Assembly: GCF_007991655.1 (NCBI RefSeq)
Contig: NZ_BJYT01000008.1
Location: 186,001 to 250,000 of the forward strand
Length of the DNA: 64,000 nucleotides
Origin: Segetibacter aerophilus
GTDB lineage: Bacteria > Bacteroidota > Bacteroidia > Chitinophagales > Chitinophagaceae
Direction of reading: 5' to 3'
The notes beneath the pieces were generated by a model. The model was given only the letters and a program-made list of their open reading frames with translations. It did no database searches and was not told where the DNA came from. Shown piece by piece: positions 1-64,000 of this stretch. The stretch's first letter is position 1, and each line of letters opens with the position of its first letter. Made by a program: the position numbers and the translations under genes.

Positions 1-1313
1 AAAGCCTCATTGCAAAGTACATCGTCGCTTTTGCCCTGGGTGTAATCATAGGTTTAAAATTATTGCCTGTTCCTGTTGTTGTAGGTCTCCAGGTTATCCT
101 CGCTATCGTTTGTGTACTCCATTGTTTAAAGGGCAATATAACCGGCTTTTTTATCTGGCTTCCTTATGCTGTATATAACGAAGTATATGTACGAGGCTTT
201 GCGAGGTGGTTTCCTTACCTGGCTATGCAATACTTATATATCATCTGCTTCGCAATATTATTTTTTACCATACCCAGGTTGAAGAAACCGCATTCTAATG
301 CGTGGATCTTCCTGGCAATATTCAGTTTTGTTGAAATTGCCAATAATGTTTATCCTGATAAAGCCGCGATCGGCAGACAAATTCTAACGCAATCATTTGC
401 TTTATTGGCAACAGTAGTTTGGGCTTCTTACAATGTATTGAAGCCTGCCTTAATTAATAAGCTTTTAGACAACGCAAAAGTAGCATGCGTTGTACTTGCA
501 GGAATTGTGTTTGTGGCGCATATAACCGGTAAGATAAATTACGGTTTGTACTCTAATTCTGAGTCAAGTAATGGACTGGCGCCGGTACAGCTCAGCGGCT
601 ATCTGGGCTTCGGATGTATCCTGTTTTTCCTGTCAATTATGAATCCGCAGGATTTAAAGAACCGTACGATTAATATAGTTGTATTGGCCGTTGTCGCAAC
701 TGTAATGGTGCTTACGTTTTCGCGCGGAGGATTGTATTTCCTGGGTGCAGTGGTCTGCCTTTTCTTTTTCTACAACCGCGATAAGCTTGCGAGCTATGCG
801 CGGGTTCTCATTTTTATACCTATTGCAGCTTTCATCTATTTCTACGTCGTAAATCAAACGGGGGGAAAAATTGTTGCACGTTACGAGCAGGAGGGTACAA
901 GTAACCGCGACGTACTAATTAATATTGGCTTTACCATTTTTGCTGATCACATGATTTTTGGCGTAGGAACAGGGAATTTTAATACTACCATTGTTAGGGA
1001 AAAATTATATTCTGAAGAGTCCGGCGCGCACAACGAATACGTTCGCGCGGCTGCCGAACACGGAGTAATCGGAATATTTTTCTACTGGGGATTCTACCTG
1101 TTTTTACTTTTTGAAATATTGAAACGGCAACGGCTTCAGAAGCAATATGCCATCTACTTTTTTGCCTTGTTCTGTTTGATCATCATTCACAACGGTTTGA
1201 AAATCGCGATACAACCTTTGGTAATTATGCTGGTAGTCGCAACTCCTACCTTAATCTATCAGCCGAAAAAACATGTTTACAATAGAGAATACTCAGACCA
1301 GGAATTTGCCTGA
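1..1313 (+). CDS. O-antigen ligase / Wzy-like membrane protein (5' end outside window)
   Basis: The reading frame is open from base 3, so the gene starts upstream of the window; the TTG at 63 is probably not the start. The product is very hydrophobic, with about ten membrane segments. Near bases 1010-1080 it has the loop and motif typical of the Wzy_C / O-antigen ligase family (G-x-G-T-G-N-F, then A-H-N-E-Y followed by E-H-G-V-I-G). Such proteins polymerise or ligate undecaprenyl-linked surface glycans at the periplasmic face of the inner membrane. The stop overlaps the next gene by 41 bases, which suggests co-transcription. Ligase and polymerase cannot be told apart here. Confidence 0.8.
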   Translation, partial: SLIAKYIVAFALGVIIGLKLLPVPVVVGLQVILAIVCVLHCLKGNITGFFIWLPYAVYNEVYVRGFARWFPYLAMQYLYIICFAILFFTIPRLKKPHSNAWIFLAIFSFVEIANNVYPDKAAIGRQILTQSFALLATVVWASYNVLKPALINKLLDNAKVACVVLAGIVFVAHITGKINYGLYSNSESSNGLAPVQLSGYLGFGCILFFLSIMNPQDLKNRTINIVVLAVVATVMVLTFSRGGLYFLGAVVCLFFFYNRDKLASYARVLIFIPIAAFIYFYVVNQTGGKIVARYEQEGTSNRDVLINIGFTIFADHMIFGVGTGNFNTTIVREKLYSEESGAHNEYVRAAAEHGVIGIFFYWGFYLFLLFEILKRQRLQKQYAIYFFALFCLIIIHNGLKIAIQPLVIMLVVATPTLIYQPKKHVYNREYSDQEFA

Positions 1314-1908
1314 CCTGGCTACCTGTCATATGGCTTGTTTCAAAAATTCGCTTGCCACTAGATTAGGTAGATCTTATGTTGAAAAAACGTTAGAATGGTT
1401 TTTGGTCAATCCCAATCGATTTCTTTTCCATTGTATAAAAGACGAAAAAGTGGTTGGTTACTGCGGAGGGTTTATGCCCATAAAACCGGGCGACGGCAGC
1501 AGCAGCGGGATGCTTCAATTTGCTTTTTCAGAGGCAATTAAGGGAATTCTCAAAAACCCGTTTTTATTGTTTCATCCTGAAGTGGCTCAAAACTATCCTT
1601 TTCTCTGGATGAATATTAAGCGAAGAATTACGGGCAAAGCGAAACCTTTCAAGCCTGTTTCTGCTACCAAACCTTTCCGTCAGTACGTAGGGCTTGTGGT
1701 CATCGGTGTTCATCCCGATTTTCGCGGCAACGGCTTAGCGCAACAGCTAATGACAGAGTTTGAAAACCGCACAAAAGACTTCCATCAAAAAGAAATGGTA
1801 TTGTCTGTAAAAAAGGACAACCAAAGGGCAATCAAAGCTTACGCAAACTTCGGGTGGACTACAAAGGAGGAACATGTGAAAACATTCGTGATGCACAAGT
1901 TTATCTAA
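1273..1908 (+). CDS. GNAT family N-acetyltransferase
   Basis: 211 residues. The acetyl-CoA-binding motif A of GNAT enzymes is visible in the second half (V-V-I-G-V-H-P-D-F-R-G-N-G-L-A, about residues 141-157), followed by the helix that contacts CoA and a terminal F-x-x-x-G-W. It overlaps the end of the O-antigen ligase-like gene, so it is probably translationally coupled and may acetylate an amino sugar or a precursor of the surface glycan. The substrate cannot be read from sequence. The stop codon abuts a copy of the dispersed intergenic repeat. Confidence 0.8.
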   Translation: MFTIENTQTRNLPDLATCHMACFKNSLATRLGRSYVEKTLEWFLVNPNRFLFHCIKDEKVVGYCGGFMPIKPGDGSSSGMLQFAFSEAIKGILKNPFLLFHPEVAQNYPFLWMNIKRRITGKAKPFKPVSATKPFRQYVGLVVIGVHPDFRGNGLAQQLMTEFENRTKDFHQKEMVLSVKKDNQRAIKAYANFGWTTKEEHVKTFVMHKFI

Positions 1909-1963
1909 TGTTTGTCACCGGCTTCAAAACATCTTTCGACATTGTTGTGTCACTCACTTGTAC
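1909..1963 (-). repeat. Dispersed intergenic repeat, copy 1 (A type)
   Basis: Read on the minus strand, it begins GTACAAGTG, then A, then the palindrome GTGACAC, then AACAATG; its tail GCCGGTGACAAACAT ends at the GNAT stop codon. This is one of the best copies for defining both ends of the family, about 55 bases apart. It lies between two genes that both run on the plus strand. Confidence 0.75.
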
Positions 1964-2007
1964 CATTTTTTATTCTTAGTTCTTCTAAGGAAACATAGTC
2001 ATCTGGA

Positions 2008-3021
2008 ATGAAAATAAAGTTTGCTTTAATTGGTTGCGGCAGGATAGCAGAAAGGCATGCAGAACATATAAAAACCTATGGAACATTGGTAGCCGTCTGT
2101 GACGTTGTAAAGGAACGAGCCACCATGTTTGCTGGAAAATATAAGGTAAACGCATACACAGAAATAGACATACTGCTGCAGCATGAAAAAGAGATAGACG
2201 TAGTTGTCGTATGCACACCCAACGGTTTACACGCCTCCCATTCAATAAAAGCTTTACAGGCAGGTTTTCATGTACTATGCGAAAAGCCAATGGCGATAAA
2301 GGTCAAAGATTGTAAAGCGATGATTGCAGCAGCAGAACAGGCGAAACGAAGTTTGTTTGCAATTAAGCAAAACAGGTTTAACCCACCGGTCGTGGCGGTA
2401 AAAGACGCTATCGAAAAAGGAATTTTAGGAAAGATCTATAGCATTCAGCTAAGCTGCTTCTGGAACCGAAACCCTGATTATTACCACAACTCCTGGAAAG
2501 GAACCAAAGAGCTTGACGGCGGCACTTTATTCACCCAGTTCAGTCATTTTATTGACTTGCTATACTGGATGATCGGAGATGTTACACGCGCCTATTGCCT
2601 TACCGCCAACTTTGCCCACAAAGAAATTATAGAGTTCGAAGACACAGGTGTAGTAGCTATTGAATTTGTGAATGGCGCTGTCGGTACGATCAATTATACG
2701 GTAAACAGCTACAATAAAAACATGGAAGGTTCCCTCACTATTTTTGCGGAGAAAGGAACAGTAAAAATAGGAGGGGAGTACCTGAACGAACTGGAATACC
2801 AGAACATTAAAGACTTCGAGTTCAAGAACATTCCTGCCGGTAACAGGGCAAACAATTATGGAACGTACGTTGGCTCCATGTCGAATCATCATAAGGTGTA
2901 TGAGAATTTAATCCAGGTTTTACTACACAACGGCTCAATGTCGGCCAACGCTTTCGAGGGAATGAAGACAGTCGAAATAATAGAGAAAATTTACCAGTCA
3001 TCGAAACAACTAAATAACTAA
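2008..3021 (+). CDS. Gfo/Idh/MocA family oxidoreductase, WlbA-like
   Basis: 337 residues. The N-terminal Rossmann fold has G-C-G-R-I-A-E-R-H (residues 9-17) for NAD(P) binding and the family signature E-K-P at 92-94. A G-G-T-L-F-x-Q-x-x-H-x-x-D-L-L motif near 171-185 carries the His/Asp of the active site. This pattern resembles WlbA/WbpB, which oxidises UDP-N-acetylglucosaminuronic acid at C3 for 2,3-diacetamido uronic acid synthesis. The following hexapeptide acetyltransferase, starting two bases after the stop, would fit the WlbB step; the aminotransferase of that pathway is not in the window. The exact substrate is inference. Confidence 0.78.
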   Translation: MKIKFALIGCGRIAERHAEHIKTYGTLVAVCDVVKERATMFAGKYKVNAYTEIDILLQHEKEIDVVVVCTPNGLHASHSIKALQAGFHVLCEKPMAIKVKDCKAMIAAAEQAKRSLFAIKQNRFNPPVVAVKDAIEKGILGKIYSIQLSCFWNRNPDYYHNSWKGTKELDGGTLFTQFSHFIDLLYWMIGDVTRAYCLTANFAHKEIIEFEDTGVVAIEFVNGAVGTINYTVNSYNKNMEGSLTIFAEKGTVKIGGEYLNELEYQNIKDFEFKNIPAGNRANNYGTYVGSMSNHHKVYENLIQVLLHNGSMSANAFEGMKTVEIIEKIYQSSKQLNN

Positions 3022-3022
3022 G

Positions 3023-3487
3023 GTGGCTGATCCTATTCTTATCTCGTCGGGAATTGTTGATGTTGTCTTTGGGGAGAACGTAAAAGTAGTGACGCCTGTG
3101 AACTTGTACGGTTGCACTGTAGGTTCGAACACTTTTATCGGTCCTTTCGTAGAAATACAAAAAGATGTAACGATAGGTGAACACTGTAAAATTCAAAGCC
3201 ACTCATTTATTTGCGAGCTGGTTACCATAGGTAATGATTGTTTTATTGGCCATGGGGTCATGTTTGTAAACGATCTCTTCTCAACCGGAGCACCGGCCGA
3301 AGGCAAAAGAGAACTTTGGAAGGCAACGACTATTGGAAATCATGTTTCCATCGGAAGCAATACGAGTGTGCTCCCGGTAAGTATTTGCGATCATGTGGTC
3401 ATTGGCGCCGGATCAGTTGTCACAAAAAATATTACCAAACCAGGAATTTATGCCGGTAATCCTGCAAAGCTTATACGAACTATTTAG
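3023..3487 (+). CDS. Hexapeptide-repeat (left-handed beta-helix) acyltransferase, WlbB/WbpD-like
   Basis: 154 residues with repeated hexapeptides ([IV]-G-x-x-x-x) from about residue 30 onward (T-I-G-E-H-C, T-I-G-N-D-C-F-I-G-H-G-V, T-I-G-N-H-V-S-I-G) and a C-terminal A-G-N-P-A-K typical of sugar O/N-acetyltransferases. The GTG start lies one base after the stop of the dehydrogenase gene and no in-frame ATG is near, so the GTG is chosen. Together the two genes suggest oxidation, amination and N-acetylation of a UDP-uronic acid for the surface polysaccharide. Confidence 0.8.
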   Translation: MADPILISSGIVDVVFGENVKVVTPVNLYGCTVGSNTFIGPFVEIQKDVTIGEHCKIQSHSFICELVTIGNDCFIGHGVMFVNDLFSTGAPAEGKRELWKATTIGNHVSIGSNTSVLPVSICDHVVIGAGSVVTKNITKPGIYAGNPAKLIRTI

Positions 3488-3564
3488 GTGTAGGCGTTTT
3501 AGTTAAGGCATTAAAAAGATGCGTACGTCCCCCATATAATTTTCTCAAAACAAGCTCCCCTAAT

Positions 3565-4974
3565 TTGCCCCTTACAGAAACCATTTACCAAAAAAGCCCC
3601 GTTGCAATTCAGAATATATTGATTTCTGCTTTCGGCTATCAATGGAAGAAACGAAGATTCGGGGGCATATTTTCCAAAGAGTATAAAGCAGCAAAAAACA
3701 GGGAAAGCTATACTGTTCAACAGTGGACAGACTATCAGCAAGCCGAACTTCAAAAGTTGCTTTTGCATGCGCAGGCCAAAGTCCCTTTTTATAAGAGTTC
3801 ATTTGATGAGAAAGGAATAACGGCTACTGACATACAAAATCTAGACTTAGGAAGGCTTGAAGATTTGCCGGTTCTAACAAAAGAGCAACTAAGGAAGTTT
3901 TGTACCACGACGCTAATCTCAACTACTAAAGAAAGTAACACTTCCTTTTTTTCATCCAGTGGTAGTACCGGCACTCCTGTTAAAATTTTGTACTCGCATT
4001 CTATGCACCAAAAGTGGTTTAGCATTTTTGAAGCAAGGATAAGAAACTGGGCAGGCGTAAGCAGTTTTATTCCAAGAGGTATGATTGGTGGTCGGCGTAT
4101 TGTGGCTGATGCCTCAAACACTCCTCCCTTTTATAGATACAATTATTTTGAGAAACAGGCCTACTTTTCAGCCTACCATATCAGTTCAGCCAACGCCTCG
4201 AACTACCTTAAAGGAATTGAAAAACACAAGGTAGAATACATGACAGGTTATGCTATGAGCAATTTTTTTCTTGCTCGTTTTTTAATGGAAAATAACATGC
4301 AAGCGCCTGAACTCAAAGCTGTACTTCCTTCTAGTGAAAAACTTAGTCCTGAGATGAGGCAGATGTTTTTAGAAGTGTACAACTGTAAAACTTTTGACAG
4401 TTGGGGAAGCGTTGAAGCCTGCGGAATGGTAAGTGAATGTGAACATGGCAGCCTTCATATAAACCCCGATGCAGGCATCATTGAAATTCTGGACGATGAT
4501 TTAAAACCCGTACCGGATGGAGTTGCAGGAGACGTGTATTGTACAGGGTTGCTGAACTTTGATCAGCCTTTGATTAGGTACAAAATCGGTGATAGAATGA
4601 TCAGGAGCAGTGAGCCTTGTGCTTGTGGACGTAATATGCCGGTGATTAAAGAAATTGTTGGCAGAATTGAAGATGTAGTAATTGGAAGAGATGGCCGGGA
4701 GATAGTACGTTTTCACAGTATATTTTATGGATTGGAAAAAATTAAAAAAGCTCAGGTAATACAGGAAGAGTTAGGACATATTCATATAAAAATTGAGGCA
4801 GAAACTTCACTGACGCAAGAGGAAGAAAATATGATCGCACAAAGAGTAGAAAGTCAGCTGGGAGAAATGGACATATCGATTGAAGAAGTAGTTTCTATTC
4901 CATTAAACAAAAATGGAAAATTCCAGGCAGTAATCTCTAAAGTAAAAAGGCAGGCGCTCAATTCTATTACATGA
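3565..4974 (+). CDS. CapK/PaaK-like adenylate-forming enzyme (phenylacetate-CoA ligase family)
   Basis: About 469 residues from a TTG start. The frame is open a little further upstream but contains no ATG, so the start is uncertain by some codons. The AMP-binding P-loop S-S-S-G-S-T-G-T-P lies near residue 130 and the A-box region S-W-G-S-x-E-A-C-G near 280, followed by the hinge region I-V-G-R-I-E-D. Homologues occur in capsule and O-antigen clusters as CapK-type proteins, where they probably activate an acyl group that decorates a glycan; true phenylacetate metabolism is unlikely in this setting. The role is inferred from context. Confidence 0.75.
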   Translation: MPLTETIYQKSPVAIQNILISAFGYQWKKRRFGGIFSKEYKAAKNRESYTVQQWTDYQQAELQKLLLHAQAKVPFYKSSFDEKGITATDIQNLDLGRLEDLPVLTKEQLRKFCTTTLISTTKESNTSFFSSSGSTGTPVKILYSHSMHQKWFSIFEARIRNWAGVSSFIPRGMIGGRRIVADASNTPPFYRYNYFEKQAYFSAYHISSANASNYLKGIEKHKVEYMTGYAMSNFFLARFLMENNMQAPELKAVLPSSEKLSPEMRQMFLEVYNCKTFDSWGSVEACGMVSECEHGSLHINPDAGIIEILDDDLKPVPDGVAGDVYCTGLLNFDQPLIRYKIGDRMIRSSEPCACGRNMPVIKEIVGRIEDVVIGRDGREIVRFHSIFYGLEKIKKAQVIQEELGHIHIKIEAETSLTQEEENMIAQRVESQLGEMDISIEEVVSIPLNKNGKFQAVISKVKRQALNSIT

Positions 4975-5038
4975 TGATGTCATTGGTTAATTTGTTTTGT
5001 ATACGATATATAAAAAGCCTGATAAAGATGTTACCATT

Positions 5039-5095
5039 GAACGGAGCGTCGCAACGATATTTAATCGAAGAACTGAAGTTGGTAACCAAGAAACT
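5039..5095 (+). repeat. Dispersed intergenic repeat, diverged copy
   Basis: Contains GCGTCGC at 5046-5052 followed by AACGAT, and the tail GTTGGTAACCAAGAAAC at 5078-5094. The head before the palindrome is decayed. Its presence supports reading this stretch as non-coding and placing the glycosyltransferase start at 5111 instead of 4997. Confidence 0.5.
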
Positions 5096-5110
5096 TTGCG
5101 GCTACCAAGC

Positions 5111-6136
5111 ATGACCCGGAAGATTATTTACGTCGATAATTTTCTTACGACTCATGGACAGACACCTACAACGGGCACTACTTTAGTAAAGCTTTTTGCC
5201 GAAGAAGGTTATACAGTCATCCCCACGAGCAGGAAACAAAACCAAGCTTTGCGTCTTTTCGACATGCTTTTTACAATTGTATCAAATCGGCTGCACTCTG
5301 TAGTGTTGATAGCGACGTATAGTACTTCAGCTTTTTATTTTGCATGGCTCTGCGCAATGTGTTGTCGAATTTTCTACATACCCTACATTCCCTGTTTACA
5401 TGGAGGCAACCTTCCGGACAGAATAAAAGGATCGCCTAAAAAAGCAGCTCAATTGTTTGCAAATAGTTTTATGAATGTTGCTGTGTCGGGCTACCTGCAC
5501 AAGAGCATGGCCGACCAGGACTGGAAGTGTCTGATTATCCCTAATAACATCAGTATTGGTGCTTACCCCTTCAGACAAAGAACTCATTGCGCCCCTAACA
5601 TTCTCTGGGTAAGATCTTTTCATCAAATTTATAATCCTACACTTGCCATTCGAATTCTGAATACCTTATTGCAAACACATCCTGGCGCAACCCTGACTAT
5701 GGTTGGCCCTGATAAGGACGGAAGCCTTGAGCAATGCAAAGCATTGGCAAAGGAACTTGCCATTGAACGCCACGTGACTTTTACAGGATTATTGCCACGC
5801 GAGAAATGGGTTGAAATTGCTGCGAAGTGTGATATTTTTATCAACACGACCAACTTCGATAACCTTCCTGTAAGTGTGGTTGAAGCTATGGCGCTGGGTA
5901 TGATTACGATTAGCACGAATGTGGGCGGGGTGCCCTATCTAATAGAAAATAACCAGAACGGACTACTTGTGCCTGCGGGTGATGAAGTGGCTTTTATTGA
6001 AGCTATCTGGCGAGTTATCGACAATAGTTCACTCTGCCAACGACTTAGTTCTGCTGCACGAAAGAAGAGCGAAGAGTTTGATTGGAGCAACATAAAGGTT
6101 TTATGGAACAAACTTTTTTACTCAATTTCTCCATAG
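5111..6136 (+). CDS. GT4 family glycosyltransferase
   Basis: 341 residues from the ATG at 5111. An in-frame upstream start at 4997 would add a stretch that overlaps a repeat copy and looks unlike protein, so it is rejected. The C-terminal half has the GT-B nucleotide-sugar site: L-P-V-S-V-V-E-A-M-A-L-G-M near residues 250-265, then G-G-V-P-Y-L-I and G-L-L-V-P-A-G-D. A G-P-D-K-D-G segment and G-L-L-P-R-E-K-W match the usual donor-domain loops. It likely transfers a sugar to the lipid-linked repeat unit on the cytoplasmic side. Donor and acceptor are unknown. Confidence 0.82.
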   Translation: MTRKIIYVDNFLTTHGQTPTTGTTLVKLFAEEGYTVIPTSRKQNQALRLFDMLFTIVSNRLHSVVLIATYSTSAFYFAWLCAMCCRIFYIPYIPCLHGGNLPDRIKGSPKKAAQLFANSFMNVAVSGYLHKSMADQDWKCLIIPNNISIGAYPFRQRTHCAPNILWVRSFHQIYNPTLAIRILNTLLQTHPGATLTMVGPDKDGSLEQCKALAKELAIERHVTFTGLLPREKWVEIAAKCDIFINTTNFDNLPVSVVEAMALGMITISTNVGGVPYLIENNQNGLLVPAGDEVAFIEAIWRVIDNSSLCQRLSSAARKKSEEFDWSNIKVLWNKLFYSISP

Positions 6137-6240
6137 CCAAATTCTGATCTGTTATACAAACTTTACATCACTATCAATCTGACCCTAACTTGCACGGGTT
6201 CAACGTCGACCAAACTTATAATAATACTTCTCTGTCTCCA

Positions 6241-7251
6241 ATGATAACTGTCATTTGTCCTGTTTATAATGAAGCTGCGTACATCCATTCGGTGCTTGAT
6301 TTTTTTGTCACGGCTTTACCGGCAGACAAAGAATTGATACTGGTTGATGGAAGTTCTTCAGATGCGACTTGTGCTATTATTGAGGAATATAGGATGCTTT
6401 ACAGCAATGTTCATCTGCTCCATAACCCTGATCGCTATGTACCCTTCGCTCTAAATAAAGCAATCAAAGCAGCTAAAGGAGATATTATTGTAAGGCTTGA
6501 TGCACACACCGATTATAACCTGCATTACTTTGAAAGAATAATCGAGACTTTTGAAAAAACAGGTGCAGACATTGTGGGTGGCGCCATGCGAATTGCTGTT
6601 GGCAATAGTGTTCAAAATGCGATTGGTTATGCAACCACTACGAAATTTGGTGTCGGTAATAGTTCTTTCCATTTCGAGGATTTCGAAGGCTACACCGACA
6701 GCGTTTATCTCGGTGCGTGGAAGAAAAGCATCTTTGAAAAAACGGGTTTATTCGACACCAATTTCAAACGTAACCAGGACGACGAGTTTCATTACCGCGC
6801 AAAAAGTTTAGGGTTCAAGGTGTATCAAAGCCGAGATATAAAGCTGTATTATCATCCCCGAAAGAATTTCAAATTGCTGTACAAACAGTATTATCAATAT
6901 GGCCTGTACAAGCCTTTAGTGCTTAAAAAGGTTAAAACTGCCACCAATGTCCGCCACCTCGTTCCGTCCCTATTTGTAATCTACCTGGCCATGTTGCCTC
7001 TACTGTTGTTATTAGGACTTACAATCAGCCTTGTGCCGCTTGCTCTATACCTTCTTGTAGCAATCACTTTTGCGGCCATTAGCAGAAAGCCTTTTAAGGA
7101 GGTTGTTCTAATTCCCCTTGTGTATTTCACACTTCACCTCTCATACGGCATTGGCTTTCTTGCCGGATTAACATTGAAACCTGTCACGAAGAATGGCAAG
7201 ACAAGTAAGGTTCTGGTGACAGACCAAAGAGAACTTACTGTTAATCCATAG
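6241..7251 (+). CDS. GT2 family glycosyltransferase with C-terminal membrane anchor
   Basis: 336 residues from the ATG at 6241; a TTG at 6190 would extend it, but M-I-T-V-I-C-P-V-Y-N-E is the classical GT-A beginning. D-G-S-S-S-D-A-T (about 36-43), a D-A-H in place of DxD near 86, and N-Q-D-D-E-F-H-Y-R near 178 are the GT2 donor and acceptor motifs, as in succinoglycan ExoA-type enzymes. Two or three hydrophobic segments near 240-310 anchor it in the inner membrane. It is the last gene of the polysaccharide group; a 349-base gap follows. Confidence 0.83.
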   Translation: MITVICPVYNEAAYIHSVLDFFVTALPADKELILVDGSSSDATCAIIEEYRMLYSNVHLLHNPDRYVPFALNKAIKAAKGDIIVRLDAHTDYNLHYFERIIETFEKTGADIVGGAMRIAVGNSVQNAIGYATTTKFGVGNSSFHFEDFEGYTDSVYLGAWKKSIFEKTGLFDTNFKRNQDDEFHYRAKSLGFKVYQSRDIKLYYHPRKNFKLLYKQYYQYGLYKPLVLKKVKTATNVRHLVPSLFVIYLAMLPLLLLLGLTISLVPLALYLLVAITFAAISRKPFKEVVLIPLVYFTLHLSYGIGFLAGLTLKPVTKNGKTSKVLVTDQRELTVNP

Positions 7252-7600
7252 TTGCAGCTATCATCTTTTACTTCTCCTGTTTAAGTCTGCGCTTTCTCCT
7301 GTTACGGCCCTGGCCACGCTCTCCCTCCCAATTTTTTTTACCCAAAATGAGATAGCAAACGCACTGCTTTTGCCTTTTGCTGTCCATCCCTTACCTTTGC
7401 AGCCGATTTAACTAATGCTGTTAGTTTTTCATTTTTAAGTATGTCTACATCTTCTTTTGCTACGATTTGAAGGGAAGTTTGATGGAAGTTTGTTAAAACA
7501 ACTGTAAGAAAATCTAAGAAGCTGGCAGACGTAAGGGAGGTTTAAAGATTTTTAATAATATTTTTTGGTTTTATCGAAATGAAACTTAAAACACGAAAAA
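7252..7600. other. Gene-free 349-base region before atpG
   Basis: No plausible protein gene was seen. The first 120 bases are pyrimidine-rich. A good Bacteroidota promoter sits at 7370-7399, and the 195 bases from the predicted start of transcription to atpG hold a short stem ACTAA-TGCTG-TTAGT (about 7410-7424) and a nine-codon ORF at 7441. A second, poorer TTTTTTG box lies near 7560 just before atpG. Confidence 0.6.
7370..7399 (+). promoter_or_regulatory. Bacteroidota-type promoter, long leader to atpG
   Basis: TTG at 7370-7372, a 19-base spacer and TACCTTTG at 7392-7399 match the consensus TTG-N19-21-TAnnTTTG exactly. Transcription would start near 7405 and leave a leader of about 195 bases before atpG, or give a small RNA. 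Confidence 0.6.
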
Positions 7601-8482
7601 ATGAGTGGCCAATTAAAAGAGGTTAGGAACAGGATTAAGAGTGTGCAAAGCACGCAGCAAATTACCAAGGCGATGAAAATGGTAAGTGCCGCTAAGCTTC
7701 GCCGTGCCCAGGATGCAATTACTCAAATGCGTCCTTATGCTCAAAAGTTGCAGGAGATGTTAAGCAACATTGTGAGCAGTGGTGACGATGACGTAAGTGG
7801 TTCACTTGCGGTGGAAAGAGGTAAAGAAAGAATTCTTTTAATTGTAATTACGAGCGATCGTGGTTTGGCAGGAGGTTACAATGCTAACATTGTAAAGCTG
7901 GCTAAGGAAACAATTTCTTCGAGGTATAGCGACCAGTTTAAAAAGGGAAACGTCACCATTTGGAACATTGGGAAAAAAGGCTTTGAAAGCTTGAGCAAAC
8001 AGAACTATAAAACGAATGCAGATTTCAAAGATGTTTTTTTAAACCTGCACTTTGAAACTGTTCAGGCTGCTTCAAAAGCGGCTGTGAAAGCATTTGAGAA
8101 TAAAGAATTTGACGTGGTTGAGTTGATATATAGTGAGTTTAAAAACGCTGCTACACAGAAGTTTGTGGTAGAAAGATTTCTGCCAATTCCTAAAGTGGAA
8201 AGAAAAGGCGGGCAGAAAAAAGCTGATTTTATTTTTGAACCAGCCAAAGAGCAGCTGGTAGCGGAACTAATGCCTAAGATTTTGAATACGCAATTATTCA
8301 AAGCTGTTCTAGACGCACACGCAAGCGAACATGGGGCACGTATGACTGCTATGGATAAGGCGAGTGAAAATGCCAACGAATTATTAAAGACGCTGAAGAT
8401 TTCATATAACAGGGCAAGGCAGGCTGCCATCACTACCGAGCTTACCGAGATTGTGAGTGGTGCCGCCGCGTTGAATGGATAA
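7601..8482 (+). CDS. atpG: F1F0 ATP synthase gamma subunit
   Basis: 293 residues, normal length for the family. The N-terminal helix carries V-R-N-R-I-K-S-V-Q-S-T-Q-Q-I-T-K-A-M-K-M and the C-terminal helix ends A-R-Q-A-A-I-T-T-E-L-T-E-I, the two halves of the rotor coiled coil inside the alpha3beta3 head; S-D-R-G-L-A-G-G-Y-N is the usual central motif. It is the rotating shaft of ATP synthase on the cytoplasmic side of the inner membrane. No other atp gene lies beside it: a polysaccharide locus is upstream and scpB downstream, so it is detached from atpA in this genome. Confidence 0.97.
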   Translation: MSGQLKEVRNRIKSVQSTQQITKAMKMVSAAKLRRAQDAITQMRPYAQKLQEMLSNIVSSGDDDVSGSLAVERGKERILLIVITSDRGLAGGYNANIVKLAKETISSRYSDQFKKGNVTIWNIGKKGFESLSKQNYKTNADFKDVFLNLHFETVQAASKAAVKAFENKEFDVVELIYSEFKNAATQKFVVERFLPIPKVERKGGQKKADFIFEPAKEQLVAELMPKILNTQLFKAVLDAHASEHGARMTAMDKASENANELLKTLKISYNRARQAAITTELTEIVSGAAALNG

Positions 8483-8588
8483 ACTTGAAATAAAAGTGGA
8501 TTTTAAATCCTATCCTCATAACTTTTACAACTATAAATAAACTTTAGTCTCATCAAGGGATTTTAGTAACTCCTTTAGGGGTTTCACT

Positions 8589-9437
8589 ATGGAACTTTCG
8601 CAGATAATTCCTCATATCGAAGCTTTGATCTTTGCCAGTGATAAACCACTTACGGCACTAGATATTGTTGACCTCATCAACAATGCTTTTGGTTTTATGG
8701 AAGAAAGGATCTCACTGGACCAGATAGAAGCTGCAATTGAAGGAATCCGTGAAAAATACAATGCGGAGTTCTATCCGTTTGCGGTAAGAGAAAGCGGAGG
8801 TGGTTATCAGTTCCTGACCAAAAAAGATTTTTATAAAACGGTCGCATTGCTAAATGGCGAAAAATTTTTGAAGCGCTTATCTAATGCAGCTTTGGAAACA
8901 CTCGCTATTATCGCTTATAAACAACCTATAACAAAGGGCGAAGTAGAAGCGATACGTGGCGTAAATAGTGACTATTCTGTTCAAAAATTGCTGGAGAAAG
9001 AATTAATTATTATTTCTGGACGGAACGAAGAACTTCCCGGAAAGCCGTTGGTTTATTCTACATCCAAATCTTTCATGGATTATTTCGGAATAAACTCTAC
9101 AGACGATCTCCCAAAAATAAGAGAGGTGCTTGCCGAACAGTCCATCCAGGGAACACTTATCAACGATGCAGTAAACGCACCTGCAGACGACGCTACTGAA
9201 GCAGAACAAGGCGAAGAGCTGATGAGTCAACAAGAAGAAATTGCCGAGTTAGCAAATACAACTTTTATCGTAGCAGATAATGGAGAGTTGATTGAAAAGC
9301 CTTTACAGCAGGATCAAATTGAAGGCTTATCGGATGCTGGACCCGAAACTCCTTTGAAGGAAGAAAGCTCATCTGAAGATAAACCGGGTGATGAAAAACC
9401 GGGAGAGTCACCTGAAGATATAAAACAGGAAGATTAA
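8589..9437 (+). CDS. scpB: Segregation and condensation protein B (ScpB)
   Basis: 282 residues. The first 180 or so form the two winged-helix domains of ScpB (I-E-A-L-I-F-A-S-D-K-P-L at the start, then A-L-E-T-L-A-I-I-A-Y-K-Q-P-I-T and I-R-G-V-N-S-D). ScpB binds the ScpA kleisin of the SMC complex and helps chromosome organisation in the cytoplasm. The last hundred residues are a Glu/Asp/Pro-rich, probably disordered tail that is longer than in Bacillus ScpB. It is co-oriented with atpG (106 bases upstream) and lysA (49 bases downstream). Confidence 0.93.
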   Translation: MELSQIIPHIEALIFASDKPLTALDIVDLINNAFGFMEERISLDQIEAAIEGIREKYNAEFYPFAVRESGGGYQFLTKKDFYKTVALLNGEKFLKRLSNAALETLAIIAYKQPITKGEVEAIRGVNSDYSVQKLLEKELIIISGRNEELPGKPLVYSTSKSFMDYFGINSTDDLPKIREVLAEQSIQGTLINDAVNAPADDATEAEQGEELMSQQEEIAELANTTFIVADNGELIEKPLQQDQIEGLSDAGPETPLKEESSSEDKPGDEKPGESPEDIKQED

Positions 9438-9472
9438 CGTTCTCCAACTCCTCTTTACACCTTTTTTCAAAT

Positions 9473-9480
9473 TACTTTTG
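9473..9480 (+). promoter_or_regulatory. Possible -7 box of lysA promoter
   Basis: TACTTTTG matches TAnnTTTG; there is no clear TTG at -33, only TTTAC. It includes the TTG that would otherwise be read as an upstream start of lysA, which favours the ATG at 9487 and a very short leader. Confidence 0.4.
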
Positions 9481-9486
9481 CCCACT

Positions 9487-10701
9487 ATGTCGCTAAAATT
9501 ATCCACTAAACAATTGATTAGTATTGCCAACGAGTTTGGTACTCCCGTGTATGTATATCACGCAGAAAAAATAGAAGAACAATTTAAAAAACTAAAAGAA
9601 GCTTTTAAAAATTCAAATTCTAAATTTTTCTATGCATGTAAAGCACTTACTAATATCAATATTTTAAAGTGGATGAAGCAGATTGGCGCCTCATTGGACT
9701 GCGTAAGTATTAACGAGGTTATGCTTGGTCTAAGAGCAGGTTTTGAGCCAAAAGACATTCTGTTTACGCCTAATTGTGTTGACTTCGAAGAAATTGAAGC
9801 GGGAAAGAATTTAGGGGTAAATCTCAACATTGATAATATTTCTATTCTTGAACAATTCGGAAATAGATACGCTCATTCTTACCCTGTCTGCATTCGGTTG
9901 AACCCGCACATCATGGCCGGTGGAAATTATAAAATTTCAACGGGGCATGTAGATAGCAAGTTCGGTATCTCTATTCACCAGTTGCGTCATATTGAAAGGA
10001 TCGTAAAAACGACTAATCTAAATGTTACCGGTTTGCATATGCACACTGGCAGTGAGATCAAGGACGTAAACGTTTTTATCGAAGGCCTTGAGGTAATGTT
10101 TGAAATAGCGAGACATTTTCAAAATCTTGAATTCATCGATTTAGGTAGCGGCTTCAAAGTTCCTTATCAGCATGATGATCCTGAGACTGATGTCAATCAG
10201 TTGGGTGCTAAAGTTGCTGAAGCGTTTGCTGCATACGAAAAAGAAACGGGAAGAAAACTGCAGATCTGGTTTGAACCGGGCAAATATCTGGTAAGTGAAG
10301 CAGGTTACTTTGTTGTAAAAGCAAATGTTGTTAAGCAGACAACTGCAACTGTCTTTGCCGGTGTTAACAGCGGTTTCAATCACCTGATACGACCAATGTT
10401 TTACGAGGCTTTTCACCGAATCGAGAATATTACAAATCCCAAAGGAGCTGAACGAATTTACACTGTGGTAGGAAATATTTGCGAGACAGATACGTTCGCG
10501 TGGGATCGCAAGCTCAACGAAGTTCGTGAGGGCGACTTTCTTGTATTTTTTAATGCGGGTGCTTACGGATTTGAAATGTCAAGCAATTTCAATTCGCGGT
10601 TGAAGCCAGCCGAAGTCCTGGTAAAAGACGGCGAACCTAAATTAATCAGGAAGCCTGACGTATTCGAGGATCTTCTTAGAAACCAGATAGAGGTTCTATA
10701 G
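9487..10701 (+). CDS. lysA: Diaminopimelate decarboxylase
   Basis: 404 residues from ATG 9487. It is a fold III PLP enzyme: Y-A-C-K-A-L-T-N holds the Schiff-base lysine (about residue 51), H-M-H-T-G-S-E (about 183-189) and G-S-G-F-K-V-P-Y (about 220) bind PLP phosphate, and C-E-T-D-T-F-A-W-D (about 332) gives the catalytic Cys and substrate loop. It converts meso-diaminopimelate to lysine, the last step of lysine synthesis. Related carboxynorspermidine decarboxylases share these motifs; the length and the C-E-T-D motif favour LysA. Confidence 0.88.
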   Translation: MSLKLSTKQLISIANEFGTPVYVYHAEKIEEQFKKLKEAFKNSNSKFFYACKALTNINILKWMKQIGASLDCVSINEVMLGLRAGFEPKDILFTPNCVDFEEIEAGKNLGVNLNIDNISILEQFGNRYAHSYPVCIRLNPHIMAGGNYKISTGHVDSKFGISIHQLRHIERIVKTTNLNVTGLHMHTGSEIKDVNVFIEGLEVMFEIARHFQNLEFIDLGSGFKVPYQHDDPETDVNQLGAKVAEAFAAYEKETGRKLQIWFEPGKYLVSEAGYFVVKANVVKQTTATVFAGVNSGFNHLIRPMFYEAFHRIENITNPKGAERIYTVVGNICETDTFAWDRKLNEVREGDFLVFFNAGAYGFEMSSNFNSRLKPAEVLVKDGEPKLIRKPDVFEDLLRNQIEVL

Positions 10702-10744
10702 GAGAGCAGGCTAAGATAGGTTGCCACCAAGGGCAAAGGGCAGT

Positions 10745-11134
10745 CTATTGTGCTGCCCAATAATCAATTACCAGTACTTTATCAAGATGCGGCGTTAGCA
10801 CATCTACAAATGCTTTGTGCGCGGGATGAGGCAAATACTCTTCACGGTCTTTCTCCGTTTTAAAAGTCACAAAGAAACAATGGGTAAAACCTTGATTAAT
10901 GTTCTCAGGGCTATTGTTTGTGCCCCACTCAAATCCTTTTACAGCTTTTATTTTTGACGGTAGTTGGCGGAAGGCATTTTCTACTTTCTTAATATCAGCA
11001 GCTGTACTTGCATCTTTAAATTTTAGTAATACTACATGTCTTAATAATTTATCCGTCATTTTTTTTGTGTTTTGTGCATGTAAAGTTGATGTAATTGCAA
11101 ACATGACCAGTAAACAAACTAAAGCTTTTTTCAT
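10745..11134 (-). CDS. Exported Dabb-domain (stress-responsive alpha/beta barrel) protein
   Basis: 129 residues. A signal peptide (M-K-K-A-L-V-C-L-L-V-M-F then A-Q at about 20) precedes one Dabb domain: L-R-H-V-V-L-L-K-F-K at about 30, then a helix with V-E-N-A-F-R-Q-L-P and the strand G-F-T-H-C-F-F-V-T-F. Dabb proteins are small dimeric ferredoxin-like barrels; exported versions are frequent in Bacteroidota with no settled function. It converges on lysA with 43 bases between. Confidence 0.82.
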   Translation of the reverse strand: MKKALVCLLVMFAITSTLHAQNTKKMTDKLLRHVVLLKFKDASTAADIKKVENAFRQLPSKIKAVKGFEWGTNNSPENINQGFTHCFFVTFKTEKDREEYLPHPAHKAFVDVLTPHLDKVLVIDYWAAQ

Positions 11135-11319
11135 TTGAGTTTTTTGGAATACAAGTTAATGACATTTGAATTGTTTCAGTCCTACAATTCCAGCTTAAGT
11201 AAAGAAAGGTCGGTGAAATGAGGAAGTGAGAATAGAACGCTTTGACGTTATTAATTGATAGTAAAATTAGAAAACAGTGTACTTTCATTTCTTATTACAG
11301 AGAACCTTATACAAGAAAA

Positions 11320-12153
11320 ATGAAATACCTATTTGCTACTTGCTTGTTGCTTGTCTCAATTGTCGCGTCGGCCCAAAAGAAATCATCGCTTAAGTGGGTA
11401 AAGCTTTTCAACGGAAAAGATCTTAAAGATTGGAAAGTGAAAATAAAAGATCATCCTTTAAATGAAAATTTCGGTAATACTTTTCGTGTAGAGAATGGTG
11501 TTATGCAAGTACGATACGACCAGTATGATGATTTCAAAGAACAGTATGGCCATATCTTTTACAAGAAAAAGTTTAGCGCTTATCTCCTTGTAATAGAATA
11601 TCGTTTTGTTGGTAACCAGGTAAAGGGAGGACCAGGCTGGGCGACCAGAAACAGTGGCGCTATGCTACATTGCCAATCACCTGAAAGTATGTTTCTTGAC
11701 CAGGACTTTCCTATAAGTATGGAAGACCAGTTACTAGGTGGTAATGGTAAAGATGAGAGGTCAACTTGTAATCTATGTACACCCGGTACTAACGTGTTTT
11801 TAAAAGGTAAACTCTTCACACCGCATTGTGTCAACTCGAGCTCGAAGACTTATCATGGTGATCAGTGGGTACGAGCCGAAGCGCTTGTATTGGGTGACTC
11901 TATTATAAAACAGATAGTCAACACTGATACGGTAATGGTGTATGGCAAGCCTCAGTATGACGGCAATGATAGGTGGGTAAAGAAAGCTGGTTTGGAAGGC
12001 GGCAAATTAATTAAGGAAGGCTTTATCTCTTTGCAGAGCGAGAGTCATCCTTGTGAATTTAGAAAGGTAGAGCTGTTTGATCTTCAGCCATACATAAACA
12101 ATCCAAAGAAGTTAGAAGCAATCTTACAAAAACTATCAGCGCGAAAAAGTTAG
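11320..12153 (+). CDS. Secreted 3-keto-disaccharide hydrolase / DUF1080 family protein
   Basis: 277 residues from ATG 11320, which begins a signal peptide ending A-S-A-Q; the longer frame from 11242 would bury it. The mature part starts with the family hallmark W-V-K-L-F-N-G-K-D-L-K-D-W-K and continues as a concanavalin-like jelly roll (S-G-A-M-L-H-C-Q, S-M-E-D-Q-L-L-G-G, P-C-E-F-R-K-V-E-L). These proteins (PF06439) act outside the cytoplasm on oxidised disaccharides or glucosides. No partner genes are adjacent. Confidence 0.82.
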   Translation: MKYLFATCLLLVSIVASAQKKSSLKWVKLFNGKDLKDWKVKIKDHPLNENFGNTFRVENGVMQVRYDQYDDFKEQYGHIFYKKKFSAYLLVIEYRFVGNQVKGGPGWATRNSGAMLHCQSPESMFLDQDFPISMEDQLLGGNGKDERSTCNLCTPGTNVFLKGKLFTPHCVNSSSKTYHGDQWVRAEALVLGDSIIKQIVNTDTVMVYGKPQYDGNDRWVKKAGLEGGKLIKEGFISLQSESHPCEFRKVELFDLQPYINNPKKLEAILQKLSARKS

Positions 12154-12218
12154 AATGAAAGAAAGAAATGATTGGCGAGATATTAAAAGATAAGAATAGG
12201 GCCGACGTACAGATGTTA

Positions 12219-12277
12219 GTACAAGTGAGTGACACAACGATGTAACAACGAAGATAAAATGCCCGAACACTAATTTT
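12219..12277 (+). repeat. Dispersed intergenic repeat, copy 2 (A type)
   Basis: Full head GTACAAGTG + A + GTGACAC + AACGATG at 12219-12242; tail GCCCGAACACTAATTTT at 12261-12277 is a diverged form of the family tail. Confidence 0.72.
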
Positions 12278-12331
12278 ACTGAAACTGTAAAAAGCACATA
12301 CAAATAGCCAAACTAGCAAGACTGTATACTC

Positions 12332-12379
12332 TTAAAAAAGATATTCCTTGTTGAAGATGAAATAGAGAGTTCACTATGA
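12332..12379 (+). pseudogene. Possible remnant of a response-regulator gene
   Basis: The frame reads L-K-K-I-F-L-V-E-D-E-I-E-S-S-L and then stops at TGA 12377. K-K-I-F-L-V-E-D-E is how receiver domains usually begin, but nothing after the stop looks like the rest of one. The match is only about ten residues, so chance is a real alternative. Confidence 0.2.
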
Positions 12380-12540
12380 AGTTCTGAGGGAACATTTATT
12401 GCAGTAACAGTTTTTAGAACGAGTGTGGTGATAGCTAGCTTATTGTATATTGCATCGGAACATACAGTAAGAAGCAAGGCAAAGAAAAATCGTTGATTTA
12501 TCTACGAACTTCAGTTCATAAATAAAAGTCAGGTATTTCG

Positions 12541-12569
12541 TTGCTTATTTACCAAAAATTATATTTTTG
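12541..12569 (+). promoter_or_regulatory. acpP promoter (Bacteroidota consensus)
   Basis: TTG at 12541-12543, an 18-base spacer, TATTTTTG at 12562-12569. The acpP start codon lies 25 bases further on, giving a leader of under 20 bases. Confidence 0.72.
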
Positions 12570-12593
12570 CAACCGTAACTAAACTTAATTACA

Positions 12594-12830
12594 ATGTCAG
12601 ACATCGCAACAAGAGTTAAAAAAATCATTGTTGACAAACTTGGCGTAGATGAAGCTGAGGTAACAACTGAAGCGTCTTTTACCAATGACCTGGGTGCCGA
12701 CTCTTTGGACACCGTGGAATTAATAATGGAATTTGAAAAGGAATTTAATATTTCTATTCCGGATGAGCAGGCTGAAACCATTACAACAGTTGGCCAGGCT
12801 GTTGCCTACCTGGAAGAGCACGCTAAATAA
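12594..12830 (+). CDS. acpP: Acyl carrier protein
   Basis: 78 residues, acidic, of standard length. G-A-D-S-L-D-T-V-E holds Ser37, the attachment site of 4'-phosphopantetheine, and [11 protein letters not shown] is the usual helix III region. It carries acyl chains in cytoplasmic fatty acid synthesis, and the condensing enzyme fabF follows after a hairpin, the order seen in many bacteria. It has its own strong promoter. Confidence 0.97.
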
Positions 12831-12861
12831 TTTGTCCGTCACTTATTAGCTAAACTTTTTT

Positions 12862-12902
12862 AATCCGCCTTGCGAATGCTTTTTGTGTTTGTCAGGCGGA
12901 TT
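12862..12902 (+). terminator. Hairpin between acpP and fabF, possible partial terminator
   Basis: AATCCGCCT (12862-12870) pairs with AGGCGGATT (12894-12902) across a 23-base loop. Only a short T run follows, so it may let part of the transcripts through to fabF and lower fabF-rnc relative to acpP. Confidence 0.55.
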
Positions 12903-12929
12903 TATCACTTAACAATTTACAGGCAGAAT

Positions 12930-14183
12930 ATGCAATTGAAAAGAGTTGTTGTCACTGGTATCGGAGCTTTAACACCGCTGGGAAACAATCTTGAAGATTA
13001 CTGGAATGGTTTGATCAACGGCGTCTCTGGTGCTAACATGATAACACTTTTCGATGCATCTAAATTCAAAACAAAATTTGCTTGTGAACTTAAGAACTTT
13101 GAAGCAACAGATTACCTCGACCGAAAAGAATCACGAAAAATTGACCGCTTTGCTCAGATTGCTATCATAGCAAGTGACCAGGCTGTGCTCGATGCAAAAA
13201 TTGACAAGGCTACGATTAATCCTGACCGTGTCGGCGTAATTTTCGGTAGCGGCATTGGAGGTCTTATTACCTTTCAAAATGAGGTAATTGATTTTGCCAA
13301 AGGAGATGGAACACCTCGTTTCAATCCCTATTTCATTCCCAAAATGATATTAGATATAGCCGCCGGTCAAATATCTATGCGTCATGGTTTTCGTGGACCA
13401 AACTTCGCTGTTGTTAGCGCATGCGCTTCTTCTACCAATGCCATCATTGATGCCTTTGACTATATCCGTATAGGGAAGGCTGACATAGTAGTGACCGGTG
13501 GAAGTGAAGCTGTCGTTAGCCAGGCCGGAGTTGGTGGATTTAATGCAATGAAAGCCCTAAGCGAAAGAAATGATGGGTTCGAAACAGCCAGTCGCCCGTA
13601 CGACAAAGACCGCGACGGTTTTGTAATGGGCGAAGGTGCCGGAGTGCTTATACTTGAAGATCTCGATCACGCTCTTGCCCGTGGTGCTCACATATACTGT
13701 GAGATCGCCGGTGGTGGTGCTACCGCAGACGCTCATCATATTACTGCCCCACATCCTGAAGGGTTGGGTGCAAAAAATGTGATGCTTTCAGCTCTTAAGG
13801 ATGCAGGAATGAAACCTGAGGATATAGATTATATCAATACTCACGGTACTTCTACTCCTCTTGGCGATGGTGCTGAATTGAAAGCAATTACACACGTTTT
13901 CGGAGAGCACGCTTATAAATTAAACATCAGTTCTACCAAAAGTATGACCGGCCACTGCCTCGGTGCTGCCGGCGTTATTGAGGCCATTGCATGTATCCAA
14001 AGCATCGTACATGGTATCATTCCCCCTACTATTAATCACTTCACAGATGATCCTGAATTAGATCCTCAATTAAACTTTACTTTCAACAAAGCACAGCACC
14101 GCCCCGTTAATGCAGCTTTAAGTAATACGTTCGGATTTGGAGGTCACAATGCTGCGGTGATAGTGAAAAAATATGTAGCTTAA
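12930..14183 (+). CDS. fabF: Beta-ketoacyl-ACP synthase II
   Basis: 417 residues from ATG 12930, which begins M-Q-L-K-R-V-V-V-T-G-I-G-A-L-T as in FabF; the upstream ATG at 12870 overlaps the hairpin stem and is rejected. The Cys-His-His active site is visible: V-S-A-C-A-S-S-T-N (Cys about 164), N-T-H-G-T-S-T-P-L-G-D (His about 304) and T-G-H-C-L-G-A-A-G (His about 341). It condenses malonyl-ACP with acyl-ACP in fatty acid elongation. rnc starts four bases after its stop. Confidence 0.96.
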   Translation: MQLKRVVVTGIGALTPLGNNLEDYWNGLINGVSGANMITLFDASKFKTKFACELKNFEATDYLDRKESRKIDRFAQIAIIASDQAVLDAKIDKATINPDRVGVIFGSGIGGLITFQNEVIDFAKGDGTPRFNPYFIPKMILDIAAGQISMRHGFRGPNFAVVSACASSTNAIIDAFDYIRIGKADIVVTGGSEAVVSQAGVGGFNAMKALSERNDGFETASRPYDKDRDGFVMGEGAGVLILEDLDHALARGAHIYCEIAGGGATADAHHITAPHPEGLGAKNVMLSALKDAGMKPEDIDYINTHGTSTPLGDGAELKAITHVFGEHAYKLNISSTKSMTGHCLGAAGVIEAIACIQSIVHGIIPPTINHFTDDPELDPQLNFTFNKAQHRPVNAALSNTFGFGGHNAAVIVKKYVA

Positions 14184-14187
14184 CATT

Positions 14188-14898
14188 GTGGAATTCATCG
14201 AGCGATTTCTAGGTCGCAAAAAAAATATTCAGACTTTACAAAAGCAGTTGCAGAATGTGCTGGGCATTAAAACCGGCAACATTTCCCTATACACTACAGC
14301 CTTAAGTCACCGCTCGGTTAAAGAGAATGCAGACGAAAACAATGAAAGGCTCGAGTACCTTGGAGACGCTATACTGAGTGCAATTGTTGCTGATTATCTC
14401 TTCAAAAAATATCCGTACAAGGGTGAAGGCTTTCTTACCGAGATGCGCAGTAAAATGGTTAACCGGCAGCAGTTAAATGATCTGGCCATAAAAATTGGCC
14501 TTAAAAAACTGGCTCTCTATAATAAGGTTGACGGCTCTCTAAAAGGAAGTCAGATTTTTGGAAATACACTCGAGGCGCTTATTGGTGCATTCTACCTGGA
14601 CAAGGGTTATCTCAAGACTCAGAAGTGGGTAACAAAGCAAATGATCATTCCTCACCTTTATGTAGATGATCTTGAACTGATTGACATTAACCTTAAAAAT
14701 AAGTTGATAGGGTGGGCGAGTAAAAACGGCAAAGCCCTGGGTTTCGAAACCATTGCCGAAAAGCTTGAAAACAACCGCCGCGTCTTTACAATCGCGGCCG
14801 TGTTAGATGGAGAGCAACTTGCTATTGGTAAAGCTTATAATAAAAAGGACGCAAGCCAGATAGCTGCCCAACTAGCTATTGAGAAATTAGGTTTATAG
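14188..14898 (+). CDS. rnc: Ribonuclease III
   Basis: 236 residues from a GTG start four bases after fabF, so probably translationally coupled. The signature N-E-R-L-E-Y-L-G-D-A-I-L (Glu56, Asp60) and L-E-A-L-I-G-A-F-Y-L-D (Glu129) supply the metal-binding residues; the position of E. coli Asp114 is Asn126 here. A double-stranded RNA-binding domain forms the last 70 residues, ending A-S-Q-I-A-A-Q-L-A-I-E-K-L. It processes rRNA precursors and degrades double-stranded RNA. acpP-fabF-rnc is a recurrent gene order. Confidence 0.95.
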   Translation: MEFIERFLGRKKNIQTLQKQLQNVLGIKTGNISLYTTALSHRSVKENADENNERLEYLGDAILSAIVADYLFKKYPYKGEGFLTEMRSKMVNRQQLNDLAIKIGLKKLALYNKVDGSLKGSQIFGNTLEALIGAFYLDKGYLKTQKWVTKQMIIPHLYVDDLELIDINLKNKLIGWASKNGKALGFETIAEKLENNRRVFTIAAVLDGEQLAIGKAYNKKDASQIAAQLAIEKLGL

Positions 14899-14993
14899 AT
14901 GCAAAAAGCTTTAAACCTCGCTTTATAGTTTCACTTGCTTGAAACGGTTCGATATAATTCTACTATTCTTAAAAGAGGAAATAGCTGTAAAAA

Positions 14994-15536
14994 CTACTGA
15001 TAGCTTATTGCAATATTTTTAAAAACTCCGTTACTTATAAGACCGGGCGCATACATTGTGGTTCCCGTATCTGTTGTAGCATTTGAAAGCTTCCCTGAAA
15101 AAGTTCCATCAATAGTGCCATTGGTATTTCTTATAATATCGAGATTTAACACGTCTTCACTTCTGTTTACAGAATATTGAACAGAGTCAAATTTTGTGGT
15201 AGTGATTGGGTTTGAAGAAGAACTTGTAGTATAGGTTCCTGTGGTTAAGCTATCTGTAGCTATAACTATAGTGATAGATCTTCTTGCCGATAGTTGCCCG
15301 ACAATAACATACCTCGTATTTTCACCTGTTGTCGTTTTCAGTTGTTTCCTGCCATATACTCCAATGCCGGTATTCGAAAACGAACTATAGCCACCATTGA
15401 TTTCAAAAGGGAAATTGTTTAATTGATATCTTATGTAACCGTCTGCGACATTGTAAACTCCCAGGTTTCTATTATCAGTTTTAAAACATGAGGCAAGTGT
15501 GAAGCTGAGGAGAGTAATTAATAAAAGTCCTTTCAT
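14994..15536 (-). CDS. Hypothetical lipoprotein
   Basis: 180 residues. A signal peptide ends in the lipobox L-A-S-C (Cys about 17), so the protein is probably lipid-anchored. The rest is rich in Ser, Thr, Asn and Ile with alternating polar and hydrophobic residues, suggesting a beta-sandwich. I recognise no family. It runs opposite to rnc, with 95 bases between their ends. Confidence 0.65.
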   Translation of the reverse strand: MKGLLLITLLSFTLASCFKTDNRNLGVYNVADGYIRYQLNNFPFEINGGYSSFSNTGIGVYGRKQLKTTTGENTRYVIVGQLSARRSITIVIATDSLTTGTYTTSSSSNPITTTKFDSVQYSVNRSEDVLNLDIIRNTNGTIDGTFSGKLSNATTDTGTTMYAPGLISNGVFKNIAISYQ

Positions 15537-15654
15537 TTTTTAAAAATAAGCATTTCTCGTCTTTTGCTTTTTGCCTCGTTTTTGTTTGATAGTACTCTAG
15601 AGATAAAAGTTTGAAAACTTGCAAGCACGGAAAAGAGAGTGGTTTGGTTAAATA

Positions 15655-15702
15655 AAAAGCTGCAAAAAAATGTTTATCGATAAACACTGTTTTGCAGCTT
15701 TT
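15655..15702. terminator. Strong bidirectional terminator with a nested palindrome
   Basis: AAAAGCTGCAAAA (15655-15667) pairs perfectly with TTTTGCAGCTTTT (15690-15702); inside the loop sits a perfect 16-base palindrome, TGTTTATC followed by GATAAACA (15671-15686). T runs flank it on both strands. It serves the CBM48-like gene at 15778-16068 (minus strand). Confidence 0.75.
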
Positions 15703-15777
15703 ATTATTTGTACAATTTCATCTTATTTACCATCATTCAAATGACTTGAAAATAAAATGAGGTTTTAGTCTAATTGT

Positions 15778-16068
15778 TTAGAGAACGATTACGCTATTAA
15801 CACTACCAAATTCATTATGGTGCTGACTATCTGCTTCGGGCTCATTAATCCACTCGGTCTCATTTACACGATATTTAAATTCATGCTGACTATTTTTAGG
15901 CAAAGAAACATCAGCGCTAAAAGTGCCATCTTTTTTCTTGCTCATCACTACTGAATTTTCCCAATCACTGTTTAATCCAAGAATTTCTACTGTCTCAGCA
16001 TTTTCAAGATTTAGGGCAAATTTCACTTTACAATAGTCTTTTGTCTTGAAATATGTTTTTTGTACCAT
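15778..16068 (-). CDS. Small CBM48 / isoamylase-N-terminal-like domain protein
   Basis: 96 residues consisting of one early-set domain: C-K-V-K-F-A-L-N at about 13, L-G-L-N-S-D-W-E-N in place of the usual G-x-F-N-x-W, then G-T-F-S-A-D-V-S-L-P and H-E-F-K-Y-R-V-N-E-T-E-W-I-N-E-P-E-A-D. This is the glycogen-binding fold of CBM48 and AMPK-beta domains. No signal peptide is seen, so it should be cytoplasmic, where it may bind a glucan. Stand-alone versions are common in Bacteroidota and lack an assigned role. Confidence 0.78.
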   Translation of the reverse strand: MVQKTYFKTKDYCKVKFALNLENAETVEILGLNSDWENSVVMSKKKDGTFSADVSLPKNSQHEFKYRVNETEWINEPEADSQHHNEFGSVNSVIVL

Positions 16069-16236
16069 ATTGTTTTAGTTTATTAAAGGTTAACAGTTAA
16101 TACAAATATGAAAAAAAGGTAACCCTCTTAAAATATTCTGTCCTTTTAAAAACCATCCCGGAAAGCATTAAAGTAAATTAAGATTAAAAGTAATTTTTAC
16201 TCATAAAACATGTATAACTCGCTGCATGGCTTACGG

Positions 16237-16268
16237 TTGAATTATTTGGGATAGGTGGGCTATATTCG
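16237..16268 (+). promoter_or_regulatory. Possible promoter of the GH5 gene
   Basis: TTG at 16237-16239, a 21-base spacer and TATATTCG at 16261-16268, one base away from TAnnTTTG. It lies 20 bases before the GH5 start codon. Confidence 0.4.
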
Positions 16269-16288
16269 TCCCACTTATTAAAATAATT

Positions 16289-17254
16289 ATGAAAATAAAG
16301 ACTCTGCTGGCCTTTTTATATCTTTTTTTTGTGAGTGTATTTCTATCGGCGCAACCTGTTAAACAACACGGGCCACTTCATGTTGACGGTACTAACCTGG
16401 TGGATAAAAAAGGAAATGCTGTTGTGTTAAGAGGAATGAGTTTTGGGTGGCACAACTTTTGGCCGCGTTTCTATAATGCAGAAGCGGTTAAGTGGTTACA
16501 TACCGATTGGCAATGCACAGTAGTACGGGCCGCGATGGGAGTGGAGCCTAAAAACGGCTACCTGGAAAAGCCCGAAGAGTCAGTAGCAAAGGTAAAAGCA
16601 GTTGTAGATGCTGCTATAAAAGAGGGTATCTACGTAATCATTGATTGGCATAGTCACAACATTAAGTTGAACGAGGCAAAGACCTTTTTTGCCGAAATGG
16701 CTAAAACCTATGGAAAATATCCAAACGTTATTTACGAGATTTTCAACGAGCCAGACCAGGAGTCGTGGAAGGAAGTAAAGGATTATTCAAGAGAGGTTAT
16801 TTCTACGATTAGAGCAATTGACCCCGACAATGTTATACTTGTCGGCAATCCCCATTGGGACCAGGACATACATACCGTTGCTGATGACCCTTTAACCGGT
16901 TTTACCAACTTAATGTATACGGTTCATTTTTATGCTGCAACCCATAAACAACAACTTCGCGACCGTTGCGATTATGCGCTGAAGAAAGGCATCCCTATTT
17001 TTATCTCCGAATCTGCAGGCATGGAAGCCAGCGGAAACGGACCTTTAAATATGGAGGAATGGCGTAAATGGATCGACTGGTCAGAGAAGAATAAAGTGAG
17101 TTGGGTTACCTGGTCAGTTTCTGACAAAAACGAAACTTGTTCTGTTTTGCTTCCAACCGCCAGCGCCCAAGGTAAGTGGGAGGATAAGGATTTAAGGGAG
17201 TCTGGAAAAGAAACAAGAGAACTGATCAGGCATTACAACAGCAAGGAAAAATAA
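16289..17254 (+). CDS. Secreted GH5 endoglucanase (cellulase family)
   Basis: 321 residues with a signal peptide ending F-L-S-A-Q (about 22). The TIM barrel shows V-V-L-R-G-M-S-F-G-W-H near 46-55, R80 in V-V-R-A-A-M-G, D-W-H-S-H at 119-123, the acid/base Glu154 in F-N-E-P-D and the nucleophile Glu241 in I-S-E-S-A-G. This pattern fits GH5 subfamily 2 beta-1,4-glucanases. No carbohydrate-binding module or T9SS sorting domain follows, so it is likely periplasmic or freely secreted. It diverges from the CBM48-like gene. Confidence 0.88.
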   Translation: MKIKTLLAFLYLFFVSVFLSAQPVKQHGPLHVDGTNLVDKKGNAVVLRGMSFGWHNFWPRFYNAEAVKWLHTDWQCTVVRAAMGVEPKNGYLEKPEESVAKVKAVVDAAIKEGIYVIIDWHSHNIKLNEAKTFFAEMAKTYGKYPNVIYEIFNEPDQESWKEVKDYSREVISTIRAIDPDNVILVGNPHWDQDIHTVADDPLTGFTNLMYTVHFYAATHKQQLRDRCDYALKKGIPIFISESAGMEASGNGPLNMEEWRKWIDWSEKNKVSWVTWSVSDKNETCSVLLPTASAQGKWEDKDLRESGKETRELIRHYNSKEK

Positions 17255-17320
17255 TTCTGTACCAGATGTCTTCATTTTAGCAACGAATGATAGTATAACG
17301 ACATCGCACAACGAGTGAAA
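17254..17320 (-). repeat. Doubtful decayed copy of the dispersed repeat
   Basis: On the minus strand a tail-like CTGGTACAGAATTATT abuts the GH5 stop and a head-like TGTGCGATGTCG lies about 45 bases before it. The central palindrome is broken, so this assignment rests mainly on position and tail. Confidence 0.25.
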
Positions 17321-17407
17321 CTGTTGTTTATTCAAATGAAAAGACTTTCTTAATGCCGATAAGCCAAAAAGCAAGTAATTCGTAATATCAGTTTCTTTGA
17401 TTTATAT

Positions 17408-20167
17408 CTAATGCCGTATGATATTCATTAATGGTAAGTCAAAAAACATCCCTGCTCTTAATGAAAATGCGGTTTCCTGTTTCTGTTTTGCGGCATCAAA
17501 AGTCCTTAACTCTGGCGTGTATTGGACACCAGCTGAAAAGCAAAGAGGAGTGTTTCTAATACCCCATTGTGCAAAAAGACCAGGGCTTATTAGTTGACCA
17601 AAGGTCACGTTGTTTGGCAACGCTCCTGCTGATCCTTTACTTAGTCGGTAAGAGACAGGCGCACCGATATCTATTATTGAAATCGTAATACTAAAATTAT
17701 TTTCCTTAAGGCTTTTAAAACTTCCCTTTTTGGTAAGGAAGCTATTGCCAGTGATATTTTTAGCAGGCTTGCTATAGCCCCAGCTACAAGACACTCCAAT
17801 TGGAGCCGAAACTCCGGCAGAAAAAGCAAAATCAGAATATTGCTTTAGATTGAAAGCAGATTGTTTCAGCTGTCCTTCATACCCTCCGTAGATTCCTACA
17901 AAGGCATTTAAATCAATAGAAAAGTTACTGCTTCTTTTCTGCTTGTAAGACACGGGGGGAGAAGCGTAGGATGATATTACCTGACTTAATGTTTTGCTAT
18001 CTGGCGCCCGCCTTACATCACTAATAAATGAAACAGTACGGGTTATGGTATTGAAATTGTTTGATTCTGCAAGATTATTAAAGTCGGTTATTTTTAGCGC
18101 ATTGTCTTTAACAAATCTATCCAACCTGCTACCATCGGTGATGTTTGGTGAAAGGTACTTTTTCAACTCCCCGCGCGCTATGCTGTTAAAAAAGCTGTCG
18201 CGGTTTAACTCATACTTGCTATACCACCTTACACTGTCAGCATGAGTTTTACTTGAGCTATAGGTATTAAAACTTGTAACAGTCTCTATGAATTTTAAAG
18301 ATGCTTCTTTTACAACATCCTGGTTGCCATTTACAACGGCTTCCCATTCGGTTCTTTTTTTGTATTTATACTTGTATCGACTTTGAACATAGGCAAACAG
18401 CGCTTTCTCTTCTTTCAAACGTGTTTCTGACATTAGCTTTTCAAGAATATGCAGCGTTCGGTCAAAAGCTACCGAGTAATCTTTTCCTTCGAGCGCTTCA
18501 AAGACATCAGACAATTCTTTATAGGTTTCAACTCCCCTGTTCGTAACCGTAAAAGGACCGGTTTTTCTGAAGATAGATTTATCCTGGTAATCCGAAACAA
18601 GGGTTTTATAAAGCTCAGGTAAGAAACGCCAGAAATTCGCATTACTTTTTGGCACGTTACCTGATTTTACAAAATCATTTAAAGCTTGTTGATTCGTTTG
18701 AAATTGGTTTAGTACATAAAATGCATCTCCCAGCCACTTTTTAAATTCTCTCTGATTTACCGCCGCTGAGTCAACCCGGTCCCAATTACCCTGAGAAATG
18801 TTTAAAAACGAAAAGATCTGGTCCTTGTATTTTTTAAAAAGCAAACCTGATAAGATTCGAAATTGTTGGGGCGTTAGTTTGTTTAGATCAATATAACTTA
18901 CCCAAAATTTGTCCCTGTCGATTGAGTAAAATTCGTCGTTTATAAGATGAAATAATCGGATAAATTTATTGAAAACTGAAAGATGCTCAGGTAGTGTGTC
19001 TTTGTATCTTTCATTTAGTAGTTCAACAATATCTATAATATTCCCTTTTTGTGCTGCAAGTACTGGTAGTTCTATTGCCTCCCGAATGAAATTGAAAGTC
19101 GGACTGTTCTTATACTTACGGTAAAAATAATTATCAGTATTCTTAAAAGAAGCAATGCGTTGAGGTATCATGATAAAATCCTCAGCAAACGCCTGCTGCC
19201 ACACATTTCCAAAATTTGGCATTTCGTAACTGTTGTAGGTTGTAAACAGCCGCAGTGTTTCCGGAAAAAGGTTTAATAAAGTAGAATCTGTTTTCAATGC
19301 CTTTTTTATATACTCAAGGAAGGTAATAGCTGTTTCGTATTTTACTCTATTGGCAAGATAAATAGCCACTGCATCAACCATTTGGGTTTGGGTAGGCATG
19401 CTTAAACCTGGAGCAGATGCTTGTTGATTTTCTGCTTTAATTGCTTCTGCTGAAGTATTTAATTGTTTTAAAACTATTTTATATTCTTTGAAGTGGATGT
19501 CACCGGTGGGCTCTGGGATTTTCAATTTTCCGTCCCGTTTAGCTGGTGGCAGATTTTTATATTCAATAACAATTTGCTCGCAAAAAACATTTTTTATATT
19601 CTCCTTTTGTCCCTTTAATTCCAACAGCTTATTTTGTACGTCTATATAAATCGGTTTGATGCTTTCGGTGTCTGTAAAAATTCTCGTGCTATCTATATAT
19701 CCTTTGTACCAGCTTTGAATTTTCAACCTGTGATCATTCATTAGCTTTTCCGACTTACTTAACGTATCAAGCAGCTTAAGCTGCGAAAAAACTACATCGG
19801 CCATCACAGTGTCTATTAACTTTTTAAACTGATAAATTTTGACATAGGACTTGTCTTCCCACTTAAGATTTGCTTTTAAGATAGAATCGCAACTAATGTC
19901 AGGTACTTTAAGCTGATCGATCAGTTGAATGATGGCAGGGTCTTCCTTAAAGTAATTTCTCAGTTTTTCTCTTCCGGGATCCGCCGCGAACTCCCTGGCT
20001 TCATTTTCGGAAAGATAATTTACCAGGATAGCTACTATTCTTTCTGTATTTCTAATGCTTGAGTCAAGACTTAGTTGTGCAAGTTCTTTAGCGTTATAAA
20101 AAGCATTTTGGGAAATAGCGAGGTTACTAATACATGTTATTACAAACAGTATTACAAGTTTTCTCAT
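17408..20167 (-). CDS. Large secreted protein of unknown function (919 residues)
   Basis: A signal peptide (M-R-K-L-V-I-L-F-V-I-T then A-I-S-Q about 20) is clear. The middle 600 residues are mostly charged and helical, with many Lys, Glu and Tyr and no motif I recognise. The last 200 residues alternate hydrophobic and polar positions with recurrent Gly and aromatic residues (F-V-G-I-Y-G-G-Y-E-G, F-A-F-S-A-G-V-S-A-P-I-G-V), like the strands of an outer-membrane barrel. It is a single gene between two intergenic gaps. I do not recognise the family. Confidence 0.7.
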   Translation of the reverse strand: MRKLVILFVITCISNLAISQNAFYNAKELAQLSLDSSIRNTERIVAILVNYLSENEAREFAADPGREKLRNYFKEDPAIIQLIDQLKVPDISCDSILKANLKWEDKSYVKIYQFKKLIDTVMADVVFSQLKLLDTLSKSEKLMNDHRLKIQSWYKGYIDSTRIFTDTESIKPIYIDVQNKLLELKGQKENIKNVFCEQIVIEYKNLPPAKRDGKLKIPEPTGDIHFKEYKIVLKQLNTSAEAIKAENQQASAPGLSMPTQTQMVDAVAIYLANRVKYETAITFLEYIKKALKTDSTLLNLFPETLRLFTTYNSYEMPNFGNVWQQAFAEDFIMIPQRIASFKNTDNYFYRKYKNSPTFNFIREAIELPVLAAQKGNIIDIVELLNERYKDTLPEHLSVFNKFIRLFHLINDEFYSIDRDKFWVSYIDLNKLTPQQFRILSGLLFKKYKDQIFSFLNISQGNWDRVDSAAVNQREFKKWLGDAFYVLNQFQTNQQALNDFVKSGNVPKSNANFWRFLPELYKTLVSDYQDKSIFRKTGPFTVTNRGVETYKELSDVFEALEGKDYSVAFDRTLHILEKLMSETRLKEEKALFAYVQSRYKYKYKKRTEWEAVVNGNQDVVKEASLKFIETVTSFNTYSSSKTHADSVRWYSKYELNRDSFFNSIARGELKKYLSPNITDGSRLDRFVKDNALKITDFNNLAESNNFNTITRTVSFISDVRRAPDSKTLSQVISSYASPPVSYKQKRSSNFSIDLNAFVGIYGGYEGQLKQSAFNLKQYSDFAFSAGVSAPIGVSCSWGYSKPAKNITGNSFLTKKGSFKSLKENNFSITISIIDIGAPVSYRLSKGSAGALPNNVTFGQLISPGLFAQWGIRNTPLCFSAGVQYTPELRTFDAAKQKQETAFSLRAGMFFDLPLMNIIRH

Positions 20168-20267
20168 AGAGTTTTTTTCGGGTTAAGCAAGTAGTTGGCC
20201 AACGGTTTACTAATGTAATAAAAATATTAAATGAACTAAAGTGTTAATTATAGCTACTTTATTTAAA

Positions 20268-20303
20268 TAAGAGAGCCGGCAACAATGAGTGCCGGCTTTC
20301 TTA
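20268..20303 (-). terminator. Rho-independent terminator of the aldo/keto reductase gene
   Basis: AGCCGGCA (20274-20281) pairs with TGCCGGCT (20290-20297) over an 8-base loop; the stem extends to about 15 pairs through AAGAG and TTCTT with one G-T pair. It lies just after the stop of the minus-strand reductase gene. Confidence 0.75.
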
Positions 20304-20331
20304 TAATTATCTGTAACAAATGAACGCGTTA

Positions 20332-21351
20332 TTACGCTTTTCTATCCTGGCCTTGCCTTTCAAGCATCCAGCCGGGATACTCGGGCTGCAGCTTACTTAC
20401 GTCGTTTAATTTTTCCAGCTCTTCCGCATTAAGCTGTACATCGACTGCCTTCAGGTTGTCTTCAAGTTGCTCAGGTTTTTTCGCGCCTATGATAACACTC
20501 GTTACAGCCGGCTGATGTAGCAGCCATGCCAATGCTAGTTGCGCAACTGAAATTCCTTTTTCCTGTGCGATGGGCTGCATCACGTCAATAATGTCAAATG
20601 CCTTTTCTTTATTTACCGGTGGAAAATCAAAACTAATGCGTCTGCTATCTTCCGGCCCTTGCATGTTGCGACCATATTTGCCGCTTAGTAATCCTCCGGC
20701 TAAAGGGCTCCACACCATAAGGCCAACTTTTTGATCTTGTAACAATGGTCTAAGCTCGCGTTCAAGATCACGGCCTGCAATGGTGTAGTAAGCTTGCAAT
20801 GAAACAAATTTCGCCACTTTGTTATAGGTCGAATAAGACAGCGCCTTCATAAGTTGCCATGCAGCGAGATTGCTGCAACCGATGTACCTCACCTTCCCGC
20901 TTTTGACAAGATCGTCCAAGGCCCAAAGCGTTTCTTCAAGCGGTGTCAGTGGATCGTAACCGTGTATCTGGTACAGATCAATATACTCTATGTTCAGACG
21001 TTTAAGACTTTCCTCTGCTTGCTGTACAATATGTTTTCTGGTGAGGCCTGAATTGTTAGGTCCTTCACCCATTTTACCTCTGACCTTTGTTGCGATTACA
21101 AGGTCGTCCCTGTTTAGTCCCAGGTTTTTAATTGCTCTGCCGGTCATCTCTTCAGATAAACCTTCGGAGTACACATTAGCGGTATCTATGAAATTGATGC
21201 CCGCATCTACCGACCGTTTTACCAATTCATCAACCGGTTCCTGGGCAAGTTGGCCAATTGCCGTCCAATATCCTTTACCACCAAACGTCATGGTGCCGAG
21301 GCAGAGCTCTGAAACTTTTAAGCCAGTATTTCCCAAAATCTTATATTTCAT
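20332..21351 (-). CDS. Aldo/keto reductase
   Basis: 339 residues. The catalytic tetrad is visible: Asp56 and Tyr61 in F-I-D-T-A-N-V-Y, Lys89 in A-T-K-V-R-G, His130 in Y-Q-I-H-G-Y-D. The beginning K-I-L-G-N-T-G-L-K-V-S-E-L-C-L-G-T-M-T-F-G-G and the NADP-binding V-I-I-G-A-K-K-P-E-Q-L-E-D-N near the C-terminus are typical of the AKR11/AKR12-like group. It is a cytoplasmic NADPH-dependent reductase of unknown substrate, apparently a single-gene unit with its own terminator. Confidence 0.9.
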   Translation of the reverse strand: MKYKILGNTGLKVSELCLGTMTFGGKGYWTAIGQLAQEPVDELVKRSVDAGINFIDTANVYSEGLSEEMTGRAIKNLGLNRDDLVIATKVRGKMGEGPNNSGLTRKHIVQQAEESLKRLNIEYIDLYQIHGYDPLTPLEETLWALDDLVKSGKVRYIGCSNLAAWQLMKALSYSTYNKVAKFVSLQAYYTIAGRDLERELRPLLQDQKVGLMVWSPLAGGLLSGKYGRNMQGPEDSRRISFDFPPVNKEKAFDIIDVMQPIAQEKGISVAQLALAWLLHQPAVTSVIIGAKKPEQLEDNLKAVDVQLNAEELEKLNDVSKLQPEYPGWMLERQGQDRKA

Positions 21352-21523
21352 TTAGCTAATTTTTAAAATGATTTAATTGAATGCTTATTGCACAAATATC
21401 AGGCTAACCAAAAGGTGTGGAAGTTAGGGTTGCCTTCAACTACTTCAACAATAGGGGTCTACAAAAGTTGGGTGCAATAACTGTATCGGATTTGAAAACG
21501 CACCTGCTGCTTGTAAATAAACT

Positions 21524-21584
21524 GTACAAGTGTGCGACGCAAGAAAAGATCAATTGAAAAACAAAAGCCTGCTACATAAAAATC
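21524..21584 (+). repeat. Dispersed intergenic repeat (B type)
   Basis: Head GTACAAGTG + T + GCGACGC + AA at 21524-21542; after that it departs from AACGATG and reads AAGAAAAGATC, then a diverged tail GCCTGCTACATAAAAATC to 21584. A GTG at 21530 falls inside the head and opens the peptidase frame, but the real start is downstream. Confidence 0.65.
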
Positions 21585-21610
21585 TCTTTCTTAAATTGCC
21601 GGCTTCAATC

Positions 21611-23848
21611 ATGCGTATGAGAAAAACGTTTACGAAAATTGTCATTACGGGGTTGTTCTTTTTGCCGCTTCGGGCACATGCTCAAACAGAGACAATCACG
21701 GGTTTCACTACTATTACCTCAGGCACTCAAAAGCAGTTGGAAAGCCGCTTCGACCAGCAATTGGATGCACAAAATATAGGGGCTGCGATAAAAACGTTTT
21801 CTGCAAAACCCCATCATATAAGTTCGGCAGGAAGCAAGGAATATGCAACCCTGATAGAAAACAAGTTAAAGAGCTACGGCTTTGATACAAGGATAGAAAC
21901 CTATACCGTATTGTTTCCTACTCCGATAACACGAGTGCTGGAAATGACCGGACCAACAACCTTTAAAGCCCTTTTAAAGGAGCCATTATTAAAAGAAGAC
22001 GCTACATCGGGCCAACAAGGACAGTTACCCGTTTATAATGCGTGGAGTGCTGACGGCGATGTTAAGGGTGATCTTGTTTTTGTGAACTATGGATTACCGC
22101 AGGATTATGAAGAACTGGAGAAATTAGGCATCGACGTAAAAGGTAAAATCGTTATTGCAAAGTACGGAAGAAGCTGGCGCGGGATAAAACCAAAAGTTGC
22201 ACAGGAGCATGGAGCAATAGGTTGTATAATTTATTCTGATCCAAAAGAAGATGGGTATTTCCAGGGCGACGTATATCCGAAAGGGGCTTTTAAAAATGAA
22301 TATGGTGCACAACGGGGAAGTGTAATGGATATGGTTATTTATCCCGGCGATCCTTTGACGCCAGGAGTTGGTGCCACCCAAAGTGCCACAAGGATTGCAA
22401 GTCATAATGAAGCTCCTAATTTGTTGAAGATTCCTGTCTTACCCATAAGTTACCACGATGCTGAGCCTTTGCTTAAAGCACTTGAAGGCCCCGTTGCTCC
22501 CCCTGATTGGCGTGGTGCATTGCCTTTCACTTATCATATTGGTCCCGGTAAAACAAAAGTGCATTTAAAAGTTGCGTTTGACTGGAAGATGGTTCCTTGT
22601 TACGATGTGATAGGAATGATAAAGGGAAGCAAACTACCCGATGAATGGGTGATAAGAGGAAACCATCACGATGCCTGGGTGAATGGTGCAGGCGACCCCG
22701 TCAGTGGTCTTGCTGCCATGTTGGAAGAAGCCAAAAGTATAGGCGCGATGGTAAAAGGCGGATGGAAACCAACACGCACACTTGTGTATTGCGCATGGGA
22801 CGGAGAAGAGCCTGGACTACTTGGTTCAACAGAATGGGCAGAAGATCATGGTGCTGAGCTGCAGCAAAAGTGTGTTGTATATATTAATAGTGACGGTAAT
22901 GAAAGAGGTTTTCTTGAAGCCGGAGGCTCACATGCATTAACTAAGATGATGGATGAAGTGGCAAAAGGCATTACAGATCCGCAAACAAAAGTAAGTGTAT
23001 ACGACAGGCATAAGGCAAGGGAAGTGGTATCGGCAGCAGGCACTAAAGCAAAGAAGGATGTGTTGGCTGAAACTACAATGGAGTTAGATGCCCTTGGTAG
23101 TGGCTCTGATTTTTCAACCTTTTTGCAACATTTAGGAATCCCTGCTTTAAACCTTGGTTATGGTGGTGAAGGTCCGGGTGGCGAATATCATTCTATTTAT
23201 GATTCTTATGATTTGTATAAGCGCTTTAAAGACCCAACGTTTGCTTACGGAGTTGCCCTTGCTCAAACAGCAGGACATGTAGCTCTGCGTATGTCGGAGT
23301 CAGAATTACTTCCGTTTGATTTTACTGATTTGTATAAAACCCTGCAAAATTATACAACGGAGCTTCAAACTTTGACTGAAACCATGCGTGATAATACCGC
23401 CATCGAAAACAAGCTTTTGAGTCAAAGCAAATATGTACTTGCATCAGATCCATCCAAAACTTTTATCGCTCCAAAGGCAAAAGATGAGGTTCCATATATC
23501 GATTTTTCTCCTCTGCAAAATGCGTTGGTAACCTTGCAGAAAAGTACAGACAGTTTAGTGGGAGTTATAAAAAAGGCAAATGCTGCAGGTGGAAACCATG
23601 ACGCATTGAACAAGCAATTGTACCAGGCAGAGCAACAATTATTATTGAAGAACGGGTTGCCCCGGAGAAATTGGTACAGGCATGCCATCTATGCTCCCGG
23701 TTTTTATACAGGGTATGGCGTTAAGACAATGCCGGGAATACGCGAAGCAATTGAACAAAGAGACTGGAAAGAAGCACAGGAACAAATAGGATTGAGCGCG
23801 GAAGCGATTACCAAGTTAGCTGCATACTTATCCATTATTATGAGGTAG
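21611..23848 (+). CDS. Secreted M28 family zinc peptidase, glutamate carboxypeptidase II (PSMA)-like
   Basis: 745 residues from ATG 21611, where a signal peptide begins (M-R-M-R-K-T-F ... A-H-A-Q). The order is a PA domain (about 140-330), the M28 catalytic domain, and a C-terminal helical dimerisation domain (about 560-745), as in PSMA. Zinc ligands are visible in N-H-H-D-A-W (about 350), D-G-E-E-P-G (about 397), N-S-D-G (about 426) and E-Y-H-S-I-Y-D (about 526). It probably removes C-terminal residues from peptides in the periplasm. Confidence 0.9.
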   Translation: MRMRKTFTKIVITGLFFLPLRAHAQTETITGFTTITSGTQKQLESRFDQQLDAQNIGAAIKTFSAKPHHISSAGSKEYATLIENKLKSYGFDTRIETYTVLFPTPITRVLEMTGPTTFKALLKEPLLKEDATSGQQGQLPVYNAWSADGDVKGDLVFVNYGLPQDYEELEKLGIDVKGKIVIAKYGRSWRGIKPKVAQEHGAIGCIIYSDPKEDGYFQGDVYPKGAFKNEYGAQRGSVMDMVIYPGDPLTPGVGATQSATRIASHNEAPNLLKIPVLPISYHDAEPLLKALEGPVAPPDWRGALPFTYHIGPGKTKVHLKVAFDWKMVPCYDVIGMIKGSKLPDEWVIRGNHHDAWVNGAGDPVSGLAAMLEEAKSIGAMVKGGWKPTRTLVYCAWDGEEPGLLGSTEWAEDHGAELQQKCVVYINSDGNERGFLEAGGSHALTKMMDEVAKGITDPQTKVSVYDRHKAREVVSAAGTKAKKDVLAETTMELDALGSGSDFSTFLQHLGIPALNLGYGGEGPGGEYHSIYDSYDLYKRFKDPTFAYGVALAQTAGHVALRMSESELLPFDFTDLYKTLQNYTTELQTLTETMRDNTAIENKLLSQSKYVLASDPSKTFIAPKAKDEVPYIDFSPLQNALVTLQKSTDSLVGVIKKANAAGGNHDALNKQLYQAEQQLLLKNGLPRRNWYRHAIYAPGFYTGYGVKTMPGIREAIEQRDWKEAQEQIGLSAEAITKLAAYLSIIMR

Positions 23849-24115
23849 GATATTTGCAATTTGAAGAGCAGCAAGTTTTAAAGGTACCATGCAAACATTT
23901 TATTAAGAAGAATAGGAAAGTTTTGGAATGTTTATTGTTGATGGCAAGTACCGCAAAAAATAATTCGAATAGGTAAGTAGTAAGGCGGCAAACACTTTTA
24001 ATGATTTTACATTGCTTTTCTAAAAACAGTAAGTATGGGGCCGTGAGAGATCATGGCCTTAGTTATAATGATTGGTTATAACATTAGTTCTAATTTCACC
24101 ACTTAAAACATTGAA

Positions 24116-25114
24116 ATGCAAACGGCTGAAGATATCAGGTTACTAAATGAACGAATCCAACAAGCGGCAGTATTTATCGACAGGCTTAGAACTGAGCTGG
24201 CAAAAGTAGTAGTTGGCCAGTTGTACATGGTTGACAGGTTGATGATTGGCTTACTTAGCAACGGTCATGTGCTGCTGGAAGGTGTACCTGGTCTGGCAAA
24301 AACTTTAACGATAAAATCACTTGCGCAAGCTATACAGGCAAAGTTTAGCCGGATACAGTTTACACCCGATCTGTTGCCTGCTGATGTTATTGGTACCATG
24401 ATATACAACCAGCAAAGGCACGAGTTCGTAATTAGAAAAGGACCCATTTTTGCCAATTTCATATTAGCAGATGAGATCAACCGTGCCCCTGCAAAAGTTC
24501 AGAGCGCATTGCTGGAAGCAATGCAGGAAAAGCAGGTGACCATCGGAGATGAGACGCACAAATTGGAGGAGCCGTTTCTTGTATTGGCCACACAAAACCC
24601 TATAGAGCAGGAGGGTACCTACTCGCTTCCTGAAGCCCAGGTTGACAGGTTCATGCTTAAAGTTGTGGTCGGCTACCCGGGTAGAAACGAGGAGCAAATG
24701 ATTATACGGCAGCAAGTGCAGGGTGCTGACTTGCCGGTTGTAAACCCCGTCGTAAGCACATTCGAAATCTTACAAGCAAGAAGTCTTGTAAGACAGGTTT
24801 ACATGGACGAGAAAGTGGAGCAGTACATACTAGACATCGTATTTGCTACCCGCTATCCCGAGCAATACAGGTTAGATCGTTTGAAGCCATTGATTAGTTA
24901 TGGTGGCTCGCCACGTGCAAGCATTAATCTTGCATTGGCGGCAAAGGCACATGCATTTATGAATAAGAGAGGTTACGTTATTCCTGATGATATAAAGGCA
25001 ATTTGCAAAGACGTGATGCGCCATCGAATTGGTCTGACTTACGAGGCTGAGGCAGAAAATATTACTTCTGAAAAAATAGTCGATGATATTTTGAATGCTA
25101 TTGCAGTTCCTTAA
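24116..25114 (+). CDS. moxR: MoxR family AAA+ ATPase
   Basis: 332 residues. Walker A G-V-P-G-L-A-K-T (56-63), Walker B L-A-D-E-I-N-R (118-123), sensor 1 A-T-Q-N-P and the C-terminal lid with G-G-S-P-R-A-S define the MoxR class. These ATPases act with vWA proteins as chaperones or assembly factors; the downstream DUF58, BatD-like and BatA-like genes are the usual partners. A GTTATAA/TTATAAC palindrome lies at 24062-24082, just upstream. The space to DUF58, normally a few bases, has been filled by a four-helix-bundle gene. Confidence 0.92.
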   Translation: MQTAEDIRLLNERIQQAAVFIDRLRTELAKVVVGQLYMVDRLMIGLLSNGHVLLEGVPGLAKTLTIKSLAQAIQAKFSRIQFTPDLLPADVIGTMIYNQQRHEFVIRKGPIFANFILADEINRAPAKVQSALLEAMQEKQVTIGDETHKLEEPFLVLATQNPIEQEGTYSLPEAQVDRFMLKVVVGYPGRNEEQMIIRQQVQGADLPVVNPVVSTFEILQARSLVRQVYMDEKVEQYILDIVFATRYPEQYRLDRLKPLISYGGSPRASINLALAAKAHAFMNKRGYVIPDDIKAICKDVMRHRIGLTYEAEAENITSEKIVDDILNAIAVP

Positions 25115-25117
25115 GGT

Positions 25118-25148
25118 AAGTTGACAGTTCACGGATGACAGATGACGG
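25118..25148 (+). repeat. Left inverted repeat flanking the four-helix-bundle gene
   Basis: 31 bases starting AAGTTGACAGTT and ending with the tandem GATGACAGATGACGG. It matches the reverse complement of 25585-25615 at 23 of 31 positions, including AAGTTGAC at the outer end, GATGAC in the middle and TGAC at the inner end. Confidence 0.65.
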
Positions 25149-25205
25149 AAGGAACTTTGAAATTTACAACTGTCTTTTGTCCTTATCACCTAAACTAGAG
25201 CTATT

Positions 25206-25574
25206 ATGACTTCTTACAAAAAATTAGAGGCTTGGAAAAAAGCAATGCTTCTGATAAAGGAGGTCTACTTCGTTTGTAAGTCTTATCCTAAAGAAGAACT
25301 TTTTGCACTTACATCACAAACGAAGAGAGCGGTAGTTTCTATTGCAGCAAATATTGCGGAGGGTATTGGCAGAAATTATAAAAAGGATACAATACAGTTT
25401 TTGCATATTGCAAGAGGTTCTTTATATGAGGTCGAAACACTTTTAAATATAGCAGTTATGGTAGAGATAATTCAGGAGGAAAAATTTAGAGCATTTGAAA
25501 GTATTATTGACGAAGAAATAAGAATACTTAATGGGCTAATAAATTCATATGAAATAAGAACAGAACTAAAATAA
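25206..25574 (+). CDS. Four-helix-bundle (S23/IVP family) protein
   Basis: 122 residues, a complete member of the family of proteins first found in intervening sequences of 23S rRNA: L-E-A-W-K-K-A-M at 7-14, L-T-S-Q-T-K-R-A-V-V-S-I-A-A-N-I-A-E-G-I-G-R around 39-60, then F-L-H-I-A-R-G-S-L-Y-E-V-E-T and a final helix. The fold is shared with the Avd accessory protein of diversity-generating retroelements. It interrupts the moxR-DUF58 pair and is bounded by imperfect inverted repeats, so it may be a mobile or formerly mobile cargo. No molecular role is established. Confidence 0.85.
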   Translation: MTSYKKLEAWKKAMLLIKEVYFVCKSYPKEELFALTSQTKRAVVSIAANIAEGIGRNYKKDTIQFLHIARGSLYEVETLLNIAVMVEIIQEEKFRAFESIIDEEIRILNGLINSYEIRTELK

Positions 25575-25584
25575 GGTTTGATCT

Positions 25585-25615
25585 CTGTCAACAGTCATCT
25601 ACCAACCGTCAACTT
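25585..25615 (-). repeat. Right inverted repeat flanking the four-helix-bundle gene
   Basis: 31 bases ending CAACCGTCAACTT, five bases before the DUF58 start codon. It is the partner of 25118-25148; together they enclose 498 bases. Confidence 0.65.
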
Positions 25616-25620
25616 AAACT

Positions 25621-26487
25621 ATGACCACCGCCGACATTCTTAAGAAAGTACGTGAGCTAGAAATTAAAAGCAAGAAGCTGACTAACCATCTTTTTACAGG
25701 TGAGTATCATACTGCTTTTAAGGGAAGGGGTATGTCTTTTAAAGAAGTGCGGGAGTATGAAGCTGGGGATGATCCACGGTTTATTGATTGGAATGTTTCG
25801 GCAAGAATGGGACATACATTCAGCAAGATTTTCGAGGAAGAAAGAGAGCTATCCGTTTACTTGTTAATAGACATTAGCGCCAGCAGTTTGTTTGGAACCT
25901 TCAGACAAAGTAAAAAAGACCTGATGACAGAGATGTGTGCCGTACTTGCTTTCTCCGCTATTAGCAACAACGATAAAGTTGGTCTTATCTTTTTTAGCGA
26001 TCATGTTGAGAAATTTATTCCTGCCAAAAAGGGTCGTGATCACGTGTTGTATATGGTTCGCGAGATGTTGACTTTCAAATCGAGGTCGTCTCAAACCGAT
26101 GTTCTAAAAGCACTTCAATTTTTGAATGCAACCACCAGGCATAAAAGCATTGTTTTTGTGCTTAGCGATTTTGCAGATGCCGGTTATCACGACACCCTTC
26201 GCGTGGCTGCAAAACGACACGATGTAATTGGTGTGCAGGTATATGATAAGCGTGATGAGCAGTTGCCACAAGTGGGGTTGATGAATTTGAGAGACGCGGA
26301 AACAGGAAATATGGTGCTGCTGAATACCAACGATCCCTATACAAGATTTAAGTACAGCCAACAGTTTCAGAAGGTATTGGACGACGCCAAAAATTCGTTT
26401 AGAAAAGCCGGCGCTGATTTATTGCAGGTTACTACAGGACAGGATTATGTAAAACTTTTACAACAATTTTTTATCAGAAGGGCATAA
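25621..26487 (+). CDS. DUF58 domain protein (vWA-like partner of MoxR)
   Basis: 288 residues without membrane segments. The DUF58 signature R-E-Y-x-x-G-D-D-P-R-F-I-D-W-N-V-S-A-R lies at about 42-60, and the second half has a vWA-like fold with D-I-S-A-S near 85 in the metal-site position. Such proteins couple to the MoxR ATPase in the cytoplasm. The next gene begins directly after the stop, so moxR, DUF58 and the two Bat-like genes form one operon. Confidence 0.88.
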   Translation: MTTADILKKVRELEIKSKKLTNHLFTGEYHTAFKGRGMSFKEVREYEAGDDPRFIDWNVSARMGHTFSKIFEEERELSVYLLIDISASSLFGTFRQSKKDLMTEMCAVLAFSAISNNDKVGLIFFSDHVEKFIPAKKGRDHVLYMVREMLTFKSRSSQTDVLKALQFLNATTRHKSIVFVLSDFADAGYHDTLRVAAKRHDVIGVQVYDKRDEQLPQVGLMNLRDAETGNMVLLNTNDPYTRFKYSQQFQKVLDDAKNSFRKAGADLLQVTTGQDYVKLLQQFFIRRA

Positions 26488-27420
26488 GTGAATAAACGGA
26501 AATTATATATAGGTCTCGTTATTTTAATAGTGTTATCATCTGTAACCTCTAACCTGTTTTCTCAAACAGTTAAAGCAGGGGTTGATCGGAATAAGATTTT
26601 CATTGGGGAGCAAATCCGCCTTAAGCTCGCTATTCAAGGGGGTAGGGCAGGGCTGAAATGGTTTAGCTTCCCTGACAGTCTTAATCATTTCGAAATTGTT
26701 AAGAGAGGCAAGATTGATACAGTTTTAAACGGCAGTTCCACCGACTATTACCAGGTCATTACAATAACATCTTTCGACAGTGGAAGGTGGCAATTTCCCT
26801 CTTTGTTTGCGTCGGGCATTTCGCAGCCCACTCCTCCTATCGCCATTGATGTATTACCCGTCGACGTCTCTAAGATGGAAGACTATAATGACATCAAAGA
26901 CATTGAAGAAGTAAAGCAGGAGAATGATCCCCTGATTATTGGAATCATCGCCGCTATTACTCTTCTTTCTTTATTCATCCTCTATTGGCTGTTTATTAAA
27001 AAGAGGAAGGTTTTTGTTGGAAGGCGCCCGGCAAAAGGTAGCCTCTCACCCTTAGACTGGGCACTTGCGGAATTGAACAAGCTGAAGGGTCAAAATCTTA
27101 GTACTCCTGCCGAGGTTAAAAAATATTACTCTTCGCTCACCGATATAACCCGGACTTTTTTTAACCGGCAGCTACAGCAGCAATCGCTACAGCAAACTAC
27201 CGACGAATGGATGATGACACTCCAGCCACTCTCTGTAGATAATGAAACGAAGACTTCTTTTTTCCAGGTGCTTCGGTTAGCAGATACGGTGAAGTTTGCC
27301 AAGTACCTGCCGCATTCAAGAGACAATGAAACTTCTGTTGAAATAATAAAAACGATGCTGCAGAAAGTCTCCCTTTTACATTCACCTATTCATTCAAACT
27401 ATCAACCCAATCCGGCCTGA
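26488..27420 (+). CDS. BatD-like membrane protein
   Basis: 310 residues from a GTG directly abutting the DUF58 stop. A signal peptide (ending N-L-F-S-Q, about 26) leads to a periplasmic beta domain of about 120 residues, one membrane segment near 155-172, then a basic linker and a cytoplasmic helical domain, the layout of BatD and DUF4381-type proteins of aerotolerance-like operons. The final TGA overlaps the ATG of the next gene by one base. Confidence 0.75.
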   Translation: MNKRKLYIGLVILIVLSSVTSNLFSQTVKAGVDRNKIFIGEQIRLKLAIQGGRAGLKWFSFPDSLNHFEIVKRGKIDTVLNGSSTDYYQVITITSFDSGRWQFPSLFASGISQPTPPIAIDVLPVDVSKMEDYNDIKDIEEVKQENDPLIIGIIAAITLLSLFILYWLFIKKRKVFVGRRPAKGSLSPLDWALAELNKLKGQNLSTPAEVKKYYSSLTDITRTFFNRQLQQQSLQQTTDEWMMTLQPLSVDNETKTSFFQVLRLADTVKFAKYLPHSRDNETSVEIIKTMLQKVSLLHSPIHSNYQPNPA

Positions 27421-28427
27421 TGCTTTACCAGTGGTTTCAAAATATCACCTTTCACAATTCCGAAGCCTTGAGTTTGCTTTTTATAATTCCAATTATTGCA
27501 ATTTGGTATTATGGCAATGTCAAGAAGCGGCAGGGATCGATGTTGGTGACCACTACCCATTTCCTTTCCGATATCCGCAGTTCTAAAACATGGCTTCAAA
27601 ACTTTCCTTTTGTTTTACGATGTATTGCTTTGGCTTGCCTGATTGTTGCTCTTGCACGTCCGCAGCACAAGTTTAGCGAACAGCAAACCGAAGGCGAGGG
27701 CATAGACATAGTGCTGTGCTTTGATATCAGCGGGAGCATGACAGAAAAAGATTTTACTCCCAATCGTCTTGAAGCCTCAAAGGAGGTAGCGCAGTCGTTT
27801 GTAAATGAGCGCACGGGCGATCGTATTGGCGTCGTTATTTTTAGCAGGCAGAGTTTTACCCTTTGCCCCATCACCACCGACAAGACAGCCATCTTATCTC
27901 AGATAGCTAATATTCATAGCGGTTATCTTGAAGAAGAAGGCACATCAATTGGATCTGGTCTGGCCACTAGTGTAGACCGTTTAAAAAATCAAAAAACTAA
28001 AAGTAAGATTGTCATATTGCTAACCGACGGTGTCGATTTTGGTGGGCTAATACCTCCCGACATTGCAAAGGAAATGGCCAAGTTGTACGGAATTAAAGTA
28101 TATACAATCGGAGTAGGGTCTGAAAAGGAAATAGACGAGCAGGTGCAGACTCCTTATGGAAAGATGAATAATCGAAAGAAGCTCGAATTCAACGAAGGCT
28201 TGCTAAAGAATATTGCTGTTGAAACAGGAGGCCAATATTTTCATGCAGTGGATCAGAATGCACTGAAAAATATTTACGCCAGTATTAATAAATTGGAAAA
28301 GACGAAGGTTGAGATAACTTCTTACGACCGCTTTACCGAAGAGTTTCTGCCTTGGCTGGTAATTGCCTTTGTTTTTCTTGTGATTGAGGCGGTGCTGCGT
28401 TACACTGTCTTTAAAAAGTTCCCTTAG
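27420..28427 (+). CDS. BatA-like vWA domain membrane protein
   Basis: 335 residues. Two N-terminal membrane helices (with L-I-V-A-L-A-R-P-Q at the end of the second) precede a vWA domain with an intact metal site, D-I-S-G-S-M near 102-107 and T-D-G-V-D-F-G near 203, and a C-terminal membrane helix follows. This is the BatA/BatB architecture; only one copy is seen here where many Bacteroidota carry batA and batB. It ends the operon and probably works with MoxR at the inner membrane. Confidence 0.88.
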   Translation: MLYQWFQNITFHNSEALSLLFIIPIIAIWYYGNVKKRQGSMLVTTTHFLSDIRSSKTWLQNFPFVLRCIALACLIVALARPQHKFSEQQTEGEGIDIVLCFDISGSMTEKDFTPNRLEASKEVAQSFVNERTGDRIGVVIFSRQSFTLCPITTDKTAILSQIANIHSGYLEEEGTSIGSGLATSVDRLKNQKTKSKIVILLTDGVDFGGLIPPDIAKEMAKLYGIKVYTIGVGSEKEIDEQVQTPYGKMNNRKKLEFNEGLLKNIAVETGGQYFHAVDQNALKNIYASINKLEKTKVEITSYDRFTEEFLPWLVIAFVFLVIEAVLRYTVFKKFP

Positions 28428-28439
28428 TTCGCGACAACT

Positions 28440-28494
28440 ATCTGTAGACAAGCTTTGGGCTATAAATGACCATTGTTGTGTCACTCACTTGTAC
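28440..28494 (-). repeat. Dispersed intergenic repeat (A type)
   Basis: Minus-strand head at 28471-28494 is complete (GTACAAGTG, A, GTGACAC, AACAATG). The tail is a variant, AAGCTTGTCTACAGAT, most like that of the metG leader copy. It lies between convergent genes. Confidence 0.65.
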
Positions 28495-28520
28495 AGGTAT
28501 TTCTTTGTTCAGCAGGCAGC

Positions 28521-29429
28521 CTATTTTTCAACCAGCTCCACTTTTTTCTTGCCCACGTGGAGTTTATAATCCACCCCAACTTTAAGCGCATAATTTTCCT
28601 TCATGTGCCCTACCGGGAACTGGAAACAAATTGGGTAATCGTACTCCTTAACTACTTCGTAAATGACTTCGTACACCTCTTTTCCAAAAGGTATTGTCGT
28701 ATCCTTTGTTTCAGTAAAACCTCCTATTATCAAACCTGCTAGTTTAGACAATTTTCGGCTTCTTTTTAACTGGTACAACATTCTGTCGATGTTATAAATG
28801 TATTCGCCTACTTCTTCTATAAAAAGTATTTTATTATCAGTGTTTATATCAGACGGAGTTCCTACAAGATGACTTAACAGCGATAGATTTCCTCCAACTA
28901 ATTTTCCTAATGCAGTGCCAGTGTTATTATAAGGATTGATTGCACAGGTATACTTTTGTTTCTTGCCTTCCAGGACAAGTTTCAAAGATTGGACAAATTC
29001 GTTTTTGTGCTCATTATCATTAAAAGCTGCAGCCATTGGAGCATGCAAACTTGCAATTTTGTAGCGATTGTAAACATGTGAATGCAAGACAGTAATATCA
29101 CTAAAGCCGATTATCCACTTCGGTTTTTTCGTAAACTTTTTAAAATTCAATCCGTCTATGATTCTTCCCACCCCATATCCTCCGCGGGCACACAAAATGG
29201 CGTTAACAGAGTCATCGTCCATCATTTGTTGTAGATCGTGGAGCCGTTGTTCATCTGTGCCTGAAAAATAATTGAACTGACTCCCAATCGTGTTTCCGGC
29301 TTTTACTTTGTAACCCCATTCCATCAAAACCGCCATGCAGGTTTGGATCTTTTCAACAGGCATATAGCCTGCGGGACAAACAATACCAATTGTATCGCCT
29401 TTCTTTAAGTATGGAGGAATTGTTGCCAT
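28521..29429 (-). CDS. LD-carboxypeptidase (S66 family)
   Basis: 302 residues without a signal peptide, so cytoplasmic. The catalytic triad of S66 enzymes is present: Ser110 in G-F-S-D-I-T, Glu at 205-206 in F-I-E-E-V-G-E-Y and His275 in P-V-G-H-M-K-E-N-Y. R-G-G-Y-G-V-G-R at 82-89 is the other family signature. These enzymes remove the terminal D-alanine from muropeptide tetrapeptides during murein recycling. It converges on the batA-like gene. Confidence 0.9.
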   Translation of the reverse strand: MATIPPYLKKGDTIGIVCPAGYMPVEKIQTCMAVLMEWGYKVKAGNTIGSQFNYFSGTDEQRLHDLQQMMDDDSVNAILCARGGYGVGRIIDGLNFKKFTKKPKWIIGFSDITVLHSHVYNRYKIASLHAPMAAAFNDNEHKNEFVQSLKLVLEGKKQKYTCAINPYNNTGTALGKLVGGNLSLLSHLVGTPSDINTDNKILFIEEVGEYIYNIDRMLYQLKRSRKLSKLAGLIIGGFTETKDTTIPFGKEVYEVIYEVVKEYDYPICFQFPVGHMKENYALKVGVDYKLHVGKKKVELVEK

Positions 29430-29537
29430 TGAGCAATGTTACGATAAAAATTTACAGGCAAAAAAGACCGAAGTTTCCGTCGTCTTTTTATTGAGTTAAC
29501 CTTAACCGTAGAATTTAGTCTTAGCTTTAGTATTTAA

Positions 29538-29777
29538 ATGAACAGCATGATTCGGACACAAATAATTCCTGATTCAAATAAAATTTCTGTAGTTGTACCA
29601 GACAATTATATCGGAAAAAAAGTAGAAGTTATACTATTTTCTGAGGACGATGTTGATGAAGTTGGCAGCAAAAAAGGTGAAATTAAAAGGTATAAAGGGA
29701 TGTTTTCAAAAGAAAAAGCTTTGGAAATGCAAGAGTTCGCTCAACAAATCCGGAAAGAATGGGGAAGGGAAATTTAA
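29538..29777 (+). CDS. Antitoxin-like protein of a VapBC-type pair
   Basis: 79 residues. The first half (I-P-D-S-N-K-I-S-V-V-V-P-D-N-Y-I-G-K-K-V-E-V-I-L-F) resembles the short beta domain found before Bacteroidota PIN toxins and the second half is a basic helix that could bind the toxin. The stop overlaps the toxin start by 19 bases. Assignment as antitoxin rests on size, position and overlap. The upstream hairpin at 29461-29489 may act in either direction. Confidence 0.65.
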   Translation: MNSMIRTQIIPDSNKISVVVPDNYIGKKVEVILFSEDDVDEVGSKKGEIKRYKGMFSKEKALEMQEFAQQIRKEWGREI

Positions 29778-30139
29778 TAGATACAAATACAGCTATTGAT
29801 TATCTCGCACAGCTACTTCCACCGAGTGCGTCACAATTAATAGAGGCAATGGAAGTTAATATTTCTATTGTTACCAGGATTGAGCTCTTGTGCTGGCCCA
29901 ATGCAACCGATAATGATACCGATATGCTTTTAGGTTTTATCTCTAGTTGCACTGTCATCAATCTCTCCGAGCCTGTAGTTGAAAAGACTATAGAAATAAG
30001 AAAAAAATACAGGCTAAAATTAGGGGATGCAATTGTTGCAGCAACTGCATTACTGAATAGACTAGATTTATATACGAGAAACGTAAAAGATTTTGACCGA
30101 GTACTGGAACTTAAAATATTCAACCCTTATTTGGTATAA
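29759..30139 (+). CDS. PIN domain ribonuclease toxin, VapC-like
   Basis: 126 residues. The four acidic PIN positions are visible: Asp in L-I-D-T-N-T (about 8), Glu in T-R-I-E-L-L (about 42), Asp in L-K-L-G-D-A-I-V-A-A (about 92) and Asp in N-V-K-D-F-D-R near 111-113. VapC toxins cleave tRNA or rRNA when released from the antitoxin. It is translationally coupled to the small upstream gene. Confidence 0.82.
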   Translation: MGKGNLIDTNTAIDYLAQLLPPSASQLIEAMEVNISIVTRIELLCWPNATDNDTDMLLGFISSCTVINLSEPVVEKTIEIRKKYRLKLGDAIVAATALLNRLDLYTRNVKDFDRVLELKIFNPYLV

Positions 30140-30192
30140 TATCCTCCAAGCTTTCAATAGCAACTACATTTTCCCCTTAGCTGCTTATTGGT

Positions 30193-30200
30193 TATTTTTG
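30193..30200 (+). promoter_or_regulatory. Possible -7 box of the metG promoter
   Basis: TATTTTTG fits TAnnTTTG; the -33 position has TTT instead of TTG. Transcription from here would place a copy of the dispersed repeat inside the metG leader. Confidence 0.4.
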
Positions 30201-30240
30201 CAGCCCTTTGTTATTACGTCTTGTTCCAACTTAATTTATA

Positions 30241-30293
30241 GTAAAAGTGTGCGACGCAACGGTGACGAGGAAAGTTATAAAGCTTAGTACAAA
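30241..30293 (+). repeat. Dispersed intergenic repeat in the metG leader (B type)
   Basis: Head GTAAAAGTG + T + GCGACGC + AACGGTG, then GAAAGTTATAAAG, shared with the copy at 37230, and a tail that ends at the metG ATG. Confidence 0.7.
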
Positions 30294-32534
30294 ATGAATT
30301 TACCTAAAAGATATATGGTCACATCCGCGTTGCCATATGCAAACGGATTAAAACATATCGGACACCTTGCCGGCGCTTACATACCCGCTGATATTTACGT
30401 TCGCTACCTACGAGCGAGGAAAAAAGATGTGGTATATGTCTGTGGAAGTGATGAACATGGCGCTGCGATAACGATACAGGCAATGAAGGAGGGCACAACT
30501 CCTAAAGCGATAGTTGATAAGTATCACGAAATAATGAAGCAAAACTTCCATGACCTCGGGATTAGTTTCGATATTTATCACCGTACTTCTGCGCAAATAC
30601 ACCACGAAACAGCGCAGGAGTTTTTCACCGCTTTGAACGAAAGGGGCGAACTGGAGCAGCAGGAGACAGAACAGTTTTACGATGAGGAAGCAAAATCTTT
30701 TTTAGCAGACAGATACATTGTAGGTACTTGTCCTGTTTGTGGCCACCCTAACGCTTTTGGTGACCAGTGCGAGAAATGCGGCTCTTCTTTAAGTCCTGAA
30801 TTGTTGATTAATCCACGTAGTACTTTAAGTGGCAACGCGCCTGTAAAGCGTACAACTACTCATTGGTATCTTCCGCTGAATAAATATGAAGACTTTTTGC
30901 GTCAATGGATTTTGCAGGAGCATAAAGATGACTGGAAAACAAATGTGCTCGGTCAGTGTAAGAGCTGGTTGGATGCAGGCCTGCAGCCCCGGGCAGTAAC
31001 GCGTGATTTGGATTGGGGTGTGAAAGTTCCGCTAACTGAAGCGGAGGGCAAAGTGCTCTACGTATGGTTTGATGCACCAATTGGTTATATCAGCGCAACC
31101 CGGCAATGGGCGCTCGATAACGGCAAAGAATGGGAGCCTTACTGGTACAATAAGGATACAAAATTGGTTCACTTTATTGGTAAGGATAACATTGTGTTCC
31201 ATAGCATTATTTTTCCTGTAATGCTAAAATTGCATGGAAATGTATTACCGGAAAATGTTCCTGCCAATGAGTTTATGAACCTGGAGGGCGATAAGATGAG
31301 CACCAGCCGTGGCTGGAGTATTGAGATGGACGAGTACATAAACGACTGGATAAAAAAAGATAACGGCGGCGATAGCATGGCCGACGTCTTACGTTATTAC
31401 CTCACAACTATTTCACCGGAAACGAAGGACAGCGAGTTTACATGGAAGGGTTTCCAGGATGCAAGTAATAGCGAGCTGGGAAACATTTTTGGCAACTTTG
31501 TAAACCGGACATTTGTGTTAATGCACAAATTATGTAAAGGGAAAGTACCTCCTTTACATGCAGAGATCTTAGACGATGCAGATCGAAACATGTTTGCAGT
31601 AATTGAAAATGCAAAAGCTACTATTGAAAACTTAATAGAGACTTATAAGTTTAGGGAAGCGTTGTTTGAAGTAATAGATCTGGCCAGAAGAGGCAACAGG
31701 TACATGCAGGATAAGCAGCCGTGGATAGTAGCAAAGCAGTTAGAAGCGGCAAGCCAAAAGCTGCAAGCTGCCAGCGATGAAGAAGAGCGAAAAACATTGC
31801 AGTCGGAGGCCGAGAGCCTGCAGTTCAAGATCGACAATTGCCTGCATGTTTGTTTGCAGCTAACTGCAAATCTTGCAATCCTGGTTAACCCTTTTTTACC
31901 TTTTACCGCTAAAAAGTTGTGTTACATGATGAAAGTGGTAGATAAGATGCTGGATTGGGAAAATGCCGGGAAAGCGAAATTGTTGAGCGTTGGCTACAAC
32001 CTGCGCGAACCGCAAATTTTATTTAGAAAAATAGAAGACTCTGAGATCGCAGCACAAATTGAAAAATTAAAAATAAAAAGTAAAAAAGTGGAAGAAGAAA
32101 AGAAACAAGTTACCGATTCCCAGTTACCTGTAGCGAGTGAAACATCAGGCGAAGCAAGCGGCGGTCAAGCGGAAACAGGAACCGGGGAACTGGTAACTAG
32201 CACAAAAGCTGAAATCGTTTTTGATGATTTTGCAAAAATTGATTTAAAAGTTGGAACCATAGTAAGTGCAGAAAAAGTGCAAAAGGCAGACAAGCTTTTA
32301 AAATTGCAGGTAGACCTGGGCTTTGAAACAAGAACAATTGTTTCAGGGATTGCTATGCACTTTCAACCGGAAGAAATTGTGGGTAAGCAGGTAACAGTTG
32401 TCGTAAATCTTGCACCAAGAAAAATGAGAGGAATTGAAAGCAATGGTATGATCTTAATGGCAGAAGACGCTGCTGGAAATTTGCACTTCATAAATCCTGA
32501 AGAAAAGATAGATGCAGGAAGTAACGTTAGTTAG
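30294..32534 (+). CDS. metG: Methionyl-tRNA synthetase with C-terminal tRNA-binding domain
   Basis: 746 residues. H-I-G-H at 21-24 and K-M-S-T-S near 333-337 form the ATP site; C-P-V-C ... C-E-K-C near 145-162 is the zinc knuckle. After the anticodon-binding helical bundle comes a low-complexity linker (about 590-640) and then an EMAP/Trbp111-like OB fold (D-F-A-K-I-D-L-K-V-G-T-I, V-N-L-A-P-R-K-M-R-G-I-E-S-N-G-M) that binds tRNA and dimerises the enzyme. The linker is encoded by an inverted DNA repeat (32109-32131 with 32175-32197), which is unusual for a housekeeping gene. Confidence 0.97.
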   Translation: MNLPKRYMVTSALPYANGLKHIGHLAGAYIPADIYVRYLRARKKDVVYVCGSDEHGAAITIQAMKEGTTPKAIVDKYHEIMKQNFHDLGISFDIYHRTSAQIHHETAQEFFTALNERGELEQQETEQFYDEEAKSFLADRYIVGTCPVCGHPNAFGDQCEKCGSSLSPELLINPRSTLSGNAPVKRTTTHWYLPLNKYEDFLRQWILQEHKDDWKTNVLGQCKSWLDAGLQPRAVTRDLDWGVKVPLTEAEGKVLYVWFDAPIGYISATRQWALDNGKEWEPYWYNKDTKLVHFIGKDNIVFHSIIFPVMLKLHGNVLPENVPANEFMNLEGDKMSTSRGWSIEMDEYINDWIKKDNGGDSMADVLRYYLTTISPETKDSEFTWKGFQDASNSELGNIFGNFVNRTFVLMHKLCKGKVPPLHAEILDDADRNMFAVIENAKATIENLIETYKFREALFEVIDLARRGNRYMQDKQPWIVAKQLEAASQKLQAASDEEERKTLQSEAESLQFKIDNCLHVCLQLTANLAILVNPFLPFTAKKLCYMMKVVDKMLDWENAGKAKLLSVGYNLREPQILFRKIEDSEIAAQIEKLKIKSKKVEEEKKQVTDSQLPVASETSGEASGGQAETGTGELVTSTKAEIVFDDFAKIDLKVGTIVSAEKVQKADKLLKLQVDLGFETRTIVSGIAMHFQPEEIVGKQVTVVVNLAPRKMRGIESNGMILMAEDAAGNLHFINPEEKIDAGSNVS
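32109..32197. repeat. Inverted repeat inside the metG linker
   Basis: The 23 bases at 32109-32131 (GTTACCGATTCCC, then AGTTACCTGT) match the reverse complement of 32175-32197 at 18 positions. They enclose 43 bases and are translated in frame as a Gln/Ser/Thr/Gly/Glu-rich linker. Confidence 0.6.
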
Positions 32535-32554
32535 TTTGGAGAAACATGTTGTAT

Positions 32555-32591
32555 TCATCCCTGTCAAATGCCTGGCAGGGATGAGTTTTTT
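32555..32591 (+). terminator. metG terminator
   Basis: TCATCCCTG (32555-32563) pairs with CAGGGATGA (32576-32584), followed by GTTTTTT. It covers the ATG at 32568, so that codon is not the start of the next gene. Confidence 0.75.
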
Positions 32592-32606
32592 AAAGCGAAA
32601 AATTTT

Positions 32607-34067
32607 ATGAGTGCAGCTTCCGTCCTAAGATTCATTAATAATAAAAAGTTTCTTTTTGCTGCTGTTATAATTTTTCTCCTTCCATTTCTGTTGTTCTGTT
32701 TTTGGAACGTCCCTTCTGCCGACGACTACATGATCCTTGATAAAAAGCAGCAGTTTAGCTTTTGGGGTTTACAGAGTTGGGTCTACCACACATGGACTGG
32801 CCGTTATGTTTCTACATTTGTTAGTACAGCATTCTCTTATAGCGGTTTTCTTTATTCCCATTATTACGTCCATACAATCCTGCTATTATTATTTACAGTT
32901 CTTTCATGGGTTTTTCTCCTGAGGCAAGTGAATAGATACCTTCTAAACAGCCGGTTTTCTTTTTCGTCATTATTACTTGCTTCCTTGCTTTTATTGATCC
33001 TCGAGATCAATATCATTCCTGAACCTGTCACCGCTTTTTACTGGTTTTCAAGTGCTATCACTTATCAATTGCCACTCATATTATTGATCCTCCTGGCGGG
33101 AACTTTATTCAAACTATTCTTTAAGAAGGATCAGCGAAATTTGCAATTTATTCTTGCTGCACTACTAATTATTTTCCTCAATGGCTGTAATGAAAGTATT
33201 ACTCTTTTTGTGCTAATACTTTCTACTTTTTTGATAGCTTTTTACTATTTCGTTAATAAGAGCATTCCCAAAATTTTTCTCAGCCTCTACATTATCAACC
33301 TTATCAGTTCTTCTTTTTTACTGTTCGCGCCTGGTATTATTCACAGAGGTTCGTTACATGACACAAGTCCGTTTTTATCTATCACTGTAATTGCTGCAAT
33401 CAAGTTTACTGTGCTGAATTGGTTTTTTTTAAAAGAGCCCCTCTGGTGGTTTTTGCTTTTATTCGTTAGTTCGTTCCTCTCCAACAACGAATCATTGTGC
33501 GTTAGCTTAAGAAAGCATCTTGCCGGCATTCGATTTCCCTTATTGCTACTCGCGTATGTCTTAACGGGCCTTCTGATTTACATTCCAATCTTATATGCAA
33601 CCAACGGCTCACTTCCCCTTCGCACTGAAAACATTACCTGTTTTTTATTCAGCCTCATGCTACTATTGATCATTACAGCCTTTATTTTAAAAAAAGCAAA
33701 ATTAACTGCACTCGGTTTTTTATATCCATATCGATACTTGCTTTTTAGCATATTGATCTTTTCGTCTTCAAACATGAAAAAGGTATCAGATACATTGTTA
33801 TCAGGTTTTTTGTACAAGCAAATAATGCAGGAAAGACTAAGCTTGTTTGAAGACGCAAAACGCATGGGTTCATCTGAGGTTACGTTCGATGATTACAGCC
33901 TCGCAATTCATAAGCGGATTAAAAATTACCCTTTGTTAAACCGAAAGGTTTTAAAGGATATAATACAGAAGCCGCCACCTATGATTTGCTTCGAGAACGA
34001 CTTGTATGATATCAACTACATGAAGGAGCTTTACGGCATTAAAATTTTGCATATCAATAAAAAGTAG
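32607..34067 (+). CDS. Multi-spanning membrane protein, DUF6056-like
   Basis: 486 residues from ATG 32607, chosen because the earlier ATG lies inside the metG terminator. It has about 11 membrane segments. The first periplasmic loop contains P-S-A-D-D-Y and, further on, W-T-G-R-Y-V-S, a D-D and W-x-G-R pattern I associate with DUF6056 and GT-C-like membrane glycosyltransferases. The C-terminal 90 residues are soluble. A role in transferring a lipid-linked sugar is possible but is inference. The neighbours are unrelated. Confidence 0.65.
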   Translation: MSAASVLRFINNKKFLFAAVIIFLLPFLLFCFWNVPSADDYMILDKKQQFSFWGLQSWVYHTWTGRYVSTFVSTAFSYSGFLYSHYYVHTILLLLFTVLSWVFLLRQVNRYLLNSRFSFSSLLLASLLLLILEINIIPEPVTAFYWFSSAITYQLPLILLILLAGTLFKLFFKKDQRNLQFILAALLIIFLNGCNESITLFVLILSTFLIAFYYFVNKSIPKIFLSLYIINLISSSFLLFAPGIIHRGSLHDTSPFLSITVIAAIKFTVLNWFFLKEPLWWFLLLFVSSFLSNNESLCVSLRKHLAGIRFPLLLLAYVLTGLLIYIPILYATNGSLPLRTENITCFLFSLMLLLIITAFILKKAKLTALGFLYPYRYLLFSILIFSSSNMKKVSDTLLSGFLYKQIMQERLSLFEDAKRMGSSEVTFDDYSLAIHKRIKNYPLLNRKVLKDIIQKPPPMICFENDLYDINYMKELYGIKILHINKK

Positions 34068-34117
34068 CTGCTAACTTTACTTTGTCCTCCAACTTATAAC
34101 CACCAAAAAGATATTAT

Positions 34118-34939
34118 ATGAATGACAGCAACATGTTTAGTTTAAAAGATAAGGTCGTAGTAGTGACCGGCGGAACCGGGATTTTAGGGAACGCTTTTGT
34201 AGATGCAATAGTAGAAGCCGGCGGAAAAGTGGCTATTCTTGGCAGGAAGAAAGAAGTGGCTGATGAAAGAGCTGCAGCTATTAATGCGAAAGGCGGTAGT
34301 GCAATTGGAGTGGTCGCGGACGTACTTGATGAACAACAACTGTCCGAGGCAAAAGATAAAATTGTCGCAGAATTTGGAAAAATTGATGGTTTGGTAAATG
34401 CTGCTGGTGGCAATATTCCCGAAGGTGTTTTGCAGCCTGAGCAAGACATCTTTAAGATGAATATTGGAGGAATGAAAAAAGCGGTGGAGATTAACTTATG
34501 GGGGACCGTGATTCCAACTCAAATTTTTGGCGAAGAGATAGTCAAAACCGGTCGGGGAAGTATTGTAAATATCTCTTCAATGAATTCTAAACGGGCGATA
34601 ACTAAAGTACTGGGATACAACATGGGTAAGGCTGCAGTAGATTGTTACAACCAATGGTACGCGGTCGAGCTATCCAGAAGGTACGGCGACACCATCAGGA
34701 TGAACGCCTTGGCTCCCGGTTTTTTTCTTACCGAGCAAAATAGAAACTTACTTACGAAACCAGAAGGAGGATATACTGAAAGAGGCGAGCTGGTAATCAG
34801 GCAAACGCCGTTCAAACGTTTCGGTCATCCTGATGAGCTGAAGGGCGCTTTGGTTTGGCTACTTAGCGATGCATCCCAATTTGTAACAGGCGCAATGATC
34901 TGTGTTGATGGCGGCTTCTCAATATTTGGTGGCGTGTAA
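34118..34939 (+). CDS. SDR family oxidoreductase, D-mannonate oxidoreductase-like
   Basis: 273 residues. T-G-G-T-G-I-L-G (17-24) binds NAD(P), N-A-A-G-G follows near 90, the catalytic Ser is in N-I-S-S-M-N and the Tyr/Lys pair in G-Y-N-M-G-K. The insert region E-Q-N-R-N-L-L and the C-terminal D-G-G-F-S-I-F-G-G-V are as in SDRs that stand in for UxuB and reduce fructuronate to mannonate. The following PfkB kinases and YhcH protein support a hexuronate route; the aldolase and dehydratase are not in the window. Confidence 0.8.
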   Translation: MNDSNMFSLKDKVVVVTGGTGILGNAFVDAIVEAGGKVAILGRKKEVADERAAAINAKGGSAIGVVADVLDEQQLSEAKDKIVAEFGKIDGLVNAAGGNIPEGVLQPEQDIFKMNIGGMKKAVEINLWGTVIPTQIFGEEIVKTGRGSIVNISSMNSKRAITKVLGYNMGKAAVDCYNQWYAVELSRRYGDTIRMNALAPGFFLTEQNRNLLTKPEGGYTERGELVIRQTPFKRFGHPDELKGALVWLLSDASQFVTGAMICVDGGFSIFGGV

Positions 34940-35026
34940 ATTATTCTGCTGATATCAAATAATGGCCTCTTTCTACTTTGAAGTAAAATCGGACGATTTT
35001 TCAATTGTAGCAATAATTTGTTGGAA

Positions 35027-35083
35027 GATTCTGGTACCGGCAGTCGAACGTATGGCAACATCGTTGCGACGCATTTCGTTCGT
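35027..35083 (-). repeat. Dispersed intergenic repeat, diverged copy
   Basis: Minus strand: palindrome core GCGTCGC (plus-strand GCGACGC at 35066-35072) followed by AACGATG, and the tail CTGCCGGTACCAGAATC (plus 35027-35043). The head before the palindrome is not conserved. Confidence 0.55.
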
Positions 35084-35181
35084 CTTTAAATCTTTTGGCT
35101 GCTTTTTCAGTATTTATTTCTAACTGCAAATTTTATTAGCCTGGCATTATTGTCGTTAAAAGGCTTAAACCTCTAGTAAGT

Positions 35182-36195
35182 ATGAACAAGAAAGTCCTCT
35201 GTTTTGGGGAATTGCTGTTGAGGATTTCGCCGGCGTTGGGAGGAGGAAAATCAGGCAATCAACCGATGCAGGTGTATGTAGGCGGAGCAGAAGCAAACGT
35301 AGCCACGGCCCTGGCTGGTTGGAACGTTCCGGTTAAGTATTGTACTGTTTTGCCTGACAACTTTATGTCTAAACACGTGCGACACTACCTGGAGTATAAT
35401 AACATTTTTGCTTCCTCTATTTTACTTGCAGGCAATCGCATTGGTGTCTATTACCTCGAGCGTGGCGCAGACTTAAAAGGAAGCGTTATTTACGACAGAG
35501 AACATTCGGCATTTTCAGAAGTAAAGCGTGGAATGATAGATTGGGACACAGTACTGCATGATGTAGAATGGTTCAATTTTTCTGCAATAAGCCTGGCACT
35601 AAATGAAAATGTTGCAGATGTTTGTCTTGAAGCACTGGAAGCAGCCTCTGCCAAAAACATAACTATTTCCGTTGATCTTAACTACCGATCAAGATTATGG
35701 AAGTATGGAAAACAACCCATAGAAGTAATGCCTCAGCTTGTAGAGTATTGTAATGTTGTCATGGGAAACATATGGTCAGCAAATACTTTGTTAGGTACAG
35801 CTATTGATGAACACGTGCATGAGAAAAAAGACAAGCAAGCTTACCTGGATCACGCCTTGGCAACATCAGAAGAAATTATTCAAAAGTTTGCAAAGTGTAA
35901 GGTAGTTGCCAACACTTTCAGGTTCGATCAAAAGGAGTTGTTGTACTACACAACCATGTACAAAGACCAGCAACAATATGCGTCAACTGAGTTTACAACA
36001 AATAGGGTAGTGGACCGTTCCGGGAGCGGAGATTGCTTTATGGCCGGCCTTATTTATGGTTTGTATAATGATCATGCTCCCCAGGATATTGTAAATTATG
36101 CAGCCGCGGCAGCATTTGGTAAACTACAGGAAGAAGGAGATGCAACCGGCCATGATATTTTAACCGTAGCAAGGATTGAAACAGAGAATAAGTAA
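35182..36195 (+). CDS. PfkB family sugar kinase, 2-keto-3-deoxygluconate kinase-like
   Basis: 337 residues. The N-terminal beta-hairpin lid with V-G-G-A-E-A-N-V-A near 37-45 and the C-terminal S-G-S-G-D-C-F-M-A-G near 280-289 (catalytic Asp in G-S-G-D) define a ribokinase-fold enzyme. The C-F-L/C-F-G-E-L-L-L-R beginning resembles 2-keto-3-deoxygluconate kinases, which act in hexuronate breakdown. A second kinase of the same type lies at 37337 on the other strand. Substrate assignment depends on the neighbouring SDR. Confidence 0.8.
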   Translation: MNKKVLCFGELLLRISPALGGGKSGNQPMQVYVGGAEANVATALAGWNVPVKYCTVLPDNFMSKHVRHYLEYNNIFASSILLAGNRIGVYYLERGADLKGSVIYDREHSAFSEVKRGMIDWDTVLHDVEWFNFSAISLALNENVADVCLEALEAASAKNITISVDLNYRSRLWKYGKQPIEVMPQLVEYCNVVMGNIWSANTLLGTAIDEHVHEKKDKQAYLDHALATSEEIIQKFAKCKVVANTFRFDQKELLYYTTMYKDQQQYASTEFTTNRVVDRSGSGDCFMAGLIYGLYNDHAPQDIVNYAAAAAFGKLQEEGDATGHDILTVARIETENK

Positions 36196-36227
36196 GTTGA
36201 ATCATAATTAGGTTTAAATTTGATAAT

Positions 36228-36431
36228 ATGAAACTTAAAGTGATTATACATGAGGCTGAAGAAGGTGGGCTGTGGGCTGAAGTGCCTGCTCTTCCCGGTT
36301 GCGTTACGCAGGCAGAAACGATGGAGGAGCTAATACCTAACATTTACGAGGCTGTTGAAGGATGCTTATCAGTGGATATCGAGCCATCATCTATTGGAAA
36401 GAATGATAGGCTTTTAGAATTAGCTGTATGA
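36228..36431 (+). CDS. hicB: HicB-like antitoxin (short form)
   Basis: 67 residues: a single partial RNase H-like HicB domain with [19 protein letters not shown], the family signature. It lacks the usual DNA-binding C-terminal domain, so autoregulation, if present, must differ from classical HicAB. Its stop overlaps the hicA start by four bases. The order hicB-hicA is the reverse of E. coli. Confidence 0.82.
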
Positions 36432-36634
36432 AAACAGTTTCCGGAAAGCAGTTTGCCAAAATATTAGAAACAAAAGGATGGACGCTAAAAAGAATTCAAG
36501 GGAGTCATTTCATTTATTCCCACCCAAATAAGAATCAAATTATTTCTGTACCTGTTCATAAAAATGAAGATTTGAAAAAGGGACTACAGAAGAGTCTAAT
36601 GAATTTAGCGGAAATAAAAGATGATGAGTTATAA
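36428..36634 (+). CDS. hicA: HicA-like mRNA interferase toxin
   Basis: 68 residues: the complete double-stranded RNA-binding-like HicA fold with G-K-Q-F-A-K-I-L-E near 6-14, [10 protein letters not shown] (catalytic His about 27) and [12 protein letters not shown]. HicA degrades mRNA when not bound by HicB. The pair sits in the hexuronate-type locus, between two kinases with opposite orientation. A 15-base-pair hairpin ends the unit. Confidence 0.88.
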
Positions 36635-36635
36635 A

Positions 36636-36681
36636 TTATAGAAAGTAAAAAGGCTGTAATTTGCAATTTTACTTTCTATAA
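36636..36681. terminator. Hairpin after hicA
   Basis: A perfect 15-base stem, TTATAGAAAGTAAAA (36636-36650) with TTTTACTTTCTATAA (36667-36681), and a 16-base loop. The stem is AT-rich and lies between the convergent hicA and YhcH genes, so it may serve both. Confidence 0.65.
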
Positions 36682-36707
36682 ATAAAATGTTCTTCACTTC
36701 GCCAAGA

Positions 36708-37154
36708 TTACAACTTCACTTTCACTACTAACTTCTTTATCATGCCTTCGCCGATCTGTGGAGCATGTACATCTTCCGGATAAAAAATGGCAAACTGGCC
36801 GGCTTGTAGAGTAAAATAGGTGTCGGGCTTATCATCGTAAAAAGTTACATCCTTCTCTGCGTTGTATTCTCCTTTGGGCGAAGAGACTCTTTCTCTTGCG
36901 CTCCATCCTATTTGCTCTTTGCCTGTCGGGCAAACCTGAATATCAAGCCAGTGATTGTGGCATTCAAATTTTGCTTCTTCACGCGAATAGCCTTGACGGT
37001 CGGTTACACCTGCATGTAGTTCAGGTCCGTCAATCTGGTATTTTCCTGGTTCAATCGCTGCTAAGTTTTGACTTTTAATAAATTCAAAAGCTTTAGCAAA
37101 ACGGGGATGAAGGCTAACGTATTTGTCTGAGTTGGATAATGTGTCGATGATCAT
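36708..37154 (-). CDS. YhcH/YjgK/YiaL (DUF386) family protein
   Basis: 148 residues of a cupin-like fold. Family hallmarks: a middle section Y-Q-I-D-G-P-E-L-H-A, E-C-H-N-H-W-L-D-I-Q (metal-binding His and Glu), then F-A-I-F-Y-P-E-D-V-H-A-P-Q-I-G and K-K-L-V-V-K-V. Members occur in sialic acid and hexuronate loci and are thought to act on sugar anomers. Its place next to the PfkB kinases fits this. Confidence 0.88.
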   Translation of the reverse strand: MIIDTLSNSDKYVSLHPRFAKAFEFIKSQNLAAIEPGKYQIDGPELHAGVTDRQGYSREEAKFECHNHWLDIQVCPTGKEQIGWSARERVSSPKGEYNAEKDVTFYDDKPDTYFTLQAGQFAIFYPEDVHAPQIGEGMIKKLVVKVKL

Positions 37155-37161
37155 GTGATGA

Positions 37162-37197
37162 GTTTTAAGTGTTAGGTTTTAAGTGATAAGTTATAAG
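37162..37197 (-). repeat. Short tandem repeat upstream of the YhcH gene
   Basis: GTTTTAAGTGTTAG (37162-37175), GTTTTAAGTGATAA (37176-37189) and a partial GTTATAAG make two and a half units of 14 bases directly before the start of the minus-strand gene. Confidence 0.55.
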
Positions 37198-37229
37198 CAT
37201 TTCCATTTTCGTTGAAAAAATGTTTTAAA

Positions 37230-37290
37230 GTACAAGTGTGCGACGCAACGATGCAACATGAAAGTTATAAAGGCCGGTAACAAAAAAATC
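37230..37290 (+). repeat. Dispersed intergenic repeat (B type), most complete copy
   Basis: Head GTACAAGTG + T + GCGACGC + AACGATG at 37230-37253, a middle with GAAAGTTATAAAG, and the tail GGCCGGTAACAAAAAAATC, which runs into the left arm of the following terminator. Confidence 0.78.
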
Positions 37291-37313
37291 CGCCAGAAGA
37301 TAAGCGGATTTTT
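37284..37313 (-). terminator. Terminator of the second PfkB kinase gene
   Basis: AAAAATCCGC (37284-37293) pairs with GCGGATTTTT (37304-37313) over 10 bases. It lies 24 bases after the stop of the minus-strand kinase gene. Confidence 0.75.
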
Positions 37314-37336
37314 ATTTTTTACTTTTTACTTTTCAA

Positions 37337-38362
37337 TTAACGTTGAACACGGCCGGAAGCATCTCCTTTTACAAGATCCATTACTTCTTTACGTGTTGCA
37401 TGGTTAAGGTCCCCGGGAATGGTGTGCTTTAACGCAGAAGCTGCCACGCCGAATTCCGCAGCCTGGTTGAGAGGCATATTAGTTACAAGGCCGTAAATAA
37501 AACCACTCGCAAAAGAGTCGCCACTGCCAACGCGGTCAACAATACGAACTTCATATTGCCTTGTGTGGTAGAACTCGTTGCCGTCATACACCAAAGCGCT
37601 CCATCCGTTGTCGGAAGCACTATGGCTTTCGCGCAAAGTGGAGGCAATGTATTTAAAACCAAACTTTTCTTTCATCTGCTGAAAAACGCTCTTATAACCT
37701 TCCAGGTTGAGTTCTCCTTTTGTGATGTCTGTACCTTCTGCTTTAAACCCTAACGTTGTATCAGCATCTTCTTCGTTGCCGATACAAACATCTACATATT
37801 GGCAAAGGTTAGTCATGATTTGACGGGCTTTTTCCTTACTCCATAATTTCTTGCGATAGTTAAGGTCGATACTTGTAGTAATACCTTTTGCTTTCGCAGC
37901 TTTTAAAGCAGCCTCAGTAAGGGCAGCAGATTTATCGCTCAGCGCAGGGGTAATACCTGTTGTGTGAAACCAGTCGGCGCCGTCAAAAATTTTATCCCAG
38001 TCAAATTCACTTGCATCCACTTCGGCTATTGAAGCACCGGCACGGTCATACACCACTTGCGATGCCCGCATTGATGCGCCAGTCTCAAGAAAATAAATAC
38101 CTAGCCTGTCTCCACCGCGAGCTATAAATTGGGTATCGACGCCATATCGACGGAGGTGATTGATGGCTGATTGACCAATAGGATTATCAGGAACTTTAGA
38201 AACAAATACACCGTTCTCACCGTAGTTACAAATGGCAGCAGAAACGTTTGCTTCACCACCACCGTAGGTAACATCAAAAGAGTCGGCTTGAACAAATCTT
38301 TTAAAATCAGGAGTTGACAATCTCAGCATTATTTCTCCAAGTGTCACAACTTTTTTAGGCAT
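37337..38362 (-). CDS. PfkB family sugar kinase, 2-keto-3-deoxygluconate kinase-like (second copy)
   Basis: 341 residues. Y-G-G-G-E-A-N-V-S-A near 33-42 and V-G-S-G-D-S-F-A-S-G near 289-298 are the substrate and ATP-site motifs of ribokinase-fold enzymes. It shares the overall length, the E-x-x-L-R-x-S start and the D-L-N-Y-R-x-x-L-W segment with the kinase at 35182, so the two are paralogues, divergent enough to differ in substrate. It has its own terminator and a likely promoter at 38411. Confidence 0.85.
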   Translation of the reverse strand: MPKKVVTLGEIMLRLSTPDFKRFVQADSFDVTYGGGEANVSAAICNYGENGVFVSKVPDNPIGQSAINHLRRYGVDTQFIARGGDRLGIYFLETGASMRASQVVYDRAGASIAEVDASEFDWDKIFDGADWFHTTGITPALSDKSAALTEAALKAAKAKGITTSIDLNYRKKLWSKEKARQIMTNLCQYVDVCIGNEEDADTTLGFKAEGTDITKGELNLEGYKSVFQQMKEKFGFKYIASTLRESHSASDNGWSALVYDGNEFYHTRQYEVRIVDRVGSGDSFASGFIYGLVTNMPLNQAAEFGVAASALKHTIPGDLNHATRKEVMDLVKGDASGRVQR

Positions 38363-38410
38363 CGTTATTTATTTTTTTGTTGGTTTTGAATGTTATTAGC
38401 AAAAGGTGGT

Positions 38411-38418
38411 CAAAGATA
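38411..38418 (-). promoter_or_regulatory. -7 box of the second PfkB kinase promoter
   Basis: Minus-strand TATCTTTG matches TAnnTTTG. No TTG lies at the proper -33 distance. Expected leader about 40 bases. Confidence 0.42.
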
Positions 38419-38484
38419 CTTCTTCACTTTACAATTTTATAAATAGGCTCATTATTTTGTATAGTGCTTCTTGAGGGGATTTCA

Positions 38485-39177
38485 CTATCGATGATTCCTG
38501 GCAGTTTTTGTCTCAGGCCTGAATTTGTCTAAAATGAAAATGCACAAGGCCAGCCAAACAAAACTTAGGCAGAAGCCAGCGATTACATCGCTGGCATAAT
38601 GCACCTGCAAGTAAACGCGACTGAAAGCTATTATCGTGGCTAGAATAAATAAGAAAGCAGTACCGGTGCATTTCCAAACAAGGTCTCTTTCAGACTTCCA
38701 CAGCATATAAATGATAATGCCTACAAAGGTGAACGATGAAAACGAATGGCCGCTGGGAAAACTAAAACCGCTAACGTTTGCAATCAGCGGATGCGGTGGC
38801 CTGTGACGTTGGAAAATGTTTTTAATCAGGTACAATAGTAAGCCGCTGGAGAGACCGATAGCGGTAATATTGAAAGACTTATAATTGTTCTTCTTAAAGA
38901 AGACAAAGTAGAGAGAGAGTAGTATGTATGCAGGCAACAGAAAATTAAGCGACCCAAAAAAGGTAAAGAAAATAAGCACCTGTGTTACGCTGTTAGACCT
39001 GTAACGATCAAGGAATTTAAAAACAGAAAAGTCGAAGCTTGTTTGATTTTGTAAGACCACCTCATTTGTAAGAAAAAAAAGCACCAGGAGAAAGACGGCA
39101 GTTATAAACAAAACAACCAGTACTCTTATTGAAATTCCTTTTACTTCTTCTTTAGTTACTGCTGGCTCATTTTGCAT
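38485..39177 (-). CDS. PAP2 family membrane phosphatase
   Basis: 230 residues with about five or six membrane segments. The three phosphatase motifs are clear: K-N-I-F-Q-R-H-R-P (about 115-123), F-P-S-G-H-S (about 140-145, catalytic His) and S-R-V-Y-L-Q-V-H-Y-A-S-D (about 188-199). It resembles inner-membrane lipid phosphatases of the PgpB/undecaprenyl-pyrophosphate phosphatase type. A second, differently built PAP2 protein is encoded just upstream on the same strand, 68 bases away. Confidence 0.9.
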   Translation of the reverse strand: MQNEPAVTKEEVKGISIRVLVVLFITAVFLLVLFFLTNEVVLQNQTSFDFSVFKFLDRYRSNSVTQVLIFFTFFGSLNFLLPAYILLSLYFVFFKKNNYKSFNITAIGLSSGLLLYLIKNIFQRHRPPHPLIANVSGFSFPSGHSFSSFTFVGIIIYMLWKSERDLVWKCTGTAFLFILATIIAFSRVYLQVHYASDVIAGFCLSFVWLALCIFILDKFRPETKTARNHR

Positions 39178-39245
39178 CTGGTTCTGATATTTGTAAAAAT
39201 AATTTTCATATCTAAATTTTTGTACAACAATAAATATACCCCAAC

Positions 39246-40211
39246 TTAAAAGGTATAGGTGAGACCCGATAAGAATTGATTATGGTTGTACTGCAGGTTA
39301 AAAGACAAAGAGGTGGCAGGGCGACCGGCTTGTTTCAACGCGGAGTAGCGGTGGAAGTTCCGAACAACCTGCCTTCCACTTAAGTAACCAAGCATAGCGC
39401 CTACTACAACGTCTGTTGCCCAGTGCTTGTTTTCTGTTAGTCTACTGAGACCAATTAAAGTGGCCGCAGAATATGATATAATTGGTACCAGCGGTTTATC
39501 TTTATATTCTACAGCAAATACGGTTGCTGCTGCAAAGGCAGCCGTAGTATGTCCTGACGGAAAGGACGAATATGCTTGTCGATCTACACTCTTTTTGAAA
39601 GGATAGAATGGTCCGCGAAAAATCGGCCCGATATTATTAGAATTAGGATCGGTATAATAGGGCCTTTGCTCCCCCGATAAATACTTGCCTATAGTAGACA
39701 GAAGTCCTGCTGTTATATATGCCTGCGTAGCAAGTGCAGTAGTTGTTTTTTCTTTTTGCGTTTTAAAAATAAGTCCATAAGCATATAAGCCTGCGATCGT
39801 ATACACCTCGTAAGCACCTCCAAAATTGGTTACATACCTACTTATGTCTGTTACGGTTTTACTATCATCACGCACCCTGGCTGCATAGTTGGTAACCGAC
39901 CGGTTAGTAAGCGCAACTGCGCCTGTTACAAGAGCAAAGCCACCAACCCGTAGCCAGTCTTTTTTATCGGTGTGAAAAGGGCTGCTCAATTGTTTTTTTA
40001 AATTGTCCTGAAGTAAAAAAAAGTAGGTTTTAAGATCGAGTTTGTAGTCCTGGTAGTTTGCAACATTATTGGGGGTATTTACCAAGTTTAGTAAAGCGCC
40101 CTCGTTTATGCGTAAGCTGTCCGGCTGTTTATAAAGCGTATCCTTTTGCTGTGCTAGGGAGAGGATGGGAAAAAGAATTATAATAGCTAAAAGCTTGACT
40201 GGTACATTCAT
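39246..40211 (-). CDS. Exported PAP2 superfamily phosphatase
   Basis: 321 residues with a signal peptide ending L-S-L-A-Q (about 21). Motifs: G-E-Q-R-P-Y for the first, F-P-S-G-H-T-T-A-A-F for the second and L-S-R-L-T-E-N-K-H-W-A-T-D for the third. The loop between motifs 1 and 2 is long, as in periplasmic LpxE/LpxF-like and outer-envelope PAP2 proteins of Bacteroidota. The C-terminus N-Q-F-L-S-G-L-T-Y-T-F alternates like a beta strand ending in Phe. A lipid or polyprenyl phosphate substrate is likely, but which one is unknown. Confidence 0.85.
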   Translation of the reverse strand: MNVPVKLLAIIILFPILSLAQQKDTLYKQPDSLRINEGALLNLVNTPNNVANYQDYKLDLKTYFFLLQDNLKKQLSSPFHTDKKDWLRVGGFALVTGAVALTNRSVTNYAARVRDDSKTVTDISRYVTNFGGAYEVYTIAGLYAYGLIFKTQKEKTTTALATQAYITAGLLSTIGKYLSGEQRPYYTDPNSNNIGPIFRGPFYPFKKSVDRQAYSSFPSGHTTAAFAAATVFAVEYKDKPLVPIISYSAATLIGLSRLTENKHWATDVVVGAMLGYLSGRQVVRNFHRYSALKQAGRPATSLSFNLQYNHNQFLSGLTYTF

Positions 40212-40263
40212 CTACGCTCGGTTGTAATTAATTTCTTTTGCATCGCTACTTTTCTTTTTCCGC

Positions 40264-40292
40264 TAAATGTACTAAACATCTTAAAAGAACAA
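40264..40292 (-). promoter_or_regulatory. Possible promoter of the exported PAP2 gene
   Basis: Minus strand: TTG (40290-40292), 18 bases, TACATTTA (40264-40271), one base off TAnnTTTG. The TTG is formed by the A-rich tail of the neighbouring dispersed repeat. Confidence 0.38.
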
Positions 40293-40349
40293 TTTTTTTG
40301 ATACCAGCTGCTAAGCTCACTTCAGCATTGTTGTGTCACTCACTTCAAC
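40291..40349 (-). repeat. Dispersed intergenic repeat (A type)
   Basis: Minus-strand head begins GTTGAAGTG (variant), then A, GTGACAC, AACAATG; tail GCTGGTATCAAAAAAATT. Its tail half is close to that of the copy at 45481. Confidence 0.7.
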
Positions 40350-40491
40350 TAATATCGCTAGTTTCAACCTCACAGATTGCTTGACTTTGATTACTCAGAT
40401 TTTAAAAATCGAAACGATGGTTGTTGTAAATGTCAATGCGAGCAATACGATAGGGAAATAGGGTCAAAACATAGAAACATCATAAAACAAA

Positions 40492-40514
40492 AAAACCACC
40501 TCTTGGGTGGTTTT
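40492..40514 (-). terminator. Terminator of the small membrane ORF
   Basis: AAAACCACC (40492-40500) pairs with GGTGGTTTT (40506-40514) over a 5-base loop. It follows the stop of the small minus-strand ORF by 18 bases. Confidence 0.75.
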
Positions 40515-40532
40515 GACTTTTTTTATATCTTC

Positions 40533-40649
40533 CTAATCACGACCCTTATCTAATTTTTTTACTGAGTAGTAGTTGTTGATACTTATGTAAGCCAGCGTAA
40601 AAAGAGATGACGCAATTAGCAAAATGACTATTAGTGTGATAGTTTCCAT
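40533..40649 (-). CDS. Small single-span membrane protein (38 residues)
   Basis: ATG at 40647-40649, stop at 40533-40535. The product starts M-E-T-I-T-L-I-V-I-L-L-I-A-S-S-L-F-T-L-A, one membrane helix with a short N-terminus, and continues with Y-Y-S-V-K-K-L-D-K-G-R-D, a polar basic tail that should face the cytoplasm. A strong terminator directly follows, which argues that the ORF is transcribed as its own unit. It lies in an 840-base gap that is otherwise gene-free. No family is recognised. Confidence 0.6.
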   Translation of the reverse strand: METITLIVILLIASSLFTLAYISINNYYSVKKLDKGRD

Positions 40650-41051
40650 ATTGCTTAAATTTTAACCGTTATAAATAAAATATATCTAAAAAACATGCCA
40701 AATTATAGGCCTTTGAATCTCAAATATTTGAAGGGTAAATTAGGAGGGAAGGATTAAGAAAGCAGTCCTGATTTAAGGACTTAGAAGTATGATGAAAAGC
40801 AGCTCATCAACGGGCTTCTACCTCTTGTAATCCTTCTCACATAATCCACCCTGAAGCACCCGAAACTCACTAGTAAAATTACTTATAAGCTTTCTGAATA
40901 ACGGTTCTAAAAATGTTAAAAGGAAGGGTAGAAGGGGTCTTTAACCTTTGTTTAAAAATCGTAGCTATTGCAAGAATTCATTTAGAATCTTTTTGCGCAA
41001 GTAACGGTGTTTGTAATGGGACAGTTAGTCTTTATTTGGGAAGGTTCTATG
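40650..41051. other. Gene-free stretch upstream of the small membrane ORF
   Basis: About 400 AT-rich bases with no convincing ORF, no repeat copy and no consensus promoter. It must hold the promoter of the small ORF and the end of the isoaspartyl peptidase transcript. Confidence 0.5.
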
Positions 41052-41996
41052 TTATTTATAAATAGCGACTTCGTTGGTTCCATCGCTGCTTTTAACGCCG
41101 CGGTACATACCTGCACTATTAAAAACCATTACAAAATTTCCTTGCTTATCTACTGATATCAAACCACCCTCACCTTCCATCTTCACTAGTTTATTTAGTA
41201 CGACTTCGTTGCAGGCTTCTTCTACAGTTAGTCCTTTGTATTCCATTAAGGCGCTCACATCATATGCAGCCACTGCGCGGATAAAGACTTCACCATGACC
41301 TGTGCAGCTTATGGCGCAGGTGTTATTATTTGCATAGGTTCCACTGCCAATGAGAGGACTATCTCCAATTCGTCCGTACTTTTTGTTGGTCATTCCTCCC
41401 GTGCTTGTGGCGGCAGCGATGTTGCCGTTCTGGTCACAGGCCACCGCGCCAACGGTACCAAACTTCTTTTCTTTCAGTTCATTCAAGTCGTGCAGCGTAT
41501 GATCTAAAGTATAATTGTCTGAGTCGCGAACAGCCTTCCATTGATCGTATCGGAACTGCGAGAAAAAGTATTCATCCGGTTCTAGCTTTACACCTTGTTT
41601 TATAGCAAAGTCATTTGCTCCTTTGCCGCTTAAGAAAACATGGTTGCTATTTATTAAAACTTCCGTTGCAAGCTCTATAGGGTTTCTTACATTTCTAACG
41701 CCTGCAACAGCCCCTGCTTCCAAATTTTTACCATCCATAATGGCGGCGTCCATTTCCTGCAAACCCTTTTTGGTAAAAACCGAGCCTCTGCCTGCATTGA
41801 AAAGAAGGTTGTCTTCTAATATAACCGTCGCTGCTTTCACAGCATTTACCGCCGATCCGCCTTCCTGCAACACAGCAAAGCCTCCGTTAAGCGCCTCTTG
41901 CAAACCTTTAAGATAGGCCTGCTCAAGTTCGTCAGACATTTCTTCTTTATTGATCGTACCAGCGCCGCCATGTATAACAAGTGTAAGCTTTTGCAT
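41052..41996 (-). CDS. iaaA: Isoaspartyl peptidase / plant-type L-asparaginase (Ntn hydrolase)
   Basis: 314 residues without a signal peptide. The autocleavage site is K-F-G-T-V-G-A-V-A-C-D, where Thr181 becomes the N-terminal nucleophile of the beta subunit; G-R-I-G-D-S-P-L-I-G-S-G and C-T-G-H-G-E are the substrate-binding loops, and N-A-G-R-G-S lies in the alpha chain. It hydrolyses beta-aspartyl dipeptides and asparagine in the cytoplasm. It stands alone on the minus strand with gaps on both sides. Confidence 0.92.
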   Translation of the reverse strand: MQKLTLVIHGGAGTINKEEMSDELEQAYLKGLQEALNGGFAVLQEGGSAVNAVKAATVILEDNLLFNAGRGSVFTKKGLQEMDAAIMDGKNLEAGAVAGVRNVRNPIELATEVLINSNHVFLSGKGANDFAIKQGVKLEPDEYFFSQFRYDQWKAVRDSDNYTLDHTLHDLNELKEKKFGTVGAVACDQNGNIAAATSTGGMTNKKYGRIGDSPLIGSGTYANNNTCAISCTGHGEVFIRAVAAYDVSALMEYKGLTVEEACNEVVLNKLVKMEGEGGLISVDKQGNFVMVFNSAGMYRGVKSSDGTNEVAIYK

Positions 41997-42163
41997 AAGT
42001 TGTAAACGAAAATTTAAAGCAGCGAAATTAGGTAAATAACCGCGGCAACTTTTAACAACAGGATTTAAAGAAGGTTTGAAAAATAGCGATGATTTAGTGA
42101 ATGAAGGATGTAAAATAATCCTTACTGAAGTCGACGAAAAGACCAGCTTAATAGCGATACAAA

Positions 42164-42221
42164 GATGAACGGATTGCGACGCAAGAATGACGCTATGAAA
42201 AGCTTGCTTGTATTAAAAGAA
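42164..42221 (+). repeat. Dispersed intergenic repeat (C type), left of the identical pair
   Basis: Bases 42164-42201 carry GCGACGC within a 38-base stretch that is identical to the reverse complement of 57144-57181. The part before the palindrome differs from the A and B heads. A tail-like GCTTGTATTAAAAGAAG follows. Confidence 0.75.
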
Positions 42222-42241
42222 GCCATGGTTATTATTGGGAT

Positions 42242-43234
42242 TCAGTTAGAAAGAAGATCGCAACACTCGTTGAATAATTTCTCCCTGTTAATTGCAACCG
42301 TTCCCACTTCTTCGCAAACAAGGCCGCCTGCTATATTAGCCATCGAAGCTGCGAAGGATATGTCTTTTGTAGCGGCATAAACCAATGAAGCGACAGCAAT
42401 GACCGTATCTCCAGCTCCACTTACATCTGCAATACTTCTTACGTGAGTAGGAATAATTTTAGAAGTCTGGTCATCCTTATAAAAAACGCCCTTTTCCGAC
42501 AAAGTGATCAGGGAAATCGAATGCTGCAGAATGTTTTTTAGCTGTTGATGAATATCATTTAAAAAGGCTTCATTCACGTCGTCCAATAAAACATTCAAGC
42601 CATCTTTGACCTCTTTAAGGTTAGGCTTAAAAATGGTGGCATTTTTAAAAGAGAAGAAATTTTTACGCTTAGGATCTACAGTCGTAACAATACTGTTTTT
42701 TGAACAAACAAACATCATCTGCTCTATCCCGGTGGCAGTTAGAACACCTTTGTTATAGTCTTCAAAGATGACAACGGAAGGTTTTTCAGCCTCCACGAAA
42801 TCTGTAAATTTTTGTATTAACACCGCCTCTTCATCTCTATTAATATCTCTAGTCATCTCAGCATCGAGGCGAAGCATATGTTGGTTTCGACTAATGACCC
42901 TTGTTTTGTTGGTAGTAATGCGATCATTGCTGATGACTATGTGGCTGCAGTCAATCTTATTTTTTTCCAAAAGGTTTACCAGCGATCGTCCGTCATCATC
43001 GTTGCCAATAACTGAAAAAATAATGGTGGCTGCGCCTAACGAAGCAGTATTGAGTGCAACATTTCCTGCACCTCCCATTCTTAATTCTTTCTGATCTAAA
43101 ACCACTACCGGCACTGGAGCTTCCGGCGATATCCGTTCAACATTTCCCCACCAGTAAGTATCCAGCATTACATCACCCACAATAGCCACCTTCATCAAAG
43201 AAAACGCGGAGAACAACTGTTCAAGATCGGGCAT
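42242..43234 (-). CDS. D-glycero-beta-D-manno-heptose-7-phosphate kinase-like (RfaE domain I)
   Basis: 330 residues. The start V-A-I-V-G-D-V-M-L-D-T-Y-W-W-G and R-I-S-P-E-A-P-V-P-V-V near 17-43 with G-G-A-G-N-V-A-L-N near 54-62 is the RfaE/HldA signature; V-S-G-A-G-D-T-V-I-A near 262 gives the catalytic Asp. HldA phosphorylates heptose-7-phosphate to the 1,7-bisphosphate for ADP-heptose. The nucleotidyltransferase half (HldE C-domain) is absent and no other heptose gene adjoins, so the role in this organism is open. APC permease lies 7 bases upstream. Confidence 0.85.
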   Translation of the reverse strand: MPDLEQLFSAFSLMKVAIVGDVMLDTYWWGNVERISPEAPVPVVVLDQKELRMGGAGNVALNTASLGAATIIFSVIGNDDDGRSLVNLLEKNKIDCSHIVISNDRITTNKTRVISRNQHMLRLDAEMTRDINRDEEAVLIQKFTDFVEAEKPSVVIFEDYNKGVLTATGIEQMMFVCSKNSIVTTVDPKRKNFFSFKNATIFKPNLKEVKDGLNVLLDDVNEAFLNDIHQQLKNILQHSISLITLSEKGVFYKDDQTSKIIPTHVRSIADVSGAGDTVIAVASLVYAATKDISFAASMANIAGGLVCEEVGTVAINREKLFNECCDLLSN

Positions 43235-43241
43235 ACTTACA

Positions 43242-44705
43242 TCAGTTTTTTGCAGAGCGCAAAGAAAAGAAATAAATGGGAATACCTATTAATACGATGA
43301 TGAACCCGGGCCAGGTATACTCAGGTTTGTAAATGATCAAAGCGATACAAAAAGCGGCGGCCATGAGTATATAAATCGCAGGCAAAACGGGATACCCAAA
43401 GGCTTTATAAGGCCTTTCAGCTTCGGGTCTTTTTTTGCGTAAAATAAAAATACCTGCAATGGTAAGAATGTAAAACAGTACCACCACGAACGAGATCATA
43501 TCGAGCAGATCTCCGTACTTACCACTTAGACAAAGTATAGCAGCAACAAGGCATTGCAACCATAGAGCAGGCTCAGGAACAGCGTTTTTATTTAAGACGC
43601 CTGTACGCTTAAAAAACAGTCCATCCTTTGCCATCGTGTAGTACACTCGTGCTCCGGAAAGTATCAATCCATTGTTACAACCGAATGTTGAGATCATAAT
43701 CATGATGGCTATTATGATAGTACCGGCATTTCCGAAAATGACATTGGAGGCAGTTACTGCTACACGATCATTTTCTGCATGCGCAATTTCATTTAACGGT
43801 AGTACAGAAATGTACATTAGGTTTACCGTAACATAGATGACCGTAACGATAAGCGTTCCAAGAAAGAGGCTTAGTCCTATGTTTCGTTTGGGGTTTTTTA
43901 CTTCACCTGCTATAAACGTTACATTGTTCCAGGCATCGCTGCTGAAAATGGATCCGACCATAGCGGCAGCAATTCCACCCATCAATGCCGCGCCACTTAT
44001 TGCAGTTACACTAAAACCCTGGTCAGGATTACAGGCATTTACCAGTTGATCTTTTGTAGCCTGCCATGCATTCGCCCAATTGGCATTCCAGATCTCGCTT
44101 TTCGCAGCCAGCAGGAAACCGAAGATGATCAAGCCAAATAGAGAAAGCAGCTTGGCAGATGTAAACAAGGTTTGAATGATTTTACCACTTTTTACGCCTT
44201 TTGTATTAATATAAGTCAGCAGTACTATAATTGAGATAGATACCAATTGCGCTGCACTGATAGAAAAATATTTAGGATCGCCACAAGCGTTTACACCTGA
44301 TTGGATATGCCACAGAACGTTTTTGTCGCTCAACACGGGAAGCAGGTAAGCAGCGAACTTTGAAAAGGCTACACCTACTGCCGCGATGGTTCCGGTTTGG
44401 ATGACTGCAAAAAAACTCCAGCCATACAAGAAGCCGACGAGCGGGTTATAAGCTTCTTTCAGATAAACATACTGGCCACCTGCTTTAGGAAACATAGCGC
44501 TTAGTTCGCCATAACTTAATGCAGCCGTCAACGTCATAAAGCCAGTGATGATCCATACGAAAATAAGCCAGCCGGCACTGCCTACATTTCGGGTAATATC
44601 GGCACTAACTATAAAAATACCCGAGCCGATCATGCTGCCGGCAACCAGCATGGTTGCATCTAATAAGCCTAGCGTTGGTTTAAACGAAGCAGTAGTATTA
44701 TCCAT
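43242..44705 (-). CDS. APC family amino acid permease
   Basis: 487 residues with about 12-13 membrane segments. The first helix has L-D-A-T-M-L-V-A-G-S-M-I-G-S-G-I-F-I, where the unwound G-S-G-I-F binds the substrate amino group, and P-K-A-G-G-Q-Y-V-Y-L-K-E follows helix 2. These features place it in the amino acid/polyamine exchanger part of APC (LAT-like). The substrate is unknown. It is followed closely by the heptose kinase-like gene, which may be incidental. Confidence 0.9.
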   Translation of the reverse strand: MDNTTASFKPTLGLLDATMLVAGSMIGSGIFIVSADITRNVGSAGWLIFVWIITGFMTLTAALSYGELSAMFPKAGGQYVYLKEAYNPLVGFLYGWSFFAVIQTGTIAAVGVAFSKFAAYLLPVLSDKNVLWHIQSGVNACGDPKYFSISAAQLVSISIIVLLTYINTKGVKSGKIIQTLFTSAKLLSLFGLIIFGFLLAAKSEIWNANWANAWQATKDQLVNACNPDQGFSVTAISGAALMGGIAAAMVGSIFSSDAWNNVTFIAGEVKNPKRNIGLSLFLGTLIVTVIYVTVNLMYISVLPLNEIAHAENDRVAVTASNVIFGNAGTIIIAIMIMISTFGCNNGLILSGARVYYTMAKDGLFFKRTGVLNKNAVPEPALWLQCLVAAILCLSGKYGDLLDMISFVVVLFYILTIAGIFILRKKRPEAERPYKAFGYPVLPAIYILMAAAFCIALIIYKPEYTWPGFIIVLIGIPIYFFSLRSAKN

Positions 44706-44715
44706 ATAAAAAATT

Positions 44716-44744
44716 ATCCCGTCTGGCTATGAGCTAGACGGGAT
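44716..44744 (-). terminator. Terminator of the OmpH-like gene
   Basis: ATCCCGTCT (44716-44724) pairs with AGACGGGAT (44736-44744); the inner GCT and AGC also pair. On the minus strand an AATTTTTTA run follows. It lies between the OmpH-like gene and the APC permease gene. Confidence 0.78.
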
Positions 44745-44780
44745 GAAGATATGAAAATGAATATTGTTTGCTTGCGACCC

Positions 44781-45377
44781 TTAATCTTTCTTTTTGTAAG
44801 TGGCGTTTAGTCCTCTCAACATGTCGCTTGTAATATCGTAACTGCTGTCTTTGTAATAAATAGTTCCGGGTTGGTGAGCAAGTATGTAAGAGTATCCCTT
44901 GTCTTTATTAAAATCCTTTAAAAAATCTTCGATAGTCTTGTTGACCACTTGCATTTTTTTAAACGACTCTTCCTGTAGATCGCCGCCCATCGCCTGCTCT
45001 TTATTTTGTATCATCTTTTGCTCCTGCATCAATTCCTGTTGCATGGCGCCCTGCCTTTCCTGTGTCATCGTTTGGGCTTCCTGTTGGTACTTATTTACTT
45101 TTTGCATATACCGGTTCTTCAGAGAAGTCAACTGGCCGGTGAGCTGGTTTTCTTTTGCCTTCAGCTCATTCTTAACTTCTTTCAGGTACTCGTAATTATT
45201 CTCGATTGAATCCATTTCGAAGTATGCAATCTTGAAAGGACCTGTTGGAGCGTTAGCCATTACTTTAGTTGCTTCAGGTGCTTGTTTCTTAGAAGAGGAA
45301 GAAAAATGGAGGTAAAACAACACACCTACTAAAACGAGTAAAACAACATTAAAAGCAAGGAGAAAATTTCTATTCAT
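44781..45377 (-). CDS. OmpH/Skp family periplasmic chaperone-like protein
   Basis: 198 residues. An uncleaved or signal-anchor helix at 5-24 leads to the OmpH domain: I-A-Y-F-E-M-D-S-I, then a long coiled coil rich in Lys, Gln, Glu and Met (about 65-140), then L-K-D-F-N-K-D-K-G-Y-S-Y-I-L and I-T-S-D-M-L-R-G-L-N. Skp proteins hold outer membrane proteins in the periplasm. The N-terminal anchor would make this version membrane-attached. Single gene with its own terminator. Confidence 0.85.
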   Translation of the reverse strand: MNRNFLLAFNVVLLVLVGVLFYLHFSSSSKKQAPEATKVMANAPTGPFKIAYFEMDSIENNYEYLKEVKNELKAKENQLTGQLTSLKNRYMQKVNKYQQEAQTMTQERQGAMQQELMQEQKMIQNKEQAMGGDLQEESFKKMQVVNKTIEDFLKDFNKDKGYSYILAHQPGTIYYKDSSYDITSDMLRGLNATYKKKD

Positions 45378-45689
45378 AACAAAATTTAAAGCGGCAAAGT
45401 AAAAGGAAAGCGGACAACAAAAGTGTTAAAAAGCATTGCCCGCCAAGCTATTTGGCGATTTGTTTTGAGGCATTAAAATGATTTTTTGAAACCAGCCGTC
45501 AACTCATTTCCAAACATTGTTGTGTCACTCACTTGTGCCTCGTTTTACTACTGAGCCAATTACTCTCTAAAAAGCTTCAAACCTTCAAACGCCGCAATGA
45601 AGCGGCAAGAAAAGGCAGCGAAATAAATGTTTGAATTAAAGCGTTATGTATCCCGTCCCTGTAAAACCTGGGCAACTAAATCTAATTAT
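45378..45689. other. Gene-free 312-base region
   Basis: Contains a stem CGCCAA/TTGGCG at 45441-45457, one copy of the dispersed repeat (45481-45538) and a small stem GCCGC/GCGGC near 45590. It lies between divergent genes; no consensus promoter was found for either. Confidence 0.5.
45481..45538 (-). repeat. Dispersed intergenic repeat (A type)
   Basis: Minus-strand head GCACAAGTG, A, GTGACAC, AACAATG; tail GGCTGGTTTCAAAAAAT. Confidence 0.7.
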
Positions 45690-46592
45690 ATGAAACCATT
45701 TGAAAAATTAATTGCAGGGTTAGGTGTTTTGGCAATAACGGCCAGCGTTGCACTGACGGCTTGCAGTAAATCAGCAGACACTGCTGAAGTCAGCGACGAG
45801 GTATCAATCTACTTAACAGATGATGCAGGTCCCTTTGACAACGTTTTCGTTGACATTCGGTACGTAGAAGTGAAAGTGCAGGAGGGATACGAAAACAAAG
45901 AGCATGAAGGAGACAAAGACGACGATGATGATGACCACTTTGATGATAACGACAAGGATGGTGACAATGATAATAAATCGAAGGATCAGTTTGGCAAGTG
46001 GGATACATTGTCAATCAGACCAGGTGTGTATGACATTTTAAAACTGAGAAATGGGGTAGATACTTTGTTCGCTAAGGGCAGGGTAAAAGGCCGGGTTAGA
46101 AAAATAAGACTTACCCTTGGTAGGGAGAATTCTGTCGTGCTGGCCGGTACTGCATACCCTGTGCTGTTACATCCCGGGATCAATAACTACGTTTATATCA
46201 GAACGCTTAACAGGCATCACGAAATGCTTGCCGCGAAACATATTGGCTTTTGGGTTGACTTTGACATCTCAAGTTCTATCATAAAAGATGGTAGCAAATT
46301 TTATCTCAGGCCGGTGATAAAACCTTTTTGCGAAAAGCAATTTGGAAAGGTGCAGGGAAAGTTGGTTGCAGCAGACCTGCATACGTTTGTAAAAATATAC
46401 AACGCTAAAGACAGTGGAGCGGCAATACCAGAAAGATCAGGTGAATTTAAAATCCGGGGATTGAATGAAGGTACTTACAAAGCGAAATTTGTAGGCGTGT
46501 CAGCAAGTAGACTAGTAGATACTACTATTAATGATATTAAGGTAGTAAAGGGCAAAGAGACAATTATTCCTACTGTAACGCTAAGGAGATAA
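45690..46592 (+). CDS. DUF4382 domain lipoprotein with Asp-rich insert
   Basis: 300 residues from ATG 45690; the longer frame from 45627 would displace the signal peptide. The lipobox is L-T-A-C (Cys about 25). The DUF4382 part V-S-I-Y-L-T-D-D-A-G-P-F-D-N-V-F-V-D-I near 38-56 is followed by an insert of about 30 residues made mostly of Asp, with Lys, Asn and Glu (about 75-105), which looks like a cation-binding loop. The domain continues with D-T-L-S-I-R-P-G-V-Y-D-I-L-K-L and a C-terminal beta domain of the carboxypeptidase-regulatory kind. It is probably a surface or periplasmic lipoprotein. Confidence 0.82.
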   Translation: MKPFEKLIAGLGVLAITASVALTACSKSADTAEVSDEVSIYLTDDAGPFDNVFVDIRYVEVKVQEGYENKEHEGDKDDDDDDHFDDNDKDGDNDNKSKDQFGKWDTLSIRPGVYDILKLRNGVDTLFAKGRVKGRVRKIRLTLGRENSVVLAGTAYPVLLHPGINNYVYIRTLNRHHEMLAAKHIGFWVDFDISSSIIKDGSKFYLRPVIKPFCEKQFGKVQGKLVAADLHTFVKIYNAKDSGAAIPERSGEFKIRGLNEGTYKAKFVGVSASRLVDTTINDIKVVKGKETIIPTVTLRR

Positions 46593-46610
46593 TTGCCTTA
46601 AAAAGATGCA

Positions 46611-46645
46611 AAGTAGGCTGGTCGAAAGAACGGCCTATTTGTTTT
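46611..46645 (+). terminator. Terminator of the DUF4382 gene
   Basis: GTAGGC with a following GGT pairs with AC-GGCCTA across a short loop, then a TTTGTTTTT run. The stem is imperfect. Confidence 0.55.
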
Positions 46646-46748
46646 TCTAGCAATTCTGAAAAATATCTTGCATCAAAAAATTAATCGCTAGGGCTAAGGG
46701 TAGAGTTAAAAGAAGAAAACTAAACCTTAGGATAGAAAGCAAAACCTA

Positions 46749-47150
46749 CTAATTCTTTTTCTTTCCTTTTTTGGTCCACTCATCAAGCAACTCTTTTTCA
46801 GTTTTAAGAACAGGGATAATTTCCACCTTTTTTACCCAAATAGTAACGGTCTTTTTGACTTCAGGTCGCGCCTTTAAAGCAGCGGTTATCACAACAGAGT
46901 CAACCTTACTTGAAGTATCAATGATGAGATTATTGCCTTCCCACTTACCCGAAGAACTTGAGAATAATACTTCATCAGCCATTAAAGGGAGAAATGAACC
47001 TGACGAAAGTTTTCCGTCTACATTGATATAATTATAAACTCCTTTTTTCAAACTGTCTACATACAAATTGAAATATATCGTTTCTACCTTTTGCGATTTA
47101 GCGGCAAAAGAAGCAATAGTAAGCACCAGTAGAAACGCGAGTTTTTTCAT
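46749..47150 (-). CDS. Secreted hypothetical protein
   Basis: 133 residues. A signal peptide ends A-A-K-S-Q (about 20). The mature part is a small beta-rich domain (V-E-T-I-Y-F-N-L-Y-V-D-S-L-K-K-G-V-Y-N-Y-I-N-V-D-G-K) with a basic Lys-rich C-terminus. I recognise no named family, though the K-K-G-V-x-N-Y-I-N-V-D-G segment recurs in secreted proteins of Chitinophagaceae in my memory. It starts two bases after the T9SS plug gene stops, so the two are co-transcribed. Confidence 0.65.
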   Translation of the reverse strand: MKKLAFLLVLTIASFAAKSQKVETIYFNLYVDSLKKGVYNYINVDGKLSSGSFLPLMADEVLFSSSSGKWEGNNLIIDTSSKVDSVVITAALKARPEVKKTVTIWVKKVEIIPVLKTEKELLDEWTKKGKKKN

Positions 47151-47152
47151 AA

Positions 47153-48436
47153 TTAAAATCCTATCCGTCGGCTTTGAAGTGAGTTAATAGATGATACACC
47201 AATCAACTCGTCATGGCGGCCGGAAAGAGAGCGATAATATATTAATACGGTATAGTCATTTTCAGTCTCCCAATAATTGCCATCCGTTTGCTCAACAGAA
47301 GCTATACTATTACGGTTACCGGCATCTTTGGTTACATACGTGTATGAATAATAACCTTGTTTTAAGTACAACGTTTTTTCGTATACACCCTTGGTCACGT
47401 TGTACGTCATTGCGCTGGTATCGTTCATATTGTACTTGTTCATTTCACCCACGACAAAAACCTTTTTGTTAGGATAGGGAACGTTCCCCTGGGGCATAAA
47501 AGTGAAATGGACGTTTGCGTAATCGGTCTGCCACCAAGGATTAGATACCTCTGTAGACTCAACAAAATACAAACCATTGTAGTCTGTAAATTTCAAATAA
47601 CGCATCTGCGTTCTTTCAGGATCGACCTGCAAATAGACGTTGATATCACCAGGAAGAAAATCTGCTTTTGCAACCCGCTCACTTTGATAATGAAAACTCC
47701 TTAAGTCAGCCCAGCGAAACTCTTTACCTGCAGGAAAAATAAGGTCGTTTTCTGTGCTAAACTCCATCATATTATTACGGATAAAAGTAGGCGGTATATT
47801 CATTTTTGCATTGTCCCAACGAAAGTTTTGCAACACAACAGCTTTAATTTGTTGTACCGGGTTTACTATGTTCAATTGCCCTTTATTTACCTGGAACTCG
47901 ATTTTTTGATGTGTTCTAAAAATCTGAGAATTGAAAGGCTGAACAACTTTGGTTCCTACATCAGCCAACTTCTCGTATACTAAGACCCTGCGGGTAAAGG
48001 CAAGTTTACTGGTGTCTCCATCTAAGAAAACTTTTAACAGGTAGTTACCACTCTTTGACGGGACACAATTACGATCAGGAAGAACCGCCTGGTAGTGCAC
48101 ATATTTACTTTGTGATATAGACGAGAGCCTATATTGATTTAGGCGAATTTGGCTAAAGCCTTTCAAATAGTCGAAAGTGCTGAGGTCAACGGGCGTCCAA
48201 TCGGCATTGCAAAGTTGAAAGGTATAATAGTAGTTCTTCACCCTTCCCTCCATATCATCAAAGTGTAGTTCAAGCAACTCGTTACTATTCAGACCGATGA
48301 TTGGATAGCCTAATTGGTTGCCCTGCAAGTAAAGTTTTATGCCCTGAATATTAGGCATAACAGTAACGTCGGGAAGCTGGGCGAATGAAGAAAAATGTAA
48401 GTTTAAAACAATTAAGAAGGTTAGTACTCGCAACAT
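47153..48436 (-). CDS. Type IX secretion system plug protein (DUF5103)
   Basis: 427 residues from the ATG whose complement is at 48434-48436; it begins a signal peptide (M-L-R-V-L-T-F-L-I-V-L ... F-A-Q). An ATG 22 codons upstream gives a non-signal extension and is rejected. The body has the DUF5103 pattern: L-Q-G-N-Q-L-G-Y-P-I, Y-Y-Y-T-F-Q-L-C-N-A-D-W, S-G-N-Y-L-L-K-V-F and a C-terminal domain with V-V-G-E-M-N-K-Y-N. In T9SS this protein closes the SprA translocon from the periplasm. No other T9SS gene is in the window. Confidence 0.85.
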   Translation of the reverse strand: MLRVLTFLIVLNLHFSSFAQLPDVTVMPNIQGIKLYLQGNQLGYPIIGLNSNELLELHFDDMEGRVKNYYYTFQLCNADWTPVDLSTFDYLKGFSQIRLNQYRLSSISQSKYVHYQAVLPDRNCVPSKSGNYLLKVFLDGDTSKLAFTRRVLVYEKLADVGTKVVQPFNSQIFRTHQKIEFQVNKGQLNIVNPVQQIKAVVLQNFRWDNAKMNIPPTFIRNNMMEFSTENDLIFPAGKEFRWADLRSFHYQSERVAKADFLPGDINVYLQVDPERTQMRYLKFTDYNGLYFVESTEVSNPWWQTDYANVHFTFMPQGNVPYPNKKVFVVGEMNKYNMNDTSAMTYNVTKGVYEKTLYLKQGYYSYTYVTKDAGNRNSIASVEQTDGNYWETENDYTVLIYYRSLSGRHDELIGVSSINSLQSRRIGF

Positions 48437-48481
48437 GTAAAGTATAATTGAAGACTCTAACCTACAACAATCCAAATGATT

Positions 48482-48512
48482 TTGTTGCAATGGTGTCATC
48501 AATGTAGCTTTG
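48482..48512 (+). promoter_or_regulatory. Promoter of the LolC-like permease gene
   Basis: TTG at 48482-48484, 20 bases, TAGCTTTG at 48505-48512. It lies between the ATG at 48476 and the TTG at 48536, so only the latter can be used on this transcript. Confidence 0.6.
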
Positions 48513-48535
48513 GCAATTATCTAAAATCATGCCGA

Positions 48536-49774
48536 TTGAATGTCGCTGTTTTCATAGCTCGCCGCCTTGCTTTTAATGCTCAGTATTCTTTTTCCCGCTT
48601 CATTATTCGGCTCGCTGTAACTGCTACTGCAGTAAGTGTTGCGGCTATGATTATCACCCTTGCTTTTGTGAACGGTTTCCAGGAAACGGTGAGCCAGAAG
48701 GTGTTCAGTTTTTGGGGTCACATTCGATTACAACAGTATGAGCCTAACAAAGCCCTGGTGGCAGAAGAAACTCCTTTGGCAAAGAATGATACTGTCATAA
48801 GTTCTTTAAAAAAAAATCCGCAAATTCAAACCATACAAGCTTTTGCAACAAAAAGTGCAGTACTGCAACGCCAGGCAAATATTGAGGGAATATTGTTTAA
48901 AGGCGTAGAAAAGAATTATGATTTTGAGAACCTTAAAAACTTTTTGCGCGAGGGCAAGTGGCCGGATTTTGAAGATAGTTTGTACAGTCATGATATCGTA
49001 GTGTCGAGACCTATTGCAGACCAAATGGAGATCAAGCTTAACGACAGCATTAAGATACATTTTATAGATGCGACCGGTGGAAAAAGCAACTTCAGAAGAA
49101 TGCGGGTTAGCGGTATTTACAAGACAGGTATCGAAGAATATGACAACCTTTTTGCCATTGGCGATATTCGACTCATCCAGCGATTAAACAATTGGGAGGT
49201 GAATCAAATAGGCGGTTATGAAATTTTTTTGCACAACTACAAAACGATGGATACCGTTAACAACAGTATCCTTGAAAATAGTTTCATTCCTATTAACTGG
49301 ACAAGTAAAACAGTGCGAGAAGTCTACCCGAACATATTTGATTGGCTAGGAATACAGGATGTAAACCGGGACGTAATCTTTATTGTAATGGCAGTGGTTG
49401 CCATCATTAATCTGATTACGTGTTTATTGATTCTTGTACTGGAAAGAACAAGAATGGTCGGTATTTTAAAAGCGGTTGGCAGCACCGACATTACCATACA
49501 GAAAATATTTTTAATACAAGCCACCTACATCACCTTGCTGGGCGCTGGAGCCGGGTTATTGTTTGGCGTAGGTCTTTGCTTACTGCAGCAATATACCGGC
49601 TTAATTACTTTAAACGAATCCGCATATTATGTCTCTGTGGCACCGGTAAAAATAATTTGGTGGCAGGTTGGTGCTGTTTGTGCCGGAACGGTTTTCGTTT
49701 GTTTCCTTTCATTGATACTTCCCACACTACTGGTACGCAGCGTGCAGCCGGTGAAAGCAATACAGTTTAGGTAA
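48536..49774 (+). CDS. LolC/FtsX-like ABC transporter permease
   Basis: 412 residues from TTG 48536 (start L/M-N-V-A-V-F-I-A-R-R-L-A-F-N), chosen because a consensus promoter lies just upstream and the ATG at 48476 falls before it. One membrane helix near 25-48 (with T-A-T-A-V-S-V-A-A-M-I), a large periplasmic domain of about 210 residues (MacB-PCD fold) and three C-terminal helices with G-I-L-K-A-V-G-S-T-D are the LolC/E layout. It probably extracts lipoproteins from the inner membrane with a separate ATPase, not encoded here. Confidence 0.85.
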   Translation: MNVAVFIARRLAFNAQYSFSRFIIRLAVTATAVSVAAMIITLAFVNGFQETVSQKVFSFWGHIRLQQYEPNKALVAEETPLAKNDTVISSLKKNPQIQTIQAFATKSAVLQRQANIEGILFKGVEKNYDFENLKNFLREGKWPDFEDSLYSHDIVVSRPIADQMEIKLNDSIKIHFIDATGGKSNFRRMRVSGIYKTGIEEYDNLFAIGDIRLIQRLNNWEVNQIGGYEIFLHNYKTMDTVNNSILENSFIPINWTSKTVREVYPNIFDWLGIQDVNRDVIFIVMAVVAIINLITCLLILVLERTRMVGILKAVGSTDITIQKIFLIQATYITLLGAGAGLLFGVGLCLLQQYTGLITLNESAYYVSVAPVKIIWWQVGAVCAGTVFVCFLSLILPTLLVRSVQPVKAIQFR

Positions 49775-49951
49775 ATAGCGATTCTTCTTTGAAATAGGTT
49801 GAAACTAGTAGGTGTTTATGAAGTATCATTTACACATATGATAGATCGTTTTCCTCACTTTTTCCATTTTCTCCTCTTGGAACCTCTGGAAGGAAATTAG
49901 CATATAGTACCTGTATTCTCATATTTGAAATAATCAGTTAAAAACGTACAT

Positions 49952-50434
49952 ATGAAAAAAGTATTTTTTGCAGGCTTGCTTTGTATAGCCCTTGGATCAT
50001 GCGGGAATGGTTCGGAAAGTAATACGACTGCAAGCGACAGTACCACTACATCCACCGAAGGAACAATGGGTACCGGTTCAGAAACGGGGATGAGTGGCGA
50101 CAGCACTACGGGACAAACTGCAACAGGAAGCGGAACTGGTATTGGTGACGGAACAGTTACCGGCACAACAGGAAGCGGGACGCCTTTGGGTAGCGAAGCC
50201 GGGGGTTCCTCAGGATCTACCTCCGGGTCTAGCTCAACGGGTAATGCTTCGGGCGGAAGTACTACAGGTACAGGTGCATCAACAACCGGAAGCGGATCTG
50301 TACCCAGCGGAAATGGTAGCGGTACTGTCACTGGCACAACAGGAAGCGGAACAGGCAATAGCGGAACTGCAGGTAAAGGTGCCGGCACGTCAGGAAGCGG
50401 ATCAAGCAAAAGCGGAAGTTCTAAAAAACCTTAG
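49952..50434 (+). CDS. Low-complexity Gly/Ser/Thr-rich lipoprotein
   Basis: 160 residues. The lipobox is L-G-S-C (Cys about 17). All the rest is Gly, Ser and Thr with a few Ala and Asn; G-T-V-T-G-T-T-G-S-G-T occurs twice (about 68-78 and 124-134) and the DNA of the two units is also similar, indicating internal duplication. The chain must be disordered and could be a spacer or an O-glycosylation substrate, since the D-S/T and D-T/S-x motif class used in Bacteroidota glycosylation needs only Asp, Ser or Thr and a hydrophobic residue. No family known to me. Confidence 0.7.
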   Translation: MKKVFFAGLLCIALGSCGNGSESNTTASDSTTTSTEGTMGTGSETGMSGDSTTGQTATGSGTGIGDGTVTGTTGSGTPLGSEAGGSSGSTSGSSSTGNASGGSTTGTGASTTGSGSVPSGNGSGTVTGTTGSGTGNSGTAGKGAGTSGSGSSKSGSSKKP

Positions 50435-50440
50435 GCGAAA

Positions 50441-50491
50441 AAATGAAAGCAACTTAGAGACTTTCCATCACTTTTCTAGTTGCTTTCATTT
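50441..50491. terminator. Bidirectional terminator between convergent genes
   Basis: A perfect 14-base stem, AAATGAAAGCAACT (50441-50454) with AGTTGCTTTCATTT (50478-50491), and a 23-base loop. It separates the low-complexity lipoprotein gene from the methyltransferase gene. Confidence 0.72.
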
Positions 50492-50505
50492 ACTATAAAT
50501 ATCCC

Positions 50506-51243
50506 TTATTGTCCTTGCAGGTTTACCAGGCAACCAACGATTATTCCGGTAGCTACAGCGGCGTTCAAAGACTCAGCTGCACCGGTGCGGGGAATAGTAA
50601 CCGGGTGGGTAATGTTAGAAAGCATTGGTTCACGAATACCTTTTGATTCGTTTCCAATCACAACAACTCCTTCAGTAGCTTTTTTGGTCCCGTAAATGTT
50701 TTCACCGTTCAGTAGGGCTCCAAAAAAAGGCACCTCGTTTCGGAACTCCCACGCTTCAAAATCCTTGTACCAACATCTTACCCGCAAAATACTTCCCATG
50801 GTAGATTGCACGACTTTAGGATTATAGATCTCAACGCAATCATTGCTGCAAACAATTTGGCTTATACCAAACCAATCGGCAATTCTTATAATTGTTCCCA
50901 TATTACCGGGGTCTTGTATTCCATCAAGCACGATAGTTAGATTTTCTTTTAGTATCGGCTCACCAATAGTCTGAGTTTGCTTTGCAACGATTACAACTTC
51001 ATTCGGTGTCTGAAGATTACTAACACGACTAAGTTCTATTTCAGAGATTTCTGTCACCAGTGCTTTTACAGTAGGGTTTCTCTGCACCCATTCTCGTACC
51101 GCATAGACGTGTTTGATTTCAAACTCACTGTTAATCAATTCTTCAGCGAGCTTTGGCCCTTCAGCTATAAACAATCCGTCCTGATCCCTTTGTTTTTTGT
51201 GGTATAAAGATTGAATATATTTGAGTTCATTTTTTGTCAGCAT
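50506..51243 (-). CDS. SpoU/TrmH family RNA methyltransferase
   Basis: 245 residues. An N-terminal substrate-binding domain of the L30e kind (residues 1-95, with L-Y-H-K-K-Q-R and F-I-A-E-G-P-K-L) is followed by the trefoil-knot SPOUT domain: L-D-G-I-Q-D-P-G-N-M-G-T-I-I-R near 108-122, V-I-G-N-E-S-K-G-I near 190 and I-P-R-T-G-A-A-E-S-L-N-A-A-V-A near 215. It methylates a ribose 2'-OH of rRNA or tRNA. It diverges from tamL, with 19 bases between start codons. Confidence 0.92.
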   Translation of the reverse strand: MLTKNELKYIQSLYHKKQRDQDGLFIAEGPKLAEELINSEFEIKHVYAVREWVQRNPTVKALVTEISEIELSRVSNLQTPNEVVIVAKQTQTIGEPILKENLTIVLDGIQDPGNMGTIIRIADWFGISQIVCSNDCVEIYNPKVVQSTMGSILRVRCWYKDFEAWEFRNEVPFFGALLNGENIYGTKKATEGVVVIGNESKGIREPMLSNITHPVTIPRTGAAESLNAAVATGIIVGCLVNLQGQ

Positions 51244-51262
51244 AACATCTGTATAATATAAT

Positions 51263-53629
51263 ATGTTTCATTACGGCGCAGCCTACAAATTTCTAATTCC
51301 TGTTCTCGTTATAATGCTGTTGGCCTCTTGTACCGTTGTAAAAAACTATCCTGCAAACACACCTTTTGTTTTCAAAAATAAGATTAATGTAACAGGCGAA
51401 ATTTCGAAAGATGAGAAGAACCGCTTACAGACTGAATTGTATAATTACTGGGATGATAGTTTGAAAGTTAATAGCATTCTGCAATTTGGAGTTCGTACCG
51501 TTATCAAAAATCCCAACGTTTTTGATAGCGCCGACATCAATAGAAGTGTTGTGTTTATGAACTCCTTTCTTACTGCACAGGGATATTACAACTCTTTGAT
51601 TACCCCACAGACACCGATCGTTGATACAGTAGAAGATCAGTATCGTACAACGGTGGAAATGGACATTAGTGTAAATAAGAGTCTCAAAATAGATTCCGTA
51701 GCTTACGACACTTCCTTTCTGCCTGAGTTGCGAAAACTGGCTTTAGAAAATAAAGAAGAAAGCAGGCTGATTAAAAACAAGCCGTTCACACAGGCCGTCG
51801 TATCTGGTGAGCTTGATCGGCTCGTAGCCCTTTTCAGAAAAAATGGTTTCTACAGATTTACCAGGGAAAATCTTTATGCCGAAGTTGACACTACCGACAT
51901 TTCTTTGTTAGAAGTAACCCTCGATCCATTTGAGCAGGCAAGAAAGATTTCTGAGTCGATAGAGAAGAGAAAACAAAATCCTACCATCAATATCACCATC
52001 AAACCTGATGTATCTGCTGACTCAAATGCCTTTAGAAAATATTATACAGGTAAGATCTTTTACTATCCGCAAACCCTAATTAATCAACCGCTTGATTCGG
52101 TTCTAAATAAAGATTTTCCACTTGTAACAAATCAAAGGGAATTTACTTTAAAGCAGGAAACTCAAATGGTTATTATGAGGCCGTTGCGTGAACACACTTA
52201 CTTGAAGGAAGGCACTATCTACAACGAGGAAAGTTATTATAAAACGATCAATGCTTTTTCGCAGCTGGGCCCATGGAGCCAGGTGGATGTAAGAGCAATT
52301 CCGCGAACGGACTCAGCAAGTATTCTTGACTTTCATTTCTTTCTTACCCCTGCTTCTAAATATTCTTTCGGTTATGATTTTGAGGTCAGCCGCAACAGCG
52401 GAAGTATCTATTCCAGCAACCTGCTTGGTATTACCAATGTACTTACACTTCGCAATCGCAACCTTTGGAAGCGAGCAGTTCAATCCAGCACAAACGTGCG
52501 GGCAGGAGTTGAGTTAGGATTTACTGACACCGCAGTTTTACAAACGATCCAGGCAAGTGTATCGCAAACTTTCAGTATTCCTCGTTTTATAACTCCCTTT
52601 AAAATAACAGGCGTAAAAAGTCTTGATGATTATAAAACGGTCATCAATCTCAATGCCTCTTACACTGATAGAAGAAACTTTTTTCGGTTGAGGTCTGCCG
52701 TAGCATCGTGGGGTTATGAGTGGAGAAAGAATAACCATGTTTGGTTGTACCGTCCGTTAAATATCGAATTGTATAGCCTCGATACTTTGTCGGGTCTATT
52801 GGCAGCATTTGAGAAAAATCCTTTCCTGCGAACCGCTTTCAATACGGGTTATGTGATCAGCCAGAATATTACCTACAGTATCACCTTTACCAATCCGCGC
52901 CATCCAAACGTGACAAATAACTTAAGAATTTCTGCAGAGGAAGCTGGCGGCCTGATGGGAAGGTTTGTAGGTTTAAGAAACAAAATCTACCAATACCTGA
53001 AATTTGAAAGTGAGTTCAGCCAGGTGAAGCAATGGCGAAAAACCTCTTTTGCTTATCGGCTGTTTGGTGGTATCGGATACAACTATAGTAATGATCCTGT
53101 CATTGGTCAGTCGCTTCCTTTCTTTAAACAGTTCGCCGCTGGCGGTCCTAATAGCATGAGAGCATGGGGGCTCCGACAGTTAGGCCTGGGATCATCGCTT
53201 GCCAGCGATACTTCTACAGGCTTTCGCGATCGCTTCGGCGACATTCAGCTTGAAGCCGACTTTGAGTACCGCTTCCCGATTACTACTATCGGAGGTGTAA
53301 AAATTAATAGCGCCCTTTTTGCTGACGTCGGCAATATCTGGAATCTGAAAAACATTGTTGAAAACCCTGAAAGTAAGCTCACCCTCGATCGCCTGGGGCG
53401 CGACATAGCCATAGCGGCGGGAACAGGTTTACGCTTCGACTTCAACTATTTTCTTGTTCGCTTCGACTTCGCTTACAAAGTGAAAGATCCAGCCCGGCGC
53501 AGCAACAATGGCTGGATGAGTATCAGCGATTTTGAATGGAGAAACCGCGAGTATGTAAAGTACATTAACGGCAGAGAGCTCAAGAGAAACAACTTTGCTT
53601 TTCAATTAGGTATCGGGCTGCCCTTCTAA
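51263..53629 (+). CDS. tamL: TamL-type lipoprotein of the Omp85/BamA family
   Basis: 788 residues. The lipobox L-A-S-C (Cys about 23) sets it apart from BamA and matches the Bacteroidota translocation and assembly lipoprotein TamL. POTRA-like domains occupy about 40-370, with K-I-N-V-T-G-E as the first strand, and the Omp85 barrel follows; G-G-P-N-S-M-R-A-W at about 630 is the G-G-x-x-x-x-R-G-like L6 motif, and the protein ends G-I-G-L-P-F with terminal Phe. It sits in the outer membrane and inserts or translocates proteins. The partner tamB is not present in the window. Confidence 0.88.
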   Translation: MFHYGAAYKFLIPVLVIMLLASCTVVKNYPANTPFVFKNKINVTGEISKDEKNRLQTELYNYWDDSLKVNSILQFGVRTVIKNPNVFDSADINRSVVFMNSFLTAQGYYNSLITPQTPIVDTVEDQYRTTVEMDISVNKSLKIDSVAYDTSFLPELRKLALENKEESRLIKNKPFTQAVVSGELDRLVALFRKNGFYRFTRENLYAEVDTTDISLLEVTLDPFEQARKISESIEKRKQNPTINITIKPDVSADSNAFRKYYTGKIFYYPQTLINQPLDSVLNKDFPLVTNQREFTLKQETQMVIMRPLREHTYLKEGTIYNEESYYKTINAFSQLGPWSQVDVRAIPRTDSASILDFHFFLTPASKYSFGYDFEVSRNSGSIYSSNLLGITNVLTLRNRNLWKRAVQSSTNVRAGVELGFTDTAVLQTIQASVSQTFSIPRFITPFKITGVKSLDDYKTVINLNASYTDRRNFFRLRSAVASWGYEWRKNNHVWLYRPLNIELYSLDTLSGLLAAFEKNPFLRTAFNTGYVISQNITYSITFTNPRHPNVTNNLRISAEEAGGLMGRFVGLRNKIYQYLKFESEFSQVKQWRKTSFAYRLFGGIGYNYSNDPVIGQSLPFFKQFAAGGPNSMRAWGLRQLGLGSSLASDTSTGFRDRFGDIQLEADFEYRFPITTIGGVKINSALFADVGNIWNLKNIVENPESKLTLDRLGRDIAIAAGTGLRFDFNYFLVRFDFAYKVKDPARRSNNGWMSISDFEWRNREYVKYINGRELKRNNFAFQLGIGLPF

Positions 53630-54313
53630 AAAAGTCCCCGTCTTTTCCTTCCTCACAAATCCTTCCATTGTTTGCGCATCTGCTGCCAGGTAATCACCAA
53701 TTCTTGTTCGCCTTAGGCTGCTTAAGTAAGCGCCGCATCCCAACTGCTGGCCGTAATCGTTTGCGAGACTTCTTATATAAGTACCCGTTGTACATACTAC
53801 TTTAAAATACACGACAGGCAGGTCTACTTTTTCTATCGTGAAACTCTTAATAGTAACCGGCCTTGGCTCTAACACCACATCGATGCCCTTTCTTGCCATC
53901 AGGTAAACAGGTTTTCCGGCTTGCTTTATAGCCGAGTGTATGGGAGGCACCTGGAGGATGTCGCCTGTAAAAAAAGCCGTTGCAGCACGCAGTTTTTCTT
54001 CTGTAATCTCACTGATATCTTTTGTCTCTATCGGCTCACTTTCAAGATCATAAGTTGGAGTTATTGCGCCCAGTGTAAACGAACCAGTATACTCCTTTTC
54101 CATCCCCATGTACTCGTTTATCTTCTTGGTAAACTTGCCAGTACAGACAATCAGCAATCCCGTAGCAAGGGGATCAAGCGTGCCTGCATGTCCTACTTTC
54201 TTAATCTTAATGAGCGACCTTATTTTTCTAACCACGTCAAATGAGGTCCAATCAAGAGGTTTATCAATTAGTATAACCTGCCCGGCCTCATACTTATTCA
54301 AATCTTTTTGCAA
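53606..54313 (-). CDS. truB: tRNA pseudouridine(55) synthase TruB
   Basis: 235 residues, the size without a PUA domain. I-D-K-P-L-D-W-T-S-F-D-V-V (about 16-28) and K-V-G-H-A-G-T-L-D-P-L-A-T-G (39-52) give motif I and the catalytic Asp47; P-P-I-H-S-A-I-K-Q-A-G near 130 and G-T-Y-I-R-S-L-A near 187 complete the set. It makes the T-loop pseudouridine in tRNA. Its last 24 bases overlap the 3' end of tamL on the opposite strand. Confidence 0.95.
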   Translation of the reverse strand: MQKDLNKYEAGQVILIDKPLDWTSFDVVRKIRSLIKIKKVGHAGTLDPLATGLLIVCTGKFTKKINEYMGMEKEYTGSFTLGAITPTYDLESEPIETKDISEITEEKLRAATAFFTGDILQVPPIHSAIKQAGKPVYLMARKGIDVVLEPRPVTIKSFTIEKVDLPVVYFKVVCTTGTYIRSLANDYGQQLGCGAYLSSLRRTRIGDYLAADAQTMEGFVRKEKTGTFLEGQPDT

Positions 54314-54640
54314 TGCTTTTTTGGCAAATGTAAATCTTGCTTAATTGGTACAGCAACTACAGTCGTAATTAGAAGATTTGTTGCTGGGTTAAATGGACGG
54401 GAAAATCTTTTTTAGCTATTAAAATAAATTTTGGTCCCGCCACAGGGATTTCTATTGGTCTTAAGTTGCGTCGCACACTTGTACAGCTAAGCATCTTTTC
54501 AGCACACATTTTTCAAAAACCGAAATAAGTCTCAAGAGTAGATGGCGTACCTTATGTTTTATCAAACATTCCCCAAAAGCTTCGGCGGTACTTTCGGCGC
54601 AAAAGTTGAATTAGTTACGTAAACAAAAAATAAATTAAGT
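54314..54640. other. Gene-free 327-base region
   Basis: Holds one copy of the dispersed repeat (54426-54484) and a direct repeat TTCGGCG near 54587 and 54598. It should contain divergent promoters for truB and the HAD gene; no consensus box was found. Confidence 0.5.
54426..54484 (-). repeat. Dispersed intergenic repeat (B type)
   Basis: Minus-strand head GTACAAGTG, T, GCGACGC, AA at 54466-54484; the AACGATG end is replaced by AACTTAAG. Tail GGCGGGACCAAAATTT at 54426-54441. Confidence 0.68.
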
Positions 54641-55255
54641 ATGGGGCACGATAATAACGGCAAGTACGAAAAACTGATGGAGCTAACCAAAGGTGACTAC
54701 AAAGCTTTCTTGTATGACTGCGACGGCACACTTGCCGACAATATGGAAGATCATAAGGAGACTTACGAAAGAGTAGCCTCAGATGGTGGGGTAGAAATTG
54801 ATCCGGGCATAGTGGATGAATTAGCGGGATACCCAACAACTGAAGTGGTAGCCGAAATAAACAAGAGGTATAAAAGCGATTTTAATCCGAAGGAATTTGA
54901 CGCTTCGAAGTCCGAGCTGTTTTACAACGAATTCATCCCTCAAACAAAACCTATTACTCACGTAGTGGACCATTTGAAGGCCAGTGCAGGAAAATACAAA
55001 ATAGCGGTAGTCTCTGGCAGTTCACGGAAAACGATCAAGAAAACATTGGAAGTACTAGGGATAGACTCATTGGTTGATCTTATGGTCTGCTCGGAAGATT
55101 ATGAAAAAGGCAAACCAAATCCAGAGCCTTTTTTAATGGCTGCCGAAAAACTAGGCGTTGAACCTGAAGCATGTATCGTATTTGAAGACGGTGACCCTGG
55201 TGTTCAGGCAGCCGAGGCAGCTGGAATGAAGTCGATAAGAATTGACAAAGTGTAA
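54641..55255 (+). CDS. HAD superfamily phosphatase, beta-phosphoglucomutase-like
   Basis: 204 residues. Motif I is D-C-D-G-T-L (Asp26 nucleophile, Asp28), motif II V-S-G-S-S near 128, motif III Lys in E-K-G-K-P-N-P-E-P, and motif IV F-E-D-G-D-P-G-V near 182. The helical cap lies between motif I and II. These sugar-phosphate phosphatases or mutases are promiscuous; the substrate is not readable. It has its own terminator and no related neighbours. Confidence 0.87.
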   Translation: MGHDNNGKYEKLMELTKGDYKAFLYDCDGTLADNMEDHKETYERVASDGGVEIDPGIVDELAGYPTTEVVAEINKRYKSDFNPKEFDASKSELFYNEFIPQTKPITHVVDHLKASAGKYKIAVVSGSSRKTIKKTLEVLGIDSLVDLMVCSEDYEKGKPNPEPFLMAAEKLGVEPEACIVFEDGDPGVQAAEAAGMKSIRIDKV

Positions 55256-55334
55256 AATGAAATCTTGCGCTGCAACCTATGCTTCTGCTACATCATCTAT
55301 ACAAGTGGTTTTTCATAGAATATTGGATAAAAAC

Positions 55335-55366
55335 AGGGCAGCATTTCTATGCAGCCCTCTTTTTTT
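55335..55366 (+). terminator. Terminator of the HAD gene
   Basis: AGGGCAGCAT (55335-55344) pairs with ATGCAGCCCT (55349-55358) with one A-A mismatch and a 4-base loop, followed by CTTTTTTT. Confidence 0.8.
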
Positions 55367-55514
55367 AAACCAATATTTTTTGAACTCATCTTATAGATGA
55401 AAGTGAGATTAGAGCAAGAAAAATCAGGGAAATTTTAGCAATGCTAATTAGGGAGTAACGAGTTGTGTTTTCGTTACTGGCAGAATACCAGGTAAAAAGG
55501 CTTAAACCTGCAAA

Positions 55515-55790
55515 TCATAAAACCAAGAGAAGACTACTTAAAGCATATATAATCTTACTTGCGTATATGGTCGGAACTTCATTGCGTGTGAAAGTCGCTA
55601 TCACTCTTTTGAATTTGTGCTGAAGGCTCGTCTTTGTTTCTATAAAGAAGTTATCAATCTGAAACAGCTCATATTTTATTACTTTCTTTTCAAATCTCTC
55701 AGAAACTTTTTTTGCGTCAAAAATGGCTGCTTTTTTTTGCTCTTCGTCTAAATCGTTAAATTGTTCAACTGTCATCGTTTCCATTTGCAA
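55515..55790 (-). CDS. Small hypothetical protein
   Basis: 91 residues. M-T-V-E-Q-F-N-D-L-D-E-E-Q-K-K-A-A at 5-21 is a charged helix; the middle Y-E-L-F-Q-I-D-N-F-F-I-E-T-K alternates like a beta hairpin; the end S-K-I-I-Y-A-L-S-S-L-L-L-V-L is hydrophobic. I recall similar small unnamed Bacteroidota proteins that begin with a Q-F-N-x-L segment and contain Y-x-L-Y-Q-L-D-x-F-Y-V-E. No function is known. Isolated gene. Confidence 0.6.
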   Translation of the reverse strand: MQMETMTVEQFNDLDEEQKKAAIFDAKKVSERFEKKVIKYELFQIDNFFIETKTSLQHKFKRVIATFTRNEVPTIYASKIIYALSSLLLVL

Positions 55791-55851
55791 TAGTATTGTT
55801 AAGAATTATGCCAATAAAGCAAACAGAACAAATTTGAATAAAGTGTTATAA

Positions 55852-55910
55852 GTAACAGTGAGTGACACAACGATGTTGAGTAAAGACGTAGAGTCGGGTA
55901 AACAAATCAT
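55852..55910 (+). repeat. Dispersed intergenic repeat (A type)
   Basis: Head GTAACAGTG (variant), A, GTGACAC, AACGATG at 55852-55875; tail GTCGGGTAAACAAATC. It ends 12 bases before the stop of the minus-strand DUF4230 gene. Confidence 0.7.
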
Positions 55911-55921
55911 TCTGTAAAAAA

Positions 55922-56545
55922 TTAAAACACCTCAACATGCTTATACCCAATGTTGTGCAAAAAATTTTCCATAACAATTTTGGCCTTCGCATCTGCCTTA
56001 GTTAATATGTGTTGGTTTAATGCGTGCTCTATCATTTTTCGCCTTGCCTGGGCCTTTACACGAATCACTTCATCATTTGACCATTCTCCTTTTTCAACAA
56101 ACGTTTCAAAATCTGAAGGATTTAAAATAGCATCTAAAATTTGAGCCTTGGGTAACTGAACACGAACAGTATCATTTTTTATGGTAACACCTGAGTCAGA
56201 CAATCGTGTTAGGTCGGTACCGACTAAAATTTTTCCCCGCCCAATTATAACCAGTTGCTTGTCTGCAGACGGAAGAATAGGCACAGGCGTAAACCGATTA
56301 AAGCCGTTGACAAATGCAGAACCTTTTGTTTTTATAGTAGTGTCAGCAACAACCTCGTCAAACGAGGTATACGTAATCAGTTGTCCTATTGACTTTATTT
56401 CTTTTATAAGTATCGGCGTTTGATCGATCGTTATTTGTTTAGAAACAAAAATATTTTTCATAGAAGGGATAACCACCCGTGTGATGAACCAGTAGCAGAT
56501 CAGTAAGAAAATGATTTTTGTAACCAGGGATGCGACCTTTCTCAT
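55922..56545 (-). CDS. DUF4230 domain membrane protein (downstream gene of the pair)
   Basis: 207 residues with an N-terminal membrane helix (I-I-F-L-L-I-C-Y-W-F-I) and an exported domain: I-G-Q-L-I-T-Y-T-S-F-D-E-V-V-A, Q-L-V-I-I-G-R-G-K-I-L-V-G-T-D-L, V-R-V-Q-L-P-K-A-Q-I-L-D-A-I and a C-terminal helix with A-R-R-K-M-I-E-H-A-L. This is the DUF4230 pattern (function unknown, related to the SPFH-like anchor fold in my reading). Its ATG overlaps the stop of the upstream paralogue by four bases. Confidence 0.78.
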   Translation of the reverse strand: MRKVASLVTKIIFLLICYWFITRVVIPSMKNIFVSKQITIDQTPILIKEIKSIGQLITYTSFDEVVADTTIKTKGSAFVNGFNRFTPVPILPSADKQLVIIGRGKILVGTDLTRLSDSGVTIKNDTVRVQLPKAQILDAILNPSDFETFVEKGEWSNDEVIRVKAQARRKMIEHALNQHILTKADAKAKIVMENFLHNIGYKHVEVF

Positions 56546-57108
56546 TGCATAGGATTTTGACGCGTACTTCCATCGTAAGTAATCCGTATGTTGTCATAGC
56601 CCAGTCTCTTTAAAAAGCTCGTTACAAACATCGAAGTATTTACTTTAGCCTGGTTTAGTATTCCCAATGAGTCAATGCTGTTTAGTATCTGCTGTTCAGC
56701 TTGTGCTGCCAGTGCATCCCGGTCTTGCGATTTAAACTTGTCTCTAAACACACTCACCGTTTCGTATTCAGTCTTAATGCCTTCAGCAGGCAAGCTAATA
56801 CTGATAACCTTTGGAGGAGGCAGGGACACTTCAATGTTTTTGCCTGCTATTTTAAAACTGTTTTCATTTATCGCACCCATATCGATGCCTGCTTTTATAT
56901 GTGCCTCACAACTCATCAATATTTTTCGATCGCCTACCTTAAACCATGTTTTATTGTCGCTTGCTTTAATCACTTTCGTCACAGTGTATTCTACCGTTGC
57001 CAGGTCGCTCATTTCTCTTAATGTAAGCACACCCGGCTTCTCATCGGTATTATCCTTTTTAGCACAAGAAACTAAAAACAGTAAAAGTATAAGGATAGTC
57101 TGCTGCAT
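56542..57108 (-). CDS. DUF4230 domain lipoprotein (upstream gene of the pair)
   Basis: 188 residues. Signal peptide with lipobox L-V-S-C (Cys about 15). The same domain as the next gene: L-A-T-V-E-Y-T-V-T-K-V-I, I-L-M-S-C-E-A-H-I-K-A-G-I-D-M, I-E-V-S-L-P-P-P-K-V-I and A-L-A-A-Q-A-E-Q-Q-I-L-N-S-I. A lipoprotein and a membrane-anchored paralogue made from one transcript suggest a complex of the two on the periplasmic side of the envelope. Function unknown. Confidence 0.78.
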   Translation of the reverse strand: MQQTILILLLFLVSCAKKDNTDEKPGVLTLREMSDLATVEYTVTKVIKASDNKTWFKVGDRKILMSCEAHIKAGIDMGAINENSFKIAGKNIEVSLPPPKVISISLPAEGIKTEYETVSVFRDKFKSQDRDALAAQAEQQILNSIDSLGILNQAKVNTSMFVTSFLKRLGYDNIRITYDGSTRQNPMQ

Positions 57109-57119
57109 ATTTTATATTG

Positions 57120-57181
57120 CTATTTTTTTATACCGGCATTTGTTTTTCATAGCGTCATTCTTGCGTCGCAATCCGTTCATC
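57120..57181 (-). repeat. Dispersed intergenic repeat (C type), right of the identical pair
   Basis: 57144-57181 is the perfect inverted match of 42164-42201. Here the family tail ATGCCGGTATAAAAAAATAG is well kept, which ties the C type to the A and B types. Confidence 0.78.
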
Positions 57182-57358
57182 ATTAAAACTTAGTGCAACT
57201 CATAAAAACGTTGCTACTTGGTTTGATCCTCTGCTAAGTCATTTGCCATCACTACAATTGCCACCTGTTGACTTATTCTAATAATAATGAAAACTATGCC
57301 TTCTATAGTTTTTACAACACGATAAAAACGGTATTTGTTTTAAAAGCATCTTTGTGCG

Positions 57359-58039
57359 ATGAAGAAATATGCTATAATCGTAGCCGGTGGTTCTGGTCAA
57401 AGAATGGGAAGCGAGGTGCCAAAACAATTTCTATTAATAAAGGGGAAACCGCTGCTTCAATACACTCTTCAAACTTTTCTACTCACTTACGACGATCTGC
57501 AAATTATTTTAGTTCTGCCACGACAGCAATTCAATTACGGGGAACAGATTGTAAAGCAGATGGATGCAGAAGAACGCGTGCAAATAGTAGCCGGTGGGCC
57601 AACTCGCTTTCATTCGGTACAAAACGGGTTGAAGCAAATAACTGAGCCCGCCATCGTTTTTGTGCACGATGGTGTTCGGTGTCTTGTTTCAGTTCCATTA
57701 ATACAAAGATGTTATCAGCAAGCGTTAGAAAAAGGAAGTGCGATACCTGCTGTAGTTGCAACTGACTCGATTCGTGTTGTTGAGGGAACAACTCATTTAA
57801 CCATTGATAGAAACAATATTCGCATCGTTCAAACACCTCAAACTTTTCGGTCCGACATTCTATTGGCTGCTTTCAAGCAGGAATATACGGAAGCTTTTAC
57901 CGATGAAGCTACGGTAGTGGAAGCGGCAGGTAACGAAGTGTTTTTAATAGAAGGCGAACACAACAATTTAAAAATAACCCGCCCGCTTGATTTGTTTATC
58001 GCCGAAAAGTTATTGGAAGAAGGTTTTCACCGACAATAA
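57359..58039 (+). CDS. ispD: 2-C-methyl-D-erythritol 4-phosphate cytidylyltransferase
   Basis: 226 residues. V-A-G-G-S-G-Q-R-M-G-S-E-V-P-K-Q-F (8-24) is the CTP-binding loop with the catalytic Arg and Lys; V-H-D-G-V-R-C near 100-106, T-D-S-I near 141, F-T-D-E-A-T-V-V near 180 and N-L-K-I-T-R-P-L-D near 204 match IspD. It makes CDP-methylerythritol in the MEP isoprenoid pathway. ATG follows a CATCTTTG box by 11 bases, one base off the promoter consensus. Confidence 0.95.
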   Translation: MKKYAIIVAGGSGQRMGSEVPKQFLLIKGKPLLQYTLQTFLLTYDDLQIILVLPRQQFNYGEQIVKQMDAEERVQIVAGGPTRFHSVQNGLKQITEPAIVFVHDGVRCLVSVPLIQRCYQQALEKGSAIPAVVATDSIRVVEGTTHLTIDRNNIRIVQTPQTFRSDILLAAFKQEYTEAFTDEATVVEAAGNEVFLIEGEHNNLKITRPLDLFIAEKLLEEGFHRQ

Positions 58040-58102
58040 GATTATGCAGGCTTATCTAGGCAATAATTTCAGTACATTCGGTGCCTAAACTATTCTGCTT
58101 GT

Positions 58103-58843
58103 ATGACTGGGTTACAGATAAGAAGCTTGCTGATTTCGGTCATATTTCTTTGCTTTTCGATACCAGGTATTTCACAGGCTTTAGTGCCTGACTCTTCTCT
58201 TTCACCTGCTGCAAAATCTGCGATTAGCTTTTACAGTACCACCCTAAAAGAACAACTCCGTTTATATAACGGAAAAGAATACCAGGAGTACATTCTTCCA
58301 TTTGACGAAGGTCATCCTTATTTCATTCAAACTAATTTCAATAAGGGGACGATCAATTACGATGGTAATACCTACAGCGATGTTTCCATTTTATATAATC
58401 TCGTTACAGACGAGGTAATCATTCTTAATGCTAGCCAGGTATTGAAAATTCAGCTCCTAAAAGAAAGGATTAAAGCTTTTTCAGTGTTGGGACATACCTT
58501 CTTACATCTTGAACCCGACACTGGTCTTACAAAAAATATAACCTCCGGCTTCTATGATATTCTTACCGTTGGGAAAACTTCCTTGCTAGCTCGCCGGACA
58601 AAGAATATTCAGACTTATACTAAACAGAAGCTCGAGTTGAAGGTTTTTGAAAAAGATCATTTCTATCTGAAAAAGAACAATACCTATATTCAAATACGCG
58701 GTAAGAAATCTTTGCTCGAACAATTTGACGATAAGAAAAAGGAGATACAGCAATATATCAAGCAAAACAATCTTAACTATCGAAGGGCTGCTGAAAATTT
58801 TATGATAAAAACAACCGAATACTACAATCAGCTAACGAAGTAA
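58103..58843 (+). CDS. Secreted protein of unknown function in a TonB-receptor operon
   Basis: 246 residues. A signal peptide ends G-I-S-Q (about 25). The mature part has mixed strands and helices: L-Y-N-G-K-E-Y-Q-E-Y, then G-H-P-Y-F-I-Q-T-N-F-N-K-G-T-I-N-Y-D-G-N-x-Y, and a C-terminal Lys/Gln-rich helical region of about 50 residues. No family is recognised. It begins the operon: the TonB-dependent receptor starts two bases after its stop, so it is likely an accessory of that uptake system. Confidence 0.75.
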   Translation: MTGLQIRSLLISVIFLCFSIPGISQALVPDSSLSPAAKSAISFYSTTLKEQLRLYNGKEYQEYILPFDEGHPYFIQTNFNKGTINYDGNTYSDVSILYNLVTDEVIILNASQVLKIQLLKERIKAFSVLGHTFLHLEPDTGLTKNITSGFYDILTVGKTSLLARRTKNIQTYTKQKLELKVFEKDHFYLKKNNTYIQIRGKKSLLEQFDDKKKEIQQYIKQNNLNYRRAAENFMIKTTEYYNQLTK

Positions 58844-58845
58844 TA

Positions 58846-61620
58846 ATGAGACTTTTTAAACAAATCTTGCTGCTGTGTTTTCTTTTAGCCTCCGTGACAA
58901 ATTATGCCCAAAAAACAAAAAGTGAACTAATAACCGGCGCATTTAGAAGTGCCGATATAGATGAATTTGTAAAGACAATTGAACAGCAAACTAACTATAC
59001 CTTCTACTATAACCGCGCCCAGTTCGATTCGTTTGCTGTTACAATAACCGTTACTGCTATGCCTCTGACAGAGCTGTTAAAAACAGTTTTTCAATACACA
59101 GATTTTAATGCTAGTATAGATAACGAACATCATGTCTTTCTTACGAAAGGAGTTTCAATAGTTACAACGCTTGCAGCGCCGGGTAGTACAAACAGAAACG
59201 ACTCTCTTAAAAATGCACGGCTTTCTTCAAATCAAAATAATGGAAAGCCGATCATCGGCGCACAGACTTTTGCTAATGATAAACTCTACCAGATAGGCGT
59301 AAAAACGCCTGGTTCAAATGAAGGTACCGCAGTAGTATCTCTTTACGTAACCTCATTGAAAACACAAGAACCGCTCTCCCAAAGTTCAATAGGTTTAGAT
59401 GGAAAGGACGACGTGGCGACAACTGACAGCAATGGTATGTACCGTCTTGTACTTTCTAAGGGACGTCATATTGTTACCATAAACAGCTTTGGAAAAAAGG
59501 CAGCGCGCCGACAACTCATTGTATATGCCGACGGATTGTTACCAGTTGAAATGGAAGATGAAATACGCGTGCTTGAAGATGTGCTTGTTTCAACCCAACG
59601 AAATATCAATGTGAACAGGGCACAGATGGGTTCAGAACGGCTTAACATTAAAACTATCAAACAAGTACCTGCGGTCTTTGGTGAAGCGGATGTGTTGCGG
59701 GTAATCCTAACCCTGCCGGGGGTAAAATCTGTAGGTGAAGCCAGTACAGGTTTTAATGTCAGGGGCGGTGGGGCTGATCAAAATCTTATACTTTTCAACG
59801 ATGCTACCATTTATAATCCTTCGCACTTTTTCGGTTTCTTTTCAGCCTTTAACCCGGAAGTTATAAAAGATGTCGAATTGTTTAAAAGTAGCATACCTGC
59901 AAAATATGGAGGTCGTTTATCTTCTGTCTTAAACATTACCAGTCGCGAAGGAAGTAAGACGAAGTACAGTGGTACGGCGGGCGTCGGCCTTCTTACAAGC
60001 CGTATTACTGTTGAAGGACCTATTCAGAAAGATAAGTCTTCGTTCATCTTTGGCGCACGCACAACCTATGCAAACTGGTTGCTCGAATTATTGCCCAAAA
60101 ATTCCAACTATAGAAATAGCGCAGCTTCCTTTTATGATTTCAACTTGCTGCTAAGTCAAAAAATCAACGAAAGGAATGATTTGTATTTTACCGGTTATGC
60201 GAGCAAAGACCAATTCAATTTGAACAACGATACGGTATATGGTTATCAAAACAGATCGCTTTCAATTAAGTGGAAGCACGTGTTTAATAGCAGGCTTGAA
60301 GGCGCTTTTACAACAGGACATGATAGTTATAAATATCAAAATTCCAGTGAAGAAAATAAGATAAACGCCTACAAGATGGGCTTTGATATTAACCAGCTCA
60401 ATCTAAAAACAGATTTCACCTATACGCTAGATCGTACGCATATAATTGACTTTGGTTTGAGTGCTGTGTATTACAAACTCCACCCCGGATCTTTTGTTCC
60501 TGTAGGGCAGGAGTCTTTGGTTACTCCTAATGTTTCATCACCCGAGCAGGCGGCAGAAAGTGCGGTGTACATTAATGACCGCTACGATTTTAGTAATAAA
60601 TTTTCGGTAAGTGGAGGCATCAGGTATTCTATGTTCAATTACCTGGGAGCACAAAATGTAAATGTGTATGCCGCAGGTTTGCCGAAGCAGGAAAGCACTT
60701 TAATAAACAAGGTTTCCTATACTCCCGGCCAGGTTATTAAAACTTATCACGGCCCTGAAGTTCGGCTGTCGGCTAAATATTCTTTAACAAAAAGCTTCTT
60801 CGTTAAAGGAAGCTACAATACGTTGAGGCAGTACATTCACATGTTGTCTAACACAACTGCCATTTCTCCAACCGATATTTGGAAGCTAAGCGATTTAAAT
60901 ATTAAGCCCCAATTCGGCGAGCAATTCTCAATTGGATTTTTTAAGAATTTTGGAGTTGACTCTATTGAAACATCTGTTGAGGTGTATTATAAAAAAATAC
61001 AGAATACCCTGGACTATAGAAGTGGCGCCCAACTCGTGCTAAACCCACATATCGAAACGGATGTTATTAATGCAAGGGGTAAGGCATACGGGGTTGAGTT
61101 GATGGTGAAAAAAAGAATAGGCAAACTAAATGGATGGATGAGTTATACCTGGTCGAGAACGCTGCTGCAAATGAATGATCCTAACATAGGTACCCCTGTT
61201 AATGGTGGGAAATTCTATCCTGCTAATTATGATAAACCGCATGATGCAACAGTTGTAGGTAACTACGCCATCAACCACAGGTTTAGTTTATCCTTAAATC
61301 TAACTTACAGCACTGGAAGACCAATTACTTTGCCTATTGGTAGATATTATTACGGCGGTTCACAAAGGGCACTTTATTCTGATAGAAATGCCAATCGCAT
61401 CCCAGATTATTTCCGTACAGATTTTTCTATGAATATTGATGGAAACCACAAAGTTCACCAACTAACGCATAACTCCTGGACGATAGGGGTATATAATCTT
61501 ACCGGGAGAAAAAATCCTTACTCCGTTTATTTTACATCCGAGAATGGCGTAGTCAACGGTTATAAGCTTTCAATCTTTGGAAGTGCAATTCCTTTTATTA
61601 ATTACAACATAAGATTTTAA
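58846..61620 (+). CDS. TonB-dependent receptor with STN and carboxypeptidase-regulatory-like domains
   Basis: 924 residues. Order: signal peptide (to Y-A-Q, about 22), STN domain (about 33-95, F-V-K-T-I-E-Q-Q-T-N-Y-T-F-Y-Y), linker, beta-sandwich carboxypeptidase-D regulatory-like domain (about 165-240), TonB plug (about 255-360, D-V-L-R-V-I-L-T-L-P-G-V and F-N-V-R-G-G-G-A-D-Q-N), and barrel ending N-Y-N-I-R-F. The STN domain can signal to an anti-sigma factor, but no FecR or sigma gene is nearby. It takes up an unknown ligand across the outer membrane. Confidence 0.92.
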   Translation: MRLFKQILLLCFLLASVTNYAQKTKSELITGAFRSADIDEFVKTIEQQTNYTFYYNRAQFDSFAVTITVTAMPLTELLKTVFQYTDFNASIDNEHHVFLTKGVSIVTTLAAPGSTNRNDSLKNARLSSNQNNGKPIIGAQTFANDKLYQIGVKTPGSNEGTAVVSLYVTSLKTQEPLSQSSIGLDGKDDVATTDSNGMYRLVLSKGRHIVTINSFGKKAARRQLIVYADGLLPVEMEDEIRVLEDVLVSTQRNINVNRAQMGSERLNIKTIKQVPAVFGEADVLRVILTLPGVKSVGEASTGFNVRGGGADQNLILFNDATIYNPSHFFGFFSAFNPEVIKDVELFKSSIPAKYGGRLSSVLNITSREGSKTKYSGTAGVGLLTSRITVEGPIQKDKSSFIFGARTTYANWLLELLPKNSNYRNSAASFYDFNLLLSQKINERNDLYFTGYASKDQFNLNNDTVYGYQNRSLSIKWKHVFNSRLEGAFTTGHDSYKYQNSSEENKINAYKMGFDINQLNLKTDFTYTLDRTHIIDFGLSAVYYKLHPGSFVPVGQESLVTPNVSSPEQAAESAVYINDRYDFSNKFSVSGGIRYSMFNYLGAQNVNVYAAGLPKQESTLINKVSYTPGQVIKTYHGPEVRLSAKYSLTKSFFVKGSYNTLRQYIHMLSNTTAISPTDIWKLSDLNIKPQFGEQFSIGFFKNFGVDSIETSVEVYYKKIQNTLDYRSGAQLVLNPHIETDVINARGKAYGVELMVKKRIGKLNGWMSYTWSRTLLQMNDPNIGTPVNGGKFYPANYDKPHDATVVGNYAINHRFSLSLNLTYSTGRPITLPIGRYYYGGSQRALYSDRNANRIPDYFRTDFSMNIDGNHKVHQLTHNSWTIGVYNLTGRKNPYSVYFTSENGVVNGYKLSIFGSAIPFINYNIRF

Positions 61621-61621
61621 T

Positions 61622-62749
61622 ATGCGCAAAGTATGGATGGTCATATGGGTAGTTATTATAGCCATCGTTTGGGTAGGGTGTAAGGAGCGTTTTGATCCAA
61701 AGATACCGTCTTCTCAAAGCAACTACCTGGTTGTGGAAGGATTTATAAATGCACGCGGGTTCACTACCATAAAATTAAGCAGAACAGTAGCTATCAAAGA
61801 TTCATCGAAAGTGAAACCTGAGTTAAACGCTATTGTCACCATAAAGGGTGAAGACAATTCTACTTTTAATGTACGGGCAACAGGAAAGGGTTCTTATGTA
61901 TCAGACTCTCTTATTTTAAAACCAGCACAGAAATACAGGTTGCAAATAAAGACTACGACAGGAGAATATTTATCAGAGTATGTAGCCGTAAAGCAAACAC
62001 CCTTAATCGATAGCATAAGCTGGAAGTATAAAAATAGCGATGTGGAAATTTCTGTAAATACACATGACCAGCAAAACAACACGCGCTATTACAAGTGGGA
62101 TTACGAAGAAACCTGGGAAATACATTCTGCCTACATGACTTACTATGAATATAAAAATGGTGCTGTTACTCCACGTCAATCATTTGATGAGATCTTGAAG
62201 CTTTTCTACTGTTGGAGAAATGAAAGCTCCCAAAGGATTATTATAGGGTCATCAGCTCAACTTGCCAATGACGTCATTAGTTCTGCGCCTCTTATAAGCA
62301 TTCCAATGCATGCCGAACGATTTAGTGTTCGCTACAGCATTTTGGTTCGTCAATATTCCTTAGATCGAAAAGGCTACGATTTCTTCAGTATGATGAAAAG
62401 TAATACCGAATCTTTAGGGTCAATATTCGATCCACTACCGTCCGAGGTTACGGGTAATATTAGTTGCGTCAGCAATCCAAATGAGAAAGTTATCGGTTAC
62501 ATTCCAGCGTCTACCGTTAACGAAAAAAGAATTTTTATATCCAATGTTCCCTCACGTTTCACTCTCGACTGTCAACCAACTTATGTTGCTAATAACCGCG
62601 ATAGCTTTCGGGTTTATTATGACATGGGAGGACTATTACCCTACCAGGCAGAAGGAACGCCGGGGCCAATAAAAGGATATTACTCAGCTTATCCTGATTG
62701 CGTTGATTGTACTTTAAGAGGTACTAACGTAAAACCTTCATTCTGGTAA
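61622..62749 (+). CDS. DUF4249 lipoprotein
   Basis: 375 residues. Lipobox W-V-G-C (Cys about 20), then Y-L-V-V-E-G-F-I-N near 35-43, the hallmark beginning of DUF4249, and later A-Q-K-Y-R-L-Q-I and the C-terminal pair C-V-D-C in D-C-V-D-C-T. DUF4249 proteins are typically encoded next to TonB-dependent receptors of this class and are thought to be their surface lipoprotein partners. It starts one base after the receptor stop. Confidence 0.88.
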   Translation: MRKVWMVIWVVIIAIVWVGCKERFDPKIPSSQSNYLVVEGFINARGFTTIKLSRTVAIKDSSKVKPELNAIVTIKGEDNSTFNVRATGKGSYVSDSLILKPAQKYRLQIKTTTGEYLSEYVAVKQTPLIDSISWKYKNSDVEISVNTHDQQNNTRYYKWDYEETWEIHSAYMTYYEYKNGAVTPRQSFDEILKLFYCWRNESSQRIIIGSSAQLANDVISSAPLISIPMHAERFSVRYSILVRQYSLDRKGYDFFSMMKSNTESLGSIFDPLPSEVTGNISCVSNPNEKVIGYIPASTVNEKRIFISNVPSRFTLDCQPTYVANNRDSFRVYYDMGGLLPYQAEGTPGPIKGYYSAYPDCVDCTLRGTNVKPSFW

Positions 62750-62757
62750 AATTCAAA

Positions 62758-64000
62758 ATGATTAAACTTTTGTGTTCACATATTTCATTTTATAAAACAC
62801 TCGTTTGTATCCTTTGCTTCGCCCTAGGCGGATTTTCGTCGTTTGCGCAAACTGATCAATCAGAAGGAATTCTAAAAAAAATAGCGGAGTATAAAGACCA
62901 GGTTTTAAGGGAAAAAATCTTTGTGCATACAGACAGAACGTCTTATGTAGCGGGGGAAATAATCTGGTTTAAAATATATTGTACCGAGGCTGCGAATAAT
63001 CATTTGTTAGACGTGAGTAAGGTCGCTTATGTGGAAGTGCTTGACAAAGATCAGCAGCCGGTACTTCAAGGCAAGATAGCTCTAGATGGGGGAACCGGAA
63101 GCGGTTCATTCGTTATCCCGTTAAATATGAGATCAGGGAATTTTATACTTCGTTCTTATACAAATTGGATGAAGAATTTTGATCCGGAATCTTATTTCCA
63201 CCAGGGAATAACTATCATCAATACCTTAAAAGCTGAAACTGCTACAACTGATAAAGTAGTGCGTACTTACAATGCACAATTTTTCCCGGAAGGTGGAAGC
63301 CTGGTAAGTGAATTAAAAAGTAAGGTAGCTTTTCGCGTAACAGATAATGCGGGCAAAGGAGTAGAATTTAACGGAGTGGTGGTTGACCAGGAAAATGATA
63401 CAGTTCTTCATTTTAAGCCTGTAAAATTTGGTATCGGCAATTTCACATTTACCCCGCAAAAAGGTAAGCAATACAAAGCGATTGTTACCGCCAGGGAAGG
63501 AATGGTTACTTCCCAAAATTTGCCAGTACCTCTTAGTTCCGGCTTCGTTTTAAACATTCCGGATGTAACTGCAGGTAGTTCTTTAAAAATTAATGTCCGT
63601 ACAAATACAACGGATCGTTCCGCCTTTTTAGTCGTTCATCAAAATAACCAGGTAAAAGCTTCAAACTACATGCGGTTTGAAAATGGTAATGCAGACTTTC
63701 AATTGGACAAAAGCAGATTAGGGGACGGTGTTACTTACATCACTTTGTTTAACCAAAACAATCAGCCCGTTTGCGAAAGGCTGTATTTTAAAAAGCCTCA
63801 GCAACAATTAATGATTGAAGCAGGTGCAGATCAACAGCAGTTTGCAAATCGAAGAAAAGTTACTGTGAGCTTACTTTCAAAAGATGAAGGCGCAAACCTT
63901 GATCCATCAGAAATGTCAATGGCAGTTTTTCTTGTAGACTCTTTGCAATCGAGACCGGAAAATATCAATACCTACCTATGGATGTCATCAGATTTAAAGG
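62758..64000 (+). CDS. MG2/alpha-2-macroglobulin-like secreted protein (3' end outside window)
   Basis: ATG at 62758; the frame is open to the end of the window (414 codons seen). Signal peptide ends S-S-F-A-Q (about 31). E-K-I-F-V-H-T-D-R-T-S-Y-V-A-G-E-I-I-W-F-K near 52-72 is the MG2 beginning found in alpha-2-macroglobulins and in large Bacteroidota proteins that end in a TonB-plug-like domain. A second beta domain with Q-F-F-P-E-G-G-S-L near 175 follows. It is the fourth gene of the receptor operon, eight bases after DUF4249. Confidence 0.82.
   Translation, partial: MIKLLCSHISFYKTLVCILCFALGGFSSFAQTDQSEGILKKIAEYKDQVLREKIFVHTDRTSYVAGEIIWFKIYCTEAANNHLLDVSKVAYVEVLDKDQQPVLQGKIALDGGTGSGSFVIPLNMRSGNFILRSYTNWMKNFDPESYFHQGITIINTLKAETATTDKVVRTYNAQFFPEGGSLVSELKSKVAFRVTDNAGKGVEFNGVVVDQENDTVLHFKPVKFGIGNFTFTPQKGKQYKAIVTAREGMVTSQNLPVPLSSGFVLNIPDVTAGSSLKINVRTNTTDRSAFLVVHQNNQVKASNYMRFENGNADFQLDKSRLGDGVTYITLFNQNNQPVCERLYFKKPQQQLMIEAGADQQQFANRRKVTVSLLSKDEGANLDPSEMSMAVFLVDSLQSRPENINTYLWMSSDLK

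Follow-up and report, generated by a model that had tools for sequence, protein, structure and literature searches.

The window, the whole 64-kb stretch of Segetibacter DNA that was analysed, carries an extragenic element whose copies are listed in Table 1. As the initial annotation had described, all 14 of its copies are present, with seven on each strand and 14/14 between genes called with our own hexamer-based script, not a standard caller. Twelve of the 14 reached a profile score of at least 14 bits, whereas 20 third-order Markov surrogates of the window, 1.28 Mb in all, gave no score above 7.9 bits. The profile was built from exact type A and type B copies in 864 kb of the same genome (n = 56), nine of which came from the window, so that part of the window trained the profile. 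Four window copies belong to a second subfamily, headed GAACG, whose pattern matched 15 times in the 864 kb. The profile was not trained on this subfamily, and the two lowest scores in the window (35027 and 42176) are both GAACG copies. In the element at 37207..37290, the A-run of the tail doubles as the T-run of a terminator-like hairpin that belongs to the facing gene 37337-38362.

Table 1. Copies of the element in the 64-kb window and their profile scores.
Position	Strand	Core or subfamily	Score (bits)	Remarks
1907..1974	-	type A (AAGTGAGTGACACAA)	45.4	tail adjoins stop of gene 1474-1908
5048..5095	+	GAACG (GAACGGAGCGTCGCAACGAT)	14.2	
12198..12281	+	type A	45.4	
21504..21589	+	type B (AAGTGTGCGACGCAA)	38.5	same place in G198
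28437..28513	-	type A	45.1	converging genes either side; same place in G198
30221..30305	+	type B	41.6	leader of metG-like gene at 30294; same place in six Segetibacter genomes
35027..35068	-	GAACG (GAACGAAATGCGTCGCAACGATG)	9.5	weak with profile; G198 has GCGACGC
37207..37290	+	type B	50.5	
40285..40366	-	type A	42.7	G198 counterpart not found
42176..42201	+	GAACG (GAACGGATTGCGACGCAAGAATG)	6.0	weak with profile
45473..45559	-	type A	46.7	diverging genes either side
54418..54503	-	type B	32.3	
55834..55917	+	CAGTGAGTGACACAA (type A, one change)	37.0	
57116..57170	-	GAACG (GAACGGATTGCGACGCAAGAATG)	17.1	

The sequence is indeed a repeat, but the size first given, 55-65 bp, was too small: the unit is nearer 80 bp, its information spanning roughly -23 to +52 relative to the core. 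It consists of a loose head, a sharp core of about 20 bp, GTACAAGNGWGYGACRCAAC, and the tail GCYGGNNACAAAAA, which often adjoins a stop codon. The earlier picture of conserved ends around a variable middle was not borne out, since constraint is strongest at the centre of the core, with only loose conservation in head and tail. Within the core, Y and R covary (409/417), and the tetramer GTAC is constant and precedes AAG. Among type A cores of the closed genome G141, 85 were exact, 7 had one mismatch and 3 had two, a sharpness judged against a simple null. Consensus folds of the single unit, made from 149 and from 67 copies, gave three pairs and no conserved secondary structure beyond them. In three genomes, the tail lay at most 20 bp from a facing stop codon in 22/62, 66/138 and 60/112 cases. 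A coding origin was dropped by eye, the free letter falling on the second codon position and stops being common.

Copy number across the genome exceeds that of the reversed pattern: the Segetibacter genome itself holds 573 exact AAGNGWGYGACRCAA cores and 295 exact AAGTGWGYGACRCAA cores, against none of the reversed pattern in either case. The intergenic placement seen in the window also holds more widely, with 102/104 profile matches between genes in this genome, 203/206 in G141 and 219/221 in G149. G141 has 1,377 narrow cores; of its 300 spaces measuring 60 bp or more, 182 contain an element, as do 36 of the 45 spaces of 200-249 bp. One relative has 1,558 copies of the narrower core. Within the Bacteroidota sample the element was abundant in Chitinophagaceae only, and it is patchy in that family, the narrow core being found in 97/195 of the genomes sampled. 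On C1 of the Segetibacter genome, a 62-kb stretch rich in glycosyltransferase genes has no element. In a viral collection, 29 stretches contain the extended core.

The sister species carries elements at the same places and in the same orientation. Intergenic spaces with elements numbered 20 in both Segetibacter genomes, 3 in our genome only and 9 in the sister only, and these counts are less biased than the column identities, which were taken only from loci with a profile match in both genomes and so favour conserved cores. In such shared copies the core centre was 0.86-1.00 identical and the flanks 0.61-0.76. Among the listed loci with an element in one genome only, several have a copy in the other that is broken or scores below threshold. 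As to a possible MITE, which would have terminal inverted repeats and a target duplication, the doublets are inverted repeats, and neither clean empty sites nor target duplications were seen in relatives at the divergence available. Since spaces without elements are about as diverged (0.66 identity between the two genomes), a special process of "rewriting" heads at orthologous loci was dropped. The retention of cores at orthologous sites points to a site that is kept.

Copies less than 250 bp apart formed inverted, hairpin-capable doublets. The heads faced inwards rather than the tails at ratios of 7:2 in the Segetibacter genome, 63:5 in G141 and 45:3 in G149, and no head-to-tail pair was found at this distance in the three genomes counted. 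Looking for an autonomous copy gave 60 heads-in intervals of 250-3,500 bp. Doublets at scattered loci have alike core-to-core sequence and one of three spacer families. A set of 121 doublets behind this comparison includes loci chosen for their likeness to three query doublets. This likeness at scattered loci argues for past spread as DNA. The proposal of a mobile unit or a bound site thus finds signs of both, the inverted doublets speaking for past spread and the kept core for a kept site. Doublets comprised 14/127 units in the Segetibacter genome, 126/254 in G141 and 90/221 in G149. Intact cores were found in 84/113, 120/128 and 103/131 single copies and in 9/14, 117/126 and 71/90 doublet halves, respectively. 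Per kb, G141 favoured converging and co-directional spaces over diverging ones, and densities in G149 were 3.7 (converging), 2.9 (co-directional) and 1.5 (diverging); in the Segetibacter genome, converging equalled co-directional and diverging was lower. A reading of the core types as left and right ends fitted G141 (of 63 doublets, A-A 0 and F-F 1) but failed in G149. Likewise, avoidance of near-perfect palindromes was suggested in G141 (4 against 11.5 expected; 3/2,000 shuffles as low, under a simple null) but was absent in G149, and was set aside.

REPs are palindromes of 20-40 bp. The element shares with them an extragenic location and high copy number, together with the placement favoured in G141 and G149, and with REPINs the arrangement of close copies as inverted doublets. 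According to PMC3733652, the GTAG REPs and BIMEs of Proteobacteria are likewise extragenic, number hundreds to thousands of copies, often pair two types in close inversion, favour co-directional and converging spaces, and lie within 20 bp of stop codons. Unlike them, our element lacks a GTAG (or GTGG-like) tag, its unit contains no stem of 5-13 bp, no Y1/RAYT association was found, and its core is kept at orthologous sites. REPINs, according to PMC3116915, are also inverted doublets; their spacer allows folding into a single hairpin, and they have sequence in common between loci. That model holds doublets to be mobile and singlets to decay, with 61% of REPs in doublets and singlets more diverged, whereas singles of the present element were not more decayed than doublet halves in any of the three genomes. 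The CGTC REPs, such as dRS3 of Neisseria, have no known dedicated transposase, form head-to-head pairs and are reported from some Bacteroidetes (PMC3733652). The reversed core of our element contains CGTC (types B and F) or TGTC (type A), but inside the small palindrome GCGTCGC or GTGTCAC, whereas in the CGTC REPs this tag is unpaired and precedes an 8-9 bp stem whose first two pairs have A/T; our element lacks such a stem, the 4-5 bp loop and the CCA tail (same source).

Taken together, the element is probably a lineage-specific REP/BIME-like extragenic family, to which we give a probability of roughly 0.58. Against this stand the single unit, whose consensus fold conserves no stem other than the three pairs, singles as intact as doublet halves, contrary to the REPIN model, the Segetibacter genome with only 14/127 units in doublets and no excess of converging over co-directional pairs, and the clean empty sites, target duplications and Y1/RAYT association that were not found. 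The sharp core, its retention at orthologous sites while the surroundings diverge, and the occupation of most sufficiently long spaces in rich genomes would also suit a site used by the host, the candidate binder being a sequence-specific protein of Chitinophagaceae that acts on the nucleoid, on supercoiling or at transcription-unit boundaries, and mobility being long past or absent. Evenness of spacing exceeded chance in G141 and in C79 of G149 (0/1,000 each), but not in C1 of the Segetibacter genome (808/1,000) or C98 of G149 (231/1,000), and operon structure may explain what evenness remains. Half of the sampled family genomes are without the narrow core, so Chitinophagaceae do not need it, and the strict Y-R pairing fits a self-pairing strand more naturally than a dimer site. 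We regard the host-used site as unlikely. Copy number and a sharp core recall the DNA uptake sequences of Haemophilus and Neisseria, which have thousands of copies. If the element were such a putative sequence, competent cells would favour core-bearing fragments, and biased uptake would keep copies intact; the rapid change of the flanks, the use of both orientations, the uneven distribution within the family and the absence from the glycosyltransferase-rich stretch agree with this. The element is, however, much longer and nearly excluded from genes, and we know of no short uptake sequence with an 80-bp head/tail unit, spacer-sharing doublets, gene exclusion or Y-R pairing. Among the papers listed in the literature searched, none treats an intergenic Bacteroidetes uptake sequence of this kind. 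We hold this explanation to be very improbable.

The suggested link to a RAYT transposase was not found. Y1 (PF01797) was matched in 24/33 genomes that have 20 or more narrow cores and in 119/162 others; the copy-rich G141 is absent from the 143 genomes so matched. No element lay within 300 bp of any of 20 Y1 loci. Element-rich genomes supplied 12 of these loci; the other 8, which test little, are from genomes having 0-10 narrow cores. On genome-level presence and these loci, a Y1/RAYT mobiliser was rejected as the link. REPINs like those of Pseudomonas, which a Y1 (RAYT/TnpA_REP) transposase mobilises, would account for inverted, extragenic, hairpin-capable doublets, and a Bacteroidetes subclass of Y1-type genes is reported to have atypical flanking structures with copies elsewhere (PMC6006769). 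With no GTAG tag and singles that are not decayed, this reading is nevertheless disfavoured and has little probability. A structured RNA or cis-regulatory leader or trailer element would fit the Y-R covariation, the position in metG leaders at 13/80 named loci with an intact core, and five further metG loci where the centre is apparently replaced by a longer hairpin-like insert. Between co-directional genes, however, the two orientations are about equal (31 vs 38, 62 vs 69), no further pairs are conserved, and of the folds of the metG variants one beats 200/200 shuffles and the others all but 6, 11, 22 and 43. A search with one of these extended-hairpin variants (L163) in five genomes gave no multi-copy family and, the folds being mixed, they were not retained as one. 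No Rfam match reached the gathering score in nine loci. The window gave six matches at E values up to 5, all below gathering, and none overlapped an element convincingly; a weak one at 54355-54435 grazes the element at 54418. No known RNA family was found in these loci or the window. The RNA explanation is most improbable. As had been stated, no named family was found: six core 15-mers were absent from the literature searched, no describing paper was found there, and the element is apparently unnamed.

For the REP/BIME-like family, the best reading is that it once spread as inverted doublets and that selection or homogenisation now maintains its cores. The family would first have spread as DNA, the likeliest form being a doublet that folds into an imperfect hairpin when single-stranded, and may have landed in A/T-runs beside stop codons and terminators. 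Singles and doublets would afterwards keep their cores in place because GTACAAGNGWGYGNCRCAAC with a matching centre is needed, either by a host protein or for the element's own upkeep. A further reading is offered tentatively, as rather doubtful in its entirety: extragenic sites in their hundreds to thousands, kept at orthologous positions, with a self-pairing core centre under selection and marking the majority of transcription-unit boundaries where copies are many, would serve a putative Chitinophagaceae factor, with core-to-core cassettes swapped between resident sites and tails bound to their loci.

What is understood of REP-like families comes mostly from Proteobacteria and from RAYT transposases. 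A large Bacteroidota family with no visible Y1 link, intact singles and cores that outlast their flanks offers a natural test between selfish remnants and host-used sites. In copy-rich genomes the element fills a large share of the intergenic DNA, which matters when promoters, terminators and leaders are read.

The element, an extragenic unit of about 80 bp, was found at all 14 places in the window where the initial annotation had recorded it, both by direct reading and by rescoring with a profile. As had been described, the copies lie between called genes (14/14) and occur in both orientations, seven on each strand. The profile was built from exact type A and B copies in 864 kb of the S. aerophilus genome (n=56, 9 of these in the window); 12 of the 14 window copies scored at least 14 bits, and the best score in 20 surrogates of the window was 7.9. 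A second subfamily accounts for four of the copies (Table). The source genome (G000; 5.89 Mb, 79 contigs, with the window at C8:186001-250000) carries 295 exact copies of AAGTGWGYGACRCAA and 573 of AAGNGWGYGACRCAA, and neither sequence occurs in it when reversed.

Relative to the core, information content is spread over positions of about -23 to +52. The unit consists of a loose head (G.TGAATAA or similar), GTACAAG, a free letter, G, W and a small palindrome, G-Y-G-W-C-R-C, followed by AAC, a variable stretch and the tail GCYGG..ACAAAAA. Few core types exist, namely A (AAGTGAGTGACACAA), B (AAGTGTGCGACGCAA), F (AAGAGTGCGACGCAA) and some rarer ones, and Y and R form a matching pair, T-A or C-G, in 409 of the 417 cores sampled for this count. 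In 500 kb of G141, a copy-rich Chitinophagaceae genome, type A is sharp, with 85 exact, 7 one-mismatch and 3 two-mismatch cores; the fall-off is slower in S. aerophilus (39, 21 and 13).

The intergenic placement held beyond the window, with 102 of 104 profile matches between genes in the 864 kb of S. aerophilus, 203 of 206 in the 500 kb of G141 (E up to 1e-3 for both) and 219 of 221 in 460 kb of G149, a second copy-rich genome (E cut-off 0.5). Where a tail faces a stop codon, the distance is at most 20 bp in 22/62, 66/138 and 60/112 cases in S. aerophilus, G141 and G149, respectively, against 6/55, 16/134 and 6/112 for heads. In some cases the facing gene has a terminator-like hairpin, the T-run of which is formed by the tail A-run. 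Most sufficiently long spaces of the copy-rich genomes are occupied; in G141, for example, an element stands in 36 of the 45 that measure 200-249 bp. Compared with spaces drawn at random, the elements were more evenly spaced in G141 and on contig C79 of G149 (0 of 1,000), but not on C1 of S. aerophilus (808 of 1,000) or C98 of G149 (231 of 1,000). Operon structure may be the source of the even spacing.

Table. Locations of individual copies and of related features
Location	Feature	Observation
Window 5048, 35027, 42176, 57116	Second subfamily	Head GAACG, not GTACAAG
Window 37207-37290	Tail A-run shared with hairpin	Example
G000:C1:100540-162939 (S. aerophilus, L036-L039)	Element-free 62 kb, longest gap of C1	GC 0.387 vs 0.405; glycosyltransferase family 1 model matches in 7/10 proteins tested, as in a polysaccharide gene cluster
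G000:C1:732657	Joint change of Y and R	
G000:C1:769284	Joint change of Y and R	Alignment poor
G198:C90, opposite G000:C1:769284-769381 (GAACG-type core)	GAACG head, ~70 extra bases, GTACAAG-type core	Tail of GTACAAG-type unit at same place as in S. aerophilus; possibly one unit inserted into another
L091:5951-6131, 2549-2760, 10627-10855 (G141)	Doublet spacers	Examples
G141:C1:249687-297471 (from L106 on)	Tandem array of 18 like-sized genes, ~2.4 kb, one strand	One gene tested is a MacB/FtsX-type permease; compact 62-64 bp doublet in 12 spacers

Conservation was assessed against Segetibacter sp. RYN_277 (G198), whose aligned parts share 74-88% identity with the window. The two genomes have 88 adjacent gene pairs in common; 20 of the intervening spaces hold elements in both species, without exception in matching orientation, 3 hold them only in S. 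aerophilus and 9 only in G198. The partner genome has a broken or sub-threshold copy in at least 1 of the 3 and at least 3 of the 9. In 21 aligned copies, identity was 0.90 for GTACAA, 0.86-1.00 for the centre GYGACRCAA and 0.48 for the free letter. Outside the core it was 0.61-0.63 for the head, 0.64 for the stretch before the tail, 0.73 for the tail and 0.64-0.76 for the flanks; the mean over 36 element-free spaces was 0.66. GYGACRCAA was retained in 20 of the 21, the remaining one being lost or misaligned, and none of these 20 showed a one-sided change of Y or R; joint changes are listed in the Table. Lone units are as intact as halves of doublets (intact cores in 84/113 vs 9/14 in S. aerophilus, 120/128 vs 117/126 in G141 and 103/131 vs 71/90 in G149), which points to selection on the core at individual sites, or to its homogenisation there.

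Units less than 250 bp apart mostly face each other heads-in rather than tails-in (7 vs 2 in S. aerophilus, 63 vs 5 in G141, 45 vs 3 in G149), and no head-to-tail pairs were found in these genomes. G141 doublets at scattered loci have the core-to-core stretch in common and the tails hardly so. The G141 spacers between two heads contain three families of short self-complementary repeats, rich in GTCGAC, AGCTAAAAGC or GTGAAAAG. Among 121 doublets from G141 and G149, identity in the 506 related pairs was 0.79 from core to core and 0.644 (sd 0.047) in the tails; in 2,942 less related pairs the tails reached 0.629 (sd 0.042). The G141 tandem array contains many of the closest pairs, and there gene duplication and tail decay are enough to account for the likeness. 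Elsewhere, the pattern reflects either copying of the core-to-core piece into resident sites or decay of the tails with the inner part retained. The G141 doublets join different core types (A+A 0 and F+F 1 of 63), and near-perfect arms are depleted (4 vs 11.5 by chance; 3 of 2,000 shuffles as low), an effect absent from G149. Di Nocera and others suggested that hetero-pairs are spared the deletion that hits long perfect hairpins (PMC3733652).

The link to a RAYT transposase raised by the initial annotation was not borne out. The Y1 transposase domain (PF01797) matches in 143 of 195 Chitinophagaceae genomes, G141 not among them, and is as frequent where 20 or more narrow cores are present (24/33) as in the other genomes (119/162; both ~73%). 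No element lay within 300 bp of any of 20 Y1 loci, of which 12 come from element-rich genomes and the other 8 test little; the shortest distance was 324 bp, in G149. The extended core also occurs in 29 stretches of a viral collection (L241-L269, viral_contigs), which may be host flanks of proviruses or copies in phages proper.

Each of the six Segetibacter genomes compared has a unit before metG; the cores of these units are of types B, A and F, among others. At a seventh Segetibacter locus (L141) the core is broken. An intact core lies no more than 150 bp from the metG start at 13 of 80 named loci from Chitinophagaceae and relatives, four of the 13 being from Segetibacter. In leaders L142, L143, L156, L163 and L194, head and tail are present and a longer hairpin-like insert apparently replaces the core centre; of the leader variants, L156 alone out-folds all 200 shuffles.

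The element resembles a REP/BIME family in placement, pairing and abundance, but tested features defining GTAG REPs, CGTC REPs and REPINs are missing from it. The initial annotation knew of no named family with this sequence; in the open-licence literature, titles and abstract starts yielded no description of it for six core 15-mers or for Bacteroidetes, Chitinophaga or Chitinophagaceae repeats. The narrower core is present in 97 of 195 Chitinophagaceae genomes, with up to 1,558 copies (G149) and 1,377 in the single-contig G141. In a sample of 395 Bacteroidota genomes, the element matched in 9 of the 14 Chitinophagaceae and in 22 of the other 381, there with at most two matches each. The reversed control gave about as many matches in these 381, so that within the sampled Bacteroidota only the Chitinophagaceae carry the element in abundance. 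It is classed as an extragenic repeat that probably spread as DNA and is now kept at its sites.
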